Made by a program: the position numbers and the translations under genes. Shown here in pieces: positions 1 to 64,000 of a stretch of DNA of 64,000 nt. Every line of letters begins with the position of its first letter. Positions within the stretch are counted from its first letter, which is position 1. This stretch comes from Streptomyces griseochromogenes (GTDB taxonomy: Bacteria; Actinomycetota; Actinomycetes; Streptomycetales; Streptomycetaceae): contig NZ_CP016279.1 of NCBI RefSeq assembly GCF_001542625.1, forward strand, positions 7,316,001 through 7,380,000, in the 5' to 3' direction. A model generated the notes under the pieces. It made no database searches, was not told the origin of the DNA, and saw only the letters and a program-made list of their open reading frames with translations.

Positions 1-2
1 AA

Positions 3-917
3 CGTCTGTACCGGGAGTCGGGCGCGTTCCGCGAGGTGGTCGACGAGTGCGCCGCGCTGCTCGGCGAACCGGCGGCGGCTCTCCTCGGGGACGGCCCGGT
101 GGCGGCGTTCGCCGTACCGTACGCGCTGGCCCGGGTGTGTCTGTCCGCCGGGGTCCGGCCGAGTGCGCTGGTCGGCCTGGGCCGCGGCGGGCTGGTCGCG
201 GGATGTCTGGCCGGAGTGTTCGCACCGGAGCGGGCGCTCGCCCTGGCGGCCGGGCGCGGCGGCACGCTCCGCTGCGCCGAGCCGCGGCTGCCGGTCGGTC
301 TCGGCGCGGGCTGGCTACGCAGCGACCAGGCGGTGGATCCGGACCGCTGGCTGCGGCCGGGCCCGGCAACCGGCGACCGGCAGGCGGTGGCCACGATGCT
401 CAAGGAAGCCGACCTGGTCCCGCTCGGATTCGAGCCGTCCCCCGCCGCCGGGTCGGCCGGACAGGTGCTGCTGGACGTGATCGGGCTGGCCTGGACGCAC
501 GGTGCCGAGATCGACTGGTCGCACTGCTACGGGCCGGAGCGGCGCCGTCGGGTACCCCTGCCGACCTACCCGTACCAACGCCGCCGGCACTGGGTGGACC
601 CGCCGTCCGGCCGCACCGGGCCGCAGGGCGCGACCGAGCCGAGCCTGCGGCGGCGGGTCGAGGAGGCCGACGCGGGTGAACGGAGCGACATCCTCCGGGA
701 GTTCCTGTGCCGGCATCTTGCCGGTCTGCTCGAGTCCGACGCGCTGCCCGGGCCGGACCAGAACCTCTTCGACCTCGGCGCGGACTCGCTGATGCTCCTC
801 GACGCCGTCGCCACTGTGGGCATCGCGCTGGACCGCGCCGTCCCGTCCTCGCTGGAGAACCCTCCGACGATCCGCGCGCTGGCCGACCGGGTCGCCGCCA
901 CCTGGGAGAACGGATGA
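3..917 (+). CDS. Type I polyketide synthase, C-terminal end (degenerate AT remnant plus ACP), 5' end outside window
   Basis: The reading frame is open from the first bases, so the gene begins upstream; 304 residues lie in the window. The N-terminal part resembles the start and end of a PKS acyltransferase (RESGAFREVVDECAALL, then the post-AT linker LPTYPYQRRRHW). The nucleophile motif GHSxGE is replaced by GLGRGG, so the catalytic serine is gone. Only about 125 residues separate this site from the linker, far fewer than in a normal AT, so a large part of the fold is missing. The C-terminus is an acyl carrier protein with LGADSLMLL, whose serine (in-window residue 262) would carry phosphopantetheine. 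The ACP looks usable and the AT looks inactive, so extender loading would have to come from elsewhere. A ketosynthase gene follows about 100 bp downstream. Confidence 0.8.
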   Translation, partial: RLYRESGAFREVVDECAALLGEPAAALLGDGPVAAFAVPYALARVCLSAGVRPSALVGLGRGGLVAGCLAGVFAPERALALAAGRGGTLRCAEPRLPVGLGAGWLRSDQAVDPDRWLRPGPATGDRQAVATMLKEADLVPLGFEPSPAAGSAGQVLLDVIGLAWTHGAEIDWSHCYGPERRRRVPLPTYPYQRRRHWVDPPSGRTGPQGATEPSLRRRVEEADAGERSDILREFLCRHLAGLLESDALPGPDQNLFDLGADSLMLLDAVATVGIALDRAVPSSLENPPTIRALADRVAATWENG

Positions 918-1020
918 GCGCGGGTGCCCGGGGACGACGGGCGTCATGGCGATGCGGCCGGGCCACGACGCTCCGGCCCCCGACCGACCGCCGCCTACGG
1001 CAACCACGCGAAGGAGAACG

Positions 1021-2187
1021 ATGACGCAGGTCCTGATCACCGGCGCGGGCGCCGTCTGCTGCCTCGGCACCGGTGTGCCCGCCATCTGGCAGGCCCTGCG
1101 TGCCGCACCGGCCGGCCGCCCACAGCGGGCCCCCGACCCCGGCGCCCGGATGCACCTGCCCCTGATCCACCTGGCCCCGATCGAGCCCGGCCCCGAGGGG
1201 CGTGCCACCCGGTTCGCCCTCGCCGCGGTGCGCGAGGCCGTCGCCGACGCCGGGCTGACGGCCGAGCAGTTGGCGAGTGCCTCGGTCGTCGTCGGCACCG
1301 GTGGCGGCGACGCCGACCGCTGGGAGCGCCCGCTGAATCCCCGTCGGCCGTACGCGCCCGCCTTCACCGTGGCCTCGACCGTCGCACACGCGATCGGCGC
1401 GCACGGTGCCGCGACCAGCGTCAGCAACGCCTGTGCGGCCGGGGGCTTCAGCCTCGGCATGGCGGCGGACCTGATTCGTGCGGGCGAGGCCGAGCTGGTG
1501 ATCGCCGGCGGCGCCGAGGCGTACAGCAGGGTGGCGCTCGGCTGCTTCAACCGCCTGGGCGCCGTCGACCCGGACGCCTGCAGGCCTTTCCACCGTGACC
1601 GGGCCGGTACGGTCTTCGGCGAGGGCGCGGCCGTACTGGTCCTGGAGTCGGCCGACCACGCCCGGCGGCGCGGCGCCGGGCGCCGCTACGCCACGCTGGC
1701 CGGCTCCGGCTGGAGCTGCGACGCGCATCACCTCACCGCACCCGCACCCGACGGCACGCAGATCCAGCGGGCGATGACCGAGGCGCTCGACGAGGCCGGT
1801 GTGCCGGCCTCGTCGGTGGGCTGTGTCGTGCCGCACGGCACCGGCACGCCGCAGGGCGACCTGGTGGAGAGCCAGGCGCTCGGCGCGGTCTTCGGCGACC
1901 GGCTGGCCCGGCTGCCCGTCTACAGCCTCAAGGCGCTGATCGGCCATACGGCCGGCGCCGCGGGTGCTCTCGGCGCACTCGCCGCCGCCCTCATCCTCGA
2001 CCACCGCACCGTGCCGCCCAACCCGGCGCTCGGCGTGGATCAGGACCCGGCCTGCGCGGTCCACCTGGCGCAGGGCGCCGACGTGCCGCTGACCGGCCGT
2101 CATGTGATGGTCAACGCCTTCGCGTTCGGTGGCAACAACGTGTCGCTGGTGCTGGCGGGCCGCGAAACGGAAGGACGAGTCGTATGA
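1021..2187 (+). CDS. Beta-ketoacyl synthase (free-standing, KAS II / type II PKS KS-alpha-like)
   Basis: This is a 388-residue thiolase-fold condensing enzyme that would carry out decarboxylative Claisen condensation on ACP-bound chains. The catalytic triad is intact: Cys138 in SNACAAGG, His272 in PHGTGTPQGD, and Lys304/His309 in LKALIGHTAGAAGA; the C-terminal FGGNN loop is also present. The ATG at 1021 is chosen because GAAGGAG sits just upstream and the protein then starts at the usual VLITGAGAV strand. Its end overlaps the next gene by 4 bp (ATGA), so the ketosynthase, its inactive homologue and the ACP are probably translated together, like a minimal type II PKS. The product cannot be predicted from this fragment. 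Confidence 0.88.
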   Translation: MTQVLITGAGAVCCLGTGVPAIWQALRAAPAGRPQRAPDPGARMHLPLIHLAPIEPGPEGRATRFALAAVREAVADAGLTAEQLASASVVVGTGGGDADRWERPLNPRRPYAPAFTVASTVAHAIGAHGAATSVSNACAAGGFSLGMAADLIRAGEAELVIAGGAEAYSRVALGCFNRLGAVDPDACRPFHRDRAGTVFGEGAAVLVLESADHARRRGAGRRYATLAGSGWSCDAHHLTAPAPDGTQIQRAMTEALDEAGVPASSVGCVVPHGTGTPQGDLVESQALGAVFGDRLARLPVYSLKALIGHTAGAAGALGALAAALILDHRTVPPNPALGVDQDPACAVHLAQGADVPLTGRHVMVNAFAFGGNNVSLVLAGRETEGRVV

Positions 2188-3182
2188 GCGTGGTCGATCT
2201 CGTGGTGACCGGTATCGGCGTGGTCTCGCCCTGGGGCTGCGAGCCGGCCAAGTTGCGTCTGGACGGCGAGCCGGCGACCGGAGCGGAGGAGTCCTGGTTC
2301 GACCTGACCGCGGAACTCGGCGCCCGCGGCTACAAGTACGTGCCCCCGGCGGCCCGTTACCTGCTCGCCGCCGCACGTCGGGCCCTCGCGGACGCCGGTC
2401 CGGTGCTCGCCGGGGTTCCGGAGGTCCGGCGTGGCCTGGCGCTCGGCACCAACAGCGGGATCGCGAGCGTGATCGACGCCATGGACGAGACGGTCAACGG
2501 CCCGGGCGCGGACCTGCTGAGCCCCGCGCGGGCCCCGTACTTCTCCATCAACACACTCGCAGGGCGGGTCGCGATGGAGCACGGCGTCAAGGGCTGGAAC
2601 CTCACCCTCACCTCCCCGCGCACCGCGGGCCTGGAGGCACTCCTCGCCGGAACCCGGGCGGTCCGCGCCGGTCGGTCCGATCTGCTGCTCGCGGGCTCGG
2701 CCGAGGCCCCGCTGCCGGTGCACGCGCCGGGCCACGAACGCTCCGAGGCGGGCGCTGCCGTGCTCGTCCTCGAACCGCGCGCCACCGCCGTCGCCCGGGG
2801 AGCAGCCGGATACGGAGCCTGCCGAACGGTCGCGTTCTTCCTGCCGCCGCACGAGGCGGCGTCAACCGCCGCCGCACGGACGGTCACGGCGGCCGTCGCC
2901 CGGCTCCTCGGTGAGCCGGCCGTCCTGCCTGCGGTCATCCATCTGGTGACCGATCCCAGCCCGGTCGGAACCGCACTCGCCGCCCGGCTTCAGCAGCTGG
3001 GGGCGCGCCTCGACGTCGTTCCGGCCGGAGCCGGCACCCTGCAGCCCGTCCTGCATCTCGTCCACGGCCTCGCTCGCCCGGGCACCGTGCGGCTGGTGGT
3101 CACCGCCAGTCCGGACGGCGCCTGTGCCATGACGCTCCTGCAGCCCGACCAACCAGCCGACCAGAAAAGGGACTTCGCATGA
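2184..3182 (+). CDS. Ketosynthase-like protein without catalytic residues (chain-length-factor-like)
   Basis: The 332-residue protein begins like a condensing enzyme (VVTGIGVVSPWG) and keeps the thiolase-type core, but where the partner has SNACAAG it has TSPRTAG (residues 143-149), placing Arg146 at the cysteine position. No HGTGT or KxxxGH motif is present, and the second half is short. This is the pattern of a chain length factor / KS-beta, which heterodimerises with an active ketosynthase and shapes its pocket. That role is inferred from the 4-bp overlaps with the active KS upstream and the ACP downstream. It lacks the glutamine typical of classical aromatic CLFs, so it may belong to a divergent, polyene-like or dedicated subfamily. 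Confidence 0.72.
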   Translation: MSVVDLVVTGIGVVSPWGCEPAKLRLDGEPATGAEESWFDLTAELGARGYKYVPPAARYLLAAARRALADAGPVLAGVPEVRRGLALGTNSGIASVIDAMDETVNGPGADLLSPARAPYFSINTLAGRVAMEHGVKGWNLTLTSPRTAGLEALLAGTRAVRAGRSDLLLAGSAEAPLPVHAPGHERSEAGAAVLVLEPRATAVARGAAGYGACRTVAFFLPPHEAASTAAARTVTAAVARLLGEPAVLPAVIHLVTDPSPVGTALAARLQQLGARLDVVPAGAGTLQPVLHLVHGLARPGTVRLVVTASPDGACAMTLLQPDQPADQKRDFA

Positions 3183-3469
3183 CCGAAACCAGCAAGAGCA
3201 CCGCCGTCGACCTGGAGCGGCTGCGGGCCACGATCGCGGAGGTCCTCGAACTGGACCTGGACGAACTGACCGATGACGCCCGCTTCGTGGAAGACCTCGG
3301 TGTCGACTCCCTGATCGGTCTGGAGCTGCAGATCACGCTGGAGGTGCGGTACGGCGTCTCCCTCACCGAGGACGACCTGCGCCGCGCCACCTCTCTGCGC
3401 ACCGCTCACGCACTGCTGACGGCCATGCTCGCCGAGAGGAGCTACCCGGCCGCGAAACGCACGCCCTGA
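3179..3469 (+). CDS. Acyl carrier protein
   Basis: The 96-residue protein has the ACP signature DLGVDSLIGLEL, with Ser44 as the phosphopantetheine attachment site, and helices typical of PP-binding domains. It overlaps the KS-like gene by 4 bp (ATGA), so KS, KS-like and ACP form one translational unit downstream of the PKS. It would carry the growing chain for the KS/KS-like pair. The helix II context (SLIGLELQITLEVRYG) is like discrete type II PKS or aryl-polyene ACPs rather than fatty-acid AcpP, but that distinction is tentative. Confidence 0.87.
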   Translation: MTETSKSTAVDLERLRATIAEVLELDLDELTDDARFVEDLGVDSLIGLELQITLEVRYGVSLTEDDLRRATSLRTAHALLTAMLAERSYPAAKRTP

Positions 3470-3823
3470 CCGCACGGCCGGTTCGAGGAGTGGATCCCAT
3501 GACGGCACGTCCGCCGGTCCACTCCTCACCGGCCTGCGCCCGCGCTCCGGTGAGCATGCCGTTTCCGGACAGCGAGCGTGAACGGCAGCCGAAGACCGGG
3601 CCACGGGCCGGGCGTGGTGGTCGGTCCGGAAGTCGATGACGTGGAGCGGGAACCGGTGTCGGAGACGGCACCCGGCGCAGGACACGGGCCGCCGTAGGCC
3701 GTCGCTCCGCGCTGAGTCACCCGGTTCCCGGCGGACCCGCCGAAAACAGCGGTGGACACTTTTTCCGCGGCCGCCGCGGGCCTATGGTGAGCCGTCACTT
3801 GTCCTCTGCGGTAAGGGGAACCG
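3470..3823. other. Intergenic region between the ACP gene and the secreted protease gene
   Basis: This stretch of about 350 bases has no convincing reading frame. It presumably holds the end of the PKS transcript and the promoter of the protease gene, but no clear consensus hexamers at proper spacing were found. A G+C-rich near-palindrome (CCGCGGCCGCCGCGG) lies near 3767-3781, and a Shine-Dalgarno-like AAGGGGA precedes the protease ATG. Confidence 0.4.
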
Positions 3824-4816
3824 ATGGTGCTCAGAGCCAGGATCCTCCGGTACACCGCTGTCTGCGCCGCGGCCCTCCTGCCCTGTGCCGGACTCGCCGC
3901 CAACGCCTCCGCCGACAGCGCTCCGGCCGGCCCGAACCCGGTCGCCGGCCGGCTCGACGCCTACTGGACCCCGGGCCGCATGGCGGCCGCCCTCCCCACG
4001 GACGCCCTCAAGGGGTCCGAGGCCGGTACGACGGCGGCCACCGGTTCTCCCACGGTGGACGGGCCCCGGCCGGGCGAGTACATCCCGCCGAGCCGGAGCT
4101 TCGACGGCATCCCGCAGGCGGGCACCTTCTTCTGGACGGATGCCACCGGCACCGGCCGTACCTGCAGCGGCTCCGTCGTCCGCAGCCCCGGCCATGACCT
4201 GGTCCTCAGCGCCGGGCACTGTCTGAAGGGCTACGCCGGTACGTCCCCGCGCCGCCACCTCGGATTCGTCCCGCAGTACCACGACGCCCTCAAGCCCTTC
4301 GGGATCTTCCCGGTGCGGACCGACGGCGTCTACGTCTCGCAGCAGTACTACGACCTCGGCGAGCACGCGGGAGCCGCGTACGACTTCGCCTTCGCGGTCA
4401 CCGAGCCCAACCAGGACGGAACTCGGCTGCAGGACGCGGTCGGTGGTGTGCGGCTGCTCACCGGTACGGGCTACTATCACGCGCCCGTGCGGATGATCGG
4501 CTATCCGGCCGGCGCGGAGAAGCCGCTGGAGTGCTGGAGCTGGACCACCGAGTGGGTCAGCGACGACCCGGCCGACCCGGGGACGTTCCCGCGCATCGCG
4601 TGCGACGCGTTCGTGGGCGGAACCAGCGGCGGCCCCATGCTCGTGCCGTGGCCGGGCGGCTGGGCCGTGATCGGGGTGATCGGCGGCTACCACACCGGCG
4701 GCAACACGCCGCAGATCTCCTACAGCGCCTACTTCGGCACCGCCACCCAGGCTCTCTATCAGGCGGCGATCACCGGCGAACCACCCGCGGAGCCGACCGC
4801 CGCCACGGGCCCGTAG
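3824..4816 (+). CDS. Secreted trypsin-like serine peptidase
   Basis: The 330-residue protein has a Sec signal peptide (basic RARILR, hydrophobic AVCAAALLPCAGLA, probable cleavage after ANASA). The mature part has the chymotrypsin-fold triad: His in VLSAGHCLKG, Asp in YDFAFAV, and Ser in VGGTSGGPMLV. The GTSGGP serine context and the overall shape fit the S1/V8-like (glutamyl-endopeptidase-related) group of Streptomyces secreted proteases. A propeptide of about 60-80 residues probably lies between signal and protease domain. It stands alone, and no neighbour suggests a dedicated substrate. The ATG at 3824 is preferred over ATG 3784 because of the AAGGGGA ribosome-binding site. Confidence 0.85.
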   Translation: MVLRARILRYTAVCAAALLPCAGLAANASADSAPAGPNPVAGRLDAYWTPGRMAAALPTDALKGSEAGTTAATGSPTVDGPRPGEYIPPSRSFDGIPQAGTFFWTDATGTGRTCSGSVVRSPGHDLVLSAGHCLKGYAGTSPRRHLGFVPQYHDALKPFGIFPVRTDGVYVSQQYYDLGEHAGAAYDFAFAVTEPNQDGTRLQDAVGGVRLLTGTGYYHAPVRMIGYPAGAEKPLECWSWTTEWVSDDPADPGTFPRIACDAFVGGTSGGPMLVPWPGGWAVIGVIGGYHTGGNTPQISYSAYFGTATQALYQAAITGEPPAEPTAATGP

Positions 4817-5010
4817 GCGACGTTCCTGGCTTGCCTGGCTTGCCTTGCCGGCCTTGCTTCCGGTGTGGTGCTCACGATGCGTCGGCTCCTTCGTGCGGTG
4901 GGTTCTCGGCAGGGCCCATGACGGCCCTACCGGGGAACGGTGGTCACCGGCGCCCGGGCCCGGGCGGGACGACGCCTGCCGTTCCGAGGCCGCCGGTGAC
5001 CGACGCCGAC

Positions 5011-5037
5011 TGTCACACGCGCGATCCCGGCGGTGTC
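5011..5037 (+). promoter_or_regulatory. Predicted ECF41-type promoter upstream of the AhpD-like/sigma factor pair
   Basis: TGTCACA at 5011-5017 is followed, after 16 bp, by TGTC at 5034-5037, close to the TGTCACA / CGTC elements known for ECF41 sigma factors. It lies about 40 bp before the carboxymuconolactone-decarboxylase-family gene, the usual ECF41 target, which is followed directly by an ECF41 gene. The site is therefore probably autoregulated by that sigma factor. The -10 element deviates by one base from the consensus as remembered. Confidence 0.6.
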
Positions 5038-5075
5038 TTCATGTCGAACAGGCAGATCTCGACAGGGAGAACATC

Positions 5076-5654
5076 ATGGCGCTACGCATTCAGAAGGCGG
5101 AGATCGGCACCGAGATGAGGGACAACATGATCAAGCAGCTCGGTGCCGTGCCCGAGCCCGTGGAGGTGGCCTGGCAGAGCCCCGAAGTCGCCATGGCCAA
5201 CCTGGAGTTCGGCAGCAGGCTGAGCGAGTGGGACGCGGCCGACGAGAGCCTCAAGTCGTTCGCGCACATGGCGGTCGCGGCACAGGTCGGCTGCGGCTGG
5301 TGCCTCGACGTCGGCTACTTCCAGGCACTGAACCAGAACCTGGACCTGGGCAAGGCGAGCCAGGTGCCGCACTGGCGACAGTCGGACGTGTTCACGTCAC
5401 TGGAGCGGGACGTGCTGGAGTACGCCGAAGCCATGACCAACACGCCGCCCACCGTCACCGACGAGCTGTACGCGAGCCTGCTCGACCGGCTCGGCCCGGC
5501 GGCGATGGTCGAACTCACCGCGTTCATCGCCTTCGTCAACATGGCCACCAGGAACAACACCGCGCACGGGATCGAGTCGCAGGGCTTCTCCGCCGCCTGC
5601 GAGATTCCCCTGGCCGCGCGTCCCGGGCAGCCCGCCGCGGCGTCCACGGCATGA
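5076..5654 (+). CDS. Carboxymuconolactone decarboxylase / AhpD-like family protein
   Basis: The 192-residue, mostly helical protein has the family's redox motif VGCGWCLDVG (Cys73 and Cys76), as in AhpD-type proteins that reduce peroxidatic partners or cope with reactive species. The motif ends with Cys-Leu-Asp-Val rather than the commoner Cys-x-x-His, so the peroxidase relay is not certain. The ATG at 5076 follows AGGGAGA; an earlier in-frame start would add a low-complexity, non-homologous tail. The stop overlaps the start of the ECF41 sigma factor gene (ATGA at 5651), the classical arrangement in which the sigma factor switches on this gene. Confidence 0.85.
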   Translation: MALRIQKAEIGTEMRDNMIKQLGAVPEPVEVAWQSPEVAMANLEFGSRLSEWDAADESLKSFAHMAVAAQVGCGWCLDVGYFQALNQNLDLGKASQVPHWRQSDVFTSLERDVLEYAEAMTNTPPTVTDELYASLLDRLGPAAMVELTAFIAFVNMATRNNTAHGIESQGFSAACEIPLAARPGQPAAASTA

Positions 5655-6517
5655 CGCAGGACCCGTTCGTCGCCCATCGCAGTGTCCTGTTCACGGTCGC
5701 CTACGAGATGCTCGGGTCGGCGGCCGACGCGGAGGACGTGCTGCAGGAGTCCTGGCTGCGATGGGCCGACGTCGACCACGCGCAGGTGCGTGAACCGCGG
5801 GCGTACCTCATCCGGATCGTCACCCGGCAAGCCCTCAACCGCCTGCGGACGCTGTCCCGCCGCCGTGAGGACTACGTCGGCGAGTGGCTGCCGGAGCCCC
5901 TGCTGACCAGCCCCGATGTCGCCGAGGACGTCGAACTCGCGGAGAGCGTCTCGTTCGCGATGCTGACCGTGCTGGAGACGCTCGGCCCGGTGGAGCGGGC
6001 GGTGTTCGTGCTCCGCGAGGTCTTCGACCTGCCGTACGGCGAGATCGCCGAGGCCACCGGCAAGTCCGCGGCCGCGGTGCGGCAGACCGCGCGGCGGGCG
6101 CGCGAGCACGTGGCCGCCCGGCGGCCGCGGGTGCGGGTGAGCCGGTCGGAGCAGCGGGCCGTGCTGGACCGGTTCCTGGTCGCGCTGCGCACGGGGCGGT
6201 TGCAGGAGCTGTTGGACGTCATGGCGCCGGACGTGGTCATGATCGCCGACGGTGGCGGGCTGGTGGCCGCCTCCCTGACCCCGATCCACGGGGCCGACGT
6301 GGTGGGGAAGGTGCTCGCCCGCGCGAACCAGGTGGTGGCCGCGCTCGACACGACGGCCGTATGGCTCAACGGCGCGCCCGCGGGCCGCGTCCAGTTCGAC
6401 GGCGAGCCGGCCGCGGTGAGCCTCGTGGTGGAGAACGGTCGGATCACGCGGATCTACGTGGTGAGAAACCCCCGGAAGCTGACGCGCCTCGACGACCTGA
6501 CCGAACTCGCCAGGTGA
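5651..6517 (+). CDS. ECF41-group RNA polymerase sigma factor (SigJ-like)
   Basis: The 288-residue protein has sigma region 2 (DAEDVLQESWLRW), region 4 (ERAVFVLREVFDLPYGEIAEA, then a helix-turn-helix) and a C-terminal SnoaL-like extension. Two marks of the ECF41 group are visible: WLPEPL in the linker between regions 2 and 4, and NPRKL near the C-terminus (family consensus NPDKL). The fused extension normally takes the place of an anti-sigma factor and modulates activity. The gene is coupled by overlap to the AhpD-like gene, the typical ECF41 target, and a matching promoter lies upstream of that gene. Confidence 0.92.
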   Translation: MTQDPFVAHRSVLFTVAYEMLGSAADAEDVLQESWLRWADVDHAQVREPRAYLIRIVTRQALNRLRTLSRRREDYVGEWLPEPLLTSPDVAEDVELAESVSFAMLTVLETLGPVERAVFVLREVFDLPYGEIAEATGKSAAAVRQTARRAREHVAARRPRVRVSRSEQRAVLDRFLVALRTGRLQELLDVMAPDVVMIADGGGLVAASLTPIHGADVVGKVLARANQVVAALDTTAVWLNGAPAGRVQFDGEPAAVSLVVENGRITRIYVVRNPRKLTRLDDLTELAR

Positions 6518-6539
6518 GCCCGCCGAGGCTTGGGCGTCG

Positions 6540-7070
6540 CGCGTGTTTCTGCCCCCCAACCCGTGGTCCTGGCTCTCCACGGCGGCGGGATCCGTCCGTG
6601 AGAACAAGGTGAGTTCGCCGACGAGGTCGGCGATCCAGCGGTCCTCGGGAGGGGAGGCTTCGAGACGGAGGACGGCGACGGTCGCGGCGGCCATGCGCTC
6701 CCGGTCGGCGACACGCCAGCGGGCTTCGGAGGCGAGGAGGTGGGAGCGGGCGGGTTCCGGCGGTGTGCGGGCAGGGCCCGGGCGGACGCGTTGCGGGCCG
6801 GCCGGTACGGACCGGGCCGGCAGGACGGTGAGGTGCACGCGCTGCGACGCCACGAGCCACAGGCTGCGGGCGAGGGCTTCGAGGACCTCCGGTGGGGATC
6901 CTCGGGCGGCCCTGTTCGAGCCGGGCGGAGTACTCGGTGCTCACGCCCGCCGACCGGGCGACCTCGTCCCGGCGCGGGCCCGGCACCCGGCGGGCAGCCC
7001 GCCCGGTCCGGAGTGATGGCGCACGGCGGGTACGCAGGGGGTCGGCGAGCTCGCGGCCGCCGTCGTCCAT
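6540..7070 (-). pseudogene. Remnant of an MmyB-type XRE transcriptional regulator, frameshifted and truncated
   Basis: On the minus strand, the frame starting at 7070 gives ELADPLRTRRAP, then RRVPGPRRDEVARSAGVS and TEYSARLEQGR, the N-terminal helix-turn-helix of MmyB-like regulators. Near 6850-6900 the similarity jumps to another frame, which reads VASQRVHLTVLP and then RWIADLVGELTLFS, part of the family's ligand-binding region. The C-terminal end of the family is absent. At least one frameshift and a deletion have inactivated the gene. Intact homologues are often divergent from a short-chain dehydrogenase gene, and here an intact SDR lies in that position. Confidence 0.7.
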
Positions 7071-7269
7071 CCCCCGCGTGACCGCCGGGGGCGTCGCACC
7101 CCTCGGGTCCGGGTGGCCCTGCCCGTACCTGCCCGGCGGATACCTGCCTGCTCAGGGCATCTTCCCGCGTCGCGTGGCGGGCCCGCGGGTGATGTTCTGG
7201 TGTGGGGGCCGACGGCGACATGCCACGGTCCCCGCCCTCTCAGGCCGTCCGCTTCGAAAGGTGTTCCCC

Positions 7270-8046
7270 ATGTCCACGCACGCCTCTGCCCGTCCCCTCG
7301 CCGGCCGCGTGGCCGTCGTCACCGGCGCCTCCAGTGGAATCGGCGAGGCGACGGCCGAGCATCTGGCCGGGTTGGGCGCCCGGGTCGCCGTACTGGCCCG
7401 GCGCGCCGAGCGGCTGGACGACCTGGTCGCCCGGATCGGGAAGAGCGGCGGCGAAGCCCTGGCCGTGGCGGTCGACGTGACCGACGGGGCGGCCGTGCGG
7501 GCCGCGGCCGGCCGGGTCGCGGCCGAGTTCGGCGCGACCGACCTGCTCTTCAACAACGCGGGCGTCATGCTGCCCGGGCCGATCGAGGAACTGGCCACCG
7601 ACGACTGGCAGCGTCAGATCGATCTCAACATCACCGGCCTGATGCACGTCATCGGCGCGTTCACCCCGCAGCTGATCGAGGCGGCCGGTGAGCGCGGCGT
7701 GGCCGATCTGGTCAACACCTCGTCGATCGCCGCGCAGAACATCTTCCCGCACTTCGCCGTCTACTCCGCGACCAAGGCGTACGTCACCCACCTCTCCCGG
7801 CATCTGCGGGTCGAGCTGGGCCCGAAGCACGTACGGGTCTCGGCGCTCGAGCCGGGCATCGTGGGCACCGAGCTGCAGAACCATGTGACCGACGAGGGCG
7901 CCCTGGCCTGGCTGGAGAGCGCCAAGGAGACGATGGAGTTGCTCACCCCGGAGGATGTCGCGCGGACGGTCGGCTTCATCGCGAGCCTGCCGGCCCGGGC
8001 CAACCTCCAGCAGGTCACCATCATGCCCACCGCGCAGCCCAGCTGA
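7270..8046 (+). CDS. Short-chain dehydrogenase/reductase (SDR)
   Basis: The 258-residue classical SDR has the NAD(P)-binding TGASSGIG near residues 18-25, NNAG in strand 4, and the catalytic YSATK with an upstream Ser in NTSSIA. The basic residues after the second strand (ARRAERL) suggest NADP(H). It probably oxidises or reduces a small carbonyl/alcohol compound; the substrate is unknown. The ATG at 7270 gives a normal N-terminus before AGRVAVVTG. The divergently placed MmyB-like regulator remnant suggests this SDR was once controlled by it and may now be unregulated. Confidence 0.88.
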   Translation: MSTHASARPLAGRVAVVTGASSGIGEATAEHLAGLGARVAVLARRAERLDDLVARIGKSGGEALAVAVDVTDGAAVRAAAGRVAAEFGATDLLFNNAGVMLPGPIEELATDDWQRQIDLNITGLMHVIGAFTPQLIEAAGERGVADLVNTSSIAAQNIFPHFAVYSATKAYVTHLSRHLRVELGPKHVRVSALEPGIVGTELQNHVTDEGALAWLESAKETMELLTPEDVARTVGFIASLPARANLQQVTIMPTAQPS

Positions 8047-8070
8047 CTCTTCCGCAGCGGCGGGTTCAGC

Positions 8071-8925
8071 TCACGGGGTTCGAGTCGGTCGGGGCACGGC
8101 GGGCTCTTCGTCGCCGGTCAGCCAACGGAGAGTCCGGGTGACCTCGTCCGCCACTTGTGTCTCGTGTTCCGTCAAGTAGAAGTGGCCGCCCGGAAAGACA
8201 TGGGATCTGAAGGCACCGAGCGTCGCGTCCCGCCATGCGTCCACCTGGTCCAGTGGCACGTCGGGATCGGTCGTTCCGTTCAGCGCGACGATGGGTGCCG
8301 AAATCCTGCGCGGCGGCCGGGGCGGATAGTCCCTCACCAGCTGGAAGTCGGACCGGATCGCGGGCATGACCAGTTCTCTGAGGTCCGGATGTTCTATCGA
8401 CTCCATGTCGATCCCGTCGAGTCTGCGCAGCTCGGCGAACAGTTCCTCATCCGTGTCGCCCGGCCATTCCCGCAGCGGCGGCAGATGGGGGGCCGTCTGC
8501 CCCGAGACGAGGAGTCCGAGAGGCCGGTACGCGAGGGACGTCTCCAGGCGCAGCGCGACCTCGAACGCCACCCAGGCGCCCATGCTGTGACCGAAGAGAA
8601 CGAGCGGAGCCGGCGCGTCCAGCCAGGGCCGCAGAGCCGCTACGACTTCCGGGGCCAGATCGTCCATCCGGGACAGGCACGGCTCGCCGATGCGGTCCTG
8701 GCGTCCGGGGTACTGGACCGTCAGCAGCTCGACCCCGTCGGGCAGCCATCGAGCCCAGGAGTGGTAGAAGTTCGCGGCGCCGCCGGCGTGCGGCAGACAC
8801 ACCAGCCGAAGGCGTGCGTCATCGCATCGTCTGGGGGCCCGGATCCACCGGGAAGCGGAGGTGACGCGGTCAGCGCACACGTCCACCGCCGCGCCGTGCG
8901 CGTACACAGCCACGAACCACGCCAA
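8071..8925 (-). CDS. Type II thioesterase (editing thioesterase of PKS/NRPS clusters)
   Basis: This alpha/beta hydrolase of up to 284 residues has the serine motif LFGHSMGAW, a catalytic Asp in NGTTDPDVP and His in GGHFYLTEH, with the characteristic LVCLPHAGGAANFYHSW near the N-terminus. Such enzymes remove misprimed acyl groups from carrier proteins. The family usually starts shortly before the LRLVCLPHAGG strand, so a GTG at 8880 (269 residues) is a plausible alternative to the ATG at 8925. It most likely serves the polyketide genes at the left end of the window, although unrelated genes lie between. Confidence 0.9.
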   Translation of the reverse strand: MAWFVAVYAHGAAVDVCADRVTSASRWIRAPRRCDDARLRLVCLPHAGGAANFYHSWARWLPDGVELLTVQYPGRQDRIGEPCLSRMDDLAPEVVAALRPWLDAPAPLVLFGHSMGAWVAFEVALRLETSLAYRPLGLLVSGQTAPHLPPLREWPGDTDEELFAELRRLDGIDMESIEHPDLRELVMPAIRSDFQLVRDYPPRPPRRISAPIVALNGTTDPDVPLDQVDAWRDATLGAFRSHVFPGGHFYLTEHETQVADEVTRTLRWLTGDEEPAVPRPTRTP

Positions 8926-9068
8926 TCACCCCCGTGATGGTCCAGCATGTGTGATGTTCAGCTGTGCGAACTCCGCAAGATCCTACGAGAGTTGGGCAAC
9001 GAAGACAACGGTCGCCCGATATCAGGGTAAAAATCGCATGAATGATCACTTACTGTCATAGTGCGGTC

Positions 9069-10616
9069 ATGGACATCACCTCGGAGCGGGGCCGGGTCCA
9101 CCGGCGCGTCCGTGCCCGCCGCGCGGCCCTCGCCCTGACCGGTGCCGTCGGTATCGCGGGCACCGCCGTCCTCGTCGCCGTCCCCAGCACGGAGCACCGC
9201 GCGCCCCCGCGCCCCGGACATCCCGCCCCCGGCGCCTTTGCCGAGGCCCCCTCCCCCGGCGCCCGGGGCCTCGGCGATCCGCTCCTGCCGCTCGACGGCA
9301 ATGGCGGCTACACGGTCGCCCACTACACCCTCGCCTTCGACTGGCGCGCACCCGGCACGCCCTTCCCGGCCAGCGCCGCCCTCAGGGCCACCGCCACCCA
9401 GGCCCTGTCCCGCTTCGACCTCGACTTCGCGGGCAACACACTGCACACGGTCACCGTCGACGGCACCCCGGCCAAGGCCGTGCGCGACGGCGACGAGCTC
9501 GTCGTCACCCCGGCGCGGCCGATCCCGCGCGGCCGCGGGTTCACCGTCCGGGTCGCCTACACCGCCGACCCGACGCAGCGGCGGCACCGCGACGACGCGA
9601 TCCAGGACTACGGCTGGGTGCCCACGTCCGACGGCACCCTGCTGTCGCCCCAGCCCGACGGCGCCAAGATGATCTTCCCGGCCGACGACCATCCGAGCGT
9701 GCGCGCGCCGTTCACCTTCCGCATCACCACCCCACCGGGCCTGACCGCGGTGGCCAACGGACGGCTCGTCGAACGGGCCGGGCAACCCGGCGGGCGGATC
9801 CGGTGGACGTACGACTCCGAGCATCCGGTCGCGGCCCAGCTGGTCCAGCTGGCCATCGGGAAGTTCACCTTCGTGGACGGCAGGGGCCCGCGCGGACTGC
9901 CCGTCCGGGACGTGGTGCCGGACGGCCTGGTCGGCGACACCGAGGCATACCGTTCGCTCACCCCCGAGCACCTGGCCTGGCTGGAACAGCGGCTGGGTCC
10001 CTACCCCTTCCGCCGTTACGGCGTCCTGGTCGGCGACAGCGATCTGCCGGTGGCGCTGGAGACCCAGTCGCTGTCCGTCGTGCCGAGCGCCGACCTGCTG
10101 GGCGACCGGATCGACGCCGAGCGCAATCTCGTCCACGAACTCACCCACCACTGGACCGGCGACAGTGTGGCGATCCGGCGCTGGTCCGACCTGTGGCTGA
10201 GCGAGGGTCACGCCCGTTTCTACGAGCTGCTCTACGGCGACACGCGCGGCGGACCCGGCCTGGAGGACATGATGCGGTCGGCCTACGCACAGCACGACCA
10301 GTGGCGGCACGACGACGGCGCGCCCGCCGAACCCGTCGAGCCCGGCCTGTTCCGGCAGATGCGCTACGACGGCTCGGCGCTGGTCCTCTACGCGCTCAGG
10401 GAGAAGGTGGGCGAGGACACCTTCGAGCGGATCGAGCGGTCCTGGGTGAGCACGTACCGGGGACGGGTGGCCGGCACCCGGGACTTCGTCCGGCTCGCCT
10501 CCCACGTCGCGGGCGAGGATCTGACTCCCTTTCTGACCCCGTGGCTGTACGGGGCGCACACCCCGCCCATGCCGGGGCACCCCGACTGGCAGGTGGACCC
10601 GGTCGACGAGGACTGA
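9069..10616 (+). CDS. Secreted M1-family metallopeptidase
   Basis: The 515-residue protein begins with an N-terminal export segment (RRVRARRAALALTGAVGIAGTAVL) followed by a proline-rich linker. The zinc site is the M1 signature HELTHHW, with His356 and His360 and the third ligand Glu379 in WLSEGHARF, 18 residues after the second His. The exopeptidase motif GAMEN is replaced by the variant ALETQ, which is common in actinobacterial M1 paralogues and may alter terminus recognition. The protein also has the N-terminal beta-sandwich region of the family but lacks the long C-terminal helical domain, so it is a short M1 form. The ATG at 9069 is preferred over an upstream start because the signal then sits at the N-terminus. 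Confidence 0.85.
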   Translation: MDITSERGRVHRRVRARRAALALTGAVGIAGTAVLVAVPSTEHRAPPRPGHPAPGAFAEAPSPGARGLGDPLLPLDGNGGYTVAHYTLAFDWRAPGTPFPASAALRATATQALSRFDLDFAGNTLHTVTVDGTPAKAVRDGDELVVTPARPIPRGRGFTVRVAYTADPTQRRHRDDAIQDYGWVPTSDGTLLSPQPDGAKMIFPADDHPSVRAPFTFRITTPPGLTAVANGRLVERAGQPGGRIRWTYDSEHPVAAQLVQLAIGKFTFVDGRGPRGLPVRDVVPDGLVGDTEAYRSLTPEHLAWLEQRLGPYPFRRYGVLVGDSDLPVALETQSLSVVPSADLLGDRIDAERNLVHELTHHWTGDSVAIRRWSDLWLSEGHARFYELLYGDTRGGPGLEDMMRSAYAQHDQWRHDDGAPAEPVEPGLFRQMRYDGSALVLYALREKVGEDTFERIERSWVSTYRGRVAGTRDFVRLASHVAGEDLTPFLTPWLYGAHTPPMPGHPDWQVDPVDED

Positions 10617-10821
10617 ACCCGCCGGGGACCGGCTGCCGCCGACCGGGTGGCCTGTGCCCTCGGCTGGTCCACGCCGGTGACGCTCGGCGCGACGCGGCGC
10701 CCAAGGCACGGAAACGTACGAGGGGTGACGTGACGGGCGGCTCTCTCCGCCCTGAAGGGCAATCACCTGTGCCCCGGTCGCATGAGTCCTGGCCGCGCCG
10801 AACCTCGTTGGAGGCACCTCC

Positions 10822-12816
10822 ATGAACAAACGCGTCGCCCCCCGCGTCTCCAGTGCCGTACGCGCGCACCGGCGGATCATCTGCGTGACCGCCTCGGCGG
10901 CGCTCCTGGTGCCGTTGCTGATCGACCGGTCGGGCGAGGCGGGCGCACCGGCCGACCAGCACCTGCAGGACGACTTCAGGACCGCCGCGGACGAGTACCA
11001 CGTGCCCCGGAGCGTCCTCATGGGCGTGTCCTACCTGCAGTCGAGGTGGGACTCCCATCCGGGTGTCCCGAGCGTCGTCGGCGGCTACGGACCGATGCAC
11101 CTGGTGGACGCCCGCGGGCTCCAGACCCAGCAGCCGGACCGGCCGGCCGCCCGGCCGCGCACGGCGACGGCGCCGCCGCCCGCCGCGCGCCGGGACGGCT
11201 CCCCGGCCGGCAGCGCCGGGCCGCCGGCGGACCTGCGCAGGGCCGCGGGCCTGATCGGGCTGCCGACCGCGCAGCTGCGGACCGACGAGGCGGCCAACAT
11301 CCGCGGCGGCGCGGCCCTCCTCGCGGCGACCCAGCGACAGCTCGGCAAGCCGCTCAGCGCCAACCCGGCGGACTGGTGGGAGGCCGTGGCGCGCTTCTCG
11401 GGCACGAGCGACCGCGCGTCGGCGACGGTGTACGCGGACGACGTCTTCGATGTGATCCGCCGGGGCGCGCACCGCACCACCGACGCGGGACAGCGCGTCG
11501 GGCTCGCCGCGAGCCCCCGCGTGCGCCGGCATCCTCCGCTCCCCCAGGGACCGCAGCGGCCGAAGGAGGTCGAGTGCCCGGCGGAGCTGTCCTGCTCCTG
11601 GCTCAGCGCGCCGTACGCCGAGATCGACGACGACTCGTACGGCAACCACCAGCCGGCCGACCGGCCCAAGGACCAGCGGATCGAGTACATCGTCATCCAC
11701 GACACCGAGGCGCCGCTGACGTCGATGCTGCAGACCATCCAGGATCCGGAGGAGGCGTCCTGGCACTACTCCATCCGCTCCAGCGACGGGCACATCACCC
11801 AGCACGTGAAGATCAAGGACGCGGCCTGGCACTCCGGCAGTCAGTTCGTGAACGCCCGCTCGATCGGCATCGAGCACGAGGGATTCCTGAGGCAGCCCGA
11901 CGCCTGGTACACGGAGCAGATGTACCGCTCATCGGCCCGCCTGGTGAAGTACCTGGCGAAGAAGTACGGGGTGCCGCTCGACCGGCAGCACGTCTTCGGC
12001 CATGACAACGTGCCGGCGCCGACCGAGGACTCCATCCCGGACATGCACGACGACCCCGGCCCTTTCTGGGACTGGCGGCACTACTTCGACCTGCTCGGCG
12101 CGCCGCTGCGGGCCACGGCCGGGCCGGACAGCGACATCGTGATGATCCTGCCGGACTACGCCCAGCACAAGCCGCTGTACACGGGGTGCGCCAAGACCGG
12201 TGTGCCGTGCGCACCGCACGGCTCCAGCGCCGTGCGCCTGCACACCGAGCCCAACGACAACGCTCCGCTGATCCAGGACCCGGGCCGGCACCCCGACGGC
12301 GAGGACTCCACGGTGGACGTCAACGACCTGGGGTCGCGGGTCTCCGCGGGCCAGACCTTCGCGGTCGCCGAACGCGGCGGCGACTGGACGGCGATCTGGT
12401 ACCAGGGCCGCAAGGCATGGTTCAAGAACCCGAAGGAGCGTCCGACGGCCGTCGGTGCACGCGGCAGCATGGTGACCCCGAAGGAGGGCATGAGGGAGGT
12501 CGAGGTGTTCGGCCGCGCTCTTCCGGAGGAGGATGCCTTCCCGGAGGAGATGGACGAGATGCCCGAGCCGTCGCCGCTGCCGTACACCCTTCGCGCGGGT
12601 CAGCGGTATGTGACGCGGTCCCGCGTGCTCGGTTCCTACCTGGAGAAACCATCCTCCGATGGCTCCCCGTCCCCGGTGGTGCAGGGCGAGGAGGCGTACT
12701 ACGAGATCCAGCTCGGTCACCGGCTCGCCTATGTCCGGGCCGCGGACGTGGACGTGGTGTCCACGCCGGCCGCGGCGGGCCCGCCCGGACACGCGGCGCG
12801 CACTCCCCTGCGCTGA
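10822..12816 (+). CDS. Secreted N-acetylmuramoyl-L-alanine amidase (Amidase_2/PGRP-type) with extra domains
   Basis: The 664-residue exported protein has an N-terminal hydrophobic segment (VTASAALLVPLLI). Residues about 45-200 contain a transglycosylase-like helical region. The amidase domain at about 290-410 has zinc ligands His in IVIHDTEAP, His in AAWHSGS and His/Asp around GHDNVPAPT, plus SIGIEHEG. It would cut the bond between muramic acid and the stem peptide. The C-terminal about 230 residues look like SH3-type wall-binding modules (AVAERGGDWTAIWYQGRKAWF). GGAGG lies at a good distance before the ATG. It stands alone, convergent with a DUF2625 gene. Confidence 0.87.
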   Translation: MNKRVAPRVSSAVRAHRRIICVTASAALLVPLLIDRSGEAGAPADQHLQDDFRTAADEYHVPRSVLMGVSYLQSRWDSHPGVPSVVGGYGPMHLVDARGLQTQQPDRPAARPRTATAPPPAARRDGSPAGSAGPPADLRRAAGLIGLPTAQLRTDEAANIRGGAALLAATQRQLGKPLSANPADWWEAVARFSGTSDRASATVYADDVFDVIRRGAHRTTDAGQRVGLAASPRVRRHPPLPQGPQRPKEVECPAELSCSWLSAPYAEIDDDSYGNHQPADRPKDQRIEYIVIHDTEAPLTSMLQTIQDPEEASWHYSIRSSDGHITQHVKIKDAAWHSGSQFVNARSIGIEHEGFLRQPDAWYTEQMYRSSARLVKYLAKKYGVPLDRQHVFGHDNVPAPTEDSIPDMHDDPGPFWDWRHYFDLLGAPLRATAGPDSDIVMILPDYAQHKPLYTGCAKTGVPCAPHGSSAVRLHTEPNDNAPLIQDPGRHPDGEDSTVDVNDLGSRVSAGQTFAVAERGGDWTAIWYQGRKAWFKNPKERPTAVGARGSMVTPKEGMREVEVFGRALPEEDAFPEEMDEMPEPSPLPYTLRAGQRYVTRSRVLGSYLEKPSSDGSPSPVVQGEEAYYEIQLGHRLAYVRAADVDVVSTPAAAGPPGHAARTPLR

Positions 12817-12829
12817 CCGGGCCCCGGCG

Positions 12830-13555
12830 TCAGACCTCGCCCAGGAAACCCGGATCGGCCCGGCCCGTCCGCAGGGCGAAGTCCGCCGCCACGCCGAGGA
12901 CTTCGCGCATCGCCACGGCTCTGCGGCTCGTGGCCGCGAGGTCCTCGTGCGCCTCCTCGGTCCACAGGAACGGATAGACCGTGATGCCCTGCGAGAGGTC
13001 CAGGGCGGCGGTCTCCTCGCGCCAGCCCGGCCAGCGCAGCCCGTCGTAGAAGGTGTCCAGGCGGCCGGACAGCAGCCATCGGACCCAGGCGGAGTGCCCC
13101 ATGTCCATCGCCTCCCACTCCAGGGTGTCGGGGGCGAAGTACGTCATCTGTCCGGGGACACCGGGGCGGCCCGCCGCGGCGGGGTCGTGGCCGCCCAGCG
13201 CGAACACCCCGCCCAGCACGTCGTACCCGACCACCAGTCCGCAGGCCGGGTGCCAGGCGGGGTCGAGCCGGTCCGGGAAGCGGTTGACCCGGCCGAGGCC
13301 CGGAAGGCCGCCGACCGCCGCCGAGCCGCCTCCGAAGACCCGCACCCACCCGTCGTCCAGCACGAGTCCGCCGCAGTTCAGCGCCAGCGCGCCGAGCGTC
13401 GACCGCGCGGTGACCTGCATCTGCAGCAGACAACAGCGGCCTTCTTCGCCGTCGCCGGGCAGGACACGGACCGGTACGGCGCTGTCCGCGAGCATCGCCT
13501 GAAGCTCCGGCCAGGCCGGATCGTCCACCTGGGCCAACTCGTCGATCTCGCGCAT
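12830..13555 (-). CDS. DUF2625 family protein
   Basis: The 241-residue cytoplasmic protein matches the DUF2625 pattern as I know it: MREIDELAQVDDPAWP at the N-terminus, then GVFALGG and TYFAPDTLEWE in the core. It has no signal peptide or membrane segment and no catalytic motif is evident. The function is unknown. It lies only 13 bp from the convergent amidase gene. The ATG at 13555 gives the family's usual N-terminus. Confidence 0.8.
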   Translation of the reverse strand: MREIDELAQVDDPAWPELQAMLADSAVPVRVLPGDGEEGRCCLLQMQVTARSTLGALALNCGGLVLDDGWVRVFGGGSAAVGGLPGLGRVNRFPDRLDPAWHPACGLVVGYDVLGGVFALGGHDPAAAGRPGVPGQMTYFAPDTLEWEAMDMGHSAWVRWLLSGRLDTFYDGLRWPGWREETAALDLSQGITVYPFLWTEEAHEDLAATSRRAVAMREVLGVAADFALRTGRADPGFLGEV

Positions 13556-13604
13556 CCGAGGATGATGGCACGCCGGCCGTGCCGGGCCCGTTGCCGCCCT
13601 CCCC

Positions 13605-13941
13605 TCAGCCCTGCGCGCGCCTCTTGCGGCGCTTCCGCTTCGGCGGTGGCGGCCCGTGGACGGTGTCCAACTCGCCTACGGCGGCGCGGACATGAGGCCC
13701 GTCCTTCGGCTTGCCCGAACCGGCGCACCACCACGACGGGCGCCCGGACACCTCGCGCACATGCATCCCCAGGTCGTGCACGGTGCAGACCGGCCACGCC
13801 CGCCAGCAGGCACAGCGGCCGCTGATCGGGCAAAGTCACCGCCAGGTCCCTGTTCACCGCTGCCGGCGCCTCGCCCCACAGCGGGTATTCGCCTGCCATG
13901 ACGAGTCGCGGTTCGGGGCGGTCGAAGAGCGAGTGGTGCAT
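13605..13941 (-). pseudogene. Small conserved hypothetical protein gene interrupted by a frameshift
   Basis: On the minus strand the ATG at 13941 opens a plausible protein (MHHSLFDRPEPRLVMAGEY, then VTLPDQRPLCLLAGVAG). It loses coding character near 13780-13800, where another frame continues with TVHDLGMHVREVSGRPSWW, then WCAGSGKPKDGPHV and a basic C-terminal tail ending at a stop at 13605. Joined, the two halves make a protein of about 110 residues like small Streptomyces hypothetical proteins I have seen. The break could be a true mutation or a sequencing error. Function unknown. Confidence 0.6.
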
Positions 13942-14102
13942 GAGGGCATCCCCTCCCGCGCGCCCGGCCTCCCGTCATCTCGTTTCCCGGCGGGCCCGGG
14001 CCGGGAACAGGCGCCGTGGCCGGGCTCCGGCCGGGGCCGATGTTGACAGCCGTACCCCGCCGGCACCACGCTCGCCTCAGCGGAGAAGCGAGAGGTGCGT
14101 GC

Positions 14103-14549
14103 GTGAAGGACAGCGGGGACGTGAAGGACACCCTCGATCTGGAGGGGGCCCGTGAGGCCCTGGCGGCGCAGCCGTTCAGCGTGCTGCTCGGGACACGGCT
14201 GGTGGCGTTCGGCGACGGCGCGGCCACGCTCGAACTCGACATCCGCGAGGAGCTGCTCCAGCAGCACGGGTTCGTGCACGGCGGGGTGCTCGGTTATGCG
14301 GCGGACAACGCCCTGACGTTCGCCGCCGGTGCCGTGCTCGGCCCGCGTGTCGTCACCGCCGGCTTCACCGTCGACTATCTGCGGCCGGCCACCGGCACCC
14401 TCCTGCGCGCCGAGGCCCGGGTCGTCCGGGCCGGCCGCACCCGCGCCGTCTGCCGCTGCGACGTGTCCGCCGTCGGCACCGACGGCACGCCCCGGCTGTG
14501 TGCGGTGGCCCAGGGCACCGTGTCCGTGGCCGGACACGCGCAGAGCTAG
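14103..14549 (+). CDS. PaaI-type hotdog-fold thioesterase
   Basis: The 148-residue single-domain hotdog protein has the PaaI/4HBT hallmark HGFVHGGVLGYAADNAL followed by TAGFTVDYLRPATG. Family members hydrolyse acyl-CoA (often aromatic or medium chain) thioesters as homotetramers. The GTG at 14103 is chosen because an upstream extension has no family similarity. A DUF779 gene follows on the same strand after 118 bp. The exact substrate cannot be read from the sequence. Confidence 0.82.
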   Translation: MKDSGDVKDTLDLEGAREALAAQPFSVLLGTRLVAFGDGAATLELDIREELLQQHGFVHGGVLGYAADNALTFAAGAVLGPRVVTAGFTVDYLRPATGTLLRAEARVVRAGRTRAVCRCDVSAVGTDGTPRLCAVAQGTVSVAGHAQS

Positions 14550-14667
14550 CCGGGCCGCCCGCCGCGGACGGTACCGGGGCCTGGTCCGAGGACGCCTGCT
14601 GGACGCCGTCCTGACGAGCCGTGAGACTGGGTCGCGCCCGACGCCCCGGCTGTCCAGGACGGTGACC

Positions 14668-15027
14668 ATGGAAGAGGAAACCCCCCGCGTCGAACTCACC
14701 CCGCAGGCGGCCGAGCTGGTGCGCCGGCTGCGTGCCGAGCACGGCCCGCTGATGTTCCACCAGTCCGGCGGATGCTGCGACGGCAGCGCGCCCATGTGCT
14801 ACCCGGACGGCGAGTTCCGCACCGGCGGCTCGGACGTGCTCCTCGCGGAACTGGCGGTGGAGGGCGTCGAGGAACCCGTGACCTTCTGGATGTCGAGGAG
14901 CCAGTACGAGGTGTGGAGCCACACCCGGCTGATCGTGGACGTGGTACCCGGACGGGGTAGCGGATTCTCCCTGGAGGCACCCGAGGGAGTGCGTTTTCTC
15001 ACCCGTTCTCGCGTCGTTGGCGCCTAG
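14668..15027 (+). CDS. DUF779 domain protein
   Basis: The 119-residue protein has the conserved cysteine pair in FHQSGGCCDGSAPMCYP that marks DUF779, a family often found beside aldehyde dehydrogenase genes and sometimes annotated acetaldehyde dehydrogenase-associated. The cysteines suggest metal or substrate binding, but no activity is established. In this window the nearest aldehyde dehydrogenase gene is 9 kb away, so the usual partnership is not seen directly. ATG at 14668. Confidence 0.83.
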   Translation: MEEETPRVELTPQAAELVRRLRAEHGPLMFHQSGGCCDGSAPMCYPDGEFRTGGSDVLLAELAVEGVEEPVTFWMSRSQYEVWSHTRLIVDVVPGRGSGFSLEAPEGVRFLTRSRVVGA

Positions 15028-15102
15028 CCACCCCGTACGCCATCGCCGTCTGGTGCACTTCCCCTGAGTCCTGGGAGAGTTGACAAGACATCAGGGGGCG
15101 CA

Positions 15103-16338
15103 GTGGCGCGCGATCGGCGGCAGACGGCAGCAGGCAGATCGGTTCTCACGGTTCTCACGGTGCTCGGTGTACTGGCCGGTGCGGCCCTGACGGGGGCGGC
15201 ACCGGCCGGTGCCGTACCCCTGGGCAAACGGGTCGCGCCGGGGGTCACCTACCGGCAGTTCGACATCGCGGCGGCGGCAGGGGAGACACACGCCCACCTG
15301 CTCACCGTCGCCCTGAACAATCCGCACGTCCGCCTGGACCTGTTGTACCCGGGGTCCGTGGCGGCCCGCGCGACCGTGTCGAAGCTGGCGGACTCGGCCG
15401 GCGCGGTCGCGGGCGTCAACGGCGACTTCTTCGACATCACCGAGACCCAGCACCCGGGCGTCGAGGCTACGGGCGCGACGGTGGGTCCGGCGGTCGCGGG
15501 CGGGGAAGTGCTGAAGGCGGCGGTACCCAAGGGCCAGCGGTTCGGGCCCTCGCTGCCGCCGGGCACCACCACGACGGACGTCTTCGGCGTGGGCAGCGAC
15601 CACCGTGCCCGGCTGGACCGCCTCACGCTCACCGGCTCCGTCGGCACGCCGCAGGGACAGTTCCCGCTGGGGGGCCTCAACCAGTACGCGCTGCCGGAGA
15701 ACTCGGTCGGCGCCTTCACCTCGCGGTGGGGCGGCGCCTCCCGGGTGCGCGCGACCTGCGGCACGGACGCCGACCGGGCGGCGGCGTGCAGCACGGACAC
15801 CTACGAGGTGAAGGTGCAGGGCACTCACGTGGTCTCCGCGTCCGACACCCCGGGCAACGGCCCGATCGCCGCGGACACCACGGTCCTGGTGGGCCGCGAG
15901 CAGGGCGCACAGCTGCTTCGCAAGCTGTCGGTGGGCGATCAGGTCACCGTCACGCACGACCTGGTGGCGGCCACGGCCAAGGTCCCGTACGCGTTCGCGA
16001 TCGGCGGCTACCCGGTCCTGCGCGACGGCAAGCCGCTGTCCGGTCTCGACGCCTCCGCCTCGGCCGTGCGCACCGCCGTGGGCTTCGCGGACGACGGGCA
16101 CCAGATGCTGCTGCTCGCGCTGGACGGGGCCGCCGCCTACCGGACCGGCATGACCATCGCGGAAGAGGCGGGCGTCATGCGGACGCTGGGCGCGAGCGAC
16201 GCGTTCAACCTCGACGGCGGCGGCTCGTCCGAGATGGTCACCCGCGACGAGGGCGCGAGCACCGTGACGGTCCGCAACCACCCGAGCGGCGGGGCCGAAC
16301 GCCCCGTGCCCGACGGCATCGGGGTCTTCTCGTCCTGA
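15103..16338 (+). CDS. Secreted phosphodiester glycosidase family protein (NAGPA/DUF2233)
   Basis: The 411-residue protein begins with a signal peptide (VLTVLTVLGVLAGAALTGAA, cleavage near PAGA). The body shows the NAGPA-domain marks VAGVNGDFFD, FAIGGYPVL and the C-terminal AFNLDGGGSSEMV. Relatives of this fold act as phosphodiester glycosidases, such as the human uncovering enzyme; bacterial members may act on wall polysaccharides. GTG start at 15103. It converges with a small membrane-protein gene only 10 bp away. Confidence 0.85.
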   Translation: MARDRRQTAAGRSVLTVLTVLGVLAGAALTGAAPAGAVPLGKRVAPGVTYRQFDIAAAAGETHAHLLTVALNNPHVRLDLLYPGSVAARATVSKLADSAGAVAGVNGDFFDITETQHPGVEATGATVGPAVAGGEVLKAAVPKGQRFGPSLPPGTTTTDVFGVGSDHRARLDRLTLTGSVGTPQGQFPLGGLNQYALPENSVGAFTSRWGGASRVRATCGTDADRAAACSTDTYEVKVQGTHVVSASDTPGNGPIAADTTVLVGREQGAQLLRKLSVGDQVTVTHDLVAATAKVPYAFAIGGYPVLRDGKPLSGLDASASAVRTAVGFADDGHQMLLLALDGAAAYRTGMTIAEEAGVMRTLGASDAFNLDGGGSSEMVTRDEGASTVTVRNHPSGGAERPVPDGIGVFSS

Positions 16339-16347
16339 CCCCTCGGC

Positions 16348-16542
16348 TCACGGCCGCAGACTGCTCACCAGGTCGGCGGTCGCGGTGAGCCCGCTGTGGA
16401 TGGTGGGCGCCATGCTGGTGCAGGCCAGATAGAAGCCGAGCAGCATGCAGACCAGGGCGTGCGAGACCTTCAGCGCGCCGTTGCGCATGAAGATCACGGC
16501 GATGATCAGGAGCAGCAGCACCACAGAGATGGAAACGGTCAT
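16348..16542 (-). CDS. Small two-helix membrane protein, conserved in Streptomyces
   Basis: The 64-residue protein has a first hydrophobic helix (VSISVVLLLLIIAVIFM) and a second (ALVCMLLGFYLACTSM). The ATG at 16542 is chosen because GGAGGAGG precedes it; the longer open frame upstream has no ribosome-binding site and a hydrophilic, non-conserved tail. The function is unknown, but similar small proteins are common in Streptomyces genomes. Confidence 0.7.
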   Translation of the reverse strand: MTVSISVVLLLLIIAVIFMRNGALKVSHALVCMLLGFYLACTSMAPTIHSGLTATADLVSSLRP

Positions 16543-16645
16543 CGGGAACCTCCTCCGCCACGCCCCCTTGAGCGGCGTTCGGCCGCAAGTGTGGCGTAGC
16601 GGAGGGTTCGTCCGGGCGGCTGACGTGTCCTCCGATCGTGTGGTG

Positions 16646-17509
16646 TTATGCGGACATATGTCCGTCCAGGAACATCTCAAGTCCCGTGAGGTCGTCGGTG
16701 TTGAGGTAGTCGACACCGCCCGCGAGCAGTTCCGTCCACAGGGCGTCCCGGGCCGGTCCGGCCGCGTCCGGAGTGGCCCAGAACCGGATCACCTGCCCGC
16801 GCGCGTGGGCGGCGCCGGTGATGCCGCGCAGCTTTTGCCGCTCGGCCTCCGGGAAGGGGCCCTCGCCCAGCCAGGTGAAGCTCTGCGTCCAGTTGTCGCT
16901 GATCAGCGGGATGAAGGAGGCGGGGGCCGGGCTGCCGAGGTCGGTGAGCCGGCCGTCGTAGAAGGCGCGGCGTTCGGTCTGGGCCTCCATGGGGATCCGG
17001 GCGGCGCGGTCACCGGAGATGACGGCGGTGACCGGTCCGCGGCGGACGCGGCCGTGCGCGTAGCGGGTGAACAGGTGCGGGTAGCGCCTGAGGTGGCGGT
17101 CGAGTTCGAGGTACGTCGAGGAGCCCTCGGTCTTGATGTCGATGAGCAGCTGCAGCGGCCGTCGCCAGCCCCGGTACACGCGGCCGCGGCCCGCCTCGAC
17201 GAGGGCGGAGAGCGGGTCGAGGTAGAGGGATTCGAGGGTGCGGGTCGGGTCCAGCTCGGAGGCGTCGTGGCCGATGAGGAGCTGGTCGCCGACGAGGAAG
17301 ATGTCGGCCTCGACGCTGCCGAAGCGGTGGTCGAGGGCGTCGAACAGGGGCCGCGGGTGCTCGTAGTCGTTGTGGGCGTGAGCGTTCCACAGCGGGCGCG
17401 GGCCATGGTGGCCGCTGCCCGCCCAGGCCTGGGGGCCGGGCAGCGCGACGGTGCCCGCGAGGGCGGCGCCGAAGGTGGTGAGGGCTCTGCGACGGGTGGT
17501 GAGGGCCAT
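16646..17509 (-). CDS. Secreted PI-PLC/GDPD-superfamily phosphodiesterase-like protein
   Basis: The 287-residue protein begins with RRRALTTFGAALAGTVALP, a signal peptide with a twin-arginine-like start. The TIM-barrel phosphodiesterase features are WNAHAHNDYEHPRPL (active-site His), GSVEADIFLV and LLIGHD, then LLIDIKTEG. The overall pattern is that of bacterial relatives of yeast Aim6 within the phosphatidylinositol-specific phospholipase C superfamily. The substrate is likely a glycerophosphodiester or phospholipid head group, but is not established. It stands alone. Confidence 0.78.
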   Translation of the reverse strand: MALTTRRRALTTFGAALAGTVALPGPQAWAGSGHHGPRPLWNAHAHNDYEHPRPLFDALDHRFGSVEADIFLVGDQLLIGHDASELDPTRTLESLYLDPLSALVEAGRGRVYRGWRRPLQLLIDIKTEGSSTYLELDRHLRRYPHLFTRYAHGRVRRGPVTAVISGDRAARIPMEAQTERRAFYDGRLTDLGSPAPASFIPLISDNWTQSFTWLGEGPFPEAERQKLRGITGAAHARGQVIRFWATPDAAGPARDALWTELLAGGVDYLNTDDLTGLEMFLDGHMSA

Positions 17510-17762
17510 GCTCTGCCTCCCTTGTAGGGCCGTAGGGGACCGAAGGGAGTATGCGTTCGAACAGGCCCCAAATAGCCCTGTCCTGCGGGGAGTTGGCCGG
17601 ACTGCCGCCCTCTGTTCACTTCATCGGAGCAGGGCACACGAAGAAGCCCGCCCCTTACGGGACGGGCCGCTTCGCCGGCCCAGGGGTGCGGGGCTCTGCC
17701 GATGTGCGGCTACGCCGCGTGGGCGCGGCCGGCCGCCGCGCCCCGCACCCGAAGACCCTCGA
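17510..17762. repeat. Intergenic region with a copy of a dispersed structured repeat
   Basis: No gene is apparent. Bases about 17682-17750 read, on the minus strand, GGGTGCGGGGCGCG, then GCGCCCACGCGGCGTAGCCGC, with an inner hairpin (GCGGC TAC GCCGC), then CCCCGCACCCC. The same pattern recurs at 29545-29614 and 31684-31749, and in a shorter form at 25821-25866 and 35701-35746, so it belongs to an intergenic repeat family. Confidence 0.6.
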
Positions 17763-18845
17763 TCAGGGCGCCTGAAGATCGACCAGCCCGGCCAGCGCCT
17801 CCCGGTGTGCCCCCGCCGTACCGAAGGCGATCGAGTCGGCCTTGGCCCGCTTCAGGTGGAGGTGGATCGGGTGCTCCCAGGTCATACCGATCCCGGCATG
17901 CAACTGCAGTGCCTCTTCGGCCGCGTGGACGGCGACGGGCGCCGCGTACGCCTGTGCGACGGCCACCCGCACATCGGCATCCTCGCCGGAGGCGAGCGCG
18001 TCGGCCGCGTCCCGGGCGGCGGCACGGAGGTTCACGACCTCCAGCCACAGCTGGGCGAGCCGGTGCTTGAGCGCCTGGAAACCGCCGACCGGCCGGTTGA
18101 ACTGCTTGCGTTCCTTCAGATACCGGACCGTCTCGGTCAACACCCACTCGGCGACGCCCAGTTGCTCGGAGGCGAGCAGTCCGACCGCGGCTCGCAGGGC
18201 TCGTCGTACGGCGGGCTCGGCGTCACCGATCCGGCGGCCCGTGGCGCCGTCGAGCGTGACGGTGGCGAGGGGCCGGGTCAGGTCCAGGGAGACCTGCTCG
18301 GTGATGGTCACCGCGCCCGCGGCCACGGCGTACAGTCCGCCGTCGTCGGCCGGGACGAGCAGCACATCGGCGGCGGCCGCGTCCGCGATGCCGGTCAACT
18401 CCCCGTGCAGGGCGCCGTCTTCCAGCCGTACGGGCTTGAGCGCGGCACCCGGAGCCGTGTGCAGCCCGACGGCGAGGACACCGATGGTCCGCCCGGAGGC
18501 CAGGCGGGTCAGCAGCTCCTCGTCCGCGCAGGCGAGCAGGGCCTCGGTGGCCACGACCGCGCTGGTGAGGTACGGCACGGGCGCGACCGCCCGCCCCAGC
18601 TCCTCCAGGACGACGGCGACTTCGCGGTGGGTGGCGCCCTGGCCGCCTTGCGCCTCGGGCACCAGCAGCCCGGCGAGGCCCATGCCCTCGGCGAGGGACT
18701 TCCACAGGGCGAGGTCGTGCGGGGCGTCCGACTCGGTGCGCACGATCACGTCGGCCGGTGCGCAGTGGTCCGTGAGCAGGTCGCGGACGGCGGCGCGCAG
18801 CGCCTCTTCCTCCTCGGAGTAGAGGAGATCCGGCTGTGTGCTCAT
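17763..18845 (-). CDS. Acyl-CoA dehydrogenase, smaller subunit of a probable pair
   Basis: The 360-residue protein has the acyl-CoA dehydrogenase fold: EELGRAVAPVPYL, FAD-site loop region, YLKERKQFNRPVGGFQALKH, and C-terminal LQLHAGIGMTWEHPIHLHLKRA. It overlaps the upstream acyl-CoA dehydrogenase gene by 4 bp. In actinobacteria such adjacent pairs often form alpha2beta2 enzymes in which only one subunit has the catalytic base. The substrate could be a branched, aromatic or side-chain acyl-CoA. Confidence in the specific role is low. Confidence 0.86.
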   Translation of the reverse strand: MSTQPDLLYSEEEEALRAAVRDLLTDHCAPADVIVRTESDAPHDLALWKSLAEGMGLAGLLVPEAQGGQGATHREVAVVLEELGRAVAPVPYLTSAVVATEALLACADEELLTRLASGRTIGVLAVGLHTAPGAALKPVRLEDGALHGELTGIADAAAADVLLVPADDGGLYAVAAGAVTITEQVSLDLTRPLATVTLDGATGRRIGDAEPAVRRALRAAVGLLASEQLGVAEWVLTETVRYLKERKQFNRPVGGFQALKHRLAQLWLEVVNLRAAARDAADALASGEDADVRVAVAQAYAAPVAVHAAEEALQLHAGIGMTWEHPIHLHLKRAKADSIAFGTAGAHREALAGLVDLQAP

Positions 18846-20023
18846 CGGGCCAGGTCCTTCCAGGCGACGTCCTTGTCCGTGCGCGGCTCGGCGGGCAGGC
18901 CGAGGACGCGCTCGGCGACGATGTTCAGCAGAATCTCGCTGGTCCCGCCCTCGATGCTGTTGCCTTTGGAGCGCAGGTAGCGGTAACCGGCGTCACGGCC
19001 GGTGAAGTCGACCAGCTCCGGTCGGCGCATGGTCCAGTCGTCGTACAACAGGCCCTCTTCGCCGCGGAGTTCGACCTCCAGGCCGCTGATCTCCTGGTTG
19101 AGGCGGGCGAAGGCCAGCTTCATGCCGGCGCCCTCGGGGCCGGGCTGCCCGGCGACGAGCTGCTGGCGCAGGCGCTCGGCGGTGAGGCGGGAGACCTCGG
19201 CCTCGACCCACAGCTTGAGCAGCCGCTGGTGCAGGTCGTGGGTGCGCAGTTCGGGGCGTTCGCGCCAGGTCTTCGCGACCGGGCCGATCATGCCGCCCTC
19301 GCGGGGCAGCCGCATGCCGCCGATGGCGACGCGTTCGTTGTTGAGCGTGGTCTGGGCGACCCGCCAGCCGTCGCCGACCTCGCCGAGGCGGCGGGAGTCG
19401 GGGATGCGTACGCCGGTGAGGAAGACCTCGTTGAACTCGGCCTCGCCGGTGATCTGGCGCAGCGGCCGCACCTCGACACCGGGGTCGGTCATGTCGCAGA
19501 TGAAGTAGGTGATGCCCTGGTGCTTGGGCACGTCCGGGTCGGTGCGGGCGATGAGGATGGCCCAGCGGGCCAGATGGGCGCTGGACGTCCACACCTTCTG
19601 CCCGTTGACCACCCAGTCCTCGCCCTCGCGGACGGCCCGGGTGCCGAGCGCGGCCAGGTCGGAGCCGGCGCCGGGCTCGCTGAACAGCTGGCACCAGACC
19701 TCCTCCCCCGTCCACAGCGGCCGCAGATAGCGCCGCTTCTGCTCCTCGGTGCCGTAGCGCAGGACGGTCGGGGCGGCCATGCCGAGGCCGATGCCGATGC
19801 GCCGGGGGTCGTTGTCCGGAGCGTCCGCGGCCTCCAGCTCGGCGTCCACCACGGCCTGCAGGGCGCGCGGGGCGCCGAGGCCGCCGAGGCCCTGCGGGTA
19901 GTGCACCCAGGCCAGCCCGGCGTCGAAGCGGGCCCGCAGAAAGTCCAGGCGGTCGGTCGTGGCGGGCGGGTGCGCGGCCAGCAGCTCCCGTGTGCGGCTG
20001 CGCAGTTCTTCGGCGTCGGTCAT
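18842..20023 (-). CDS. Acyl-CoA dehydrogenase, larger subunit of a probable pair
   Basis: The 393-residue protein shows WCQLFSEPGAGSDLAAL, GQKVWTSSAH and the C-terminal SIEGGTSEILLNIVAERVLGLP, all typical of acyl-CoA dehydrogenases. It overlaps both neighbours by 4 bp: the quinone oxidoreductase gene upstream and the second dehydrogenase downstream. The three genes form one operon read leftward. The operon probably oxidises an unusual acyl-CoA; no ligase or hydratase accompanies it. Confidence 0.9.
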   Translation of the reverse strand: MTDAEELRSRTRELLAAHPPATTDRLDFLRARFDAGLAWVHYPQGLGGLGAPRALQAVVDAELEAADAPDNDPRRIGIGLGMAAPTVLRYGTEEQKRRYLRPLWTGEEVWCQLFSEPGAGSDLAALGTRAVREGEDWVVNGQKVWTSSAHLARWAILIARTDPDVPKHQGITYFICDMTDPGVEVRPLRQITGEAEFNEVFLTGVRIPDSRRLGEVGDGWRVAQTTLNNERVAIGGMRLPREGGMIGPVAKTWRERPELRTHDLHQRLLKLWVEAEVSRLTAERLRQQLVAGQPGPEGAGMKLAFARLNQEISGLEVELRGEEGLLYDDWTMRRPELVDFTGRDAGYRYLRSKGNSIEGGTSEILLNIVAERVLGLPAEPRTDKDVAWKDLAR

Positions 20024-20991
20024 GCCGCGGCTCCCTGCTCCATCAGTACGGCGACCCGGCCGGTGGTCACACCGTCGGCGACCCGCTGCACGGCCGCCGC
20101 GGCGCCGGACAGCGGCACCCGCTCGCTGACCAGCGGCTTGATCGCGCCCCGCGCGGCCAGCTCGGTGAGCTGCTCGTGGCAGTGCAGGACCAGCTTCGGG
20201 TTCTTGGTGTTGTACAGGCCCCAGTGGAGGCCGAGGATCGAGTAGTTCTTCACCAGGGCGTGGTTGAGGGCCGGGCTCGGGATGCTGCCGCTGGCGAAGC
20301 CGACGACGACGATCCGGCCCTCGAAGGCGACCACCTTGGCGGACTGGGCGTAGGCCTCACCGCCGACGGGGTCGTAGACGACATCGACGCCCCGGCCGCC
20401 GGTGGCCTCCTTCACGGCCGCGACCACGTCCTCGCCGCGGCGGTCCACCACCACGTCACAGCCCAGCTCGCGGGCGACGGCCGCCTTGTCGGCGCCGCCC
20501 ACGACACCGATCACCGTGGCCCCGGCCGCCTTGCCGAGCTGTACGGCCGCGCTGCCGACGCCGCCGGCGGCGGCGTGCACGAGCAGAGTCTCCCCCGCTT
20601 CCAGGCGAGCCCGGCGGTGCAGGCCGAACCAGCCGGTCTGGTAGCCGATGTGCAGCGCGGCGGCCTCGGCGTCGTCCAGCGACTCGGGCGCGGGCAGCAG
20701 GGCGCGGGCGTCGGCGACGGCGTACTCGGCGAGACCGCCGTACGGCAGGGCGGGGTTGGCGATCACGCGGCGGCCGTCCTCGGTCTCGGCGCAGATCTCC
20801 ACGCCGGGGGTGAAGGGCAGCGGCGGCCGTACCTGGTACTGCCCCCGGCACAGCAGCGCGTCCGGGAAGTTGATGTTGGCGGCGCGCACGCGCAGCAGCA
20901 CCTGGCCGTCACCGGGCGTGGGCAGGTCCACCTCCGTCAGGCGCATCACCTCGCTCGGCTCGCCGTTCTCGTGCACTTGCCATGCCTGCAT
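20020..20991 (-). CDS. Quinone oxidoreductase-like MDR protein (NADPH:quinone reductase family)
   Basis: The 323-residue medium-chain reductase lacks the structural zinc cluster and shows LLVHAAAGGVGSAAVQLGKA (NADPH-binding), TPGVEICAE and YDPVGGEA, the pattern of zeta-crystallin-like quinone or enoyl reductases. It is the first gene of the acyl-CoA dehydrogenase operon, with a 4-bp overlap to the next. It may act as an enoyl-CoA reductase or dispose of a reactive quinone/enone. A palindrome just upstream could be the operator. Confidence 0.85.
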   Translation of the reverse strand: MQAWQVHENGEPSEVMRLTEVDLPTPGDGQVLLRVRAANINFPDALLCRGQYQVRPPLPFTPGVEICAETEDGRRVIANPALPYGGLAEYAVADARALLPAPESLDDAEAAALHIGYQTGWFGLHRRARLEAGETLLVHAAAGGVGSAAVQLGKAAGATVIGVVGGADKAAVARELGCDVVVDRRGEDVVAAVKEATGGRGVDVVYDPVGGEAYAQSAKVVAFEGRIVVVGFASGSIPSPALNHALVKNYSILGLHWGLYNTKNPKLVLHCHEQLTELAARGAIKPLVSERVPLSGAAAAVQRVADGVTTGRVAVLMEQGAAA

Positions 20992-21040
20992 GCGGGGCCT
21001 CCACGGGACTGCTTCGTCTGACCGGGTCCAACGGCATACT

Positions 21041-21052
21041 AAGCGGTCGCTT
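21041..21052. promoter_or_regulatory. Palindromic operator candidate before the acyl-CoA dehydrogenase operon
   Basis: AAGCGGTCGCTT is a perfect inverted repeat (AAGCG, 2-bp centre, CGCTT) about 50 bp before the start of the quinone oxidoreductase gene. The spacing and the AAGCG...CGCTT look fit TetR-family operators of fatty-acid genes in actinobacteria, but no such regulator gene is adjacent. The neighbouring regulator is an XRE-cupin protein transcribed in the same direction. Confidence 0.45.
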
Positions 21053-21092
21053 GCCGATCAGGGAACAACCCGTCGGGGAGTGGCGGAACGCG

Positions 21093-21674
21093 TCACTTGC
21101 GAGCCGGCCGCGCGCGTACGTGCATCCGTTCCCCCTGCGGTCCGAACAGACTGAGGAACTCCACCGGACCGTCCCCCGTCGACCCGAACCAGTGCGGCAC
21201 CCGGGTGTCGAACTCCGCCGCCTCCCCCGCCGACAGCACCACGTCGTGCTCGCCGAGCACCAGCCGGAGCCTGCCCGAGAGCACGTACAGCCACTCGTAC
21301 CCCTCGTGGGTGCGCGGCTCCGGTTCCTGCCTGCGCTGCGGTTCGAGGACCTTGAAGGCCTGGAGGCCGCCGGGCTGGCGGGTCAGCGGCCAGAAGGTGC
21401 GGCCATGCTGCTCCAGGGGCTGCGCTCGCACCCGGGGGTCGCCGACCGGCGGGGCGCCGACCAGCTCGTCCAGCGGAACCTGATGTGCCTGCGCGATGGG
21501 CAGCAGCAGCTCCAGGCTGGGCTTGCGCAGACCGGACTCCAGCCGGGACAGGGTGCTCACGGAGATGCCGGTCGCCGCGGACAGCGCCGCCAGGGTCACC
21601 TCCCGCTCCCTGCGCATCCGCCGCAGCCGCGGGCCCACGCCGGCCAGCACGTCGTCGGTACTCTCGGTGCTCAT
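21093..21674 (-). CDS. XRE-family transcriptional regulator with C-terminal cupin domain
   Basis: The 193-residue protein has an N-terminal helix-turn-helix (TLAALSAATGISVSTLSRLESG, residues about 29-50, shown here only as its two core halves: LSAATGIS and TLSRLESG) and a C-terminal cupin (HEGYEWLYVLSGRLRLVLG). Such proteins sense a small ligand through the cupin and repress nearby genes. The ATG at 21674 is supported by a consensus promoter ending a few bases upstream, so the transcript is probably leaderless. The former target may be the broken FAD-oxidoreductase gene on the other side. Confidence 0.86.
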   Translation of the reverse strand: MSTESTDDVLAGVGPRLRRMRREREVTLAALSAATGISVSTLSRLESGLRKPSLELLLPIAQAHQVPLDELVGAPPVGDPRVRAQPLEQHGRTFWPLTRQPGGLQAFKVLEPQRRQEPEPRTHEGYEWLYVLSGRLRLVLGEHDVVLSAGEAAEFDTRVPHWFGSTGDGPVEFLSLFGPQGERMHVRARPARK

Positions 21675-21680
21675 GCCCGT

Positions 21681-21709
21681 ATTGCAGATTCGGCAAAGGG
21701 GTTTGTCAA
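21681..21709 (-). promoter_or_regulatory. Consensus promoter for the XRE-cupin regulator (probably leaderless)
   Basis: On the minus strand TTGACA (21709-21704) is followed after exactly 17 bp by TGCAAT (21686-21681). The start codon at 21674 lies only 6 bp beyond, so transcription would begin at or next to the ATG. The site also overlaps TTGC...GCAA half sites that could be an autoregulatory operator. Confidence 0.65.
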
Positions 21710-22045
21710 TGCGGCAGGGCCTGGGCCGCGCACACTGGTGGTCGACGCGGGCCGACCGCGCAACGCGCCGTCCGCGGACCTGCGGGGCCACCTGCCCCGG
21801 GACGGCAAGACGACGACGGCGGCTTCACCGTGACCCTGGCCGGCGGCCGGACCGTACGCGCTCGCCACGAGCCCGCCGGGCGCGCACCAGGCGCTGATGG
21901 TCACCCAGTGGTCCGACGACGCGCGGCTCTTCCCGCACCTCACGCGGGAGGCGGAGCCGACGGACGAGGACCTGGCTGCCGGGCCGCGGCGGCGATCAAC
22001 GGGGAGCCGCTGCTCGCGGATCTCGACGCGTCCGTCCGGGTGTAG
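21705..22045 (+). pseudogene. Remnant of an NAD(P)/FAD-dependent (thioredoxin-reductase-like) oxidoreductase
   Basis: Fragments of one family appear in changing frames: TLVVDAGRPRNAPSADLRGH (frame 3), FTVTLAGGRTVRARH (frame 2), ALMVTQWSDDARLFPHLTRE (frame 3) and AINGEPLLADLDASVRV followed by a stop (frame 2). These match, in order, pieces of the FAD-dependent oxidoreductases related to thioredoxin reductase that are often divergent from XRE regulators. The NADPH-binding middle, the CxxC and the start are missing, so the gene is decayed by deletions and frameshifts. Confidence 0.68.
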
Positions 22046-22074
22046 ACCCGGCACCCGCGGTGCACCATGACTGC

Positions 22075-23613
22075 ATGCTGCTGACCCGGCTCGCGGAGGT
22101 GTCCCGTCAGGTCGCCGCGACGGCGGCCCGGTCCCGCAAGACCGCGCTGCTCGCGGAGCTGTTCCGGGACGCGGAGGCGGACGACGTGCCGATCGTCATC
22201 CCCTACCTGGCCGGACGGCTCCCGCAGGGGCGGCTCGGCGTCGGCTGGAAGGTGCTGAGCCGCCCGGTCCCGCCGGCCGCCGAGCCCTCCCTGACCGTGC
22301 GGGAGGTCGACGCCCGGCTCGGCGAGCTGGGCAAGGTGTCCGGGCCCGGGGCCCAGGCGGAACGGGCCCGGATCGTGGGCGAGCTGATGGGCGCGGCCAC
22401 CGAGGAGGAGCAGCGCTTCCTGCTCGGCCTGCTCACCGGCGAGGTCCGGCAGGGCGCGCTGGACGCGGTCGCCGTGGAGGGCCTCGCCCGGGCGAGGGGC
22501 GCGGACCCGGCGGACGTACGGCGGGCGGTGATGCTCGCCGGGTCGCTGCAGACGGTGGCCCAGGCCCTGCTCGCCGAGGGGCCGGAGGCGCTGGAGCGGT
22601 TCCGGCTGACCGTCGGCCGGCCGGTGCTGCCGATGCTGGCGCGGAGCGCCTCCTCGGTCGCCGAGGCGGTCGGCAAGCTGGGCTCGTGCGCAGTGGAGGA
22701 GAAGCTGGACGGCATCCGGGTCCAGGTCCACCGGGACGGCGACGCGGTACGCATCCACACCCGCACCCTGGACGACATCACCGACCGGCTTCCCGAAGTG
22801 ACCACCGCCGCACTGGAGTTGGCGGGTGAGCGGTTCATCCTGGACGGCGAGGTGATCTCCTTCGACCCGGCGGGCCGCCCCCGCTCCTTCCAGGAGACGG
22901 CAGGCCGGGTCGGCTCCCGCACGGACGTGGCGAAGGCCGCCGAGGAGGTCCCGGTCTCCCCCGTCTTCTTCGACGCCCTGTCGGTCGACGGCCGCGACCT
23001 GCTCGACCTGCCCTTCGACGAGCGGCACGCGGAGCTGGCCCGTCTGGTGCCGGAGCCGATGCGGGTGCGCCGGACGGTGGTGACCGGCCCCCGGGAGGTC
23101 ACCGAGGCGGAACGGTTCCTCGCCGACACCCTGGCCCGCGGCCACGAGGGCGTGGTCGTCAAGGCGCTGGACGCCCCCTACAGCGCGGGCCGGCGCGGCG
23201 CCTCGTGGCTGAAGGTCAAGCCCGTGCACACCCTGGACCTCGTGGTGCTGGCCGCGGAGTGGGGCCACGGCCGTCGCACCGGCAGGCTCTCCAACCTCCA
23301 CCTGGGCGCCCGCGATCCCGACGGGACGTTCGCGATGCTCGGCAAGACCTTCAAGGGCATGACCGACGCGATGCTCGCCTGGCAGACCGGGAAGCTTCGG
23401 GAACTGGCCGTCGAGGACAACGGCCGGGTGGTCACCGTACGCCCCGAACTCGTCGTGGAGATCGCCTACGACGGTCTGCAGCGCTCCTCCCGCTACCCGG
23501 CCGGCGTCACCCTGCGCTTCGCGCGCGTCGTCCGCTACCGCGAGGACAAGCGGCCCGAGGAGGCCGATACGGTGGAGTCCCTGCTGGCGGCCCATCCGGA
23601 GGTCATGCCGTGA
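22075..23613 (+). CDS. ATP-dependent DNA ligase
   Basis: The 512-residue protein has the adenylation motif I EEKLDGIRVQ (nucleophilic Lys), motif III (FILDGEVISFD), motif IV (GHEGVVVKALD) and motif V (SWLKVKPV), with an N-terminal helical domain and a C-terminal OB fold. This is the full-length LigB/archaeal-like form found as a secondary ligase in many actinobacteria beside the essential NAD-dependent ligase. An alternative GTG start at 22060 adds five residues. It overlaps the following Nudix gene (GTGA). Confidence 0.92.
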   Translation: MLLTRLAEVSRQVAATAARSRKTALLAELFRDAEADDVPIVIPYLAGRLPQGRLGVGWKVLSRPVPPAAEPSLTVREVDARLGELGKVSGPGAQAERARIVGELMGAATEEEQRFLLGLLTGEVRQGALDAVAVEGLARARGADPADVRRAVMLAGSLQTVAQALLAEGPEALERFRLTVGRPVLPMLARSASSVAEAVGKLGSCAVEEKLDGIRVQVHRDGDAVRIHTRTLDDITDRLPEVTTAALELAGERFILDGEVISFDPAGRPRSFQETAGRVGSRTDVAKAAEEVPVSPVFFDALSVDGRDLLDLPFDERHAELARLVPEPMRVRRTVVTGPREVTEAERFLADTLARGHEGVVVKALDAPYSAGRRGASWLKVKPVHTLDLVVLAAEWGHGRRTGRLSNLHLGARDPDGTFAMLGKTFKGMTDAMLAWQTGKLRELAVEDNGRVVTVRPELVVEIAYDGLQRSSRYPAGVTLRFARVVRYREDKRPEEADTVESLLAAHPEVMP

Positions 23614-24083
23614 CGGTACGGACGACGAAGCGCAGCGCCGGACTGCTGCTGTTCCGGCACACCGACGACGGGCCCCAGGTGCTGCTCGGGCACATGGGCG
23701 GACCGTTCTTCGCGAAGAAGGACGCGGGGGCGTGGACCGTGCCCAAGGGCGAGTACGAGCCGGACGAGCCCGCCTGGGAGGCGGCCCGCCGTGAGTTCCG
23801 GGAGGAGCTGGGGCTCGCGCCGCCCGACGGGCAGGCCCTGGCGCTGGGCGAGGTCGCGCAGGCCAATGGCAAGATCGTCACGGCGTGGGCGATCGAGGCC
23901 GACCTGGACCCGGAGTCGATCGTCCCCGGCACCTTCACCATGGAGTGGCCGCCGAGGTCCGGCCGGACCCGGGAGTTCCCGGAGCTGGACCGGGTGGCGT
24001 GGTTCGGTCTCGACGGGGCCCGTGCGGTGATCGTCCCCGCGCAGGCGGCGTTTCTCGACCGGCTGGCGGAGCACTCGGGCTGA
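23610..24083 (+). CDS. Nudix hydrolase
   Basis: The 157-residue protein has a full Nudix box: GEYEPDEPAWEAARREF followed by REELGL, fitting GX5EX7REUXEEXGU. The N-terminus (SAGLLLFRHTDDGPQVLLGH) and FAKKDAGAWTVPKGE resemble diadenosine polyphosphate or NTP-type pyrophosphatases. It shares GTGA with the end of the DNA ligase gene, so the two are co-translated. A role in cleaning the nucleotide pool or in handling ligase by-products is an inference. Confidence 0.88.
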   Translation: MTVRTTKRSAGLLLFRHTDDGPQVLLGHMGGPFFAKKDAGAWTVPKGEYEPDEPAWEAARREFREELGLAPPDGQALALGEVAQANGKIVTAWAIEADLDPESIVPGTFTMEWPPRSGRTREFPELDRVAWFGLDGARAVIVPAQAAFLDRLAEHSG

Positions 24084-24158
24084 ACCGGGGGCTACGCGTT
24101 GCGTCCGGCCGCGCCGCGCGCGAAGGTCGAAGCAAGCCCGCTCCCAGGGAGGTCAGCC

Positions 24159-25544
24159 ATGCCCATCGCGACGGTGAACCCGGCGAACGGCGAGACGCTC
24201 AAGACGTACGAGCCGATGGACGAGGAGGAGCTGGAACGCCGGCTCCAGCTCGCCGAGGCCACGTTCCGCACCTACCGGACGACCACGTTCGCCGAACGCT
24301 CCCGGCTGCTGCACAAGGCCGCCGACCTCCTGGACGAGGACCAGCCGGAGATCGGCCGGGTCATGACCACCGAGATGGGCAAGCCGATCAAGCAGGCCCG
24401 CGCGGAGGCCGCGAAGTGCGCCAAGGCGATGCGCTGGTACGCCGACCGCGCCGAGGCACTGCTGGCCGACGAGGAGCCCCCCGAGCCGGATGTGCGGGAC
24501 TCCGGCGCGTCCCGGGTCCGGGTCCGCTACCGGCCGCTCGGGCCCGTCCTCGCGGTGATGCCCTGGAACTTCCCCCTCTGGCAGGTGGTCCGCTTCGCCG
24601 CGCCCGCGCTGATGGCGGGCAACGTGGGCCTGCTCAAGCACGCCTCGAACGTCCCCCAGACCGCCCTGTACCTGGAGGACCTGTTCCACCGGGCGGGCTT
24701 CAAGGAGGGCTGCTTCCAGACACTGCTGATCGGCTCGGGAGCGGTCGACGGCATCCTGCGCGACGAGCGGGTGAAGGCCGCGACGCTCACCGGGAGCGAG
24801 CCGGCCGGGCGGGCGGTCGCCGCCACCTGCGGCGAGATGATCAAGAAGACCGTGCTGGAGCTGGGCGGCAGCGACCCCTACGTCGTGATGCCCTCGGCCG
24901 ACCTCGGCCGGGCGGCGCGGGTCGCCGTGACCGCGCGGGTGCAGAACAACGGGCAGTCGTGCATCGCCGCCAAGCGGTTCATCGTGCACACCGACGTGTA
25001 CGACGCCTTCGCCGCCGAGTTCGTCGCGGGCATGGAGGCGCTGAAGATCGGCGACCCGCTGGACGAGGGCACCGAGGTCGGACCGCTCTCCAGCAAGCGG
25101 GGGCGGGCCGACCTGGAGGAGCTGGTCGACGACGCGAAGCGCAGCGGGGCCGAGGTGCTGTGCGGCGGGCAGCGCCCGGAAGGGCCGGGCTGGTACTACC
25201 CGCCGACGGTGCTGGCGGGCATCACCCGCGAGATGCGCATCCACCGGGAGGAGGCGTTCGGGCCGGTCGCCACGCTGTACCGGGCCGACGACCTGGACGA
25301 GGCGGTGCTGATCGCGAACGACTCGCCGTTCGGGCTGAGTTCGAACGTGTGGACGCGGGACGACGACGAGGTGGAGCGGTTCGCGCGGGACCTGGAGGCG
25401 GGTGCCGTGTATGTCAACGGGATGACCGCCTCCCATCCGGCGTTTCCGTTCGGTGGTGTGAAGAGGTCCGGGTACGGGCGTGAGCTGTCCGAGCACGGAA
25501 TCCGGGAGTTCTGCAACATCACCACGGTTTGGCAGGGTGCGTGA
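24159..25544 (+). CDS. NADP-dependent succinic semialdehyde dehydrogenase-like aldehyde dehydrogenase
   Basis: The 461-residue ALDH has the nucleophile Cys268 in NNGQSCIAAKRF and the general base Glu234 in LELGGSDPY, with MPWNFPLWQ near residue 130. The sequence style (short GabD1-like form, PIATVNPANGETLKTY start) fits succinic semialdehyde dehydrogenases of actinobacteria, but other aldehydes are possible. The ATG at 24159 follows GGGAGG. It stands alone, with a small gene downstream. Confidence 0.85.
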   Translation: MPIATVNPANGETLKTYEPMDEEELERRLQLAEATFRTYRTTTFAERSRLLHKAADLLDEDQPEIGRVMTTEMGKPIKQARAEAAKCAKAMRWYADRAEALLADEEPPEPDVRDSGASRVRVRYRPLGPVLAVMPWNFPLWQVVRFAAPALMAGNVGLLKHASNVPQTALYLEDLFHRAGFKEGCFQTLLIGSGAVDGILRDERVKAATLTGSEPAGRAVAATCGEMIKKTVLELGGSDPYVVMPSADLGRAARVAVTARVQNNGQSCIAAKRFIVHTDVYDAFAAEFVAGMEALKIGDPLDEGTEVGPLSSKRGRADLEELVDDAKRSGAEVLCGGQRPEGPGWYYPPTVLAGITREMRIHREEAFGPVATLYRADDLDEAVLIANDSPFGLSSNVWTRDDDEVERFARDLEAGAVYVNGMTASHPAFPFGGVKRSGYGRELSEHGIREFCNITTVWQGA

Positions 25545-25569
25545 GCACCGCGCGGCTACCATCCCGTTT

Positions 25570-25803
25570 GTGAACCGCGAAGTGACCCTGCCTCTGATCG
25601 TCGACGACCGCGGTACCTTGCAGGTGGCCGCGGCCGACGTGAGTAAGTTGTTGCGGACCGTGGGCGGACGGTGGCTGCATCTTGTCGAGGACGGGGAGCA
25701 GGGGCTGGATGAGGATACGGTCGCCGCGTTGACCATCGAGTTGGCGAAGCTCGCGGATCGCATCGACGTGGCGTGCATCGCGCACAGCAGTGGGGCGCCG
25801 TAA
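25570..25803 (+). CDS. Small conserved Streptomyces protein (DUF6213-like)
   Basis: The 77-residue protein starts at GTG 25570 (VNREVTLPLIVDDRG) and has no signal, membrane segment or catalytic motif. The sequence matches my memory of the DUF6213 family. It is a single small gene 25 bp after the aldehyde dehydrogenase and could be cotranscribed. Function unknown. Confidence 0.6.
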   Translation: MNREVTLPLIVDDRGTLQVAAADVSKLLRTVGGRWLHLVEDGEQGLDEDTVAALTIELAKLADRIDVACIAHSSGAP

Positions 25804-25820
25804 GTCTTTCGGCCGCGTTT

Positions 25821-25866
25821 CGGGTGCGGGTGCGTGGGGGCTTGTCGCGCAGTTCCCGGCGCCCCT
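25821..25866 (+). repeat. Dispersed intergenic repeat, short form
   Basis: The sequence GGGTGCGGGTGCGTGG followed by GGGCTTGTCGCGCAGTTCCC and ending GCGCCCCT lies in the gap between two convergent genes. The same core (GGGTGCGGGTGCG...TTGTCGCGC...CGCGCCCCT) occurs at 35701-35746 and, with an inserted hairpin, at 31684-31749 and inverted at 29545-29614 and 17682-17750. It is probably a mobile or selected intergenic element of unknown function. Confidence 0.6.
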
Positions 25867-26527
25867 AGGGAATCGCCCTCAGGGAGTTCCAGAACATCGC
25901 CTCGTAGCACTGCAGCAAACGGCCGTAGCGGTGTGCGGCAGTCTCGTCCAGGCGGCCTTCGTCCAGCGCCGCCGACACCGCCGCCGTCGCCCGGGAGTCC
26001 AGGTCCGGGGCCGGTTGCGCGAAGAGGTCGAAGAAGGCGCGGGCCTCGTCGGGGAAGGCGTAATGGGTGCGCAGGGCCTCGGCGATGCGGGCGCAATAGC
26101 CGCCCCACGCCGAGAAGTTGGCGGTGAGGGCCAGGATCGCGTCCGCCGGGGAGGCGTTGAGGGCCAGCCAGGAGACGTAGGCGGGGTAGGCCTGGCAACC
26201 GGGCAGGGGGTCGTAGGTGCGAGTCCGCTCGGCGGTGACTCCGCACGCCTCGGCGAACGCGGTCATCCGCTCGGCCGCCAGGCTCTCGCCCTCGGCGAGC
26301 GAGGTGAAGAAGGCGGCCGCGATGGGGGTGGCGGCGGCGCGCTCCGCCAGATGCAGGAAGGAACGCCGGTCCGCGGCGATCACCCAGCGCTGTTCCAGCG
26401 CCAGGACGGCGAGGGTCTCGCGGCTCGCCTCGCCCCGGGAGATCAGCGGGACCAGGCGGTTGGCCTGCGGGTCCGGAGCGAGTCGGGCGGTGGTCGAGGC
26501 CAGTAGTTCAGCGGCCGAGGGCGTCAT
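25865..26527 (-). CDS. TenA/PqqC-like family protein
   Basis: The 220-residue all-helical protein has the TenA/heme-oxygenase-like bundle: LEQRWVIAADRRSFLHLAER, EGESLAAERMTAFAEACGV and NFSAWGGYCARIAEALRTHY. In TenA, which recycles thiamine breakdown products, a Cys and several acidic residues form the active site; not all could be verified. It is divergent from rppA and shares its promoter region. It may be a non-thiaminase member of the superfamily. Start ATG at 26527. Confidence 0.7.
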   Translation of the reverse strand: MTPSAAELLASTTARLAPDPQANRLVPLISRGEASRETLAVLALEQRWVIAADRRSFLHLAERAAATPIAAAFFTSLAEGESLAAERMTAFAEACGVTAERTRTYDPLPGCQAYPAYVSWLALNASPADAILALTANFSAWGGYCARIAEALRTHYAFPDEARAFFDLFAQPAPDLDSRATAAVSAALDEGRLDETAAHRYGRLLQCYEAMFWNSLRAIP

Positions 26528-26585
26528 CGGGTCCTCCGTCGTGTGGTGCGGGTTCCAGGTGCGATCCCTACCCGTTGTCCCCGAT

Positions 26586-26599
26586 TCGGAGTAATCCGA
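26586..26599. promoter_or_regulatory. Inverted repeat between tenA-like gene and rppA
   Basis: TCGGA gtaa TCCGA is a perfect 5-bp inverted repeat about 90 bp upstream of the rppA ATG and 60 bp upstream of the divergent gene's ATG. It could be an operator controlling either gene; no consensus promoter elements were identified at fixed spacing. Confidence 0.3.
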
Positions 26600-26691
26600 C
26601 GAGAGATCGTCGCTCCCTCGGGTGAACCTGGGTGGACCACCTTCTGACCGGCGGGCGCAGGTCTGCCGGACGGCGAAAGCAGGGACGGCTC

Positions 26692-27756
26692 ATGGCGACT
26701 TTGTGCAGACCCTCGGTGTCCGTACCAGAACACGTGATCACCATGGAGGAGACCCTGGAGCTGGCGCGCGAACACCACGCGGACCACCCCCAGCTCCCGC
26801 TGGCCCTCCGGCTGATCGAGAACACGGGCGTCCGCACCCGGCACATCGTGCAGCCCATCGAGGAGACCCTGAAGCACCCCGGGTTCGAGGAACGCAACAA
26901 GCTCTACGAGGCCGAGGCCAAGGCCCGCGTCCCGGCGGTGATCCAGCGGGCACTCGACGACGCGGAACTCCTGACCTCCGACATCGATGTCATCATCTAC
27001 GTGTCGTGCACGGGCTTCATGATGCCGTCCCTGACCGCGTGGCTGATCAACGAGATGGACTTCCCGTCCAACACCCGCCAGCTCCCCATAGCCCAGCTGG
27101 GCTGTGCGGCCGGCGGTGCGGCCATCAACCGGGCCCACGACTTCTGCTCGGCCTATCCGGAGGGCAACGCGCTGATCGTGGCCTGCGAGTTCTGTTCGCT
27201 GTGCTACCAGCCCACCGACCTCGGCGTCGGCTCGCTGCTGTCCAACGGCCTGTTCGGCGACGGCATCGCCGCGGCCGTGGTGCGCGGCCGCGGCGGCTCG
27301 GGCGTCCAGCTGGAGCGCAACGGCTCGTACCTGATCCCCAAGACCGAGGACTGGATCGCGTACGACGTCCGGGCGACCGGCTTCCACTTCCTGCTGGACA
27401 AGCGGGTGCCGACCACCATGGAGCCGCTCGCCCCGGCGCTCCAGGACCTCGCGGGCAATCACGGCTGGGACGCCTCCGACCTGGACTTCTACATCATCCA
27501 CGCGGGCGGGCCCCGAATACTCGACGACCTCAGCAAGTTCCTGCAGGTCGACCCGCACGCCTTCCGGTTCAGCCGGGCCACGCTCACCGAGTACGGCAAC
27601 ATCGCCAGCGCCGTCGTCCTGGACGCGCTGCGCCGGCTGTTCGAGGAGGGCGGTGCCGAGCACCGGGCGCGCGGGCTGCTGGCCGGGTTCGGGCCCGGCA
27701 TCACCGCCGAGATGACCGTGGGCCGCTGGGTCCAGAACGACGAGATGAGACGATGA
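26692..27756 (+). CDS. rppA: 1,3,6,8-Tetrahydroxynaphthalene synthase (type III polyketide synthase, RppA)
   Basis: The 354-residue homodimeric chalcone-synthase-like enzyme makes tetrahydroxynaphthalene from five malonyl-CoA. Cys138 in AQLGCAAGG, a His in YIIHAGGPR and an Asn in TEYGNIAS form the catalytic triad. The N-terminus (MATLCRP) and the block VSCTGFMMPSLTAW match S. coelicolor RppA as I remember it. The ATG at 26692 is preferred over an upstream GTG because homologues begin there. It overlaps the P450 gene by 4 bp; the product is normally oxidised to flaviolin and then coupled by the P450. Confidence 0.95.
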   Translation: MATLCRPSVSVPEHVITMEETLELAREHHADHPQLPLALRLIENTGVRTRHIVQPIEETLKHPGFEERNKLYEAEAKARVPAVIQRALDDAELLTSDIDVIIYVSCTGFMMPSLTAWLINEMDFPSNTRQLPIAQLGCAAGGAAINRAHDFCSAYPEGNALIVACEFCSLCYQPTDLGVGSLLSNGLFGDGIAAAVVRGRGGSGVQLERNGSYLIPKTEDWIAYDVRATGFHFLLDKRVPTTMEPLAPALQDLAGNHGWDASDLDFYIIHAGGPRILDDLSKFLQVDPHAFRFSRATLTEYGNIASAVVLDALRRLFEEGGAEHRARGLLAGFGPGITAEMTVGRWVQNDEMRR

Positions 27757-29000
27757 GCGAAGAGACCCTCACCGTGAGCGGGCAGCCCCACGCCGAGACC
27801 CTCTCCGAGACCCTGCCCCCGGTCCGGCACTGGCCGGCCCTCGACCTCGCCGGGGCGGACTTCGACCCGGTGCTGGCCGAGCTGATGCGCGAGGGCCCGG
27901 TCACCCGCATCCAGCTGGCCAACGGCGAGGGCTGGGCGTGGCTGGTCACCCGCTACGACGACGTGCGCATGGTGGCCAACGACCCCCGCTTCAGCCGTGA
28001 GGCGGTCATGGGCAGGCAGGTCACCCGGCTCGCACCGCACTTCATCCCGGACCGGGACGCGGTCGGGTTCCTGGATCCGCCCGACCACACCCGGCTGCGC
28101 CGCTCGGTGGCCGCCGCGTTCACCGCGAAGGGCGTGGAGCGGGTCCGCCACAAGGCGCGCGGGATGCTGGACGAGCTGGTCGACGAACTCCTCCAGGACG
28201 GCCCGCCCGCCGACCTCACGGCGACGGTCCTCAGCCCCTTCCCGATCGCGGTGATCTGCGAGCTGATGGGCGTGCCGGCCGCCGACCGGCACGGCGTGCA
28301 CACCTGGACCCAGCTGATCCTGTCCTCCTCGTACGGCAAGGAGATCAGCGAGAGGGCCAAGCGCGAGATGAGCGCGTACTTCTCCGACCTCATCGGGCTG
28401 CGCGAGGGCAGCACGGCCGAGGACGTCACCTCGCTGCTCGGCGCCGCGGTGGGCCGGGGCGAGGTCACGCTGGAGGAGGCAGTCGGCCTCGCCGTGCTGC
28501 TCCAGATCGGCGGCGAGGCGGTCACCAACAACAGCGGGCAGATGTTCTATCTGCTGCTGACCCGCCCGGACCTGGTGGAACGGCTGCGCCGGGCCCCCGG
28601 GATCCGTCCGAGGGCCATCGACGAGCTGCTGCGCCACATCCCGCACCGCAACGCCGTGGGCCTGTCCCGGATCGCGCTGGAGGACGTGGAGATCAGGGGC
28701 GTGCGCATCCGTGCGGGCGACCCGGTCTACGTCTCCTACCTGGCCGCCAACCGCGACCCGGACGTCTTCCCCGACCCGGAGACCATCGACTTCTCCCGCA
28801 GTCCCAACCCGCATGTGGCGTTCGGGGCCGGCCCGCACTACTGCCCCGGCGGCATGCTGGCCCGGCTGGAGTCGGAGCTCCTGGTGGACGCCCTGCTGGA
28901 CCGGGTGCCGGGCCTGAGACTCGCCGTACCGCCGAACCAGGTGCCCTTCAGGAAGGGCGCGCTGATCCGCGGTCCCGAGGCCCTGCCGGTGACCTGGTGA
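27753..29000 (+). CDS. Cytochrome P450, CYP158-type (flaviolin-coupling)
   Basis: The 415-residue bacterial class I P450 has the haem-binding loop FGAGPHYCPGGMLAR, ExxR in IDELLRHIP and I-helix GGEAVTNNSGQMF, which lacks the usual acid-alcohol pair and instead matches CYP158A2. CYP158 enzymes oxidatively dimerise flaviolin, the spontaneous oxidation product of RppA's naphthol, into coloured, UV-absorbing polymers. Translation overlaps rppA (ATGA) and the cupin gene follows after 7 bp. The identity of the paralogue (CYP158A1 or A2) is not decided. Confidence 0.92.
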   Translation: MSEETLTVSGQPHAETLSETLPPVRHWPALDLAGADFDPVLAELMREGPVTRIQLANGEGWAWLVTRYDDVRMVANDPRFSREAVMGRQVTRLAPHFIPDRDAVGFLDPPDHTRLRRSVAAAFTAKGVERVRHKARGMLDELVDELLQDGPPADLTATVLSPFPIAVICELMGVPAADRHGVHTWTQLILSSSYGKEISERAKREMSAYFSDLIGLREGSTAEDVTSLLGAAVGRGEVTLEEAVGLAVLLQIGGEAVTNNSGQMFYLLLTRPDLVERLRRAPGIRPRAIDELLRHIPHRNAVGLSRIALEDVEIRGVRIRAGDPVYVSYLAANRDPDVFPDPETIDFSRSPNPHVAFGAGPHYCPGGMLARLESELLVDALLDRVPGLRLAVPPNQVPFRKGALIRGPEALPVTW

Positions 29001-29007
29001 GTGGCTC

Positions 29008-29529
29008 ATGACAGAGACCGAGGGACTGCTCGTACCGCCGGGCCACGGCCGCGTCGTCGCGACGCCGGCCCAGCGGGTCACGTTCAAGGTCACCGGATCC
29101 CACTCGCGGACGGCCTCCACCTTCGAGGTGGAGGTTCCGCCGGGCTTCGACGTGGGCGCCCATCTGCACACCCGCAGCGAGGAGTTGTTCTTCATCCTCG
29201 AGGGCGAACTGGACGTGCTCGCCTTCGAGCCGCGCATCCGCACCCCCGACAACTGGCACAAGTGGGAGTCGAGTTCGGGCAGCAGAGTGGTACGGGCGAC
29301 TCCGGGCACGGTCATCGTCGTACCGCCGGGATGCCCCCACGCGTTCGCGAACCCGACGGACACACCGGCGAAGATCTTCTTCCAGGCGAGTCCGCCGCCC
29401 GATCACGAGCGCTATTTCGAGGAGTTGCTGGAGATCCTCGGCAACGGGGGTCCTCCGGACCAGGAGGCGATCGAGGCACTGAGGGCGAAGTACGACATCG
29501 AGCAACTCACGCCTCTCAGGCACCGGTGA
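29008..29529 (+). CDS. Cupin-domain protein of the rppA/P450 locus
   Basis: The 173-residue cupin has metal ligands in GAHLHTRSEELFFILEG and PPGCPHAFANP, so a metal site is likely. It is the third gene of the rppA-CYP158 operon, where a cupin is commonly present and may be a quinone-forming monooxygenase that turns tetrahydroxynaphthalene into flaviolin. That assignment follows from gene context and is an inference. The ATG at 29008 lies directly after the P450 stop. Confidence 0.82.
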   Translation: MTETEGLLVPPGHGRVVATPAQRVTFKVTGSHSRTASTFEVEVPPGFDVGAHLHTRSEELFFILEGELDVLAFEPRIRTPDNWHKWESSSGSRVVRATPGTVIVVPPGCPHAFANPTDTPAKIFFQASPPPDHERYFEELLEILGNGGPPDQEAIEALRAKYDIEQLTPLRHR

Positions 29530-29544
29530 GCACTCCCACCGAAA

Positions 29545-29614
29545 GGGGTGCCGGACTGTGTCGACATGCGGCTCCGCCGCATGGGCGCGACAAGCCACGA
29601 CGGACCGGCACCCC
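29545..29614. terminator. Structured repeat copy acting as probable bidirectional terminator
   Basis: An outer perfect 10-bp stem, GGGGTGCCGG (29545-29554) with CCGGCACCCC (29605-29614), encloses an inner perfect stem ATGCGGC/GCCGCAT (29566-29572, 29576-29582) with a 3-nt loop. It sits between the convergent cupin and acyl-CoA dehydrogenase genes. The internal sequence, on the minus strand, is a long-form copy of the dispersed repeat. Confidence 0.7.
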
Positions 29615-29622
29615 CCACGGCA

Positions 29623-30852
29623 CTACCGGATCGGCATCCCCGCCAGCGTCCGCGCGATGACGAGCCGCTGAATCTCGCTCGTCCCCTCGAAGATCGTGTA
29701 GATCGCGGAGTCCCGGTGCATCCGCTCGACCGGGTACTCCCGCGTGTACCCGTTCCCGCCGAGGATCTGGATCGCCTGCGCGGTCACCTTCTTCGCGGTC
29801 TCGCTGGCGAACAGCTTGGACATCGACCCCTCGGCCGCGGTGAACGGCTTGCCGTTGACCGCCATCCACGAGGCCCGCCACACCAGCAGCCGTGCCGCGT
29901 CGATCTGCGTCCGCATGTCGGCGAGCTGGAAGGCGACCCCCTGGTTGTCGATGATCGGCCGCCCGAACTGTTCACGCGTCGTGGCGTAGTCGAGGGCGAC
30001 CTCGTAGGCGGCCCGGGCCGTGCCCACCGCCATCGCGCCGACGGCCGGCCGCGAAGCCTCGAACGTGGCCATCGCCGCGTTCTTCACCCTCTCGCCACCG
30101 GCGGCCTTCGCCTTCTCCCGGGCCCGGGCGAGCCGCTCGTCCAGCTTCTCCTTGCCGCCGAGCAGGCAGGAGCCGGGCACCCGGACGTTGTCGAGGACGA
30201 CCTCGGCGGTGTGCGAGGCGCGGATGCCGTGCTTCTTGAACTTCTGGCCCTGGGCGAGGCCCTCCGTGCCCGGCGGGACGATGAAGGAGGCATGACCCTT
30301 GGAGCCGAGCTCCGGGTCGACCACGGCGACGACGACGTGGACGTTGGCGATGCCGCCGTTGGTCGCCCAGGTCTTCGTGCCGTTGATCACCCACTCGTCC
30401 TTGACCTCGTCGTACACCGCGCGGGTGCGCATGGAGGCCACGTCGGATCCGGCGTCGGGCTCGGAGGAGCAGAAGGCGGCGACCTTGACGTCGTTCTGGT
30501 CCCCGTACATCTGCGGGATCCAGGTGCCGATCTGTTCCTCGGTCCCGTTGGCGAGAACGCCCACGGCGGCGAGGCCGGTGCCCACGATGGACAGGGCGAT
30601 GCCCGCGTCGCCCCAGAACAGCTCCTCCATGGCCATCGGGATACCGAGGCCGGTGGGGTCGAAGTACTGCTGCGCGTAGAAGTCGAGGGAGTAGATGCCG
30701 ACCTTCGCGGCCTCCTGGATGACCGGCCAGGGGGTCTCCTCGCGCTCGTCCCACTCGGCGGCCGCGGGGCGGATCACATCCGCGGCGAAGCCATGGAGCC
30801 ACTCCCGGACTTCCCTCTGTTCGTCGTTCAGCTCCATGGTGAACTCGGCCAT
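29623..30852 (-). CDS. Acyl-CoA dehydrogenase
   Basis: The 409-residue protein shows CSSEPDAGSDVASM, WVINGTKTWATNGG, TTREQFGRPI and C-terminal YTIFEGTSEIQRLVIAR, all marks of a functional acyl-CoA dehydrogenase with the catalytic base in the late helix region. A divergent TetR regulator gene begins 170 bp away with operator-like repeats between. The pair resembles beta-oxidation regulatory units of actinobacteria. The chain-length preference cannot be told. Start ATG at 30852. Confidence 0.92.
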   Translation of the reverse strand: MAEFTMELNDEQREVREWLHGFAADVIRPAAAEWDEREETPWPVIQEAAKVGIYSLDFYAQQYFDPTGLGIPMAMEELFWGDAGIALSIVGTGLAAVGVLANGTEEQIGTWIPQMYGDQNDVKVAAFCSSEPDAGSDVASMRTRAVYDEVKDEWVINGTKTWATNGGIANVHVVVAVVDPELGSKGHASFIVPPGTEGLAQGQKFKKHGIRASHTAEVVLDNVRVPGSCLLGGKEKLDERLARAREKAKAAGGERVKNAAMATFEASRPAVGAMAVGTARAAYEVALDYATTREQFGRPIIDNQGVAFQLADMRTQIDAARLLVWRASWMAVNGKPFTAAEGSMSKLFASETAKKVTAQAIQILGGNGYTREYPVERMHRDSAIYTIFEGTSEIQRLVIARTLAGMPIR

Positions 30853-30878
30853 GTCCCCTCCAGCGGCGGCAGTACGAT

Positions 30879-30916
30879 GTTACTAGCGGTAACCCGAGTC
30901 TGTTACCGACGAGTAG
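30879..30916. promoter_or_regulatory. Operator candidates between the acyl-CoA dehydrogenase and TetR genes
   Basis: GTTAC TAGCG GTAAC is a perfect inverted repeat at 30879-30893. A related TTAC-N6-GTAG copy lies at 30903-30916. These flank the start of the dehydrogenase gene and fit TetR-type operators; the divergent TetR protein is the natural ligand. Binding has not been shown. Confidence 0.55.
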
Positions 30917-31022
30917 GAAAAGTCAACTCCCGATGACACCTCGGCATCCCGTTCGATGTCAGGGGCACAGTCAGTGTTAGTTTGCGCAGGCGTCACCGAA
31001 CCAGCACGGGTGGGGAGAACAC

Positions 31023-31667
31023 ATGGACACCACGCAGCGGACCGATCAGCAGAGGTCCGCCGATCGCCGACGGCGCGAGCTGCTGGAGGCTGCCGACCGG
31101 GTGGTGCTCCGCGACGGCCCGCAGGCCTCGATGAACGCCATCGCCGCGGAGGCCGGTATCACGAAGCCCATCCTGTACCGCCACTTCGGAGACAAGGGCG
31201 GACTTTACGCCGCGCTTGCCAAGCGGCACACGGACGCACTCCTCGATTCGCTGCGGGCCGCGCTGGACGCTCCGGCCGATCGGCGCGAGCGCGTGGAGTC
31301 CACGCTGGACACCTATCTTGCGGCGATCGAGGCACGGCCTCAGGTGTACCGGTTCCTCATGCATCCGGCGGAGGGCAGCACCGGCGGCGACCAAGGGTTC
31401 GACGTCGGCAAGCATTCGGCTCCGCTGCTTCGGCGGATGGGCGAGGAGCTGGCTCAGGTCATCGAGGAGCGGCTGGATCTCGGGCCCGGGAGCCAGCAGC
31501 TCGCCCGGGTGTGGGGGCACGGGATCGTCGGGATGATGCATGCGGCGGGTGACTGGTGGCTGGGCGAGCGGCCTTGTTCCCGGGCCGAATTGGTGCGGTC
31601 CCTTGCCGATCTCCTGTGGGGGCGGCTTGCGGCGGCCGGGGACAAGATGGGCGGTCCGGGGTTCTGA
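31023..31667 (+). CDS. TetR-family transcriptional regulator
   Basis: The 214-residue protein has the TetR helix-turn-helix at about residues 30-60 (SMNAIAAEAGITKPILYRHF) and a divergent C-terminal ligand domain with AGDWWLGERPCSRAELVRSL. It is divergent from an acyl-CoA dehydrogenase gene and probably represses it, and perhaps itself, until an acyl-CoA binds. The start ATG at 31023 gives a normal length. Confidence 0.88.
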   Translation: MDTTQRTDQQRSADRRRRELLEAADRVVLRDGPQASMNAIAAEAGITKPILYRHFGDKGGLYAALAKRHTDALLDSLRAALDAPADRRERVESTLDTYLAAIEARPQVYRFLMHPAEGSTGGDQGFDVGKHSAPLLRRMGEELAQVIEERLDLGPGSQQLARVWGHGIVGMMHAAGDWWLGERPCSRAELVRSLADLLWGRLAAAGDKMGGPGF

Positions 31668-31683
31668 CCGCCGCCCCTCACTT

Positions 31684-31749
31684 GCGGGTGCGTGGGAGCT
31701 TGTCGCGCCCACGCGGCGGAGCCGCATATCGATACATTCCCGCGCCCCT
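31684..31749 (+). repeat. Dispersed intergenic repeat, long form with inserted hairpin
   Basis: The core (TGCGGGTGCGTGG ... CTTGTCGCGC) is interrupted by GCGGCGGAGCCGC, a hairpin (GCGGC GGA GCCGC) with a short AT-rich flank, before TCCCGCGCCCCT. It lies between the TetR gene and the convergent deformylase gene and may help terminate both. Confidence 0.55.
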
Positions 31750-31761
31750 GACATACAGAGC

Positions 31762-32301
31762 TCACCGGCGCCATGAAGCCCGCTCGATCTGTCGCATGAG
31801 CCTGCGGTGGCGCCAGCCGCTCAGATGGTCGGCGTACACCGTGCCCTCCAGGTGGTCGCACTCGTGCTGCAGGCACCTGGCGAAGAAACCCGTGCCGTGC
31901 ACGGTGACCGGCTCTCCGGTCACCGTGAAACCCTCGACGACCGCGTGGTCGTAGCGCTCCGTGCCCGCCTCCAGGCCCGGCAGGGACAGACAGCCCTCCG
32001 GCCCCCGGATCACCACACCGTCCGCCTCCATCAACCGCGGATTCACCACATGTCCGAGATGTCGCACATCTTCGTCGTCCGGGCAGTCGTACACGAACAC
32101 GCGCAGCGGCACCCCGATCTGGTTCGCCGCCAGACCCACCCCCTGGGTCGCGTACATGGTCGCGAACAAGTCCTCCACGAGTGCGGCGAGTTCGGAGCCG
32201 AAGTCCGTGACGTCCCGGCAGGGCTCGCGCAGGACGGGGTCGTGGAGCAGGGAAAGAGGGCGGACGCGCCCGCGGGCGCCCGGGATCGAACCATGTCGCA
32301 T
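31762..32301 (-). CDS. def: Peptide deformylase
   Basis: The 179-residue metalloenzyme removes the N-formyl group from new proteins. All three deformylase motifs are present: GVGLAANQIG (residues 54-63), EGCLSLPG (102-109) and QHECDH (His146, Glu147, His150). The protein is not fused to anything. Streptomyces usually carries several deformylase copies, so this may not be the essential one. ATG at 32301. Confidence 0.93.
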   Translation of the reverse strand: MRHGSIPGARGRVRPLSLLHDPVLREPCRDVTDFGSELAALVEDLFATMYATQGVGLAANQIGVPLRVFVYDCPDDEDVRHLGHVVNPRLMEADGVVIRGPEGCLSLPGLEAGTERYDHAVVEGFTVTGEPVTVHGTGFFARCLQHECDHLEGTVYADHLSGWRHRRLMRQIERASWRR

Positions 32302-32452
32302 GGCGGCAAGGGTACGGTTCGTTCAGCTCATGCCCGCCGCTCCGGCATGGGCCGGGATTCGGGTGTGCGAATGGTTCTCGATAGGCTGAGGTCCACACCA
32401 CGTTGCCGGATGGCCCAGGGCGCGGCGCGTACGCAAGGAGGATCGAGAACTG

Positions 32453-33691
32453 ATGGCAGGCAACTCGGACCCGCTCACGCCGCGGGCCAAGCTGGCCGTG
32501 ACCGCGGGCAAGGCGGTCGCTGCGGCATCGCGTGCCGCGGGACGAGGCAGCGGGTCGGTGATCGGTGGCCGGGTAGCTCTGAAGCTCGACCCCGATCTGC
32601 TCGCCCGGCTCGCGCAGAACCTGGACGTCGTCCTGGTCTCGGCGACCAACGGCAAGACCACGACGACGCGGCTGATCGCGGAGGCCCTGCGGGCCGCGGG
32701 CGAGGTCGTCTCGAACGCGCTCGGCGCGAACATGCCGGCCGGCATCACCTCGGCACTGGCCGGGGGCTCGGAAGCCAAGTTCGGCGTCATCGAGGTCGAC
32801 GAGAAGTACCTGGCCGGAGTCGCCCGGGACACCGACCCGAAGTGCATCGCACTGCTCAACCTCTCGCGCGACCAGCTGGACCGCGCGGCCGAGACCCGGA
32901 TGCTCGCCGAGAACTGGCGCGAGGGCCTCGCCGGAACCAAGGCCGTCGTCGTCGCCAACTGCGACGACCCGCTGGTGGTCTGGGCCGCCTCCTCGTCCCC
33001 GAATGTGATCTGGGTCGCAGCCGGGCAGATGTGGAAGGACGACGCCTGGTCCTGCCCGTCCTGCGGTGGCGTGATGCAGCGCCCCGGTGACGACTGGTTC
33101 TGCGGCGAGTGCGGCTTCCGCCGGCCGACGCCGACCTGGGCGCTGTCCGGGGACCATGTGCTGGACCCGCACGGGTCGGCCTGGCCGATCCATCTGCAGC
33201 TGCCGGGCCGCGCGAACAAGGCGAACGCGGCCAGCTCCGCGGCCGTGGCAGCCGTCTTCGGAGTGCCGCCGCAGGTCGCCCTGGAGCGGATGTACCAGGT
33301 GCAGGCGGTCGCCGGACGCTACGACGTCGTCCAGTTCGAGGGCCGTGACCTGCGGCTGCTGCTGGCGAAGAACCCGGCCGGCTGGCTGGAGACGTTCTCG
33401 CTGATCGACCCGCCGCCGGCCCCGGTGATCCTGTCCGTGAACGCGCGCGGGGCCGACGGAACCGACACCTCCTGGCTGTGGGACGTCGACTACACGCGAC
33501 TGACCGGCCACCCGATCTTCGTCATCGGGGACCGGAAGCTGGACCTCGCCGTCCGTCTGGAAGTGGCGAACCAGCACTTCCAGGTGTGCGAGAACCTCGA
33601 CCAGGCCGTGCAGCTGTGCCCGCCCGGACGGATCGAGGTCATCGCGAACTACACCGCGTTCCAGGACCTGCGCCGCCGCGTCGGCAACTGA
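32453..33691 (+). CDS. murT: Lipid II isoglutaminyl synthase, MurT subunit (Mur-ligase-like)
   Basis: The 412-residue protein has the ATP-binding P-loop SATNGKTTTTRL, a Mur-ligase middle domain and a zinc ribbon CPSCGG...CGECGF, which are the hallmarks of MurT. With GatD it converts the D-glutamate of lipid II to D-isoglutamine, which alters wall charge and cross-linking. The gatD gene follows after 20 bp. The gene is conserved in Gram-positive bacteria. Confidence 0.93.
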   Translation: MAGNSDPLTPRAKLAVTAGKAVAAASRAAGRGSGSVIGGRVALKLDPDLLARLAQNLDVVLVSATNGKTTTTRLIAEALRAAGEVVSNALGANMPAGITSALAGGSEAKFGVIEVDEKYLAGVARDTDPKCIALLNLSRDQLDRAAETRMLAENWREGLAGTKAVVVANCDDPLVVWAASSSPNVIWVAAGQMWKDDAWSCPSCGGVMQRPGDDWFCGECGFRRPTPTWALSGDHVLDPHGSAWPIHLQLPGRANKANAASSAAVAAVFGVPPQVALERMYQVQAVAGRYDVVQFEGRDLRLLLAKNPAGWLETFSLIDPPPAPVILSVNARGADGTDTSWLWDVDYTRLTGHPIFVIGDRKLDLAVRLEVANQHFQVCENLDQAVQLCPPGRIEVIANYTAFQDLRRRVGN

Positions 33692-33711
33692 TCAGGAAGG
33701 GCGATCACCTC

Positions 33712-34440
33712 ATGAGCGACAACCAACTGCGGCTGGTGTGGATCTACCCGGACCTGCTGAGCACCTACGGCGACCAGGGCAACGCGCTCGTCGTGGAGCG
33801 CCGGGCGCGGCAGCGGGGCCTGGACGTGGCCCGCCTGGACGTGCGCAGCGACCAGCCGATCCCGACCTCCGGCGACATCTACCTCATCGGCGGCGGCGAG
33901 GACCGGCCCCAGCGGCTGGCGGCCGAGCGGCTGCGGCGCGACGGGCATCTGCAGCGGGCGGTGGAGAACGGCGCGATCGTCTTCTCCGTCTGCGCCGGCT
34001 ACCAGATCCTCGGCCACGAGTTCATCAACGACCTCGGCCAGCGCGAGCCCGGCCTCGGCCTGCTCGACGTGGTGTCGGTGCGCGGCGAGGGCGAGCGGTG
34101 CGTCGGTGACGTCCTCGGGGACATCGACCCGCAGCTCGGCCTGCCCGAGCTGACCGGCTTCGAGAACCACCAGGGCGTCACCCACCTCGGCCCCACGGCC
34201 CGCCCCTTCGCCCGGGTGAAGATCGGCAGGGGCAACGGCACCGGGGACGGTACGGAGGGCGCGTACAACGGGACGGTCTTCGGTACGTACATGCACGGGC
34301 CGGTCCTCGCCCGCAACCCGCAGATCGCCGACCTGCTGCTGAAGCTGGCGCTCGACGTCAACGCGCTGCCGCCGATCGACGACCGCTGGTACGAGGCGCT
34401 CCGCGAGGAACGCATCACTGCTGCGCAGCAGCCCGCGTAA
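33712..34440 (+). CDS. gatD: Lipid II isoglutaminyl synthase, GatD glutaminase subunit
   Basis: The 242-residue class I glutamine-amidotransferase domain has the nucleophile Cys94 in FSVCAGYQILG and a His in YMHGPVLARNP. It supplies ammonia to MurT. Its position right behind murT, its small size and lack of a synthetase domain identify it as GatD rather than a cobyric-acid-synthase-like protein. The ATG at 33712 follows AGGAAGG. Confidence 0.93.
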   Translation: MSDNQLRLVWIYPDLLSTYGDQGNALVVERRARQRGLDVARLDVRSDQPIPTSGDIYLIGGGEDRPQRLAAERLRRDGHLQRAVENGAIVFSVCAGYQILGHEFINDLGQREPGLGLLDVVSVRGEGERCVGDVLGDIDPQLGLPELTGFENHQGVTHLGPTARPFARVKIGRGNGTGDGTEGAYNGTVFGTYMHGPVLARNPQIADLLLKLALDVNALPPIDDRWYEALREERITAAQQPA

Positions 34441-34641
34441 GCGGCGTCTCAGCGCTGTCTCAGCGCTTTCCGGCAGGCTCGTGGTGGGCCCGCCTGACGG
34501 TCCGTCCGCTCACATGTGCGGGCGCGTCCAGCAGGCGGACGCCCGCTACGGAGCCACCCCCTCACGCCGGTAGGGTGGCCGGGAATCCGCCGGACGACGT
34601 GGTCCGGTTTTCCGGCCCACGTTGAGAAGGTATTTCGGGCT

Positions 34642-35667
34642 ATGCGCATTGGTGTCCTCACGTCCGGCGGCGACTGCCCCGGCCTGAACGCCGTCATCCG
34701 GTCCGTCGTGCACCGCGCCGTCGCCGACCACGGCGACGAGGTCATCGGCTTCCGGGACGGCTGGAAGGGCCTCCTGGAATGCGACTACATGAAGCTCGAC
34801 CTCGACGCCGTGGGCGGCATCCTGGCCCGCGGCGGCACCATCCTCGGCTCCTCCCGGGTCCAGCCCTCGCACCTGCGGGACGGCGTCGAGCGGGCCAAGG
34901 GCCATGTCGAGGAGCTCGGCCTGGACGCGATCATCCCGATCGGCGGCGAGGGCACGCTGAAGGCGGCCCGGCTGATGTCGGACAACGGTCTGCCCATCGT
35001 CGGTGTCCCCAAGACCATCGACAACGACATCGCTGTCACGGACGTGACGTTCGGCTTCGACACGGCCGTGGGTGTCGCGACCGAGGCCCTCGACCGGCTG
35101 AAGACCACCGCCGAGTCGCACCAGCGCGTGCTGGTCGTGGAGGTCATGGGCCGGCACACCGGCTGGATCGCGCTGCACTCCGGCATGGCGGCCGGCGCGC
35201 ACGCCATCGTCGTACCGGAACGGCCCTTCGACATCGAGGAGTTGACGAAGAAGGTCGGCGAGCGGTTCGAGGCGGGCAAGCGGTTCGCCATCGTGGTCGC
35301 CGCGGAGGGGGCCAAGCCGCGGCCCGGCTCCATGGAGTTCGACGAGGGCGGCAAGGACGTCTACGGCCACGAGCGCTTCGCGGGGATCGCGCGGCAGCTG
35401 TCGGTCGAGCTGGAGCAGCGGCTCGGCAAGGAGGCGCGGCCGGTGATCCTGGGGCATGTGCAGCGCGGTGGGACGCCGACCGCCTATGACCGGGTGCTGG
35501 CCACCCGGTTCGGATGGCACGCGGTGGAGGCGGTGCATCGTGGGGAGTTCGGGCAGATGACGGCGTTGCGGGGGACCGACATCGTGATGGTGCCGCTGGC
35601 GGAGGCCGTGGAGACCCTGAAGACGGTTCCCGCTGAGCGGTACGAAGAGGCCGAGTGCGTGCTGTAG
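34642..35667 (+). CDS. pfkA: 6-Phosphofructokinase
   Basis: The 341-residue enzyme phosphorylates fructose 6-phosphate in glycolysis. It has GGDCPGLN near the N-terminus, IGGEGTLKAA, PKTIDNDI and the C-terminal LGHVQRGG pattern. The length and single domain fit the actinobacterial pfkA group (several paralogues in Streptomyces). GGEGT rather than GGEDT at the phosphoryl-donor loop supports ATP rather than pyrophosphate use. The ATG at 34642 follows GAGAAGG. Confidence 0.92.
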   Translation: MRIGVLTSGGDCPGLNAVIRSVVHRAVADHGDEVIGFRDGWKGLLECDYMKLDLDAVGGILARGGTILGSSRVQPSHLRDGVERAKGHVEELGLDAIIPIGGEGTLKAARLMSDNGLPIVGVPKTIDNDIAVTDVTFGFDTAVGVATEALDRLKTTAESHQRVLVVEVMGRHTGWIALHSGMAAGAHAIVVPERPFDIEELTKKVGERFEAGKRFAIVVAAEGAKPRPGSMEFDEGGKDVYGHERFAGIARQLSVELEQRLGKEARPVILGHVQRGGTPTAYDRVLATRFGWHAVEAVHRGEFGQMTALRGTDIVMVPLAEAVETLKTVPAERYEEAECVL

Positions 35668-35700
35668 GGGGCTTGCCGTAGGGGTTTCGGTTTCGTCGCC

Positions 35701-35746
35701 GGGTGCGGGTGCGGCGTGGCTTGTCGCGCGGTTCCCCGCGCCCCTT
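35701..35746 (+). repeat. Dispersed intergenic repeat, short form
   Basis: GGGTGCGGGTGCGGCG and GGCTTGTCGCGCGGTTCCCC, ending CGCGCCCCTT, form a copy of the family also seen at 25821-25866. It lies downstream of pfkA, about 100 bp before the ctaG-like gene. Confidence 0.55.
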
Positions 35747-35849
35747 CGGGGCACGTTGCGGCCCACCCCGGTCACAGGAGTGTCCGGGGGCGCCCGTACC
35801 CTGAGTGCGGACAGAAAGCGCACAACCCCCACGAATCAGGAGCCGCCGG

Positions 35850-36800
35850 ATGGATCACAGCGGGCACGGCATGATGATGGATCTGCCGCCGTTCACGCTG
35901 GGGCGGGGGCTTCAGTGGTCGGCGGATCCCTTCTTCCTCATCGCCTGCGTGGCCGGGCTGGCTCTGTACGGGTGGGGTGTCGTGCGGCTGCGCCGGCGCG
36001 GGGACGCCTGGCCCGTGGCCCGTACGGTGTCGTACGTCGTCGGCGTGCTGACCATCATGCTGGTCATGTGCACCAAGCTGAACGACTACGGCATGGTCAT
36101 GTTCAGCGTGCACATGGTGCAGCACATGGTGATCAGCATGCTCTCGCCGATCCTGATCCTGCTGGGCGCCCCGGTCACGCTCGCGCTGCGCGCGCTGCCG
36201 GTGGCCGGCAAGGGCCGCAAGGGGCCGCGTGAGCTGCTCCTCGCACTGCTGCACAGCCGGTACATGCGGGTCATCACCCACCCGGTGTTCACCATCCCGC
36301 TGTTCATCGCGAGCCTGTACGCGCTGTACTTCACGCCGATGTTCGACTTCCTGATGGGGTCGAGGGCCGGGCACATCGCGATGATGGTGCACTTCCTCGC
36401 CGTGGGTGTCGTGTTCTTCTGGCCGATCATCGGGGTGGACCCGGGTCCGCACCGGCCGGGTCACCTGATGCGGATGCTGGAGCTGTTCGCGGGCATGCCG
36501 TTCCACGCGTTCTTCGGCATCGCGTTGATGATGGCCTCGGAGCCGATGATCGACACGTTCAAGCACCCGGCCGCCTCGCTCGGCATCGACGCGCTCTCCG
36601 ACCAGAACGCGGCCGGCGGGATCGCCTGGGCGTTCAGCGAGATCCCGTCCGTGCTGGTGCTGATCGCGCTGCTGTTCCAGTGGTACGGCTCCGAGCAGCG
36701 GCAGGCCAAGCGCAAGGACCGGGCCGCCGACCGGGACGGCGACAAGGAGCTGGAGGCGTACAACGCCTACCTGGCTTCGCTCAACGCGCGCGAGGGCTGA
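35850..36800 (+). CDS. CtaG-family cytochrome c oxidase assembly membrane protein
   Basis: The 316-residue integral membrane protein has about seven helices, a His- and Met-rich N-terminus (MDHSGHGMMMD) and conserved HMVQHM (residues 91-96), typical of the caa3-type CtaG family that delivers copper to cytochrome oxidase. The start ATG at 35850 is chosen because AGGAG is correctly placed and the His/Met-rich start is family-typical. It is probably monocistronic. Confidence 0.85.
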   Translation: MDHSGHGMMMDLPPFTLGRGLQWSADPFFLIACVAGLALYGWGVVRLRRRGDAWPVARTVSYVVGVLTIMLVMCTKLNDYGMVMFSVHMVQHMVISMLSPILILLGAPVTLALRALPVAGKGRKGPRELLLALLHSRYMRVITHPVFTIPLFIASLYALYFTPMFDFLMGSRAGHIAMMVHFLAVGVVFFWPIIGVDPGPHRPGHLMRMLELFAGMPFHAFFGIALMMASEPMIDTFKHPAASLGIDALSDQNAAGGIAWAFSEIPSVLVLIALLFQWYGSEQRQAKRKDRAADRDGDKELEAYNAYLASLNAREG

Positions 36801-36871
36801 GTACGCCGTATCCCCTCCCGGGGGAAATCGGGGCACCATGGTCGAGGACGGACCATGAGGAGGGTGCCGCG

Positions 36872-37039
36872 ATGCCCGGTTCCACGAACGGTTCCACCAA
36901 GGCGATGGGGGCGATGACCGTCGGCGGGCTCGTCGTCGTGACGGCCTACACGGTCGCCCTCGGCAGCAACGGCTGGCTGTGGTTCGGCTGGGTGGTGCTG
37001 GGGCTGCTCACGCTCGCCATGGTCGTCACCCAGTCCTAG
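36872..37039 (+). CDS. Small membrane protein, conserved in Streptomyces
   Basis: The 55-residue protein has two short hydrophobic helices (MTVGGLVVVTAYTVAL and FGWVVLGLLTLAMVVT). The ATG at 36872 follows a GAGGAGGG ribosome-binding site. It lies between the ctaG-like and Lrp genes. Function unknown; the size and helices suggest a small regulatory or structural membrane peptide. Confidence 0.68.
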   Translation: MPGSTNGSTKAMGAMTVGGLVVVTAYTVALGSNGWLWFGWVVLGLLTLAMVVTQS

Positions 37040-37077
37040 GTTCCCGCGCCGCGGGCGTGGCTGATTACAGTGCCCGC

Positions 37078-37563
37078 ATGAACAGCAGGACCGCGTCCTT
37101 CGACGACCTCGACCGGAAGATCATCACCGCGCTGATGGCGAACGCCAGGACCAGCTTCGCCGAGATCGGCGGGGCGATCGGGCTGTCGTCCACCGCGGTC
37201 AAACGGCGCGTGGACCGGCTGCGGGAGACCGGTGTGATCACCGGGTTCACGGCGACCGTGCAGCCCTCCGCGCTCGGCTGGCGCACGGAGGCGTACGTCG
37301 AGGTGTACTGCGAGGGCGCGGCCCCGCCACGGCGCCTGGCGGAGGTCGTGCGCAACCATCCGGAGATCACGGCGGCCATGACGGTGACCGGCGGCGCGGA
37401 CGCGTTGCTGCATGTCCGGGCGCGGGACGTGGAGCACTTCGAGGAGGTGCTGGAGCGGATTCGCGCCGAGCCGTTCATCCGGAAGACGATCAGCGTGATG
37501 GTGCTGTCCCACCTGCTCCCGGAAAGCCCGGAAGCGGGCGCCACCCACGCGGCGCCCCAATGA
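37078..37563 (+). CDS. Lrp/AsnC-family transcriptional regulator
   Basis: The 161-residue protein has an N-terminal helix-turn-helix (ITALMANARTSFAEIGGAIG, then LSSTAVKRRVDRLRETG) and a C-terminal RAM/effector domain (TAAMTVTGGADALLHVRARD). It directly precedes the DDAH-rocD genes and probably controls arginine/ornithine catabolism in response to an amino acid; inverted repeats in the gap may be its sites. ATG at 37078. Confidence 0.88.
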   Translation: MNSRTASFDDLDRKIITALMANARTSFAEIGGAIGLSSTAVKRRVDRLRETGVITGFTATVQPSALGWRTEAYVEVYCEGAAPPRRLAEVVRNHPEITAAMTVTGGADALLHVRARDVEHFEEVLERIRAEPFIRKTISVMVLSHLLPESPEAGATHAAPQ

Positions 37564-37596
37564 TCGAGGAGTAAACCTCCACGCGCGCAGTTCTCG

Positions 37597-37704
37597 TGCG
37601 TTCTGCCCGGTGAGAACGCAGCGATGCTGCGCATGCGCGCAGCTTTCGTTTCTTGTCGTGCCTCTCCGTCACTTCCTACCGTTGTGTCACCCCTCAGTGA
37701 CACA
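37597..37704. promoter_or_regulatory. Cluster of inverted repeats upstream of the DDAH-rocD operon
   Basis: Three perfect inverted repeats lie between the Lrp gene and the DDAH GTG start: TGCGTTCT/AGAACGCA (37597-37604, 37613-37620), GCTGCGC/GCGCAGC (37626-37632, 37637-37643) and TGTGTCAC/GTGACACA (37683-37690, 37697-37704). They could be Lrp operators or stems of a structured leader. The last lies just before the ribosome-binding site GCGGAGGAAA. Confidence 0.5.
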
Positions 37705-37727
37705 CAGGAAAGCGGAGGAAACCCTCT

Positions 37728-38537
37728 GTGGCCGAAAGCCGTGTGCCGCGCCCTCGGCGCTTCCTCGTCTGCGAACCCAGACACTTCGCCGTGCAGTACG
37801 CGATCAATCCCTGGATGCATCCCGACACACCGGTCGACGTGGATCTGGCCCAGGAGCAGTGGCAGGCGCTGATCCGCGCCTACCGCGCCCACGGCCACAG
37901 CGTCGAGACGGTCGATCCGGTCCCGGGCCTGCCCGACATGGTCTTCGCCGCGAACGCGGCGTTCGTGGTCGCCGGCCGGGTCTTCGGCTCCCTGTTCCAC
38001 GCTGCGGAGCGGCGCCCCGAGTCGGTGCACTACGACACCTGGTTCAAGGCGGCCGGCTACGACGTGTACCGCCCCGAGGCGGTCACCGAGGGCGAGGGCG
38101 ACCTGGTGTGGACGGGCCGGTACGTGCTGGCCGGCACCGGGTTCCGCACCACTCGTGAGGCCCACCGTGAGGCGCAGGAGTTCCTCGGGCACCCGGTGAT
38201 CGGCCTGACCCTGGTGGACCCGTACTTCTACCACCTGGACACGGCGCTGTTCGTCCTGGACGACGACAACATCGTCTATTACCCGGAGGCCTTCTCGCCG
38301 GGCAGCCGGGAGGTGCTGGGGCGCCTGTACCCGGACGCGGTGCTCGCCACCCGCGACGACGCGATGGCCTTCGGCCTGAACTCCGTGTCCGACGGCCGGC
38401 ACGTCTTCATCTCCCCCAAGGCCGAGGCGCTGGCCGAGCGCCTCGACAACCACGGTTACGTCCCCGTCCCCGTCGACCTGTCGGAGTTCCACAAGGCCGG
38501 CGGTGGCATCAAGTGCTGCACCCAGGAGATCCGCTGA
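37728..38537 (+). CDS. Dimethylarginine dimethylaminohydrolase (DDAH) family amidinohydrolase
   Basis: The 269-residue guanidino-group-modifying protein has the C-terminal nucleophile in GGGIKCCTQEIR, a His in YFYHLDTAL and the substrate-binding FAANAAFV region. DDAHs split methylated arginines into citrulline; in actinobacteria they are often paired with ornithine aminotransferase. Its stop overlaps the rocD ATG (TGATG), so the two are co-translated. GTG start at 37728 after GCGGAGGAAA. Confidence 0.88.
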   Translation: MAESRVPRPRRFLVCEPRHFAVQYAINPWMHPDTPVDVDLAQEQWQALIRAYRAHGHSVETVDPVPGLPDMVFAANAAFVVAGRVFGSLFHAAERRPESVHYDTWFKAAGYDVYRPEAVTEGEGDLVWTGRYVLAGTGFRTTREAHREAQEFLGHPVIGLTLVDPYFYHLDTALFVLDDDNIVYYPEAFSPGSREVLGRLYPDAVLATRDDAMAFGLNSVSDGRHVFISPKAEALAERLDNHGYVPVPVDLSEFHKAGGGIKCCTQEIR

Positions 38538-39754
38538 TGACCGCACCCGCGCACGAGCGCACGTCCGACGACCTGATCAAGGCGGAGGAGCCGGTCCTCG
38601 CGCACAACTACCACCCTCTGCCCGTGGTCGTCGCCCGGGCCGAGGGCACCTGGGTGGAGGACGTCGAGGGCCGCCGCTACCTCGACATGCTGGCCGGCTA
38701 CTCGGCGCTCAACTTCGGCCACCGGCACCCGGCGCTGACCGAGGCCGCGCACCGCCAGCTGGACCGCCTCACCCTCACCTCGCGCGCCTTCCACAACGAC
38801 CGGCTGGCCGAGTTCGCCGAGCGGCTCGCGGCGCTGACCGGTCTGGACATGGTGCTGCCGATGAACACCGGCGCGGAGGCGGTGGAGAGCGGCATCAAGG
38901 TGGCCCGCAAGTGGGCCTACGACGTGAAGGGCGTCCCCGCCGACCGGGCGACGATCGTGGTGGCGGCGGAGAACTTCCACGGCCGTACGACGACGATCGT
39001 GAGCTTCTCCACGGACGAGACCGCCCGGACGGGCTTCGGCCCCTTCGCACCCGGCTTCCGGATCGTGCCGTACAACGACCTGGCGGCACTGGAGGAGGCG
39101 GTCGACGAGACGACGGCCGCGGTGCTGATCGAGCCCATCCAGGGCGAGGCCGGGGTCGTCATCCCGGACGAGGGCTATCTGGCCGGCGTCCGTGAGCTGA
39201 CCCGCCGCAAGGGCTGTCTGTTCATCGCGGACGAGATCCAGTCGGGTCTCGGCCGCACCGGCACCACCCTCGCCGTGGAGCACGAGGGCGTCGTCCCGGA
39301 CGTGCTGCTGCTCGGCAAGGCGCTGGGCGGCGGCATCGTGCCGGTGTCGGCGGTGGTAGCCCGGCGCGAGGTGCTGGGCGTGCTGAACCCGGGCGAGCAC
39401 GGCTCCACGTTCGGCGGCAACCCGCTCGCGGCGGCGGTCGGCACGGCCGTGGTCGAGCTGCTGGAGACCGGTGAGTACCAGCGGCGGGCCGCCGAGCTGG
39501 GCGTGATCCTGCGGGACGGGCTGGCCGAGCTCGTCGGCAAGGGTGTGGTCGGCTTCCGGGCGCGCGGGCTGTGGGCGGGCGTCGACATCGACCCGGTGAT
39601 CGGCACCGGCCGCGAGGTCAGCGAGCGTCTGATGCGCGAGGGGATCCTGGTGAAGGACACCCACGGTTCCACGATCCGGCTGGCGCCCCCGCTGACCATC
39701 ACGGCGCAGGAACTGCGTTCCGCGCTGGCGGCGCTGGAGAAGGTCCTGGTCTGA
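38537..39754 (+). CDS. rocD: Ornithine aminotransferase
   Basis: The 405-residue fold-type I PLP enzyme converts ornithine to glutamate semialdehyde. The PLP lysine is in LLLGKALGGGIVP, with TGAEAVESGIKVARK, GRTTTIVSFSTD and EHGSTFGGNPLA, all typical of OAT. It is the second gene of the DDAH-rocD operon. ATG at 38537 overlaps the upstream stop. Confidence 0.93.
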   Translation: MTAPAHERTSDDLIKAEEPVLAHNYHPLPVVVARAEGTWVEDVEGRRYLDMLAGYSALNFGHRHPALTEAAHRQLDRLTLTSRAFHNDRLAEFAERLAALTGLDMVLPMNTGAEAVESGIKVARKWAYDVKGVPADRATIVVAAENFHGRTTTIVSFSTDETARTGFGPFAPGFRIVPYNDLAALEEAVDETTAAVLIEPIQGEAGVVIPDEGYLAGVRELTRRKGCLFIADEIQSGLGRTGTTLAVEHEGVVPDVLLLGKALGGGIVPVSAVVARREVLGVLNPGEHGSTFGGNPLAAAVGTAVVELLETGEYQRRAAELGVILRDGLAELVGKGVVGFRARGLWAGVDIDPVIGTGREVSERLMREGILVKDTHGSTIRLAPPLTITAQELRSALAALEKVLV

Positions 39755-39758
39755 GGCG

Positions 39759-39795
39759 CCGTGGGGGCCGGTGCCGGCGGCACCGGCCCCCACGG
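39759..39795. terminator. Strong bidirectional terminator between rocD and the DUF305 gene
   Basis: The 17-bp arms CCGTGGGGGCCGGTGCC (39759-39775) and its perfect reverse complement (39779-39795) enclose a 3-nt loop. It lies between the ends of two convergent genes and should end transcription from both sides, though no U-run follows. Confidence 0.85.
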
Positions 39796-39803
39796 GCCGT
39801 TCG

Positions 39804-40415
39804 TCAGCTCTTGCCGAGGAGCTCGTTCATCTCCTCGATCTCGGCGTTCTGCGCGGTGACGACGGCGTCCGCCATGGTCTTGGCGGGCCCGTAGGCGCCC
39901 TTCTCCTTCTCCGTGCCGGCCATCTGGACGGCGCCCCGGTGGTGCTCGACCATCATGGACAGGAACTTCGTGTCGAAGTCCTTGCCCTCGGCCTTCCGCA
40001 GCTCGGCCATGTCGCCGTCGCTCATCGTCCCGGTCATGCCGGAGTGACCCGAGTGGTCCATGCCGGCCATGGGCACCTGCTCGCCCCAGGCCTTGAGCCA
40101 GCCGGTCATGGTGCGGATCTCGGGGCCCTGCGCGTTCTCGATGCGGGTGGCGAGATCCTTCACCCGGGCCGAGGAGGCCCGGCCGGCGGCGAGCCGTGCC
40201 ATCTCCAGGGCCTGTCGGTGGTGCGGGATCATGCCCTGCGCGAAGGAGATGTCCTGGGCGTTGTGGGCGGTGGTGGCCGACGCGCCCGGGGAGGCGGACG
40301 TGCCGTGCCCGGCGTGGCCGCCCGCGCCGCCGCCACCGCAGGCGACGAGAAGGAGGGCGGCGGTCGCCGCGACCGTGGTCAGGGCTGCACGGCGGATCAG
40401 GGTGGGCGTGGTCAT
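39804..40415 (-). CDS. DUF305 lipoprotein
   Basis: The 203-residue secreted lipoprotein has a lipobox LLLVACGG (lipidated Cys26) and two copies of a His-rich block: MIPHHRQALEMARLA and MVEHHRGAVQMA. DUF305 proteins are linked to metal, mainly copper, handling. The ATG at 40415 gives a standard signal peptide. A DUF6153 gene lies upstream on the same strand. Confidence 0.87.
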   Translation of the reverse strand: MTTPTLIRRAALTTVAATAALLLVACGGGGAGGHAGHGTSASPGASATTAHNAQDISFAQGMIPHHRQALEMARLAAGRASSARVKDLATRIENAQGPEIRTMTGWLKAWGEQVPMAGMDHSGHSGMTGTMSDGDMAELRKAEGKDFDTKFLSMMVEHHRGAVQMAGTEKEKGAYGPAKTMADAVVTAQNAEIEEMNELLGKS

Positions 40416-40514
40416 GCTGGAACTCCTGTGGTTCTCGAGGGATGTCGGGCACGCGTGAGCACGACCGCGCACGCTCCGCCGAGAGGGCGGGCGCGGTGCG
40501 GCCGGCGGGGCCCG

Positions 40515-40952
40515 CTAGATCCGCAGGAGTTGGAGTTCGGCCAGGGAGGGCGGGGCGCGGGCGCCTTCCGGATCCGTGGCCGTACGGGAGCGCGGACACG
40601 GGTCCGGCGCGGGAACGGCCACGGGGTCGGGGACCGGGGCGGGCAGCTGCGGGCCGCCGTTCAGCGCACCCGACGCGCAGGCGGGGTCGGCGTGGTGCAG
40701 CCGGCCGCCACCGCAGTGACCGTCGGCGTCCGGGCAGTCGTCCCGTGCGGCAGAGGCGACGGTGGCGGTGGCGGTGTGGTGCGCCGGACGACCGGGCTCC
40801 GGACCACCGTGCTCCGCATGCCCCGGGCCCCCGCCGGGCCCGAGCGCGTGCATGCCCAACAGCCCCACCAGCACGGCCAGCACGAGCAGCACGCGCTGCC
40901 GCCGACGGGGCGGGCGCGGTGCGCGTGGTCCGGTGCTGAGCATCGGAGCCAT
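40515..40952 (-). CDS. DUF6153-like small membrane/secreted protein
   Basis: The 145-residue protein has a basic start, one hydrophobic segment (VLLVLAVLVGLLGMHALG) and a long His-, Cys- and Pro-rich tail (DDCPDADGHCGGGRLHH), the pattern of DUF6153 proteins found beside DUF305 genes in Streptomyces. Metal binding by the His/Cys tail is a reasonable inference. An alternative ATG at 40943 drops three residues. Confidence 0.65.
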   Translation of the reverse strand: MAPMLSTGPRAPRPPRRRQRVLLVLAVLVGLLGMHALGPGGGPGHAEHGGPEPGRPAHHTATATVASAARDDCPDADGHCGGGRLHHADPACASGALNGGPQLPAPVPDPVAVPAPDPCPRSRTATDPEGARAPPSLAELQLLRI

Positions 40953-41025
40953 CGTACGGGGGAGGCCTCGAGCGCCCACCGGGGGTTCGGGGCACGGCGC
41001 TCCGCCCGAAGGGGCCGCGCGCGGG

Positions 41026-42180
41026 TCAGGGCCGCAGACCGGCCAGACGGCGCAGTTCGGTGCGGGCCGACTCGGCCCGCGGTACGTCCGGCGCGCTGAA
41101 GTGGACCTCCACGTTCGCCGTGCCGCCGTCCTCGGGACCGCGTGCCTCCAGGACGCCGGGGACGGCGGCGGCCCGCTCGCGCAGTCCGGGCACGGGGGGC
41201 AGCTGGGTGCGGCCGACGATGCCGGGGCGCGGTTCGTGCGACAGGGGGCCGAGGGGCTCGCCGAGCGCGGCCCGGACGAACTCGTCCCACAGGTCGTAGC
41301 CGTGCGCGTGGTGCACCATCCGCGGGATGCCGAGTCCGCCGGGGCGGATCGCCACCTCACCGACGACGGGGCCCCGCGCGGTCCCGAAGACTTCCAGGTG
41401 GGTGACGCCGTCGCGCAGTTCGATCGCGGCGGCCACCCGGCGGTGCAACTCGAGCACCTGCTGGGCGAAGGGGTCGGACTGGTCCATGACGTAGCCGCTG
41501 TCGACCTCGGGGGGCGTGTCCAGCGGAACGGTGAAGTAGCGGGACACCGCGGCCCGGCGCACCACGCCGTCCCGGACGACGCCGTCGCAGTGGTACTCGG
41601 CGGAGAACTCCACGAGCCGCTCCACGAGTACGGGCACGCCCCGCGCGCCGAGGTCGTCGAAGGCTCCCTCGTCGAGCCGGCGCCGGAACTCCTGCGGGGA
41701 GCCGACGCGGTAGGTCCTGGTCGCCATGGCGCCGAAGACGGGTTTGATCACCACCGGCCAGCCGGTGTGCTCGGCGGCGCGCGGCACGTCCCGCAGGGAG
41801 CCGGCCTGCGCGCAGTCCGTCACCGGCACGCCGGCGGCGCGCAGCCGGTCCTTCATGGCCCGCTTGTGCGCGGCCCACAGGGACTGGTCGAAGGACTGAC
41901 CGGGCACGCCGAGCAGGGAGCGGACGAGGCCGGCGGCCACGACGCTCTTCTCGGTGGCCGCGACGACGCGCTCGGGGGCTCCGTCACGGGACAGCTCGTA
42001 CGCGGCCCGCTCGACCTGGCCCAGATCCTCGAAGCTGTCGACGAAGGCGGTGTCGCAGCCCTCGTAGAGGTCCGCGTACGCCTTGCGGGTGATCACCTGC
42101 AGACGCAGGTCCTGACGTGCCCTCAGGGCCTGGAGGACCTCGGTCTTGTCGGAACTGAGCAGCAGCACACGGCGGCTCAC
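41026..42180 (-). CDS. ATP-grasp enzyme 1 of the phosphonate cluster
   Basis: The 384-residue protein has an ATP-grasp core: GWPVVIKPVFGAMA (nucleotide-binding Lys), PVLVERLVEFSAEYHCDGVV and VVGEVAIRPGG. These enzymes join a carboxylate, via acyl phosphate, to an amine, as in the L-amino-acid ligases RizA/RizB of rhizocticin. It is the last gene of the minus operon; the GTG at 42180 overlaps the metallophosphoesterase stop. It resembles the plus-strand ATP-grasp gene at 54644 (both have EYHCDGVV and SRYFT), so the two are paralogues within one cluster. Confidence 0.85.
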   Translation of the reverse strand: MSRRVLLLSSDKTEVLQALRARQDLRLQVITRKAYADLYEGCDTAFVDSFEDLGQVERAAYELSRDGAPERVVAATEKSVVAAGLVRSLLGVPGQSFDQSLWAAHKRAMKDRLRAAGVPVTDCAQAGSLRDVPRAAEHTGWPVVIKPVFGAMATRTYRVGSPQEFRRRLDEGAFDDLGARGVPVLVERLVEFSAEYHCDGVVRDGVVRRAAVSRYFTVPLDTPPEVDSGYVMDQSDPFAQQVLELHRRVAAAIELRDGVTHLEVFGTARGPVVGEVAIRPGGLGIPRMVHHAHGYDLWDEFVRAALGEPLGPLSHEPRPGIVGRTQLPPVPGLRERAAAVPGVLEARGPEDGGTANVEVHFSAPDVPRAESARTELRRLAGLRP

Positions 42181-42869
42181 GCGCTCTCCTCGTGGCGTCG
42201 CGACCCGGACGGATCGCAGAGGTGGTAGGTGACGGTGGCGGCGTCCTCGTCGACGACGACCCAGGCGGGGGACGGCCCGCGTTCGGGCGCGGCCGTGGCC
42301 ACCGAGCCCACGTTGACGACGTAACGGGCACCGGATGCCAGGTGGACCGGCTCGTCGAAGCGCACGGGCAGCCGCCGGGCGGCGGCGTGGCCGGTGCCGG
42401 GCAGCGGCACCTGGTGCAGGGCACTGCGGTGGTGGTGGCCGTGGACGAGGACGCGGCCGGGGAAATCGGCGTCCACCGGCGACCACACCCCCGGCTCCGT
42501 CTCCCGCCAGGGCAGCGGATGTCCGTGGCAGTACACGGCGAAGCCGGTGCGGTGTTCCAACGGGGCCCGCAGCAGGGGCGGTGTCCACGGGGGCAGGTGT
42601 GCGGGCGGCACCAGGGAGGCGATGCGTTCCTCCTGGTTGCCGCGCAGCAGCAGCACCCCGTCCAGCAGCTCGGCGGTGCGCGGGTCCGCCTCGAAGACGT
42701 CCTCGACGGTGCGGAACACGTGTGCAGCGGCCCGGCTCTTGCTCACCCGGCACTCGAAGACGTCGCCCAGGCAGATCACGTGGTCGACGTGCTGCCGCCG
42801 GATCCTCGCGAGAACCTCGCCCAGTGCCGCGATGTCCCCGTGGACGTCGGTGAGTACGGCGTAGCGCAC
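42177..42869 (-). CDS. Calcineurin-like metallophosphoesterase
   Basis: The 230-residue metal-dependent phosphoesterase has DVHGD, CLGDVFE, the third motif RGNQEE (His of the usual GNHE replaced by Gln), CHGHPLP and HGHHH. The Gln change removes a residue that usually helps catalysis or phosphate binding, so the substrate or rate may be unusual. It lies between two ATP-grasp genes, so it may remove a phosphate from a pathway intermediate. It overlaps the next gene (GTGA). Confidence 0.83.
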   Translation of the reverse strand: MRYAVLTDVHGDIAALGEVLARIRRQHVDHVICLGDVFECRVSKSRAAAHVFRTVEDVFEADPRTAELLDGVLLLRGNQEERIASLVPPAHLPPWTPPLLRAPLEHRTGFAVYCHGHPLPWRETEPGVWSPVDADFPGRVLVHGHHHRSALHQVPLPGTGHAAARRLPVRFDEPVHLASGARYVVNVGSVATAAPERGPSPAWVVVDEDAATVTYHLCDPSGSRRHEESA

Positions 42870-42872
42870 GGT

Positions 42873-44075
42873 TCAGTCACCCGTCTCGATCAGCACGCGG
42901 TCGCGCAGTGCCGCGCCGCGCCGGGCGGCGTCGGCCGCGTCCGTCCCGGTCACGAGGACATGACCGGCCCGGTCGTCGGAGCCGCGCACGGGCCCGACCC
43001 GGTCGCCGACGGCGACGTCCAGGGACACGATGTCGTCGGCCCGCTCCGGCTCGGGTACGCGGATGCGGCGGACGGTCCCCGGTGCCGGCGCGAGGAACCG
43101 GATGGCCGCACCGGCCGACGCCACGGGTTCGGCGGGCGGCGGCGCGAGCAGCCCGAGGGGGCAGCCGACCGTGAGGGCGGGCAGGTCCAGCCCGTAGGCG
43201 CGGCGGACGAGTTCGCGGATCTTGTCCCCGCCGATCCGGTTGTGCGACTCGATGATCCGCGGACCGCCGGAGGTGATCTTCACCTCCGTGTGTGCGGGTC
43301 CCTCCCGCAGCCCCACGGCGTCGAGGAAGGCGGCCACCAGCGCGGCGGTCTCCTCACGGACACCGGCGGGCAGCCGGCTGGGTACCGTGTGACCGGCCTC
43401 GACGAACGAGGGCCACACGTCCTTGTCGGTCATGGTGATGACGGTGTGCGTCCCGTCGTACGTGAACGTCTCGACGCTGATCTCCGGTCCGTCCAGGAAC
43501 TCCTCGGCCACCGGACCGGTTCCGCCGGCCGCGGCGAACCGCGCCCAGACGTCCTGCGCGTCGGCGGGTGTCTCCACCCGGAACACGGCCTCGCTGCCGC
43601 TGCCGGCCGCCGGTTTGAGGATCACCGGGCCGCCCGTCGCAGCGCTGAACGCGGCCAGTTCGGCGGCGTCGCGCGGTGCGGCGGTACGCACGGGGCTGAG
43701 TCCGCGCGCGTTCAGCAGGGTGCGCATCTCCCGTTTGTCCTGGAGCAGCCGCACGGTGCGCAGCGCGTTGCCGGGCAGGCCGAGGCGTTCGGCGACCGCC
43801 GCGGCGGGCAGCAGTCCGGACTCCGTGAGGGACAGCACCCGCTGGAGGGGATGTCCGGCGTGCAGCCGGGCCAGTGCCGTGTGCAGCGCGCCGGTGTCGG
43901 CCAGATCGACGGCGAGCACCTCGTCGGCGTCGTCCGCGCACCCCGGGACGGGCCCGCCCGCATCGTGCACCAGGACGGTGCGCACGCCCAACGCCCGTGC
44001 GCCGCAGACGAGTTGCGGGGTTCCCGCGATCACCGCGATGCGCGGTGCCGCGCGCCGGACATCCCCTTCGTTCAT
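42873..44075 (-). CDS. ATP-grasp enzyme 2 of the phosphonate cluster
   Basis: The 400-residue carboxylate-amine ligase has the signatures GGPVILKPAAGSGSEAVF, AEEFLDGPEISVETFTYDG and EVKITSGGPRIIESHNRIGGD. It belongs to the ATP-grasp class resembling biotin-carboxylase-like amino-acid ligases and is only distantly related to the other cluster members. It shares ATGA with the glutaredoxin-like gene upstream. It probably forms a peptide or amide bond in the phosphonopeptide. Confidence 0.85.
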   Translation of the reverse strand: MNEGDVRRAAPRIAVIAGTPQLVCGARALGVRTVLVHDAGGPVPGCADDADEVLAVDLADTGALHTALARLHAGHPLQRVLSLTESGLLPAAAVAERLGLPGNALRTVRLLQDKREMRTLLNARGLSPVRTAAPRDAAELAAFSAATGGPVILKPAAGSGSEAVFRVETPADAQDVWARFAAAGGTGPVAEEFLDGPEISVETFTYDGTHTVITMTDKDVWPSFVEAGHTVPSRLPAGVREETAALVAAFLDAVGLREGPAHTEVKITSGGPRIIESHNRIGGDKIRELVRRAYGLDLPALTVGCPLGLLAPPPAEPVASAGAAIRFLAPAPGTVRRIRVPEPERADDIVSLDVAVGDRVGPVRGSDDRAGHVLVTGTDAADAARRGAALRDRVLIETGD

Positions 44076-44365
44076 GCCTGGCTCTCCGCCGCGGGCCCGG
44101 GCTCGGCCCGGACGGCGTCCGGATCGCCGAACCGCTCCTTGAGGTACGCGATGATGTCCGCGTTCTCCCGCAGCTTGCCGGGGATGACCGTGGCGCCGTC
44201 CACCAGGGCCGGGATGTACTTGCTGCCGGTGACCCTGATCAGTTCGTGCCGCTCCTCGCGGGGCTTGGGCACGTTGACGTTCATGTACGACACCTGCAGC
44301 CGGGTGAGCAGTTCACGGACCGGCTTGCAGTCGGGGCAGGTCTCCCGCTGGAACAGGACCAGCAT
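44072..44365 (-). CDS. Glutaredoxin-like small thiol protein
   Basis: The 97-residue thioredoxin-fold protein has LFQRETCPDCKPVREL, an active-site CPDC pair, and TGSKYIPALVDG, typical of glutaredoxin or GST-N-like folds. Streptomyces has no glutathione, so mycothiol or another partner is likely. It sits inside the phosphonate operon; its ATG at 44365 coincides with the end of the aminotransferase gene. Its role in the pathway is unknown. Confidence 0.8.
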   Translation of the reverse strand: MLVLFQRETCPDCKPVRELLTRLQVSYMNVNVPKPREERHELIRVTGSKYIPALVDGATVIPGKLRENADIIAYLKERFGDPDAVRAEPGPAAESQA

Positions 44366-45507
44366 CAGTTCTCTCCCTCGTGGACGGTGCGGACGATCTC
44401 CCCGGTGCCGGTGCCGGGCGTGAAGCGGTGGCCGCAGTCGAGCAGGGCCATCTCCAGCGCGCCGAAGACCGCGCACAGATCGAGGGCGTCGGCGGCGCCG
44501 ACGTGGCCGATCCGCAGGAGCTTGCCCTTGAGGTGGGCCTGTCCGCCGGTGACGGTGACGCCGTACTTGACGGAGAGGGTCTTCAGCAGCGTGCCGGTGT
44601 CGATGCCCTCGGGGGCGAGGGCGGCGGTGATCACGTTGCTGCGCCGGTGGGGCGGCTGGATGAAGGTGCTGAACCCGAGGGCGACCAGGGCGCGTTCGGC
44701 GGCGCGGCCGAGGCCGGCGTGGCGCTCGCGGAAGGCGTCGAGCCCCTCCTCACCGAGCATCTTCAGCGACTCGTGCAGGCCGAGCAGCAGCGAGACGGCC
44801 GGGGACGAGGAGGACATCGGGTAGAACTGCCGCAGGCGCTGGAACGACCAGTAGTAGTTCGGCCCGGCGGACCGTTCCACGGCGGTCCACGCCTTGTCCG
44901 AGAGCGCGATGAACGCCAGGCCCGGCGGGAGCATGAAGCCCTTGTGCGAGGCACCGAGCACCACGTCCAGGCCCCAGGCGTCCATCTCCACCGGGTGCAC
45001 CAGCAGACCGCTGATCGCGTCGACGACGACGATCGCGTCGGTGTCCCGGAAGATCTCGCCGATGGCCCGGACGTCGTTGAGAGCGCCGGTGGAGGTCTCG
45101 CTGTAGACGACGAGGACGCCGCGGATCCCGGGATGGCGTGCGTGGGCATCGGCCACCTCCCGCGGCGAGATGCTGGTGCCCCAGGGGCTCTCGACCACGT
45201 GCGCAGTCAGGCCGTAGGCGCGGGAGATCGCCTGGAAGCGCTCGCCGAAGTAGCCGTTGGAGACGATCAGGACCTCTTCGCCCGGGGAGAAACAGTTGGC
45301 GACCGCGGCCTCCATGGCACCGGTGCCCGAGGAGGCGATGGTGTAGACCGGGGATCCGGTGCCGAACAGGGGCGGCAGGCCGGCGTTGATCTCGTCGATC
45401 AGCGCCTCCATCTCCGCGGAGCGGTGGTGCACGATCTCGCGGGCGCCCGCCAGCAGCAGCCGCTGGGGGACCTCGGTGGGGCCGGGTGTGGCCAGCCGCA
45501 GTTTCAC
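44365..45507 (-). CDS. Class V PLP-dependent aminotransferase
   Basis: The 380-residue fold-type I enzyme is of the alanine-glyoxylate / serine-pyruvate / 2-aminoethylphosphonate transaminase group: ATPGPTEVP at the start, YTIASSGTGAMEAAV, VVDAISGL and the PLP lysine in GASHKGFMLPPGLAF. In this cluster it could aminate phosphonoacetaldehyde (giving 2-aminoethylphosphonate) or the keto acid made by the aldolase. Sequence alone does not decide. GTG at 45507 overlaps the YjbQ stop (GTGA). Confidence 0.86.
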   Translation of the reverse strand: MKLRLATPGPTEVPQRLLLAGAREIVHHRSAEMEALIDEINAGLPPLFGTGSPVYTIASSGTGAMEAAVANCFSPGEEVLIVSNGYFGERFQAISRAYGLTAHVVESPWGTSISPREVADAHARHPGIRGVLVVYSETSTGALNDVRAIGEIFRDTDAIVVVDAISGLLVHPVEMDAWGLDVVLGASHKGFMLPPGLAFIALSDKAWTAVERSAGPNYYWSFQRLRQFYPMSSSSPAVSLLLGLHESLKMLGEEGLDAFRERHAGLGRAAERALVALGFSTFIQPPHRRSNVITAALAPEGIDTGTLLKTLSVKYGVTVTGGQAHLKGKLLRIGHVGAADALDLCAVFGALEMALLDCGHRFTPGTGTGEIVRTVHEGEN

Positions 45508-45968
45508 TCGTTGCTCTCCTTGCCGGTGGGAAGCCCGTTCCCGGACGAGGCAGGGCGGGGCGGGTCGATGAGGACACGGCGCGTGGCCGGTTTGAGGTCG
45601 AAGTCGAACAGGACGACGCGGTGTGTGGCCGACATGCCGAGCGCGCCGTCGGCGTAGGGCACGAGCAGGCTCGTGCCGAGCAGGGACGACTTCAGGTGGG
45701 AGAACCCGTTGGGGTCGCCGGTGGTCAGTTCGTGCAGGTAGCGGGCGCCCTCGGCGGGGGTCGCGGGCGCCATCCGGTCCAGCGCGGCGAGCAGGTCCTG
45801 CACGGCTCCCGGTTCGTAGCGCATCACCGTCAGACCCACGGTGCTGCCGTGGGCGAAGACGCCGGCCAGTCCGTCGCCCGCGTGGTGCTCGGCGAGCAGC
45901 CGGACGACGTCGTCGGTGATGTCGTAGTGGGAGTTCAGGCCCGTGCTGGGCACCTTCAGTTCGATCAC
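45504..45968 (-). CDS. YjbQ/UPF0047 family protein
   Basis: The 154-residue protein has the UPF0047 pattern: GLAGVFAHGSTVGLTVMRYEPG and SHLKSSLLGTSLLVPYADG, then a short C-terminal tail. Members have been tested as weak thiamine-phosphate synthase substitutes; their true function is uncertain. It is wedged between the kinase-like gene and the aminotransferase gene with 4-bp overlaps on both sides, so it is almost certainly part of the pathway. Confidence 0.82.
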   Translation of the reverse strand: MIELKVPSTGLNSHYDITDDVVRLLAEHHAGDGLAGVFAHGSTVGLTVMRYEPGAVQDLLAALDRMAPATPAEGARYLHELTTGDPNGFSHLKSSLLGTSLLVPYADGALGMSATHRVVLFDFDLKPATRRVLIDPPRPASSGNGLPTGKESNE

Positions 45969-47089
45969 CGGGCGCCGCCTGCGGCCTCGCGCACGGCCCG
46001 CGGGAGGTTGTGCGCGTCCAGGTCGCCGGGGCCGGACACGGTCCACGCCGGTACGGAGGCGAGCGCGCGGGCGATGCGGGCGCGGTGTCCGGCGGTCCCC
46101 TCGCGCCGGTCGTCGAGGAAGTGGTGCCAGCCGGCGTTGGCGCCGTCGAACGCCGACTCCAGGTTGGCGTTCAGCATCGCGGCCACGGCCGCCGGGTCGT
46201 CCGTCACGGGCTCGACCAGGGTCCGCTCCCCCGGGCCGATCGCGGGGTGCAGGATCGCCGCCACGGGGACGTGCACGTCGAGCGGGGCGCTCGGGAAGCG
46301 CTCGCGGAACCGGACGGGGTCCACCGCGAACTTGCCGAGCGGCGAGAACGCGTGGGTCGCGGGCGGCTCGTAGTCGTCGGTGATGCCGGCGATCTCCTTG
46401 AGCCCCTCGTACTTGGCGATGGTGCCGTAACCGAGGTGGGGGTAGTCGGGCCAGCCTGCCGCCAGCACCGAACCGTCGGGCCGCTCGTGCAGCACGGTCT
46501 TGTCGCCGCTGAGGACGCGGTAGCCGAAGTGCTCGACCAGCTCCAGCAGCAGGGTGCTCTTGCCCGCGCCCTTGGATCCGGTGACGAGCACGGCGGTGCC
46601 GTCGCGGTAGGCGGCGGTGGCGTGCAGGACCGCGGCTCCGGAGTTCTCCTGCTCCTTCAGCACCAGGTCGCGGACGAGCTCGACGAGGTCCATGGCGCCC
46701 TCTGGCCCGAGCGCGACGTCGATGGTGCGCGCCGCGCGGTCGAAGACGAACCGGGTACCCGTCTTGGTGCACTCCAGGTACTCGCGGCCGTCGGCCGCGG
46801 TGCGCCGGGCGGGGACGGTGAAGAACGCGCTCGCGCTCTTGCGGACGTAGATGTCCTCCCAGTCCGCGGCGCCGGCCGGAGTGTGCCGGGTGTCGGGGGC
46901 GGCGGCGACGCGCAGGGTCGCCAGCGGCTCGCGCGGACCGGCGGCCGGTTCGGCCGGCCGTGCCGCCAGGTGGGTGCCGAGGAAGGCGAGGGCGCCGTCG
47001 ACGTCTGCGCCTGCCTCGACCTCCAGGTCGAGCAGGGTGCCGTGGAAGTCCAGGTGCAGCAGGGTGGGTCCGGACAGGGTCGTGGTCAT
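45965..47089 (-). CDS. HPr-kinase-like P-loop protein (small-molecule or peptide kinase)
   Basis: The 374-residue protein has a P-loop TGSKGAGKSTLLLEL, the HPr-kinase-like GDKTVLHE (Asp of the metal site) and an N-terminal region of about 190 residues with no recognised domain. Bacterial HPrK relatives can phosphorylate serine-type hydroxyls on small or peptide substrates, as in lasso-peptide tailoring. Here the hydroxyl produced by the aldolase is a natural candidate. ATG at 47089 overlaps the PEP mutase stop. Confidence 0.8.
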   Translation of the reverse strand: MTTTLSGPTLLHLDFHGTLLDLEVEAGADVDGALAFLGTHLAARPAEPAAGPREPLATLRVAAAPDTRHTPAGAADWEDIYVRKSASAFFTVPARRTAADGREYLECTKTGTRFVFDRAARTIDVALGPEGAMDLVELVRDLVLKEQENSGAAVLHATAAYRDGTAVLVTGSKGAGKSTLLLELVEHFGYRVLSGDKTVLHERPDGSVLAAGWPDYPHLGYGTIAKYEGLKEIAGITDDYEPPATHAFSPLGKFAVDPVRFRERFPSAPLDVHVPVAAILHPAIGPGERTLVEPVTDDPAAVAAMLNANLESAFDGANAGWHHFLDDRREGTAGHRARIARALASVPAWTVSGPGDLDAHNLPRAVREAAGGAR

Positions 47090-47991
47090 CGCGCGGCCTC
47101 CGCCAGCTCCCGGCCGAGGGCCTCGTAGCGGGACTGCTGGTCCAGCATCTGCGGCATGCGCTGCAGGTCGAAGAGCTCCTTCAGCGGGGCGAGTTCGTCC
47201 TCCACGTGGTGGGTGGTGCCGTCCTGCATGATCCGGGTGAGCGTGTGCCGCATGGCACGCACCGAGCTGCGCAGCGCCTGGTTGGCGTAGATCGCCATGG
47301 CGAAGCCACGGCTCTGGAGTTCGTCGGCGGTCACGCTGTTGTACGTGGTCGGTACGACGATGACGGGCAGGTCGCCGTCGTAGGCCTCGCGGAAGGCGAA
47401 CACCTCGTCCGGGTCGTCGCGCTTGGAGTGGATGAGCAGGGCGTCGGCGCCGGCGCGCTCGTACACCTCGGCGCGGCGCAGCGCCTCGTCCATGCCGAGC
47501 CCGGAGATCAGGGCCTCCAGCCGGGCGACGACGACGAGTTCGCGGCGGACGTCCACGGCCGCCCGGATCTTTCCGGCGAAGTCGTCGAGCGGGGCCAGGT
47601 CCTGGTTGCCCTCGACGAAGCTGTTGAGCTTGGGGAACTGCTTGTCCTCGATGCACACGCCGGCCACGCCGCGCGCCTCGTAGGAGCGGACCATGTGGAT
47701 GACGTTGTTGACGTTGCCGAATCCCGAGTCGCAGTCGGCGAGGACGGGGACATCCACGGCGGCGGTCAGCGACGCGGCGGTGTCGAGGCACTCCGGCATC
47801 GCCAGGATGTTGGCGTCCGGCACTCCGGCGGCGGCGGAGATCTCCAGTCCGCTGGACCAGATGACGTCGAAGCCCGTCTCTTCGGCGAGGCGTGCGCTGA
47901 GCGGGTTGTGGGCGCCCATGGCACGGGCGAGCCGGGGTGCGCGCAGGGCGGCCAGGAGCCGGCCGGCGGCGGAGTCGGTGGTGTGGGTCAT
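47086..47991 (-). CDS. pepM: Phosphoenolpyruvate phosphomutase (PEP mutase)
   Basis: The 301-residue isocitrate-lyase-superfamily enzyme makes the C-P bond by rearranging PEP to phosphonopyruvate. The diagnostic EDKQFPKLNS (residues 115-124) is present, with DCDSGFGNVNNV (metal and substrate binding) and GAHNPLSA near the N-terminus. The equilibrium strongly favours PEP, so a following irreversible step is needed; the decarboxylase subunits are encoded two and three genes upstream in the same operon. It is the defining gene of a phosphonate cluster. Confidence 0.96.
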   Translation of the reverse strand: MTHTTDSAAGRLLAALRAPRLARAMGAHNPLSARLAEETGFDVIWSSGLEISAAAGVPDANILAMPECLDTAASLTAAVDVPVLADCDSGFGNVNNVIHMVRSYEARGVAGVCIEDKQFPKLNSFVEGNQDLAPLDDFAGKIRAAVDVRRELVVVARLEALISGLGMDEALRRAEVYERAGADALLIHSKRDDPDEVFAFREAYDGDLPVIVVPTTYNSVTADELQSRGFAMAIYANQALRSSVRAMRHTLTRIMQDGTTHHVEDELAPLKELFDLQRMPQMLDQQSRYEALGRELAEAAR

Positions 47992-48995
47992 GACGAGGTC
48001 TCTTCCGTGAGTGCGCGGCACACCTGCTCGACCTCGTCGTCGAGCACCTTGTGCGGCTGCTTCGCGCCCAGACGGCGCCCGACCTCCCAGGGGTCGAGTC
48101 CGAACTGCGCGCTGATCTTGTCGATGCGGTCCTGGAAGTAGAAGTGGTGGTCGTTGATGCCGGCGGCGATCTCCGCGCGGCGCACCGTCATGGGGCGCGG
48201 CAGCACACGTTCGGCGACGTACTCCGAGGCCTCGCACACGGTCGGCAGATGCGCGTGGGTCTCGTAGCGGGGCCAGGCGGTCAGGAACGCCGCCGCCTGC
48301 TCGGTGGCGAGGTTCCCGGCGCCGCGCGCCATGGCGCACAGCGACGCGTCCAGCCAGCCGGCGCCGGCGTCCAGGGCCGCGAGCGCGTTCGCGGCGGCGA
48401 GGCCCAGGTTGTTGTGAGCGTGGACGCCGACGGGGATCGGCAGGCGCTCGGTGAGCAGGCTCATCCGCTGCCGGACGTCGTCGGGGGTGAGGCCGCCGAA
48501 GGAGTCGGCGATGTAGAAGACGTCGGGCAGCTCGCCGCGCACCAGGTCGGCGATCTCCGCCAGTTGCCCGGGGGTCGTGTAGCTGACGGCCATCAGGTTC
48601 ACGCCGACCTTGAGGCCGAGGCGCCGTACGGCGCGCACGTACTCCGGCACGCCGGCCATGTTCCACGGGTAGGCGGCGATGCGGACCATGGAGACCGGGC
48701 TGTCGGGCAGGTCCTCCAGGGCGTCGACGGGGCACACGGTCGGGACGGCCATCACGGCGAGTTCGGCGTGGTGCACGTCGGGCAGGGCCGCGAGGTACTC
48801 GGGTGTGCAGTGGGCCGAGGGGCCCGCGGTCGCGCTGGACCGGCTGCCCGAACCGCCGCGGTAGCCGACCTCGATGACGTCGATCCGCGCCGCGTCCAGG
48901 GTGCTGACGATGGTGCGGACGTCTTCGGGGGTGAACTGCCAGTCGTTCTGGTTGCCGCCGTCGCGCAAGGTGCAGTCCAGCAGTACGGGCTTCAC
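47988..48995 (-). CDS. DRE-TIM metallolyase (4-hydroxy-2-oxovalerate-aldolase-like)
   Basis: The 335-residue protein has the catalytic start LLDCTLRDGGNQNDW and the metal-binding HAHNNLGLAAANAL, hallmarks of the DRE-TIM family (HMG-CoA lyase, isopropylmalate synthase, hydroxyoxovalerate aldolase). In rhizocticin biosynthesis the related enzyme RhiG joins phosphonoacetaldehyde to oxaloacetate; the position here, between the decarboxylase and PEP mutase genes, supports the same chemistry. GTG at 48995 overlaps the decarboxylase stop. Confidence 0.82.
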   Translation of the reverse strand: MKPVLLDCTLRDGGNQNDWQFTPEDVRTIVSTLDAARIDVIEVGYRGGSGSRSSATAGPSAHCTPEYLAALPDVHHAELAVMAVPTVCPVDALEDLPDSPVSMVRIAAYPWNMAGVPEYVRAVRRLGLKVGVNLMAVSYTTPGQLAEIADLVRGELPDVFYIADSFGGLTPDDVRQRMSLLTERLPIPVGVHAHNNLGLAAANALAALDAGAGWLDASLCAMARGAGNLATEQAAAFLTAWPRYETHAHLPTVCEASEYVAERVLPRPMTVRRAEIAAGINDHHFYFQDRIDKISAQFGLDPWEVGRRLGAKQPHKVLDDEVEQVCRALTEETSS

Positions 48996-49561
48996 CGGTT
49001 CACCGCCGCCTGCGGCGCGAGGGCCAGCTCGTCCCGGAAGCGTGCCACGAGCTGCTGCGGCGTCGGCTCGACGCGGCGGCCCGCCGGGTGTGTGCGCGGG
49101 GCGCACCTGATGTGCAGCAGCGTGGGCGAGCCGTCGAACTCCACGGCGGCGAGGGCGTCCAGGCTGTCGGCCGTGTACGCGGCGGGGTAGCCGACGGCGC
49201 GGGCCAGGGCGGCCGGGTCGCCGAGGACCGCGGTGCGCTGTCCTCCCGTGCTCTCGTGCGCCCCGTTGTCCAGGACGACGTGCACGAGATCGGGCCGGTG
49301 TTCGGCGATCATCGCGAGGCAGCCGGGGTTCATGGCGAACGAGCCGTCGCCGTCGAGGACGAGCACCCGGCGCCCGGGGTGGGCGAGGGCGATGCCGAGG
49401 CCGATGGGCGCCGCCATGCCCATGGAGCCGACGAGGTAGAAGTTCTGCGGCCGGTCGGCCAGGTTGTACAGGTCGCGGGTGATGTAGCCGCAGGTGCTGA
49501 CGGTGAGCGCGGCGGGTTCGCGCTCCAGCAGTGCGCCGATGGCCGTTCGGATGTCCAGCAC
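48992..49561 (-). CDS. Phosphonopyruvate decarboxylase, ThDP-binding (C-terminal) subunit
   Basis: The 189-residue protein corresponds to the PP domain of a thiamine-diphosphate enzyme: GSMGMAAPIGLGIA, GDGSFAMNPG and VLDNGAHEST (the GDG...DN cofactor motif). In most phosphonate producers this domain is fused to its PYR domain in a protein of about 375 residues; here it is a separate gene 1 nt downstream of the PYR gene. Together they would convert phosphonopyruvate to phosphonoacetaldehyde. GTG start at 49561. Confidence 0.88.
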   Translation of the reverse strand: MLDIRTAIGALLEREPAALTVSTCGYITRDLYNLADRPQNFYLVGSMGMAAPIGLGIALAHPGRRVLVLDGDGSFAMNPGCLAMIAEHRPDLVHVVLDNGAHESTGGQRTAVLGDPAALARAVGYPAAYTADSLDALAAVEFDGSPTLLHIRCAPRTHPAGRRVEPTPQQLVARFRDELALAPQAAVNR

Positions 49562-49562
49562 G

Positions 49563-50090
49563 TCAGATCCCCTCCCGGACGACGAGTACGGAGGTCTTTC
49601 GTCCGGCGTCGTGCCGGGCCAGGAACTCCTCGGTGGACTCGGCGGGGCGCGCCGGGTCCAGCACGCTCCAGCTCAGGCCGAACAGATCGAGCAGACGCGG
49701 CAGTTCGCGGCCGATGACATCGTGTTCGACGGCGTCGTTGCCGTCGTGTCCGCGCCAGCTGACGATCAGCGGCAGATGGACGTCGTAGATGAGGTTGAAC
49801 GAGGTCAGCACGTTCAGCGAGTAGCCGAGCCCCGAGTTCTGCATGAGGACCACGGGACGCGCACCGGCGACGGCGAGTCCGGATGCCACGCCGAGGGCGC
49901 TGTCCTCGCGCGGTGCCGGCAGGTACGTCGTCGGGCAGTCCGGCGACTCCAGCAGCCTGAACAGGCCTTTGAGCAGGGAGCAGGGGACGCCGGTGAAGTG
50001 CGTGATCCCCCGTGTGAGAAGGGTGTCCAGCACCGCCTGGGCGGTGCTCTGCCGAGAATCGGCAGCAGGGACGGATGTCGTGGGAAGCAT
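49563..50090 (-). CDS. Phosphonopyruvate decarboxylase, PYR (N-terminal) subunit
   Basis: The 175-residue protein has the PYR-domain features ITHFTGVPCSLLKGLF, LPAPREDSALGVASGLA (conserved Glu for ThDP) and LMQNSGLGYSLNVLTSF, with VSWRGHDGNDAVEH. It is the first gene of the eleven-gene minus-strand operon, so the irreversible decarboxylation and PEP mutase are made together. The two-gene form recalls RhiE/RhiF of the rhizocticin cluster. ATG at 50090, preceded by a promoter-like sequence. Confidence 0.86.
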   Translation of the reverse strand: MLPTTSVPAADSRQSTAQAVLDTLLTRGITHFTGVPCSLLKGLFRLLESPDCPTTYLPAPREDSALGVASGLAVAGARPVVLMQNSGLGYSLNVLTSFNLIYDVHLPLIVSWRGHDGNDAVEHDVIGRELPRLLDLFGLSWSVLDPARPAESTEEFLARHDAGRKTSVLVVREGI

Positions 50091-50188
50091 GAACTCGTCT
50101 CCGGAAACAGGCGGTCGAACCTGTTGGAATGAGGAAGAAGGTCCGCGAGACGCCTCAAGGGGATTGCGTCTACAAGCGGTTGAAGTTG

Positions 50189-50217
50189 ATCTTGCACTGA
50201 AGGCGCGGCTATCACAA
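50189..50217 (-). promoter_or_regulatory. Promoter candidate for the phosphonate (ppd-pepM) operon
   Basis: On the minus strand TTGTGA (50217-50212) is followed after 17 bp by CAAGAT (50194-50189). It lies about 100 bp before the ATG of the decarboxylase PYR subunit. The -10 element lies within GATCTTG (50188-50194), which also appears in the divergent promoter region at 53.1 kb. Confidence 0.5.
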
Positions 50218-50278
50218 GAGGGTGTCCACATGGTGGATACGAGGTGTCGCCGAGATGTCGTTCCGGTGCGTCGGCCGT

Positions 50279-51553
50279 TCAACTCGACGCGGGCTCGGAC
50301 TCCGTGACGTCGGCCTGCGCGGGTACGGCGGCTGCCCGCGAGGCCGCGAGCCGGCCCGCGACGGGCCGTACGAGCGCGGCGGCGAGGCAGAAGAGGGCAC
50401 CCAGGGCGAGCCAGCCCCAGCCGCCGAGGGCGATCACCACGCCGGTGAAGAGCACCGGTCCGGCGATTTCCTGCACGCTGAAGCCGAGGTTGAAGACCGA
50501 CAGGTACTCGGCGCGCCGCTCGCCCGGCGCATGACGGTACGACAGCTCCCACGCGCCCGCGGACTGCAGCATCTCGCCGAACGTCATGCCGGCCATCGCC
50601 ACCACCAGAAGGGCCACCGCCGGCCAGCGCCCCACGGTCCCCGCTGCGGCCAGCGCGGCACAGCACACCGCGAGGGCGACGCCGGCTCCGACGAGACAGC
50701 GCCGGGCACCGGCCTCGTCCTCGGCCCGGCGCGACAGCGGGACCTGAAGGGTGACGGCCATGAGGGTGTTCACGGTGGTGAGGACGGCGACCACGCCCAC
50801 CGGGGCGTCGGTTCCGGACACCACCCACAGCGGGATGCCGACGGACAGCAGGGTCATGTGCAGGATGAGCACGCTGTTGAGCCCCGCCAGCCCGAGATAG
50901 GGCAGATCGCGCACCCCGGCCAGCGCCTTGAGGACACCGCCCTCGCTCGGCGGGGCGGGCACATGGGCGGCGAGCCGCAGCCGCGCGAGGACCACGGCGG
51001 CGATCACGAAGGAGGCGGCGTCGCCGAGGACGACCGAGCGGAAGGCCCAGACGGTGCCCGCGGCGAGCAGCGGGGCGGCCCCGAGGGCGCCGATGGAGAA
51101 CCCGGCGTTGCGCAGCGTTCTCAGGATGGCCATCGTGCGCACCCGGTGCGCCTCACCGACCGCGCCGGCGACCACCACCTGGGTCAGCGGGGACACCGCG
51201 GCCTCGGCGAGCGCCAGACAGCAGGCGATGACGGTGAACGAGTAGACGTCACCGGCGAATCCGAGCGCCGAGAACCAGACCGCGCGCCACAACTGCAGTG
51301 CCACCAGCAGCCGGCGCGGTCCCACCCGGTCCCCGAGGCGCCCGAGCGGGATCCCCGCGACGAGCCCGACCGCGCCGGCGGCGGCCATCGCCCAGCCGAA
51401 CTGGGAGTCGGACAGGCCCACGTGGAGCACGGCGAACACGGCGGAGCCGGCCAGGTAGAGCCCGGTGCCCGCCGAGTCGATGAAGGAGATCACCGCCAGC
51501 CGCCGGCCGGCCGGGCCGGGCGGCACATAGCCGCGCAGTCCGCGACCGGTCAC
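50279..51553 (-). CDS. MFS transporter, probable exporter of the phosphonate product
   Basis: The 424-residue protein has about twelve hydrophobic helices and the MFS motif GRLGDRVGPRRLLV between helices 2 and 3. It starts at GTG 51553, overlapping the ATP-grasp gene upstream (GTGA), so it belongs to the cluster. It likely exports the peptide or gives self-protection. Substrate unknown. Confidence 0.86.
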   Translation of the reverse strand: MTGRGLRGYVPPGPAGRRLAVISFIDSAGTGLYLAGSAVFAVLHVGLSDSQFGWAMAAAGAVGLVAGIPLGRLGDRVGPRRLLVALQLWRAVWFSALGFAGDVYSFTVIACCLALAEAAVSPLTQVVVAGAVGEAHRVRTMAILRTLRNAGFSIGALGAAPLLAAGTVWAFRSVVLGDAASFVIAAVVLARLRLAAHVPAPPSEGGVLKALAGVRDLPYLGLAGLNSVLILHMTLLSVGIPLWVVSGTDAPVGVVAVLTTVNTLMAVTLQVPLSRRAEDEAGARRCLVGAGVALAVCCAALAAAGTVGRWPAVALLVVAMAGMTFGEMLQSAGAWELSYRHAPGERRAEYLSVFNLGFSVQEIAGPVLFTGVVIALGGWGWLALGALFCLAAALVRPVAGRLAASRAAAVPAQADVTESEPASS

Positions 51554-52824
51554 GAGGCGGCCTCGGTGGTGACGCGGATCAGGTCGCGGGCGTGCTCCGC
51601 GCGCGCCGTGGCCTCTTCGGGTGTCGCGCCCGTCGCGATCACATGGCCCAGGCGGTCCCACGAACTGGTCACCGAACCCACCGTGGCTCCGAGCTCCGCG
51701 TAGACCTCGCTCTCCACGACGCCGGGGGCCCGGCCGGACTCGTCCACGCCCTCGACGGCGGTGACCACGCCGGGCTCGGCCGTCACGAAGCGGATGGCCG
51801 CCGCGCGGCCGGGCCCGCCCGCGACCCGCGGTGCCGTTCCTTCGAGCACCCGCAGATAGTCCTGGGTCAGATCGCAGGAGTGGCTGAGGTTGACGAGCAG
51901 ATCGATGCAGTCGCCCGGGAGCCGTCCGGCACACTCGACGAGATGCGGGCGCCCCTCGTGCAGAATCCATTCCGCATGGACCACGCCCGTACCGAAGCCG
52001 GTCGCCGCGAGCAGCTGCCGGGTGGCCTCCACCATCCGCTCCGCGACATCGGGCGGCAGCGGCGCGGGCGCGACATGGCCGAGCTCCACCGGGCTGTCAC
52101 CGTGCTGGACGCTCTTCGCGGTGATGTTGGCGAACACCGCGCGGCCGTCCCTGACCAGTGCCTCCACGCTGAATTCCGGGCCGTTAAGCCGCTGTTCGAC
52201 GAGGTACTTCGGCGGCAGGGCGTGCCGGGCGCGCTGCCGCGCCTCGTCGGCCGACGTGGTCTGCGCCCAGACGGCGCGGGCGTCCGAGCCGGAGTCGAGC
52301 AGCCGTACGCCGAGGCTGGCCTGCCGGTTGGCGGGCTTGACCACGCAGCGCCCGCCGAAGCGGCCGCGGAACGCGTCGATGGCGTCGGCGCTCTCGACGA
52401 CCTCCCACTCCGGCTGGTCGATGCCGTGCTTGCCGGCGACGGCACGCAGCAGGGACTTGTCCCGCAGCGTGCGGGCGGCCTCCACGCCCGCCCCGGGCAC
52501 GCCCCAGGCGTCGGCGAGCGCGGCGGCCGCGACGACGCCGTACTCGAGCGCCGGAATCACCGCTCGCAGCCGCTGGGGACGGGGCAGCAGGGCGGCCAGC
52601 CGTTCGGCGCCCGCCTCGTCCTGCGTGGGCGCTTCGACCAGGCCCGCGACGCACGCGAAGCCCGAGACCCGCTCCCGCCCACGGCGGGCCCGGATGGTGT
52701 CGGGCTCGTCCAGCACCAGCACGCTGCGCTCGGGCAGCATCCGCTCCAGATCCGTCAGCAGCGCCACGCTCAGCCCCACGGCCACATGTGTGACCCGACT
52801 GGCGTCCACGGAAATTTCGGTCAT
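51550..52824 (-). CDS. ATP-grasp enzyme 3 of the phosphonate cluster
   Basis: The 424-residue ligase has GGRCVVKPANRQASLGVRL, VEQRLNGPEFSVEALV and ILHEGRPHLVECAGRLPGD. The pattern is that of L-amino-acid ligases. It is cotranscribed with the exporter. The ATG at 52824 follows CGGAGGAAAG. It probably adds or releases an amino acid in the final peptide. Confidence 0.85.
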   Translation of the reverse strand: MTEISVDASRVTHVAVGLSVALLTDLERMLPERSVLVLDEPDTIRARRGRERVSGFACVAGLVEAPTQDEAGAERLAALLPRPQRLRAVIPALEYGVVAAAALADAWGVPGAGVEAARTLRDKSLLRAVAGKHGIDQPEWEVVESADAIDAFRGRFGGRCVVKPANRQASLGVRLLDSGSDARAVWAQTTSADEARQRARHALPPKYLVEQRLNGPEFSVEALVRDGRAVFANITAKSVQHGDSPVELGHVAPAPLPPDVAERMVEATRQLLAATGFGTGVVHAEWILHEGRPHLVECAGRLPGDCIDLLVNLSHSCDLTQDYLRVLEGTAPRVAGGPGRAAAIRFVTAEPGVVTAVEGVDESGRAPGVVESEVYAELGATVGSVTSSWDRLGHVIATGATPEEATARAEHARDLIRVTTEAAS

Positions 52825-53358
52825 CTTTCCTCCGGCCCGCTGCTGCGGGCTAGTCGGTCCCCTGCAAAGTATTCCGAGAGGGTGTCGGGCAGGGCACAGC
52901 CATCCCGAGCGGGACATTTTCGGCCCATCTACGGAGTCGCGAATTCAGGAAAACAGACATCCCCGTAGCTTCCTGCAACTCGCCCTGCGGCATCCCTCCG
53001 GCGCCTTGGGCGCCCCGTGGGGAAACCTGTGAGTCAGCTGTGCGCCTCGGCCCCCCGACACCGCACACCTATCGACACCTGCCCCTATAACAGCAGGTCA
53101 GAACGTCGACACGAACGTGATCTTGACCACACGAAGGAGATCTTGCCGCGATCTGGTGGCCTCAGGCAAGATCGTTTCGCCAGATGCCGAATAGCACCGA
53201 ACTCTTCCTCGGGGTCACGGGGGCGACCGCTCCGCAAAGCATCCGTGCCCCAGTCGGAAATCTTCTGCCGTTCGGCCCGGTGGCGTTTCGCCCGTTTTCC
53301 CAAGGAATACGGCGCACACCGGGGACGCACCAGGCACGCCTTATAACGGGGAATTCAC
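52825..53358. promoter_or_regulatory. Divergent promoter region of the phosphonate cluster with repeated GATCTTG motifs
   Basis: This 530-bp gap holds GATCTTGAC (53119-53127), GATCTTGCC (53139-53147) and its inverted copy GGCAAGATC (53165-53173), a perfect inverted repeat with a 17-bp spacer. TTGCCG-N18-CAAGAT on the plus strand (53143-53172) and TTGCCT-N18-CAAGAT on the minus strand (53169-53140) could be two face-to-face promoters. The first two copies are exactly 20 bp apart. No gene was found here. Confidence 0.55.
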
Positions 53359-54501
53359 ATGACCACGAACACTATTCATGCGGCCGCACGGCCACATCCG
53401 GAATGGGAGAACCTCACCGGAACAGCACCCTTCTACCTCGGCGCCGCATGGCTGCGGTTCATCGACTCCGCGGGAGGCGCCGAACCCCGCTACCGCGTCC
53501 TGGTCCGCGACAGACACCCCGTGGCCGCACTCGCCGCACACTGGAATCCCGACGAGTCCCATCCCGACTACCGGGCACAGGAGGTGCTGGCCGAGGCAGG
53601 CCCGCCCCGCCTCACCCTGGGCGGCCGCCGGGGCTATCGCTCGGGCCTGCTGCACGCACCCGGCGCCGGTCCGGACAGCGTCACGGCGGACCTCGCCGAG
53701 CTGCTGGCCGATGCCGTCGAGGACGAACCCCGCGCCGAGGGCCGCTGGTGGTGGCCCTTCCTGACCACGGACGAGTCGGACCTCGTGCTCGCCGCGGCCC
53801 GCCGCGCCCGCCCCTCGGCCTCCCTCCAGCTCCGGCTGGTCGGCGCCGACTGCGTCATGGACGTCGTCGGGGACGGCGTGGACGACTTCGTCGCCGCTCT
53901 GCCGGCCAAGCAGCGCCGCACCAACTTCCGCCGCGAACAACGCCGCTACGCCGACAGCGGGCTGCGCTCACGACGGCTCCGGCTCTCCCAGGTCTGGGAG
54001 GAAGCGGCCGAATTGCACGCCCAGGTGCAGCGCAAGTACGGTCACGACACCTCCGTGGAGCACCTGCGGGGCTTTCTGCGCCGGCTGGCCGACCAACTGG
54101 ACGACCTCTCGGTGGTCTTCGCGGCCTACGACGGGGACCGGATGATCGGCTTCACCCTGTGCTTCGCCATCGGCGGGGAACTGACGGTGCGCCTGAACGG
54201 CCTGGACTACGCACACCTGGCCGACGCGGACGAGTACGCCCAGCTCACGGTGCACGAACCGCTGCGCTACTGCTACGAGAACGGGCTGCGCCGGCTGCAC
54301 CTGGGGATGGACTCGTACGACGCCAAGTGCCGCCGGGGCGCCCGTGTCCGGCCGCTGTGGGCCGTCGTGGGCGAGGACCCCGCTGCGGACACCACCTCAC
54401 GCAGACGTCTCGACGAGCTGGCCGCCGCCATGCCCGAGCGCGAGGCGGAGCTCCTCGTGGCCGAGGTCACCGCCCGGCTCACCGCGCCCGACGCGGTCTG
54501 A
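53359..54501 (+). CDS. GNAT/FemAB-like acyl- or aminoacyl-transferase
   Basis: The 380-residue protein has the two-lobed GNAT fold of FemAB/BioF2-like proteins: KQRRTNFRREQRRYADSGL, then YDGDRMIGFTLCFAIGG and a C-terminal helix LHLGMDSYDAKCRRG. In dehydrophos synthesis a GNAT-type enzyme (DhpH) adds an amino acid from aminoacyl-tRNA to a phosphonate, so a similar role is possible. It is the first gene of the plus-strand operon, after the divergent promoter. ATG at 53359. Confidence 0.75.
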   Translation: MTTNTIHAAARPHPEWENLTGTAPFYLGAAWLRFIDSAGGAEPRYRVLVRDRHPVAALAAHWNPDESHPDYRAQEVLAEAGPPRLTLGGRRGYRSGLLHAPGAGPDSVTADLAELLADAVEDEPRAEGRWWWPFLTTDESDLVLAAARRARPSASLQLRLVGADCVMDVVGDGVDDFVAALPAKQRRTNFRREQRRYADSGLRSRRLRLSQVWEEAAELHAQVQRKYGHDTSVEHLRGFLRRLADQLDDLSVVFAAYDGDRMIGFTLCFAIGGELTVRLNGLDYAHLADADEYAQLTVHEPLRYCYENGLRRLHLGMDSYDAKCRRGARVRPLWAVVGEDPAADTTSRRRLDELAAAMPEREAELLVAEVTARLTAPDAV

Positions 54502-54643
54502 CACCGGGCCGCCCGGCCGCGACGGCGATCCGCCGTGCCGCGTCCCGGCCGCCCTTCCCTTTCACACCGGTGCGCTTCCCCTCCGGAACACCTGTGTCTT
54601 TCCCCTCCGAAGCCCGATCGAAGTCCGAGCAGAGAGAGCCCTC

Positions 54644-55858
54644 ATGACCCGGCATGCCCTGGTCCTATGTTCCCGTCGCCGCGCCATGCCCGCACGGCTG
54701 TTCGAAAGCCCTGGAGCGGAGCGGGTCTCGGTCGTCACCGAGACCGGTCACACCCATCGCTTCCCGCTCGGCGTCGACATCGTGGAGGTGTCCGACATCC
54801 GCGACTGCGGCGAGGTGCTGCGCGCGGCGGTCTCCGTCGCGCGCCGTGAGCCGGTCGAACACATCGTCACCCCGGTGGAGTTCAGCCAGGCCACGGGCGG
54901 ATACGTGCGCTCCACCCTGGGTCTGCCAGGGCTCGGCTACGAGTCCGCGCTCGGGTTCTCGAACAAGTACGTGATGAAGCGCCGGCTGCGTGAGGCGGGG
55001 CTGCCCGTCACCGAGTTCGCCCAGGTCCTCGCGCTGGAGGAGGTGCCCCGTGCCGCCGAGCGAACGGGCTGGCCCTGCGTGGTCAAGCCGGTGTTCGGCG
55101 GGGGCTGCCTCGACGTCGTGGTCTTCGAGTCACGGGCCCACTTCGACGCGTTCGCGGCCTCGCCGGAGGCGGACTCGCTGCGTGAGTCCCGCGATCCCCT
55201 GATCGTCGAACGCTTCGTCCCGATGGACGCCGAGTACCACTGCGACGGCGTGGTGCACGACGGAGAGGTGCAGTTCGCGGCGGCATCCCGCTACTTCACT
55301 CCCCTCCTAGGCCAGATCGACAACTTCAGCGGCTCGTACTTCCTGCCCGACGGCCACCCCGATCTCGCCCCCGCGCTCGACCTGCACGCCCGCGCCGTAC
55401 GTGCCCTGGGCATGCGGTCGGGGGTGACCCATCTGGAGCTGTTCAAGACCCGCGACGGCTTCCTGGTGGGCGAGATCGCCTGCCGCCCGGCCGGCGGCGG
55501 CATCACCGAGGCACTCGATCTGCAGTACGGCGTCGACCTGTGGCAGGCGTTCTGGGACACCTCCATCGGCCGCGCACCACGCTGCGAGCCTCGGCGCAGG
55601 GACGGCATCGTCGTCAACGCGGACTTCCCGACCCGGCCCGGGCGCATCACCCGGCTGGCCGCCGAGGCGGAACTGGCCGCACTGCCCGGTGTGATCAGAG
55701 CCCGGATGACGATGGCGGTCGGCGATGTCATCCCGGTCGACCTGACGTCCTCGACCAGTCCGGGGCTCGTGTTCTACGAGGCGCGCGACGAACAGCAGGT
55801 CGCCTCCCGTCTCGACCACATCCGCGACGCCTACTTCCTGGAGACCACCGCCCCGTGA
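54644..55858 (+). CDS. ATP-grasp enzyme 4 of the phosphonate cluster
   Basis: The 404-residue carboxylate-amine ligase has GWPCVVKPVFGGGCLDVV, DAEYHCDGVVHDGEV and LVGEIACRPAGGG. It is a close relative of the ATP-grasp enzyme at 41026: both have EYHCDGVV, SRYFT and matching middle blocks, suggesting duplication within the cluster. It shares GTGA with the NRPS gene downstream, so product assembly by the two is coupled. ATG at 54644. Confidence 0.85.
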   Translation: MTRHALVLCSRRRAMPARLFESPGAERVSVVTETGHTHRFPLGVDIVEVSDIRDCGEVLRAAVSVARREPVEHIVTPVEFSQATGGYVRSTLGLPGLGYESALGFSNKYVMKRRLREAGLPVTEFAQVLALEEVPRAAERTGWPCVVKPVFGGGCLDVVVFESRAHFDAFAASPEADSLRESRDPLIVERFVPMDAEYHCDGVVHDGEVQFAAASRYFTPLLGQIDNFSGSYFLPDGHPDLAPALDLHARAVRALGMRSGVTHLELFKTRDGFLVGEIACRPAGGGITEALDLQYGVDLWQAFWDTSIGRAPRCEPRRRDGIVVNADFPTRPGRITRLAAEAELAALPGVIRARMTMAVGDVIPVDLTSSTSPGLVFYEARDEQQVASRLDHIRDAYFLETTAP

Positions 55859-58800
55859 ACAGGCCGACCGCCGAACCCGGACGGCATCCGGGCCACCGCG
55901 CGCAGCGGACGGCACCCGACTGCGCGGCACCCTCCGCCCCCTTGTCCCCGACGGCGCCCGACACCGTCGTCGCCCGCTTCGAGCGGATCGCGGCACGCCA
56001 CCCGGGCCACCCCGCCGTCGAGCAGCACGGCGATGTCACCGACTACGCCCGGCTGCACCGCCGTATGCGCGAGATCTCGGCCGGGCTCACCGGCCTGGGT
56101 GTCGGGCCCGGCGACCGGGTCGCCCTGCGCGGCCGGGCATCGGCCGAACTCGTGGCCGCCGTGCTCGGTGTCCTGCACTGCGGCGCGGTGCTGCTGCTCC
56201 TCGACGAGTCCCTGCCGGCGGCCCGTGCCGAGGCGTTCACCGAGCAGGTCAGGCCGCGCGTCCGGCTGGCCGCGGACCCCGTGGCACCCGCGCCGGGCGA
56301 GCTCCCGGTGGCGCGGTTCACCCGGGCCGGGGACCACACGCCGGTGCCCGGCGACGAGGCGTACGTCTTCTTCACCTCCGGCTCCACCGGTGCCCCGAAG
56401 GGCATCCTCGGCAGCCATCGGGGACTCGCCCACTTCATCGACTGGGAGATCGGAGCCCTGCGCGTCGGCCCCGGCGACCGGGTGGCCCAGCTGACCAGCC
56501 TGTCCTTCGACGTCGTCCTGCGGGACCTCTTCCTGCCGCTGTGCTCCGGAGCGACCCTCGTCCTCTCGGACACGCCCGGGAACCTGCACGGGCGCTCCGT
56601 GCTGCCCTGGCTCGCCCGCACCCGGGTGACCGTCCTGCACACGGTGCCCTCCCTGGTGCGCGGCTGGCTGCGCTCCGGCTGCGACACCGGACCCACCGCC
56701 CTGCGCGCGACGTGCTTCGCCGGTGAACCGCTGGACGCCCGGCTCGCCGGACAGTGGCGGGCCGCGGCCCTGCCGGCCGGTGAGATCTGGAACTTCTACG
56801 GCCCGACCGAGACCACGCTGGCCAAGCTGGCCCACCGGGTCACCGGCACCGAGAGCCCCGGCATCCTGCCCGTGGGGCGCCCCCTGCCGTCGTGCGAGGT
56901 GCTCCTCGTCGGTCCGGACGGCCGTCCGGCCGCCCCCGGCACGACGGGCGAGGTCGTCCTTCGCACCCCGTTCCGCAGCCGTGGCTACCTCGACGGTGAG
57001 GGCAGGCGGCCCACCGGGGGGTTCCGGCACGACCCCGACGGCGGAGCGGACGACTGGCTCTATCACACGGGCGACCTGGCCTCCCGCACGCCGGACGGCC
57101 ACTACGTCGTCCACGGCCGGCGCGACGACCAGGTCAAGATCCGCGGACTGCGGGTGGAGCCCGCCGAGGTCGCCGCGCAGGTGCGCGGCGCGGCCGCCGC
57201 CCACGGCGGCGGGGACGCCTTCGTGACGGCCGTCGAGCGGCCGGATCCGGGCGACAAGCAGCTGGTCGCGCTGGTGGACGGCGGTCTCACCGAGGCCGCG
57301 CTCGCCGACGTCGCAGGCACCCTGCGCGAACGGCTGCCGCTGGCCATGGTGCCGTCCGTGTTCCGGTCGCTGCCCGTCTTCCCGCTCACCGCCAACGGAA
57401 AGGTCGACCGCGCCGCCCTGCGCACGCTGGCCCGGCAGGCCGCGGCCGAGGACGCGGCCCCACAGGCCGAGGGCTCCGCGCCGTCCGGAGCGAACGGCGA
57501 CGACCCGGTGCTCGCCGCCGTGTGCGCGGCCATGGCGACGGCGCTCGGGCTGGCCTCCGTCCCGCCGGACGCCGACTTCTTCGCCCTGGGCGGCGACTCC
57601 CTGGCCGTCGCGGAGCTGCTCGCGATCCTCGCCGACGAGCACGGCATGGCGGACCTCGGCCACACCGACGTCCTGCGGGCGCCCGGCCCCGCCGCACTGG
57701 CGGCACGGATCGGCCGGCGGGACGTCACCACGGGCGCCGGCCGGTTCGACCCCGACGGCATCCCGCACACGCCCACGATCGGAGAGCCGTATCCGCTCTC
57801 GCCGCAGCAGCGCCGGTTCGCCGCCTTCTATCTCACCGAGCCGCCGCGCAACTGGTCCACCGTGCAGCTGCGCGTCCCGCTGCCCGAGCACCTCGACGTC
57901 CGCGAGCTGCGCGCCGCCCTGCGGGTGCTCGTGGCCCGGCACCCGAGCCTGCGCACCCGGTTCGCCACCGTGGCGGGAGTCCCGCACCAGGAGGTGCGCC
58001 CGCCGTCGGAGGTGCCGCTGGACCTGCCGGAGCACGCCGGTCCACCGGGCGTGGTCGCGGCCGCTCTGATCACCGAGCCCGTCCCCGTCGACGCGGGCTT
58101 CCCCTGGTCCGCGGCGGTGGCGCGGGACGCCGACGGCGCCGAGCTGATCCTGACGCTCAACCACATGGTCACGGACGGCACGTCCCAGACGATCCTGAGG
58201 GCGGACCTCGATGCCGTACTCGCCCATCTGCGGCACGGCAGCGCTCTCCCGCCGCCACCGACGGCCCCGGCCTACGTCGAGTACGCACGCCGGCAGAACG
58301 CGGCCGAGCAGGCGGACACCGAACGGCTGCTGGCCTTCTGGCGCCGCGAGTTCGCGGGTCTCGCACCGACCGCCCTGCCCCGGCCCGCGGGGCACCGCGA
58401 GGACGCGCGGGGAGCGTACGCCGCTCTCGGCCTCGACCTGGCGGGGGCCGCTTCGCCGGGCGCGGCGGCACGCGAACTGGGCTGTACGCCCTTCGCGTTG
58501 ATGCTGGGCGCGTTCACGGACACGCTCGCCGAGCACCTCGGCCGCGACGACCTCGCGGTGCAGATCCCGTCGACGGGGCGGCCGCACCCCGCCACGCTCC
58601 CGGTCGTCGGCAACTTCCACAACATCGTCCCGGTACGGCTGTCCCGCCTCGCCTCGCCGGCCGGCACCGCCCGTGAGGCGCAGGCCGCGCTCGCCCGCTC
58701 CCTGGACCATCAGTGGCTCCAGCTCGACACCATCGTCCGCGCACTGGGCATGGACCCGGCGGCCGAGCCGTATCCGCTCAGCAGCGTGCTGTTCAACGCC

Positions 58801-59040
58801 ATCCCCGGGTCCAGTCCCCTGCTGCCCCAGGGGACGGGCTTCACCGCGGGCGGCCTGCCGTACGACGTCCGTTACGACCTGATGGGTGTCGTGCGCGGCC
58901 AGGGCGACGCCTGGGTCCTCGAACTCCATTACAGATCAACCCTGTTGGACCCGCAGACCGCCGAGCGGCTGCTGCGCTCCATGGCCGGCCGTCTCACCGG
59001 CGCCGGCACACCGCCCGAAGCACACCACACCACTCACTGA
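55855..59040 (+). CDS. Nonribosomal peptide synthetase, A-PCP-C
   Basis: The 1061-residue synthetase has an adenylation domain (about residues 35-535: TSGSTGAPKG, NFYGPTETT, YHTGD, GRRDDQVKIRG), a peptidyl carrier (LGGDSLAVAELL, phosphopantetheine Ser about 582) and a C-terminal condensation domain with NHMVTDG about residues 768-774, where the first His of HHxxxDG is Asn but the catalytic second His remains. Ten-residue specificity positions read roughly DVRHCAFLAK, which I cannot assign. With the C domain last, it is built to pass its amino acid to a free acceptor or another partner. GTG at 55855. Confidence 0.88.
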   Translation: MNRPTAEPGRHPGHRAQRTAPDCAAPSAPLSPTAPDTVVARFERIAARHPGHPAVEQHGDVTDYARLHRRMREISAGLTGLGVGPGDRVALRGRASAELVAAVLGVLHCGAVLLLLDESLPAARAEAFTEQVRPRVRLAADPVAPAPGELPVARFTRAGDHTPVPGDEAYVFFTSGSTGAPKGILGSHRGLAHFIDWEIGALRVGPGDRVAQLTSLSFDVVLRDLFLPLCSGATLVLSDTPGNLHGRSVLPWLARTRVTVLHTVPSLVRGWLRSGCDTGPTALRATCFAGEPLDARLAGQWRAAALPAGEIWNFYGPTETTLAKLAHRVTGTESPGILPVGRPLPSCEVLLVGPDGRPAAPGTTGEVVLRTPFRSRGYLDGEGRRPTGGFRHDPDGGADDWLYHTGDLASRTPDGHYVVHGRRDDQVKIRGLRVEPAEVAAQVRGAAAAHGGGDAFVTAVERPDPGDKQLVALVDGGLTEAALADVAGTLRERLPLAMVPSVFRSLPVFPLTANGKVDRAALRTLARQAAAEDAAPQAEGSAPSGANGDDPVLAAVCAAMATALGLASVPPDADFFALGGDSLAVAELLAILADEHGMADLGHTDVLRAPGPAALAARIGRRDVTTGAGRFDPDGIPHTPTIGEPYPLSPQQRRFAAFYLTEPPRNWSTVQLRVPLPEHLDVRELRAALRVLVARHPSLRTRFATVAGVPHQEVRPPSEVPLDLPEHAGPPGVVAAALITEPVPVDAGFPWSAAVARDADGAELILTLNHMVTDGTSQTILRADLDAVLAHLRHGSALPPPPTAPAYVEYARRQNAAEQADTERLLAFWRREFAGLAPTALPRPAGHREDARGAYAALGLDLAGAASPGAAARELGCTPFALMLGAFTDTLAEHLGRDDLAVQIPSTGRPHPATLPVVGNFHNIVPVRLSRLASPAGTAREAQAALARSLDHQWLQLDTIVRALGMDPAAEPYPLSSVLFNAIPGSSPLLPQGTGFTAGGLPYDVRYDLMGVVRGQGDAWVLELHYRSTLLDPQTAERLLRSMAGRLTGAGTPPEAHHTTH

Positions 59041-59056
59041 ACCCGAGGCATCTGAC

Positions 59057-60379
59057 TTGTCGAAACATGACGCTGACCTGATCGGGATCGGATTCGGGCC
59101 GGGGAACCTGGCCCTCGCGGTGGCCCTCAAGGAGCGCCACCCGCACCTCCGCGCCGTCTTCCTGGAGGCACGCCCGGGCCCCGCCTGGCAGCCGGGCATG
59201 CTGCTCGACGGCTCCGACATCCAGAACAACCCCGTGCGGGACCTGATCTCACCGGCCGACCCGCGCAGCCGGTTCACCTTCATCAACTATCTCCACGAGA
59301 CCGGCCGCTTCTTCTCCTACCTCAACCTCGGCATCGACTACCCGCTGCGCAAGGAGTACGCCGGGTACGTGCGCTGGGTGGCCGAGAACGTCGGCGCCGA
59401 CGTCCGCTACGGCGCCGAGGTCACCGCCGTCGTCCAGGACGGGGACGACCCGGCCACGGCGGTCGTCCGGCTGAGTGACGGGTCCGAGCTGCGCGCCCCC
59501 GCCGTGGTGGTGGCCCCCGGCCGCACCCCGTACGTGCCCGAGCCCTTCGATGCCCGGCGCGACCCCCGGGTGCGCCACTTCACCGAGTACCTGGACGCGC
59601 TGTCCCTCATCGAGGGGCGGGCCGAGCCGCGGGTGGTGGTCGTCGGCGGCAGTCAGAGCGCGGTGGAGCTGCTGCTCGACCTGCGGTCCCGGCTGCCGCG
59701 CGGCCGGGTCACGGGCATCGTGCGGAGCTTCGGCTACCGGCAGAAGGACACGAGCCCGTTCATGGACGAGGTCTACCTGCCGGAGTTCGTCGACTACTAC
59801 TACGCGGCCTCCGAGGACGCCAAGCGGGCCCTCAACCGGGACCTGCGCTTCACCAACTACTCGGCCGCCGACATCGACGTGGTGCACGAGCTGTATCTGA
59901 AGTTGCACGAGGACCGGCTCGACGGTGCCGAACGCGTCGAGGTCCGCCGCTGCACCGCCGTCGAGGCGTGCGCCTCCGATGACGACCGGGTGACCCTCTC
60001 CGTGCGCGAGCGGTACACGGACACCGTGGACGAGATCGACGCCGACCTGGTGATCCTGGCCACGGGCTTCAAGGACCTCGGGTCCCCGAAGGAGGGCGGG
60101 GAGTTCCTGCCCGCCCTGCTGGACGGCGTCGCCGCCGAAGTGCGCAGCACCCCGTCCGGCCGTGCCGACGTCGGCCGTGACTACCGGCTGGCCGCGGCCG
60201 ACCCCGAGGCCCCGTTCCCGCTGCTGTATCTCAACGGTCTGTGCGAGACCTCGCACGGCATGGGAGACGCGGGCTCGTTCAGCCTGCTCGCCCTGCGGGC
60301 CAAGGAGATCGCCTCCTCGCTGGAGCACCACCTCGACGGGCGGGAGACCCCTGCCCCCACCGACCGCGCCACCGCCTGA
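59057..60379 (+). CDS. Flavin-dependent N-monooxygenase (L-ornithine/L-lysine N-hydroxylase family)
   Basis: The 440-residue protein has an N-terminal FAD motif LIGIGFGPGNLALAV, NADPH motif VVVGGSQSAVEL and the family's C-terminal ATGFKDL. These enzymes hydroxylate a side-chain amino group of ornithine, lysine or diamines, making hydroxamate precursors. The start is TTG 59057, since the FAD motif must lie at the N-terminus and no ATG or GTG is placed well; GAGG lies upstream. It follows the NRPS gene by 16 bp. Confidence 0.87.
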   Translation: MSKHDADLIGIGFGPGNLALAVALKERHPHLRAVFLEARPGPAWQPGMLLDGSDIQNNPVRDLISPADPRSRFTFINYLHETGRFFSYLNLGIDYPLRKEYAGYVRWVAENVGADVRYGAEVTAVVQDGDDPATAVVRLSDGSELRAPAVVVAPGRTPYVPEPFDARRDPRVRHFTEYLDALSLIEGRAEPRVVVVGGSQSAVELLLDLRSRLPRGRVTGIVRSFGYRQKDTSPFMDEVYLPEFVDYYYAASEDAKRALNRDLRFTNYSAADIDVVHELYLKLHEDRLDGAERVEVRRCTAVEACASDDDRVTLSVRERYTDTVDEIDADLVILATGFKDLGSPKEGGEFLPALLDGVAAEVRSTPSGRADVGRDYRLAAADPEAPFPLLYLNGLCETSHGMGDAGSFSLLALRAKEIASSLEHHLDGRETPAPTDRATA

Positions 60380-60401
60380 GCCGACGAAGGAAACACAGTC
60401 C

Positions 60402-61730
<1,329 letters not shown>

Positions 61731-61740
61731 GGAAGCACCA

Positions 61741-62930
61741 TGCCCACACTTTCCGAGCGCTCCCGCGTCTTCAGGCCCCAGCCGATGTTCGAGATCCTCG
61801 CCGCCGCGCAGGAACTGGAGCAGCGCGGTCTGCCCGTCATCCACCTGGAGATCGGGGACACCAAGGGGTTCGTCAACCCGCACGTGGTGCGCGAACTGCG
61901 CACGGTCACCGAGAATCCCCAGCTCGGCTATGTCGCCTCCGGCGGTACTCCGGCGCTGCGGCAGGCCTTCGCCCGCCAGTACGCGGCGGAGAAGGGCGTC
62001 GCGTTCACCGAGCGCAATGTCGTCGTCGCCCCGGCCAACGCGCTGATCAGCCAGTATCTCGGCGTCACCTGTGATCCCGGGGACGCCGTGCTGATTCCCG
62101 ACCCGGGCTTTCCGACGTACTTCCTGGGCGCGGAGTTCAACGGCCTGCGGGTGATCACCTACCCGCTGGACCCGGCCGACGGCTGGAACCCCGACCCGGA
62201 CGCCGTCGAGGAACTCGTCCGTCAGAACCCCGATGTCCGCTGCCTGCTGGTGAACTCGCCGTCCAATCCGCTGGGCACCGTGATGGAGCCCGGCCGGCTC
62301 CAGGCGCTGCTGGACCTGGCGGACCGGCACGGCCTGCACTGTCTGTTCGACGAGACCTACAAGAACCTGGTCTTCGACGGCGACACGCCCGCTCCCCTGC
62401 ACCGGCCCGGCGTCACCTACCTGTACTCGCTTTCCAAGGACGCGGCCGCGCCGGGCCTGCGGGTGGGGTGCGCCGTGAGCGAGAACACCGAGCTGATCGG
62501 CAAGCTGGTCGACTACAGCTCGCTGTTCTTCTCCTGCGGGCCGGGACTGATGCAGGAGGCCGCGCTCGCCTACGTGACCCGGGACGACAGCGCGGAGTTC
62601 GCGCGGGGCATCCGGGAGGAGATCACGGCGCGGGTCGAGAAGGCCGACAAGATCCTCGCGGAGTGCGAGGAGTTGTCGTACGTCCGGCCGTCCGCGGCGT
62701 TCTATCTCTTCCTCGACATCTCCTCGACCGGGCTCGGCGCCCGGGAGTTCGCCTACCGGCTGCTGCGCGAGCAGCAGGTGTGCGTGTGCCCGGGCGACTC
62801 CTTCGGTCAGCAGGGAGCCGGCTGTGTGCGGGTGACCCTCGCGGGCGACCCCGTGGAGCTGGAGGACGGCCTGCGCCGGCTGGCGGCCTTCGTCCGGTCG
62901 GCCCGAACGGAGGCCGAAGCGCACCGCTGA
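61741..62930 (+). CDS. Class I/II PLP-dependent aminotransferase
   Basis: The 396-residue enzyme has VIHLEIGDTKGF at the start, VNSPSNPLGTVM, FDETYKNLVFDG and the PLP lysine in YSLSKDAAAPGLRVG. It is an aspartate/alanine-type aminotransferase; the substrate may be the keto acid made by the aldolase, giving the phosphonate amino acid. It is the last gene of the plus operon, only 10 bp after the preceding one, and is followed by a terminator. Confidence 0.86.
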
Positions 62931-62942
62931 GGCGTGTCGCAC

Positions 62943-62969
62943 GAACCCCGGGCCCGTGGTCCGGGGTTC
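62943..62969 (+). terminator. Terminator at the end of the phosphonate cluster
   Basis: The 9-bp arms GAACCCCGG (62943-62951) and CCGGGGTTC (62961-62969) form a perfect hairpin with a 9-nt loop, followed by TCTTGTC. It lies 12 bp after the last aminotransferase stop and marks the right edge of the operon. Confidence 0.8.
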
Positions 62970-63073
62970 TCTTGTCGGCAACGGCCGCACGGGCCAGCAT
63001 GAGCATGGCCGGGTGCGGTGACAGATGACGACAGGCGCACGCGGGGTGGCCTGGACGAGGTGAGGGGCGAGCC

Positions 63074-63793
63074 GTGTTCTACTACCTGCTCAAGTACGTG
63101 CTGCTGGGCCCCCTGCTGAGACTGGTCTTCCGGCCCCGGATCGAGGGCCTGGAGAACGTACCGGCGACGGGTCCCGCGATCGTCGCCGGGAACCATCTGT
63201 CCTTCTCCGACCACTTCCTGATGCCGGCGATGCTCAAGCGCCGGATCACCTTCCTCGCCAAGGCGGAGTACTTCACCGGGCCCGGTGTCAAGGGCAGGCT
63301 CACCGCGTTCTTCTTCCGCAGCGCCGGGCAGATCCCGGTGGACCGTTCGGGCAAGGACGCGGGGCAGGCGGCGATCCGCGAGGGGCTCGGTGTGCTGGGC
63401 AAGAGCGAACTGCTGGGCATCTACCCGGAGGGCACCCGTTCGCACGACGGCCGGCTGTACAAGGGCAAGGTGGGGGTCGCGGTCATGGCGCTGCGGGCCG
63501 GTGTGCCGGTCGTGCCGTGCGCGATGATCGGCACTTTCGAGGCGCAGCCGCCCGGCAAGGTGATCCCGAACCTCCATCCCGTCGTCATCCGCTTCGGCAA
63601 GCCGCTCGACTTCTCCCGCTACGCCGGCCTGGAGCACGAGAAGGCCATCCTGCGGGCCGTCACCGACGAGATCATGTACGCGATCCTCTCGCTGTCCGAG
63701 CAGGAGTACGTCGACCGGTACGCGGCCGTCGTCAAGGCGGAGCAGACGGCGCAGAAGAAGGAGCACAAGTTCCCCCGGGCGCCGCTCGGTTGA
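63074..63793 (+). CDS. 1-Acyl-sn-glycerol-3-phosphate acyltransferase (PlsC-like)
   Basis: The 239-residue protein has the acyltransferase HX4D motif in GNHLSFSDH and the substrate-binding YPEGTRSHDG, with an N-terminal hydrophobic segment (LLKYVLLGPLLRLVF). It acylates lysophosphatidic acid in phospholipid synthesis; the exact acyl donor is unknown. GTG start at 63074. It is separated from the phosphonate cluster by a terminator and is a conserved gene. Confidence 0.88.
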   Translation: MFYYLLKYVLLGPLLRLVFRPRIEGLENVPATGPAIVAGNHLSFSDHFLMPAMLKRRITFLAKAEYFTGPGVKGRLTAFFFRSAGQIPVDRSGKDAGQAAIREGLGVLGKSELLGIYPEGTRSHDGRLYKGKVGVAVMALRAGVPVVPCAMIGTFEAQPPGKVIPNLHPVVIRFGKPLDFSRYAGLEHEKAILRAVTDEIMYAILSLSEQEYVDRYAAVVKAEQTAQKKEHKFPRAPLG

Positions 63794-63836
63794 CGGCGAA
63801 GGGGCGGCCGGAGAGTCCGGCCGCCCCTCATCGCCG
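63794..63836. terminator. Bidirectional terminator between the acyltransferase and the peptidase gene
   Basis: GGGGCGGCCGGA (63801-63812) and its perfect complement (63816-63827) enclose a GAG loop; the outer arms CGGCGA/TCGCCG (63794-63799, 63831-63836) extend the stem beyond a small bulge. It lies between two convergent genes. Confidence 0.85.
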
Positions 63837-63847
63837 TACCGTCGCGG

Positions 63848-64000
63848 TCACGGCTTGGGCGTGGCGTGCGGCGCGCAGCTCACGTCGGAGGTGTCCAGCT
63901 CACCGCTGAGCAGGTAGGAGTCGACCCGCTCGTTGACGCACGGGTTGACCAGGCCGGTCACACCGTGGGAGCCCGCGCCCTGCTCGGTGATCAGGCGGGA
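63848..64000 (-). CDS. Tripeptidyl aminopeptidase-like alpha/beta hydrolase, C-terminal end (partial)
   Basis: The minus strand reads the end of a protein, about 50 residues: LITEQGAGSHGVTG, then NPCVNERVDSYLLSG and DVSCAPHATPKP before a stop at 63848-63850. This is the TAP-like C-terminal region of secreted tripeptidyl aminopeptidases (SGNH-unrelated alpha/beta hydrolase fold), with the His of the catalytic triad in GAGSHGV and a likely Cys-Cys bond. The rest lies beyond the window. It matches the Streptomyces tap gene in size class and position. Confidence 0.75.
   Translation of the reverse strand, partial: SRLITEQGAGSHGVTGLVNPCVNERVDSYLLSGELDTSDVSCAPHATPKP

Follow-up and report, generated by a model that had tools for sequence, protein, structure and literature searches.

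A cluster of 19 genes on the chromosome of Streptomyces griseochromogenes probably directs the synthesis of an undescribed phosphonopeptide, because a known threonine-antimetabolite gene set is joined in it to a separate peptide-building set. We consider it fairly likely that both sets serve one product, i.e., that the cluster encodes a hybrid pathway to a new phosphonopeptide of the 2-amino-5-phosphono-3-pentenoate (APPA) type; the detailed chemistry of its residues is less certain. The cluster was analyzed within a stretch of 64,000 bp (the window), where an earlier note had recognized a phosphonate, probably phosphonopeptide, cluster, and this classification is supported by our analysis.

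Organization of the cluster

The open reading frames of the cluster take up a 22.6-kb interval flanked by the chromosomal genes DUF305 (39804–40472) and PlsC (63074–63793), which are separated by 22601 bp. In the relative L125, only 677 bp separate the aligned ends of the homologues of these two genes. Thirteen genes lie on the minus strand, from 52824 down to 41026, and six on the plus strand (53359–62930). In the minus-strand group, 10 of the 12 intergenic gaps range from −4 to +3 bp, and the remaining two are 56 and 188 bp long. Both operons diverge from a 534-bp gap (52825–53358), presumably the promoter region. A sigma-70-type scan of positions 52700–53500 gave no promoter-like sites and one terminator-like site, about the same as in shuffled sequences.

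Protein families were assigned by Pfam and NCBIfam profile scans with curated cut-offs. All proteins named in the earlier note were found to be encoded at 41026–62930, including an MFS protein, four ATP-grasp enzymes, a nonribosomal peptide synthetase (NRPS), a GNAT_6/FemAB-like transferase, a Lys/Orn monooxygenase, three enzymes of PLP transaminase fold, and UPF0047, phosphoesterase, and glutaredoxin family proteins.

The minus-strand operon contains a probable APPA-type core

Eight genes of the minus-strand operon follow the order PpdA, PpdB, RhiG-like aldolase, PepM, HprK-like kinase, YjbQ, aminotransferase, and glutaredoxin, which was kept in 21 of the 29 loci fetched with the kinase as bait (15 actinobacterial and 6 from Firmicutes). 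The alpha and beta subunits of phosphonopyruvate decarboxylase, PpdA (49563–50090) and PpdB (48992–49561), had 9iz3_A (E 4.9e-47) and 9iz3_B (E 2.7e-51) as their best solved relatives, the subunits named RhiE and RhiF of the rhizocticin pathway (PMC12141560); the cluster thus has a two-subunit enzyme similar to RhiEF, the activity of which is known from the literature. The RhiG-like aldolase (47988–48995) adjoins pepM and the run of kinase, YjbQ, AT5, and Grx. It is an HMGL-like protein akin to 4-hydroxy-2-oxovalerate aldolase, scores below the TIGR03217 cut-off (180.9 vs 286), and matches its counterpart in the Bacillus tequilensis locus L049 at 44%. Phosphoenolpyruvate mutase PepM (47086–47991) passes PF13714 (187.3 vs 31.5), just misses TIGR02320 (309.6 vs 319.55), and carries, as had been noticed before, EDKQFPKLNS, which fits the EDKxxPKxNS motif present in all 21 core loci.

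The HprK-like kinase (45965–47089), a putative kinase of the 4-hydroxyl group, matched its families below the cut-offs (AAA_16, 24.5 vs 32.6; HprK_rel_B, 34.9 vs 200), while its homologues carry PF27840 and its P-loop residues are invariant across 41 sequences. It is not specific to the core, since 8 of the 29 loci have the kinase without it. The YjbQ/UPF0047 protein (45504–45968; PF01894) may catalyze the phosphate-eliminating step. The class V aminotransferase AT5 (44365–45507), with BhcA, pyridoxamine-pyruvate transaminase, and PhnW as nearest models, and the glutaredoxin-like Grx (44072–44365; PF00462) were each found in 21/29 loci. Three further genes encode the ATP-grasp amino acid ligase AtpG2 (42873–44075; ATP-grasp_4 and LAL_C2), the calcineurin-like phosphoesterase MPE (42177–42869; PF12850), and the ATP-grasp ligase AtpG3 (41026–42180), whose ATP-grasp matches (25.1 and 22.6 bits) are below the Pfam cut-off of 27. 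Homologues of all three accompany the core in 15/15 actinobacterial loci, that of AtpG3 at the same place; none of these loci is labelled as the plumbemycin cluster. The operon begins with another ATP-grasp amino acid ligase, AtpG1 (51550–52824; ATP-grasp_4 and LAL_C2), and an MFS transporter, a likely exporter (50279–51493; PF07690). In the actinobacterial loci which have these genes, they stand after the core, whereas here they precede it. AtpG1 homologues were found in the Glycomyces core locus L043 (67%) and in L041 and L042 (52–55%).

The rhizocticin cluster of Bacillus (rhi), which a B. tequilensis strain is reported to carry, has, as judged from locus L049, the same eight genes in the same order, followed by a phosphoesterase and an ATP-grasp gene. 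In contrast to it, the window studied here lacks a threonine synthase gene, and the cluster has two more ATP-grasp genes beside the core (AtpG1 and AtpG2) and the whole plus-strand operon. Threonine synthase is the enzyme inhibited by APPA according to the literature, and its homologues were detected in 4/6 Firmicutes core loci. Given the shared gene order, the matches to RhiE and RhiF, and these threonine synthase homologues, APPA, which forms the headgroup of both rhizocticin and plumbemycin, is very likely the product of the minus-strand operon. The core is also present in Streptomyces aureus (L034), the species given for phosacetamycin, a phosphacetamycin-type APPA peptide; plumbemycin and phosacetamycin are the known APPA peptides of Streptomyces. 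An unknown phosphonate core was rejected because the order of the core genes is of rhizocticin type. The gene set had been described as unlike those of rhizocticin and plumbemycin. This does not apply to the minus-strand operon, which has the order of L049 and the 15 actinobacterial loci and is of an already known type; the unusual features are the plus-strand operon and its union with the core.

Resistance and regulation

A threonine synthase search with the first of the strain's own copies (L096) as the only query matched nothing in the window, nor anything in the fetched portions of the 15 actinobacterial core loci, so that association of this gene with the cluster is not a defining feature in actinobacteria. 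The genome encodes two threonine synthases above the cut-off, as do 35 of the 37 genomes of the genus (this one included), and a third copy serving as a resistance determinant was rejected. The view that the cluster has no clear self-resistance gene was thus upheld as far as tested. Likewise, family scans assigned none of the 19 genes to regulators, in agreement with the reported lack of a pathway-specific one. The Lrp/AsnC gene at 36979 was rejected as a cluster regulator because relatives without the cluster keep its homologue in the same run.

The plus-strand operon

The first gene of the plus-strand operon encodes a FemAB/GNAT_6-like transferase (53359–54501; PF13480, PF04339), for which no solved relative was found at E 0.1 or better. 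It is followed by the ATP-grasp amino acid ligase AtpG4 (54644–55858) and an NRPS of A-PCP-C architecture (55855–59040; PF00501, PF00550, PF00668). Its pocket motifs are shared with homologues in genomes G359 and G165. The A-domain code, read by eye at residue positions which we assume to be the standard ones, was D-V-R-H-C-A-F-L-A-K, with one position different in G359 and two in G165. Aminoadipate-type codes presumably carry R and H in the corresponding positions, which we regard as a lead only. The Lys/Orn-type N-monooxygenase Nmo (59057–60379; PF13434) had 3s5w, MbtG, and KtzI as its nearest solved relatives. AT3 (60402–61730) belongs to the diaminobutyrate-2-oxoglutarate transaminase family (TIGR00709, 450.3 vs a cut-off of 401.6), and its three solved relatives at 1e-70 are all diaminobutyrate transaminases. 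The last protein, AT1 (61740–62930), is a PLP enzyme of class I aminotransferase fold; its best model is the cyclodehydratase GntC, below the cut-off (200.6 vs 415), and its structure matches were general enzymes of this fold. The Lys/Orn monooxygenase makes an N-hydroxylated amine in the product plausible, although both N-hydroxylation and the role of AT1 are guesses from family membership.

This set of six genes was not seen in the core loci, including the actinobacterial ones. Our literature search found no paper joining ATP-grasp, diaminobutyrate, N-hydroxylation, and NRPS in a Streptomyces gene cluster. Since NRPS and FemAB-like genes are present in addition to ATP-grasp ligases, the cluster is a variant of the APPA pathway rather than a plain member.

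One pathway or two

Each operon is able to exist alone, as the core occurs without AT1 in 16/16 genomes, and the core is missing next to the relatives of the plus-strand genes in G359, as it is next to relatives of five genes, drawn from the two operons, in G165. In G359, a run resembling the plus-strand operon comprises relatives of AtpG4 (54%), NRPS (55%), Nmo (69%), AT1 (70%), AT3 (40%), and FemAB (27%), and, unlike here, none of the four PF13714 matches of that genome is a motif-bearing PEP mutase. Together with the compact core clusters standing alone in actinobacteria, this run would fit two independent neighboring pathways in one slot, one to a plumbemycin-like APPA peptide (minus strand) and one to a small non-phosphonate peptide (plus strand). 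We consider such an arrangement unlikely, as both operons occupy one chromosomal slot and share one divergent gap, and both recur in one other named strain, Streptomyces sp. NPDC048606, with relatives of the kinase (78%) and a partial FemAB (71%) on contigs of equal size (28618 bp) and of Nmo (82%). Furthermore, in G165 relatives of MFS and AtpG1, which belong to the minus-strand operon here, lie in one run with those of FemAB, AtpG4 (44%), and NRPS. ENA contigs contained the kinase at 90% and Nmo at 89%. Of the plasmid records retrieved for the kinase (7) and for FemAB (14), none covered 80% of the protein or represented a close relative.

It is also rather improbable that the plus-strand operon adds an ordinary residue, with Nmo and AT1 acting elsewhere or making a separate metal-binding compound. 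N-monooxygenases of the Lys/Orn type often occur in siderophore clusters, and siderophore enzymes are among the nearest solved relatives of Nmo, but the gene starts only 16 bp past NRPS and ends 22 bp ahead of AT3, and NRPS, Nmo, and AT1 are still adjacent in G359. A drifted core making a relative of APPA, e.g., one retaining the 4-hydroxyl or its phosphate, is very improbable given the eight core genes in Bacillus-type order and the Streptomyces peptides already said to release APPA, even though neither the actinobacterial loci nor the window contained a match to threonine synthase and no assay of the kinase, YjbQ, phosphoesterase, or glutaredoxin steps was found in the literature consulted.

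Proposed pathway and comparison with argolaphos

The single hybrid pathway proposed here builds on the gene content, order, homology, boundaries, and recurrence observed; each reaction in this strain is predicted, in particular the kinase/YjbQ step, the plus-strand residue, the order of coupling, and the final structure. PepM would convert phosphoenolpyruvate to phosphonopyruvate, which PpdAB would decarboxylate to phosphonoacetaldehyde, and the RhiG-like aldolase would join the latter with oxaloacetate. Removal of the 4-hydroxyl as phosphate may then be the task of the HprK-like kinase together with YjbQ, and transamination by AT5 would give APPA. Ordinary amino acids would be added by AtpG2, AtpG3, and AtpG1. 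The divergent operon would supply an extra residue: the diamino acid formed by AT3, probably 2,4-diaminobutyrate, would be hydroxylated by Nmo at its end nitrogen and may be reshaped by AT1, after which AtpG4, NRPS, and the FemAB-like transferase would attach this residue or its neighbor. The peptide would be exported by the MFS protein and cleaved in target cells to APPA, blocking threonine synthase. The full version of this proposal, in which the APPA phosphonopeptide bears an N-hydroxylated residue derived from diaminobutyrate that AT1 may have reshaped, and in which a single pathway combines amide-forming enzymes of the ATP-grasp, NRPS, and FemAB-like kinds, is tentative, its probability being somewhat short of even. 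If true, it would represent a new kind of conjugate among threonine antimetabolites.

The excerpted text of PMC11867202 describes APPA peptides as Trojan horses whose range of susceptible microbes depends on the amino acids attached. The union of an APPA core with a peptide cassette of foreign origin illustrates how this spectrum may be altered in nature. The cluster also provides gene-level access to the formation of the APPA double bond (kinase and YjbQ) and to the division of work among ATP-grasp, NRPS, and FemAB-like enzymes on one small peptide.

Argolaphos (alp), as described in excerpts of PMC8976061, is a phosphonopeptide with an N-hydroxylated residue built by ATP-grasp and GNAT ligases, and such ligases are present here as well. 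Its headgroup is aminomethylphosphonate rather than the APPA proposed here, and its proposed N-hydroxylase is of the YqcI/YcgG type, in contrast to the Lys/Orn monooxygenase of our cluster; the excerpted rows of its gene table include no NRPS, which is present here. Two further phosphonate loci were found in the same genome.

Gene content and boundaries of the cluster

The core of the cluster is of a kind already known; what is new is that it is joined to another peptide cassette, one that also occurs separately. The earlier note had recognised a phosphonopeptide cluster with an unfamiliar combination of genes: the cluster itself stands, and the sense of novelty had been placed on the wrong half.

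The genome is a single contig of 10764674 bases, of which the window covers positions 7316001-7380000. Flanked by genes for DUF305 (39804-40472) and PlsC (63074-63793), 19 genes form two divergent groups, one of 13 on the minus strand and one of 6 on the plus strand, with a gap of 534 bp between them. Families were assigned with Pfam and NCBIfam, and every item previously listed from the sequence proved correct, some family scores being below the curated cut-offs. The minus-strand group is transcribed in the order AtpG1 (ATP-grasp ligase), MFS, PpdA, PpdB, Ald (RhiG-like aldolase), PepM (PEP mutase), HprK (the kinase), YjbQ, AT5, Grx, AtpG2, MPE (phosphoesterase), and AtpG3; the order of the plus-strand group is FemAB, AtpG4, NRPS, Nmo (N-monooxygenase), AT3, and AT1. 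No regulator was found among the 19 genes by Pfam/NCBIfam.

PlsC homologues were detected at E <=1e-90 in 18 of 31 genomes, own genome counted, and the neighbourhood was compared in 15 of the 17 others. The cluster-side gene next to PlsC was RocD in seven neighbourhoods (at distances of ~0.3 to 5 kb) and CtaG in five; neither was seen beside PlsC in the remaining three. Between the matched ends of DUF305 and PlsC there are 677 bp in one compared locus (L125) vs. 22601 bp in the window. By these comparisons, the cluster occupies a variable slot, and its ends fall close to 40.5 and 63.07 kb.

An APPA-type core is also found close to PlsC in Streptomyces sp. HNM0574 (L040, about 20540), where the PlsC homologue matches at 83% over two thirds of the protein and is cut by the end of the locus. 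NRPS-like matches adjoin PlsC in another genome (G006, L132). The site beside PlsC (window 40473-63073; also L040 and L132) looks like a variable slot.

Distribution of the left half

At E 0.001, 84 kinase homologues were found. Kinase matches at 1e-10 occurred in 19 of 392 genomes of the genus, among which, own genome aside, only G095 (72%) exceeded 40% over most of the protein. One profile search of genome contigs with an alignment of 41 sequences gave 29 kinase loci, onto which the window proteins were mapped by best match. PpdA, PpdB, Ald, PepM, HprK, YjbQ, AT5, and Grx were present in the same order in 21 of these loci, 15 actinobacterial (L030-L043, L046) and six from Firmicutes (L049, L051, L053-L056), with fragmented matches for the kinase in L046 and for AtpG2 in L039. 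The same 21 loci carried the PEP mutase motif EDKxxPKxNS. The other eight (L044, L045, L047, L048, L050, L052, L057, and L058) lacked the core; L047 is a fragment, and in the remaining seven, the flanks retrieved around the HprK-like kinase held no gene of the phosphonate core.

AtpG2, MPE, and AtpG3 were found together in all 15 actinobacterial core loci, an MFS relative in 13, and AtpG1 in three (Glycomyces tenuis, 67%; two Nocardiopsis, 52-55%). From the work of Borisova et al. in 2010, the aldolase is said to use oxaloacetate.

Several observations point to APPA (2-amino-5-phosphono-3-pentenoate) as the very likely product of the left half. Among solved structures, PpdA and PpdB are closest to the two chains of 9iz3, identified as the rhizocticin enzyme RhiEF in PMC12141560. 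A rhizocticin cluster is reported in one Bacillus tequilensis strain (PMC10083409); L049 comes from a different strain of this species. According to PMC13302981, APPA inhibits threonine synthase, and its release is ascribed to rhizocticin, plumbemycin, and phosacetamycin. The producer of the last is given as Streptomyces aureus in PMC12723261, and the core is present in a strain of that species (L034).

The genome has two threonine synthase genes, the usual number, located elsewhere. With one threonine synthase of the own genome as query, homologues were found in four of the six Firmicutes core loci (L049, L051, L053, L054) and none at E 1e-5 in the actinobacterial core loci or the window. Two Paenibacillus loci have the homologue placed between pepM and the gene for the kinase (L053, 7148-8107; L054, 8866-9864). 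This homologue inside the core is likely a resistance gene.

Distribution and chemistry of the right half

By best-match mapping, FemAB, Nmo, AT3, and AT1 were assigned no place in the 29 kinase loci, and NRPS gave two partial matches (L044, 27%; L047, 34%). The locus flanks extend ~7 kb before PpdA and would reveal FemAB and AtpG4 if positioned as in the window. Matches labelled AtpG4 in Firmicutes loci (24-33%) look like general ATP-grasp similarity. AT1 was absent at 1e-40 from all 16 core-bearing genomes; a separate search with the same query, which serves as the positive control, recovered the own genome and G359 among the 392 at 1e-70. FemAB matches at 1e-15 occurred in 58 of the 392 genomes, own counted, and only G165 (47%) exceeded 40% besides the own genome. 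Closer FemAB relatives in protein databases reached 76%, 71% (partial, Streptomyces sp. NPDC048606), and 66%, with several at 50-55%.

A single stretch of G359 contained relatives of AtpG4 (54%), FemAB (27%), NRPS (55%), Nmo (69%), AT1 (70%), and AT3 (40%), and one run of G165 those of FemAB (47%), MFS (49%), AtpG1 (52%), AtpG4 (44%), and NRPS (33%). The PEP mutase motif was missing from all four PF13714 matches of each genome. Since the NRPS pocket motifs are almost identical in the window, G359, and G165, the three enzymes probably share one substrate, a non-phosphonate. By eye, the G165 run adjoins frames resembling a polyketide synthase piece and transposases.

AT3 passes TIGR00709, and the three solved structures that it matches at 1e-70 are all of diaminobutyrate transaminases. 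The nearest solved relatives of Nmo are an L-ornithine monooxygenase (3s5w), MbtG, and KtzI; the nearest model for AT1 is GntC, with a score well below the GntC cut-off. ATP-grasp and GNAT enzymes are already combined in argolaphos, as described in PMC8976061, so only the addition of NRPS makes the trio. No report of ATP-grasp, FemAB/GNAT, and NRPS together was found in open-licence papers.

Relationship between the two halves

Each half also occurs alone, which counts against a single pathway. Relatives of both window operons are mixed in G165. In Streptomyces sp. NPDC048606, homologues of the kinase (78%) and of FemAB (71%, partial) each lie on a 28618-bp contig, and one of Nmo (82%) lies on a 7091-bp contig; from the equal length and the strain name, we infer that the kinase and FemAB share one contig. 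ENA contigs also contained a kinase (90%) and an Nmo (89%), not necessarily from one organism. On balance, we regard it as likely that the two halves serve one pathway.

Other phosphonate loci in the genome

Another motif-bearing PEP mutase, the second of the genome, is encoded in L137 (genome C1:533000-552500, about 6617-18923). The gene order there is ATP-grasp, YqcI/YcgG, NDK, GNAT (342 aa), a weak HTH/cupin protein, PepM, a two-frame Ppd match, Fe-ADH, an aminotransferase match, and a nucleotidyltransferase. Because this order matches alpC-alpM in the argolaphos table of PMC8976061, L137 probably holds a cluster of the argolaphos type. The third motif-bearing PEP mutase was found in L139 (genome C1:2922000-2941500, about 6704-17675), with NUDIX, inositol-phosphatase-like, PhyH, aconitase, homocitrate-synthase-like, and isocitrate-dehydrogenase-like neighbours. 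Such neighbours are typical of phosphonomethylmalate-type pathways. Three motif-bearing pepM genes in a single genome are unusual, since section 7 of PMC12723261 records one per genome, save three strains with two.
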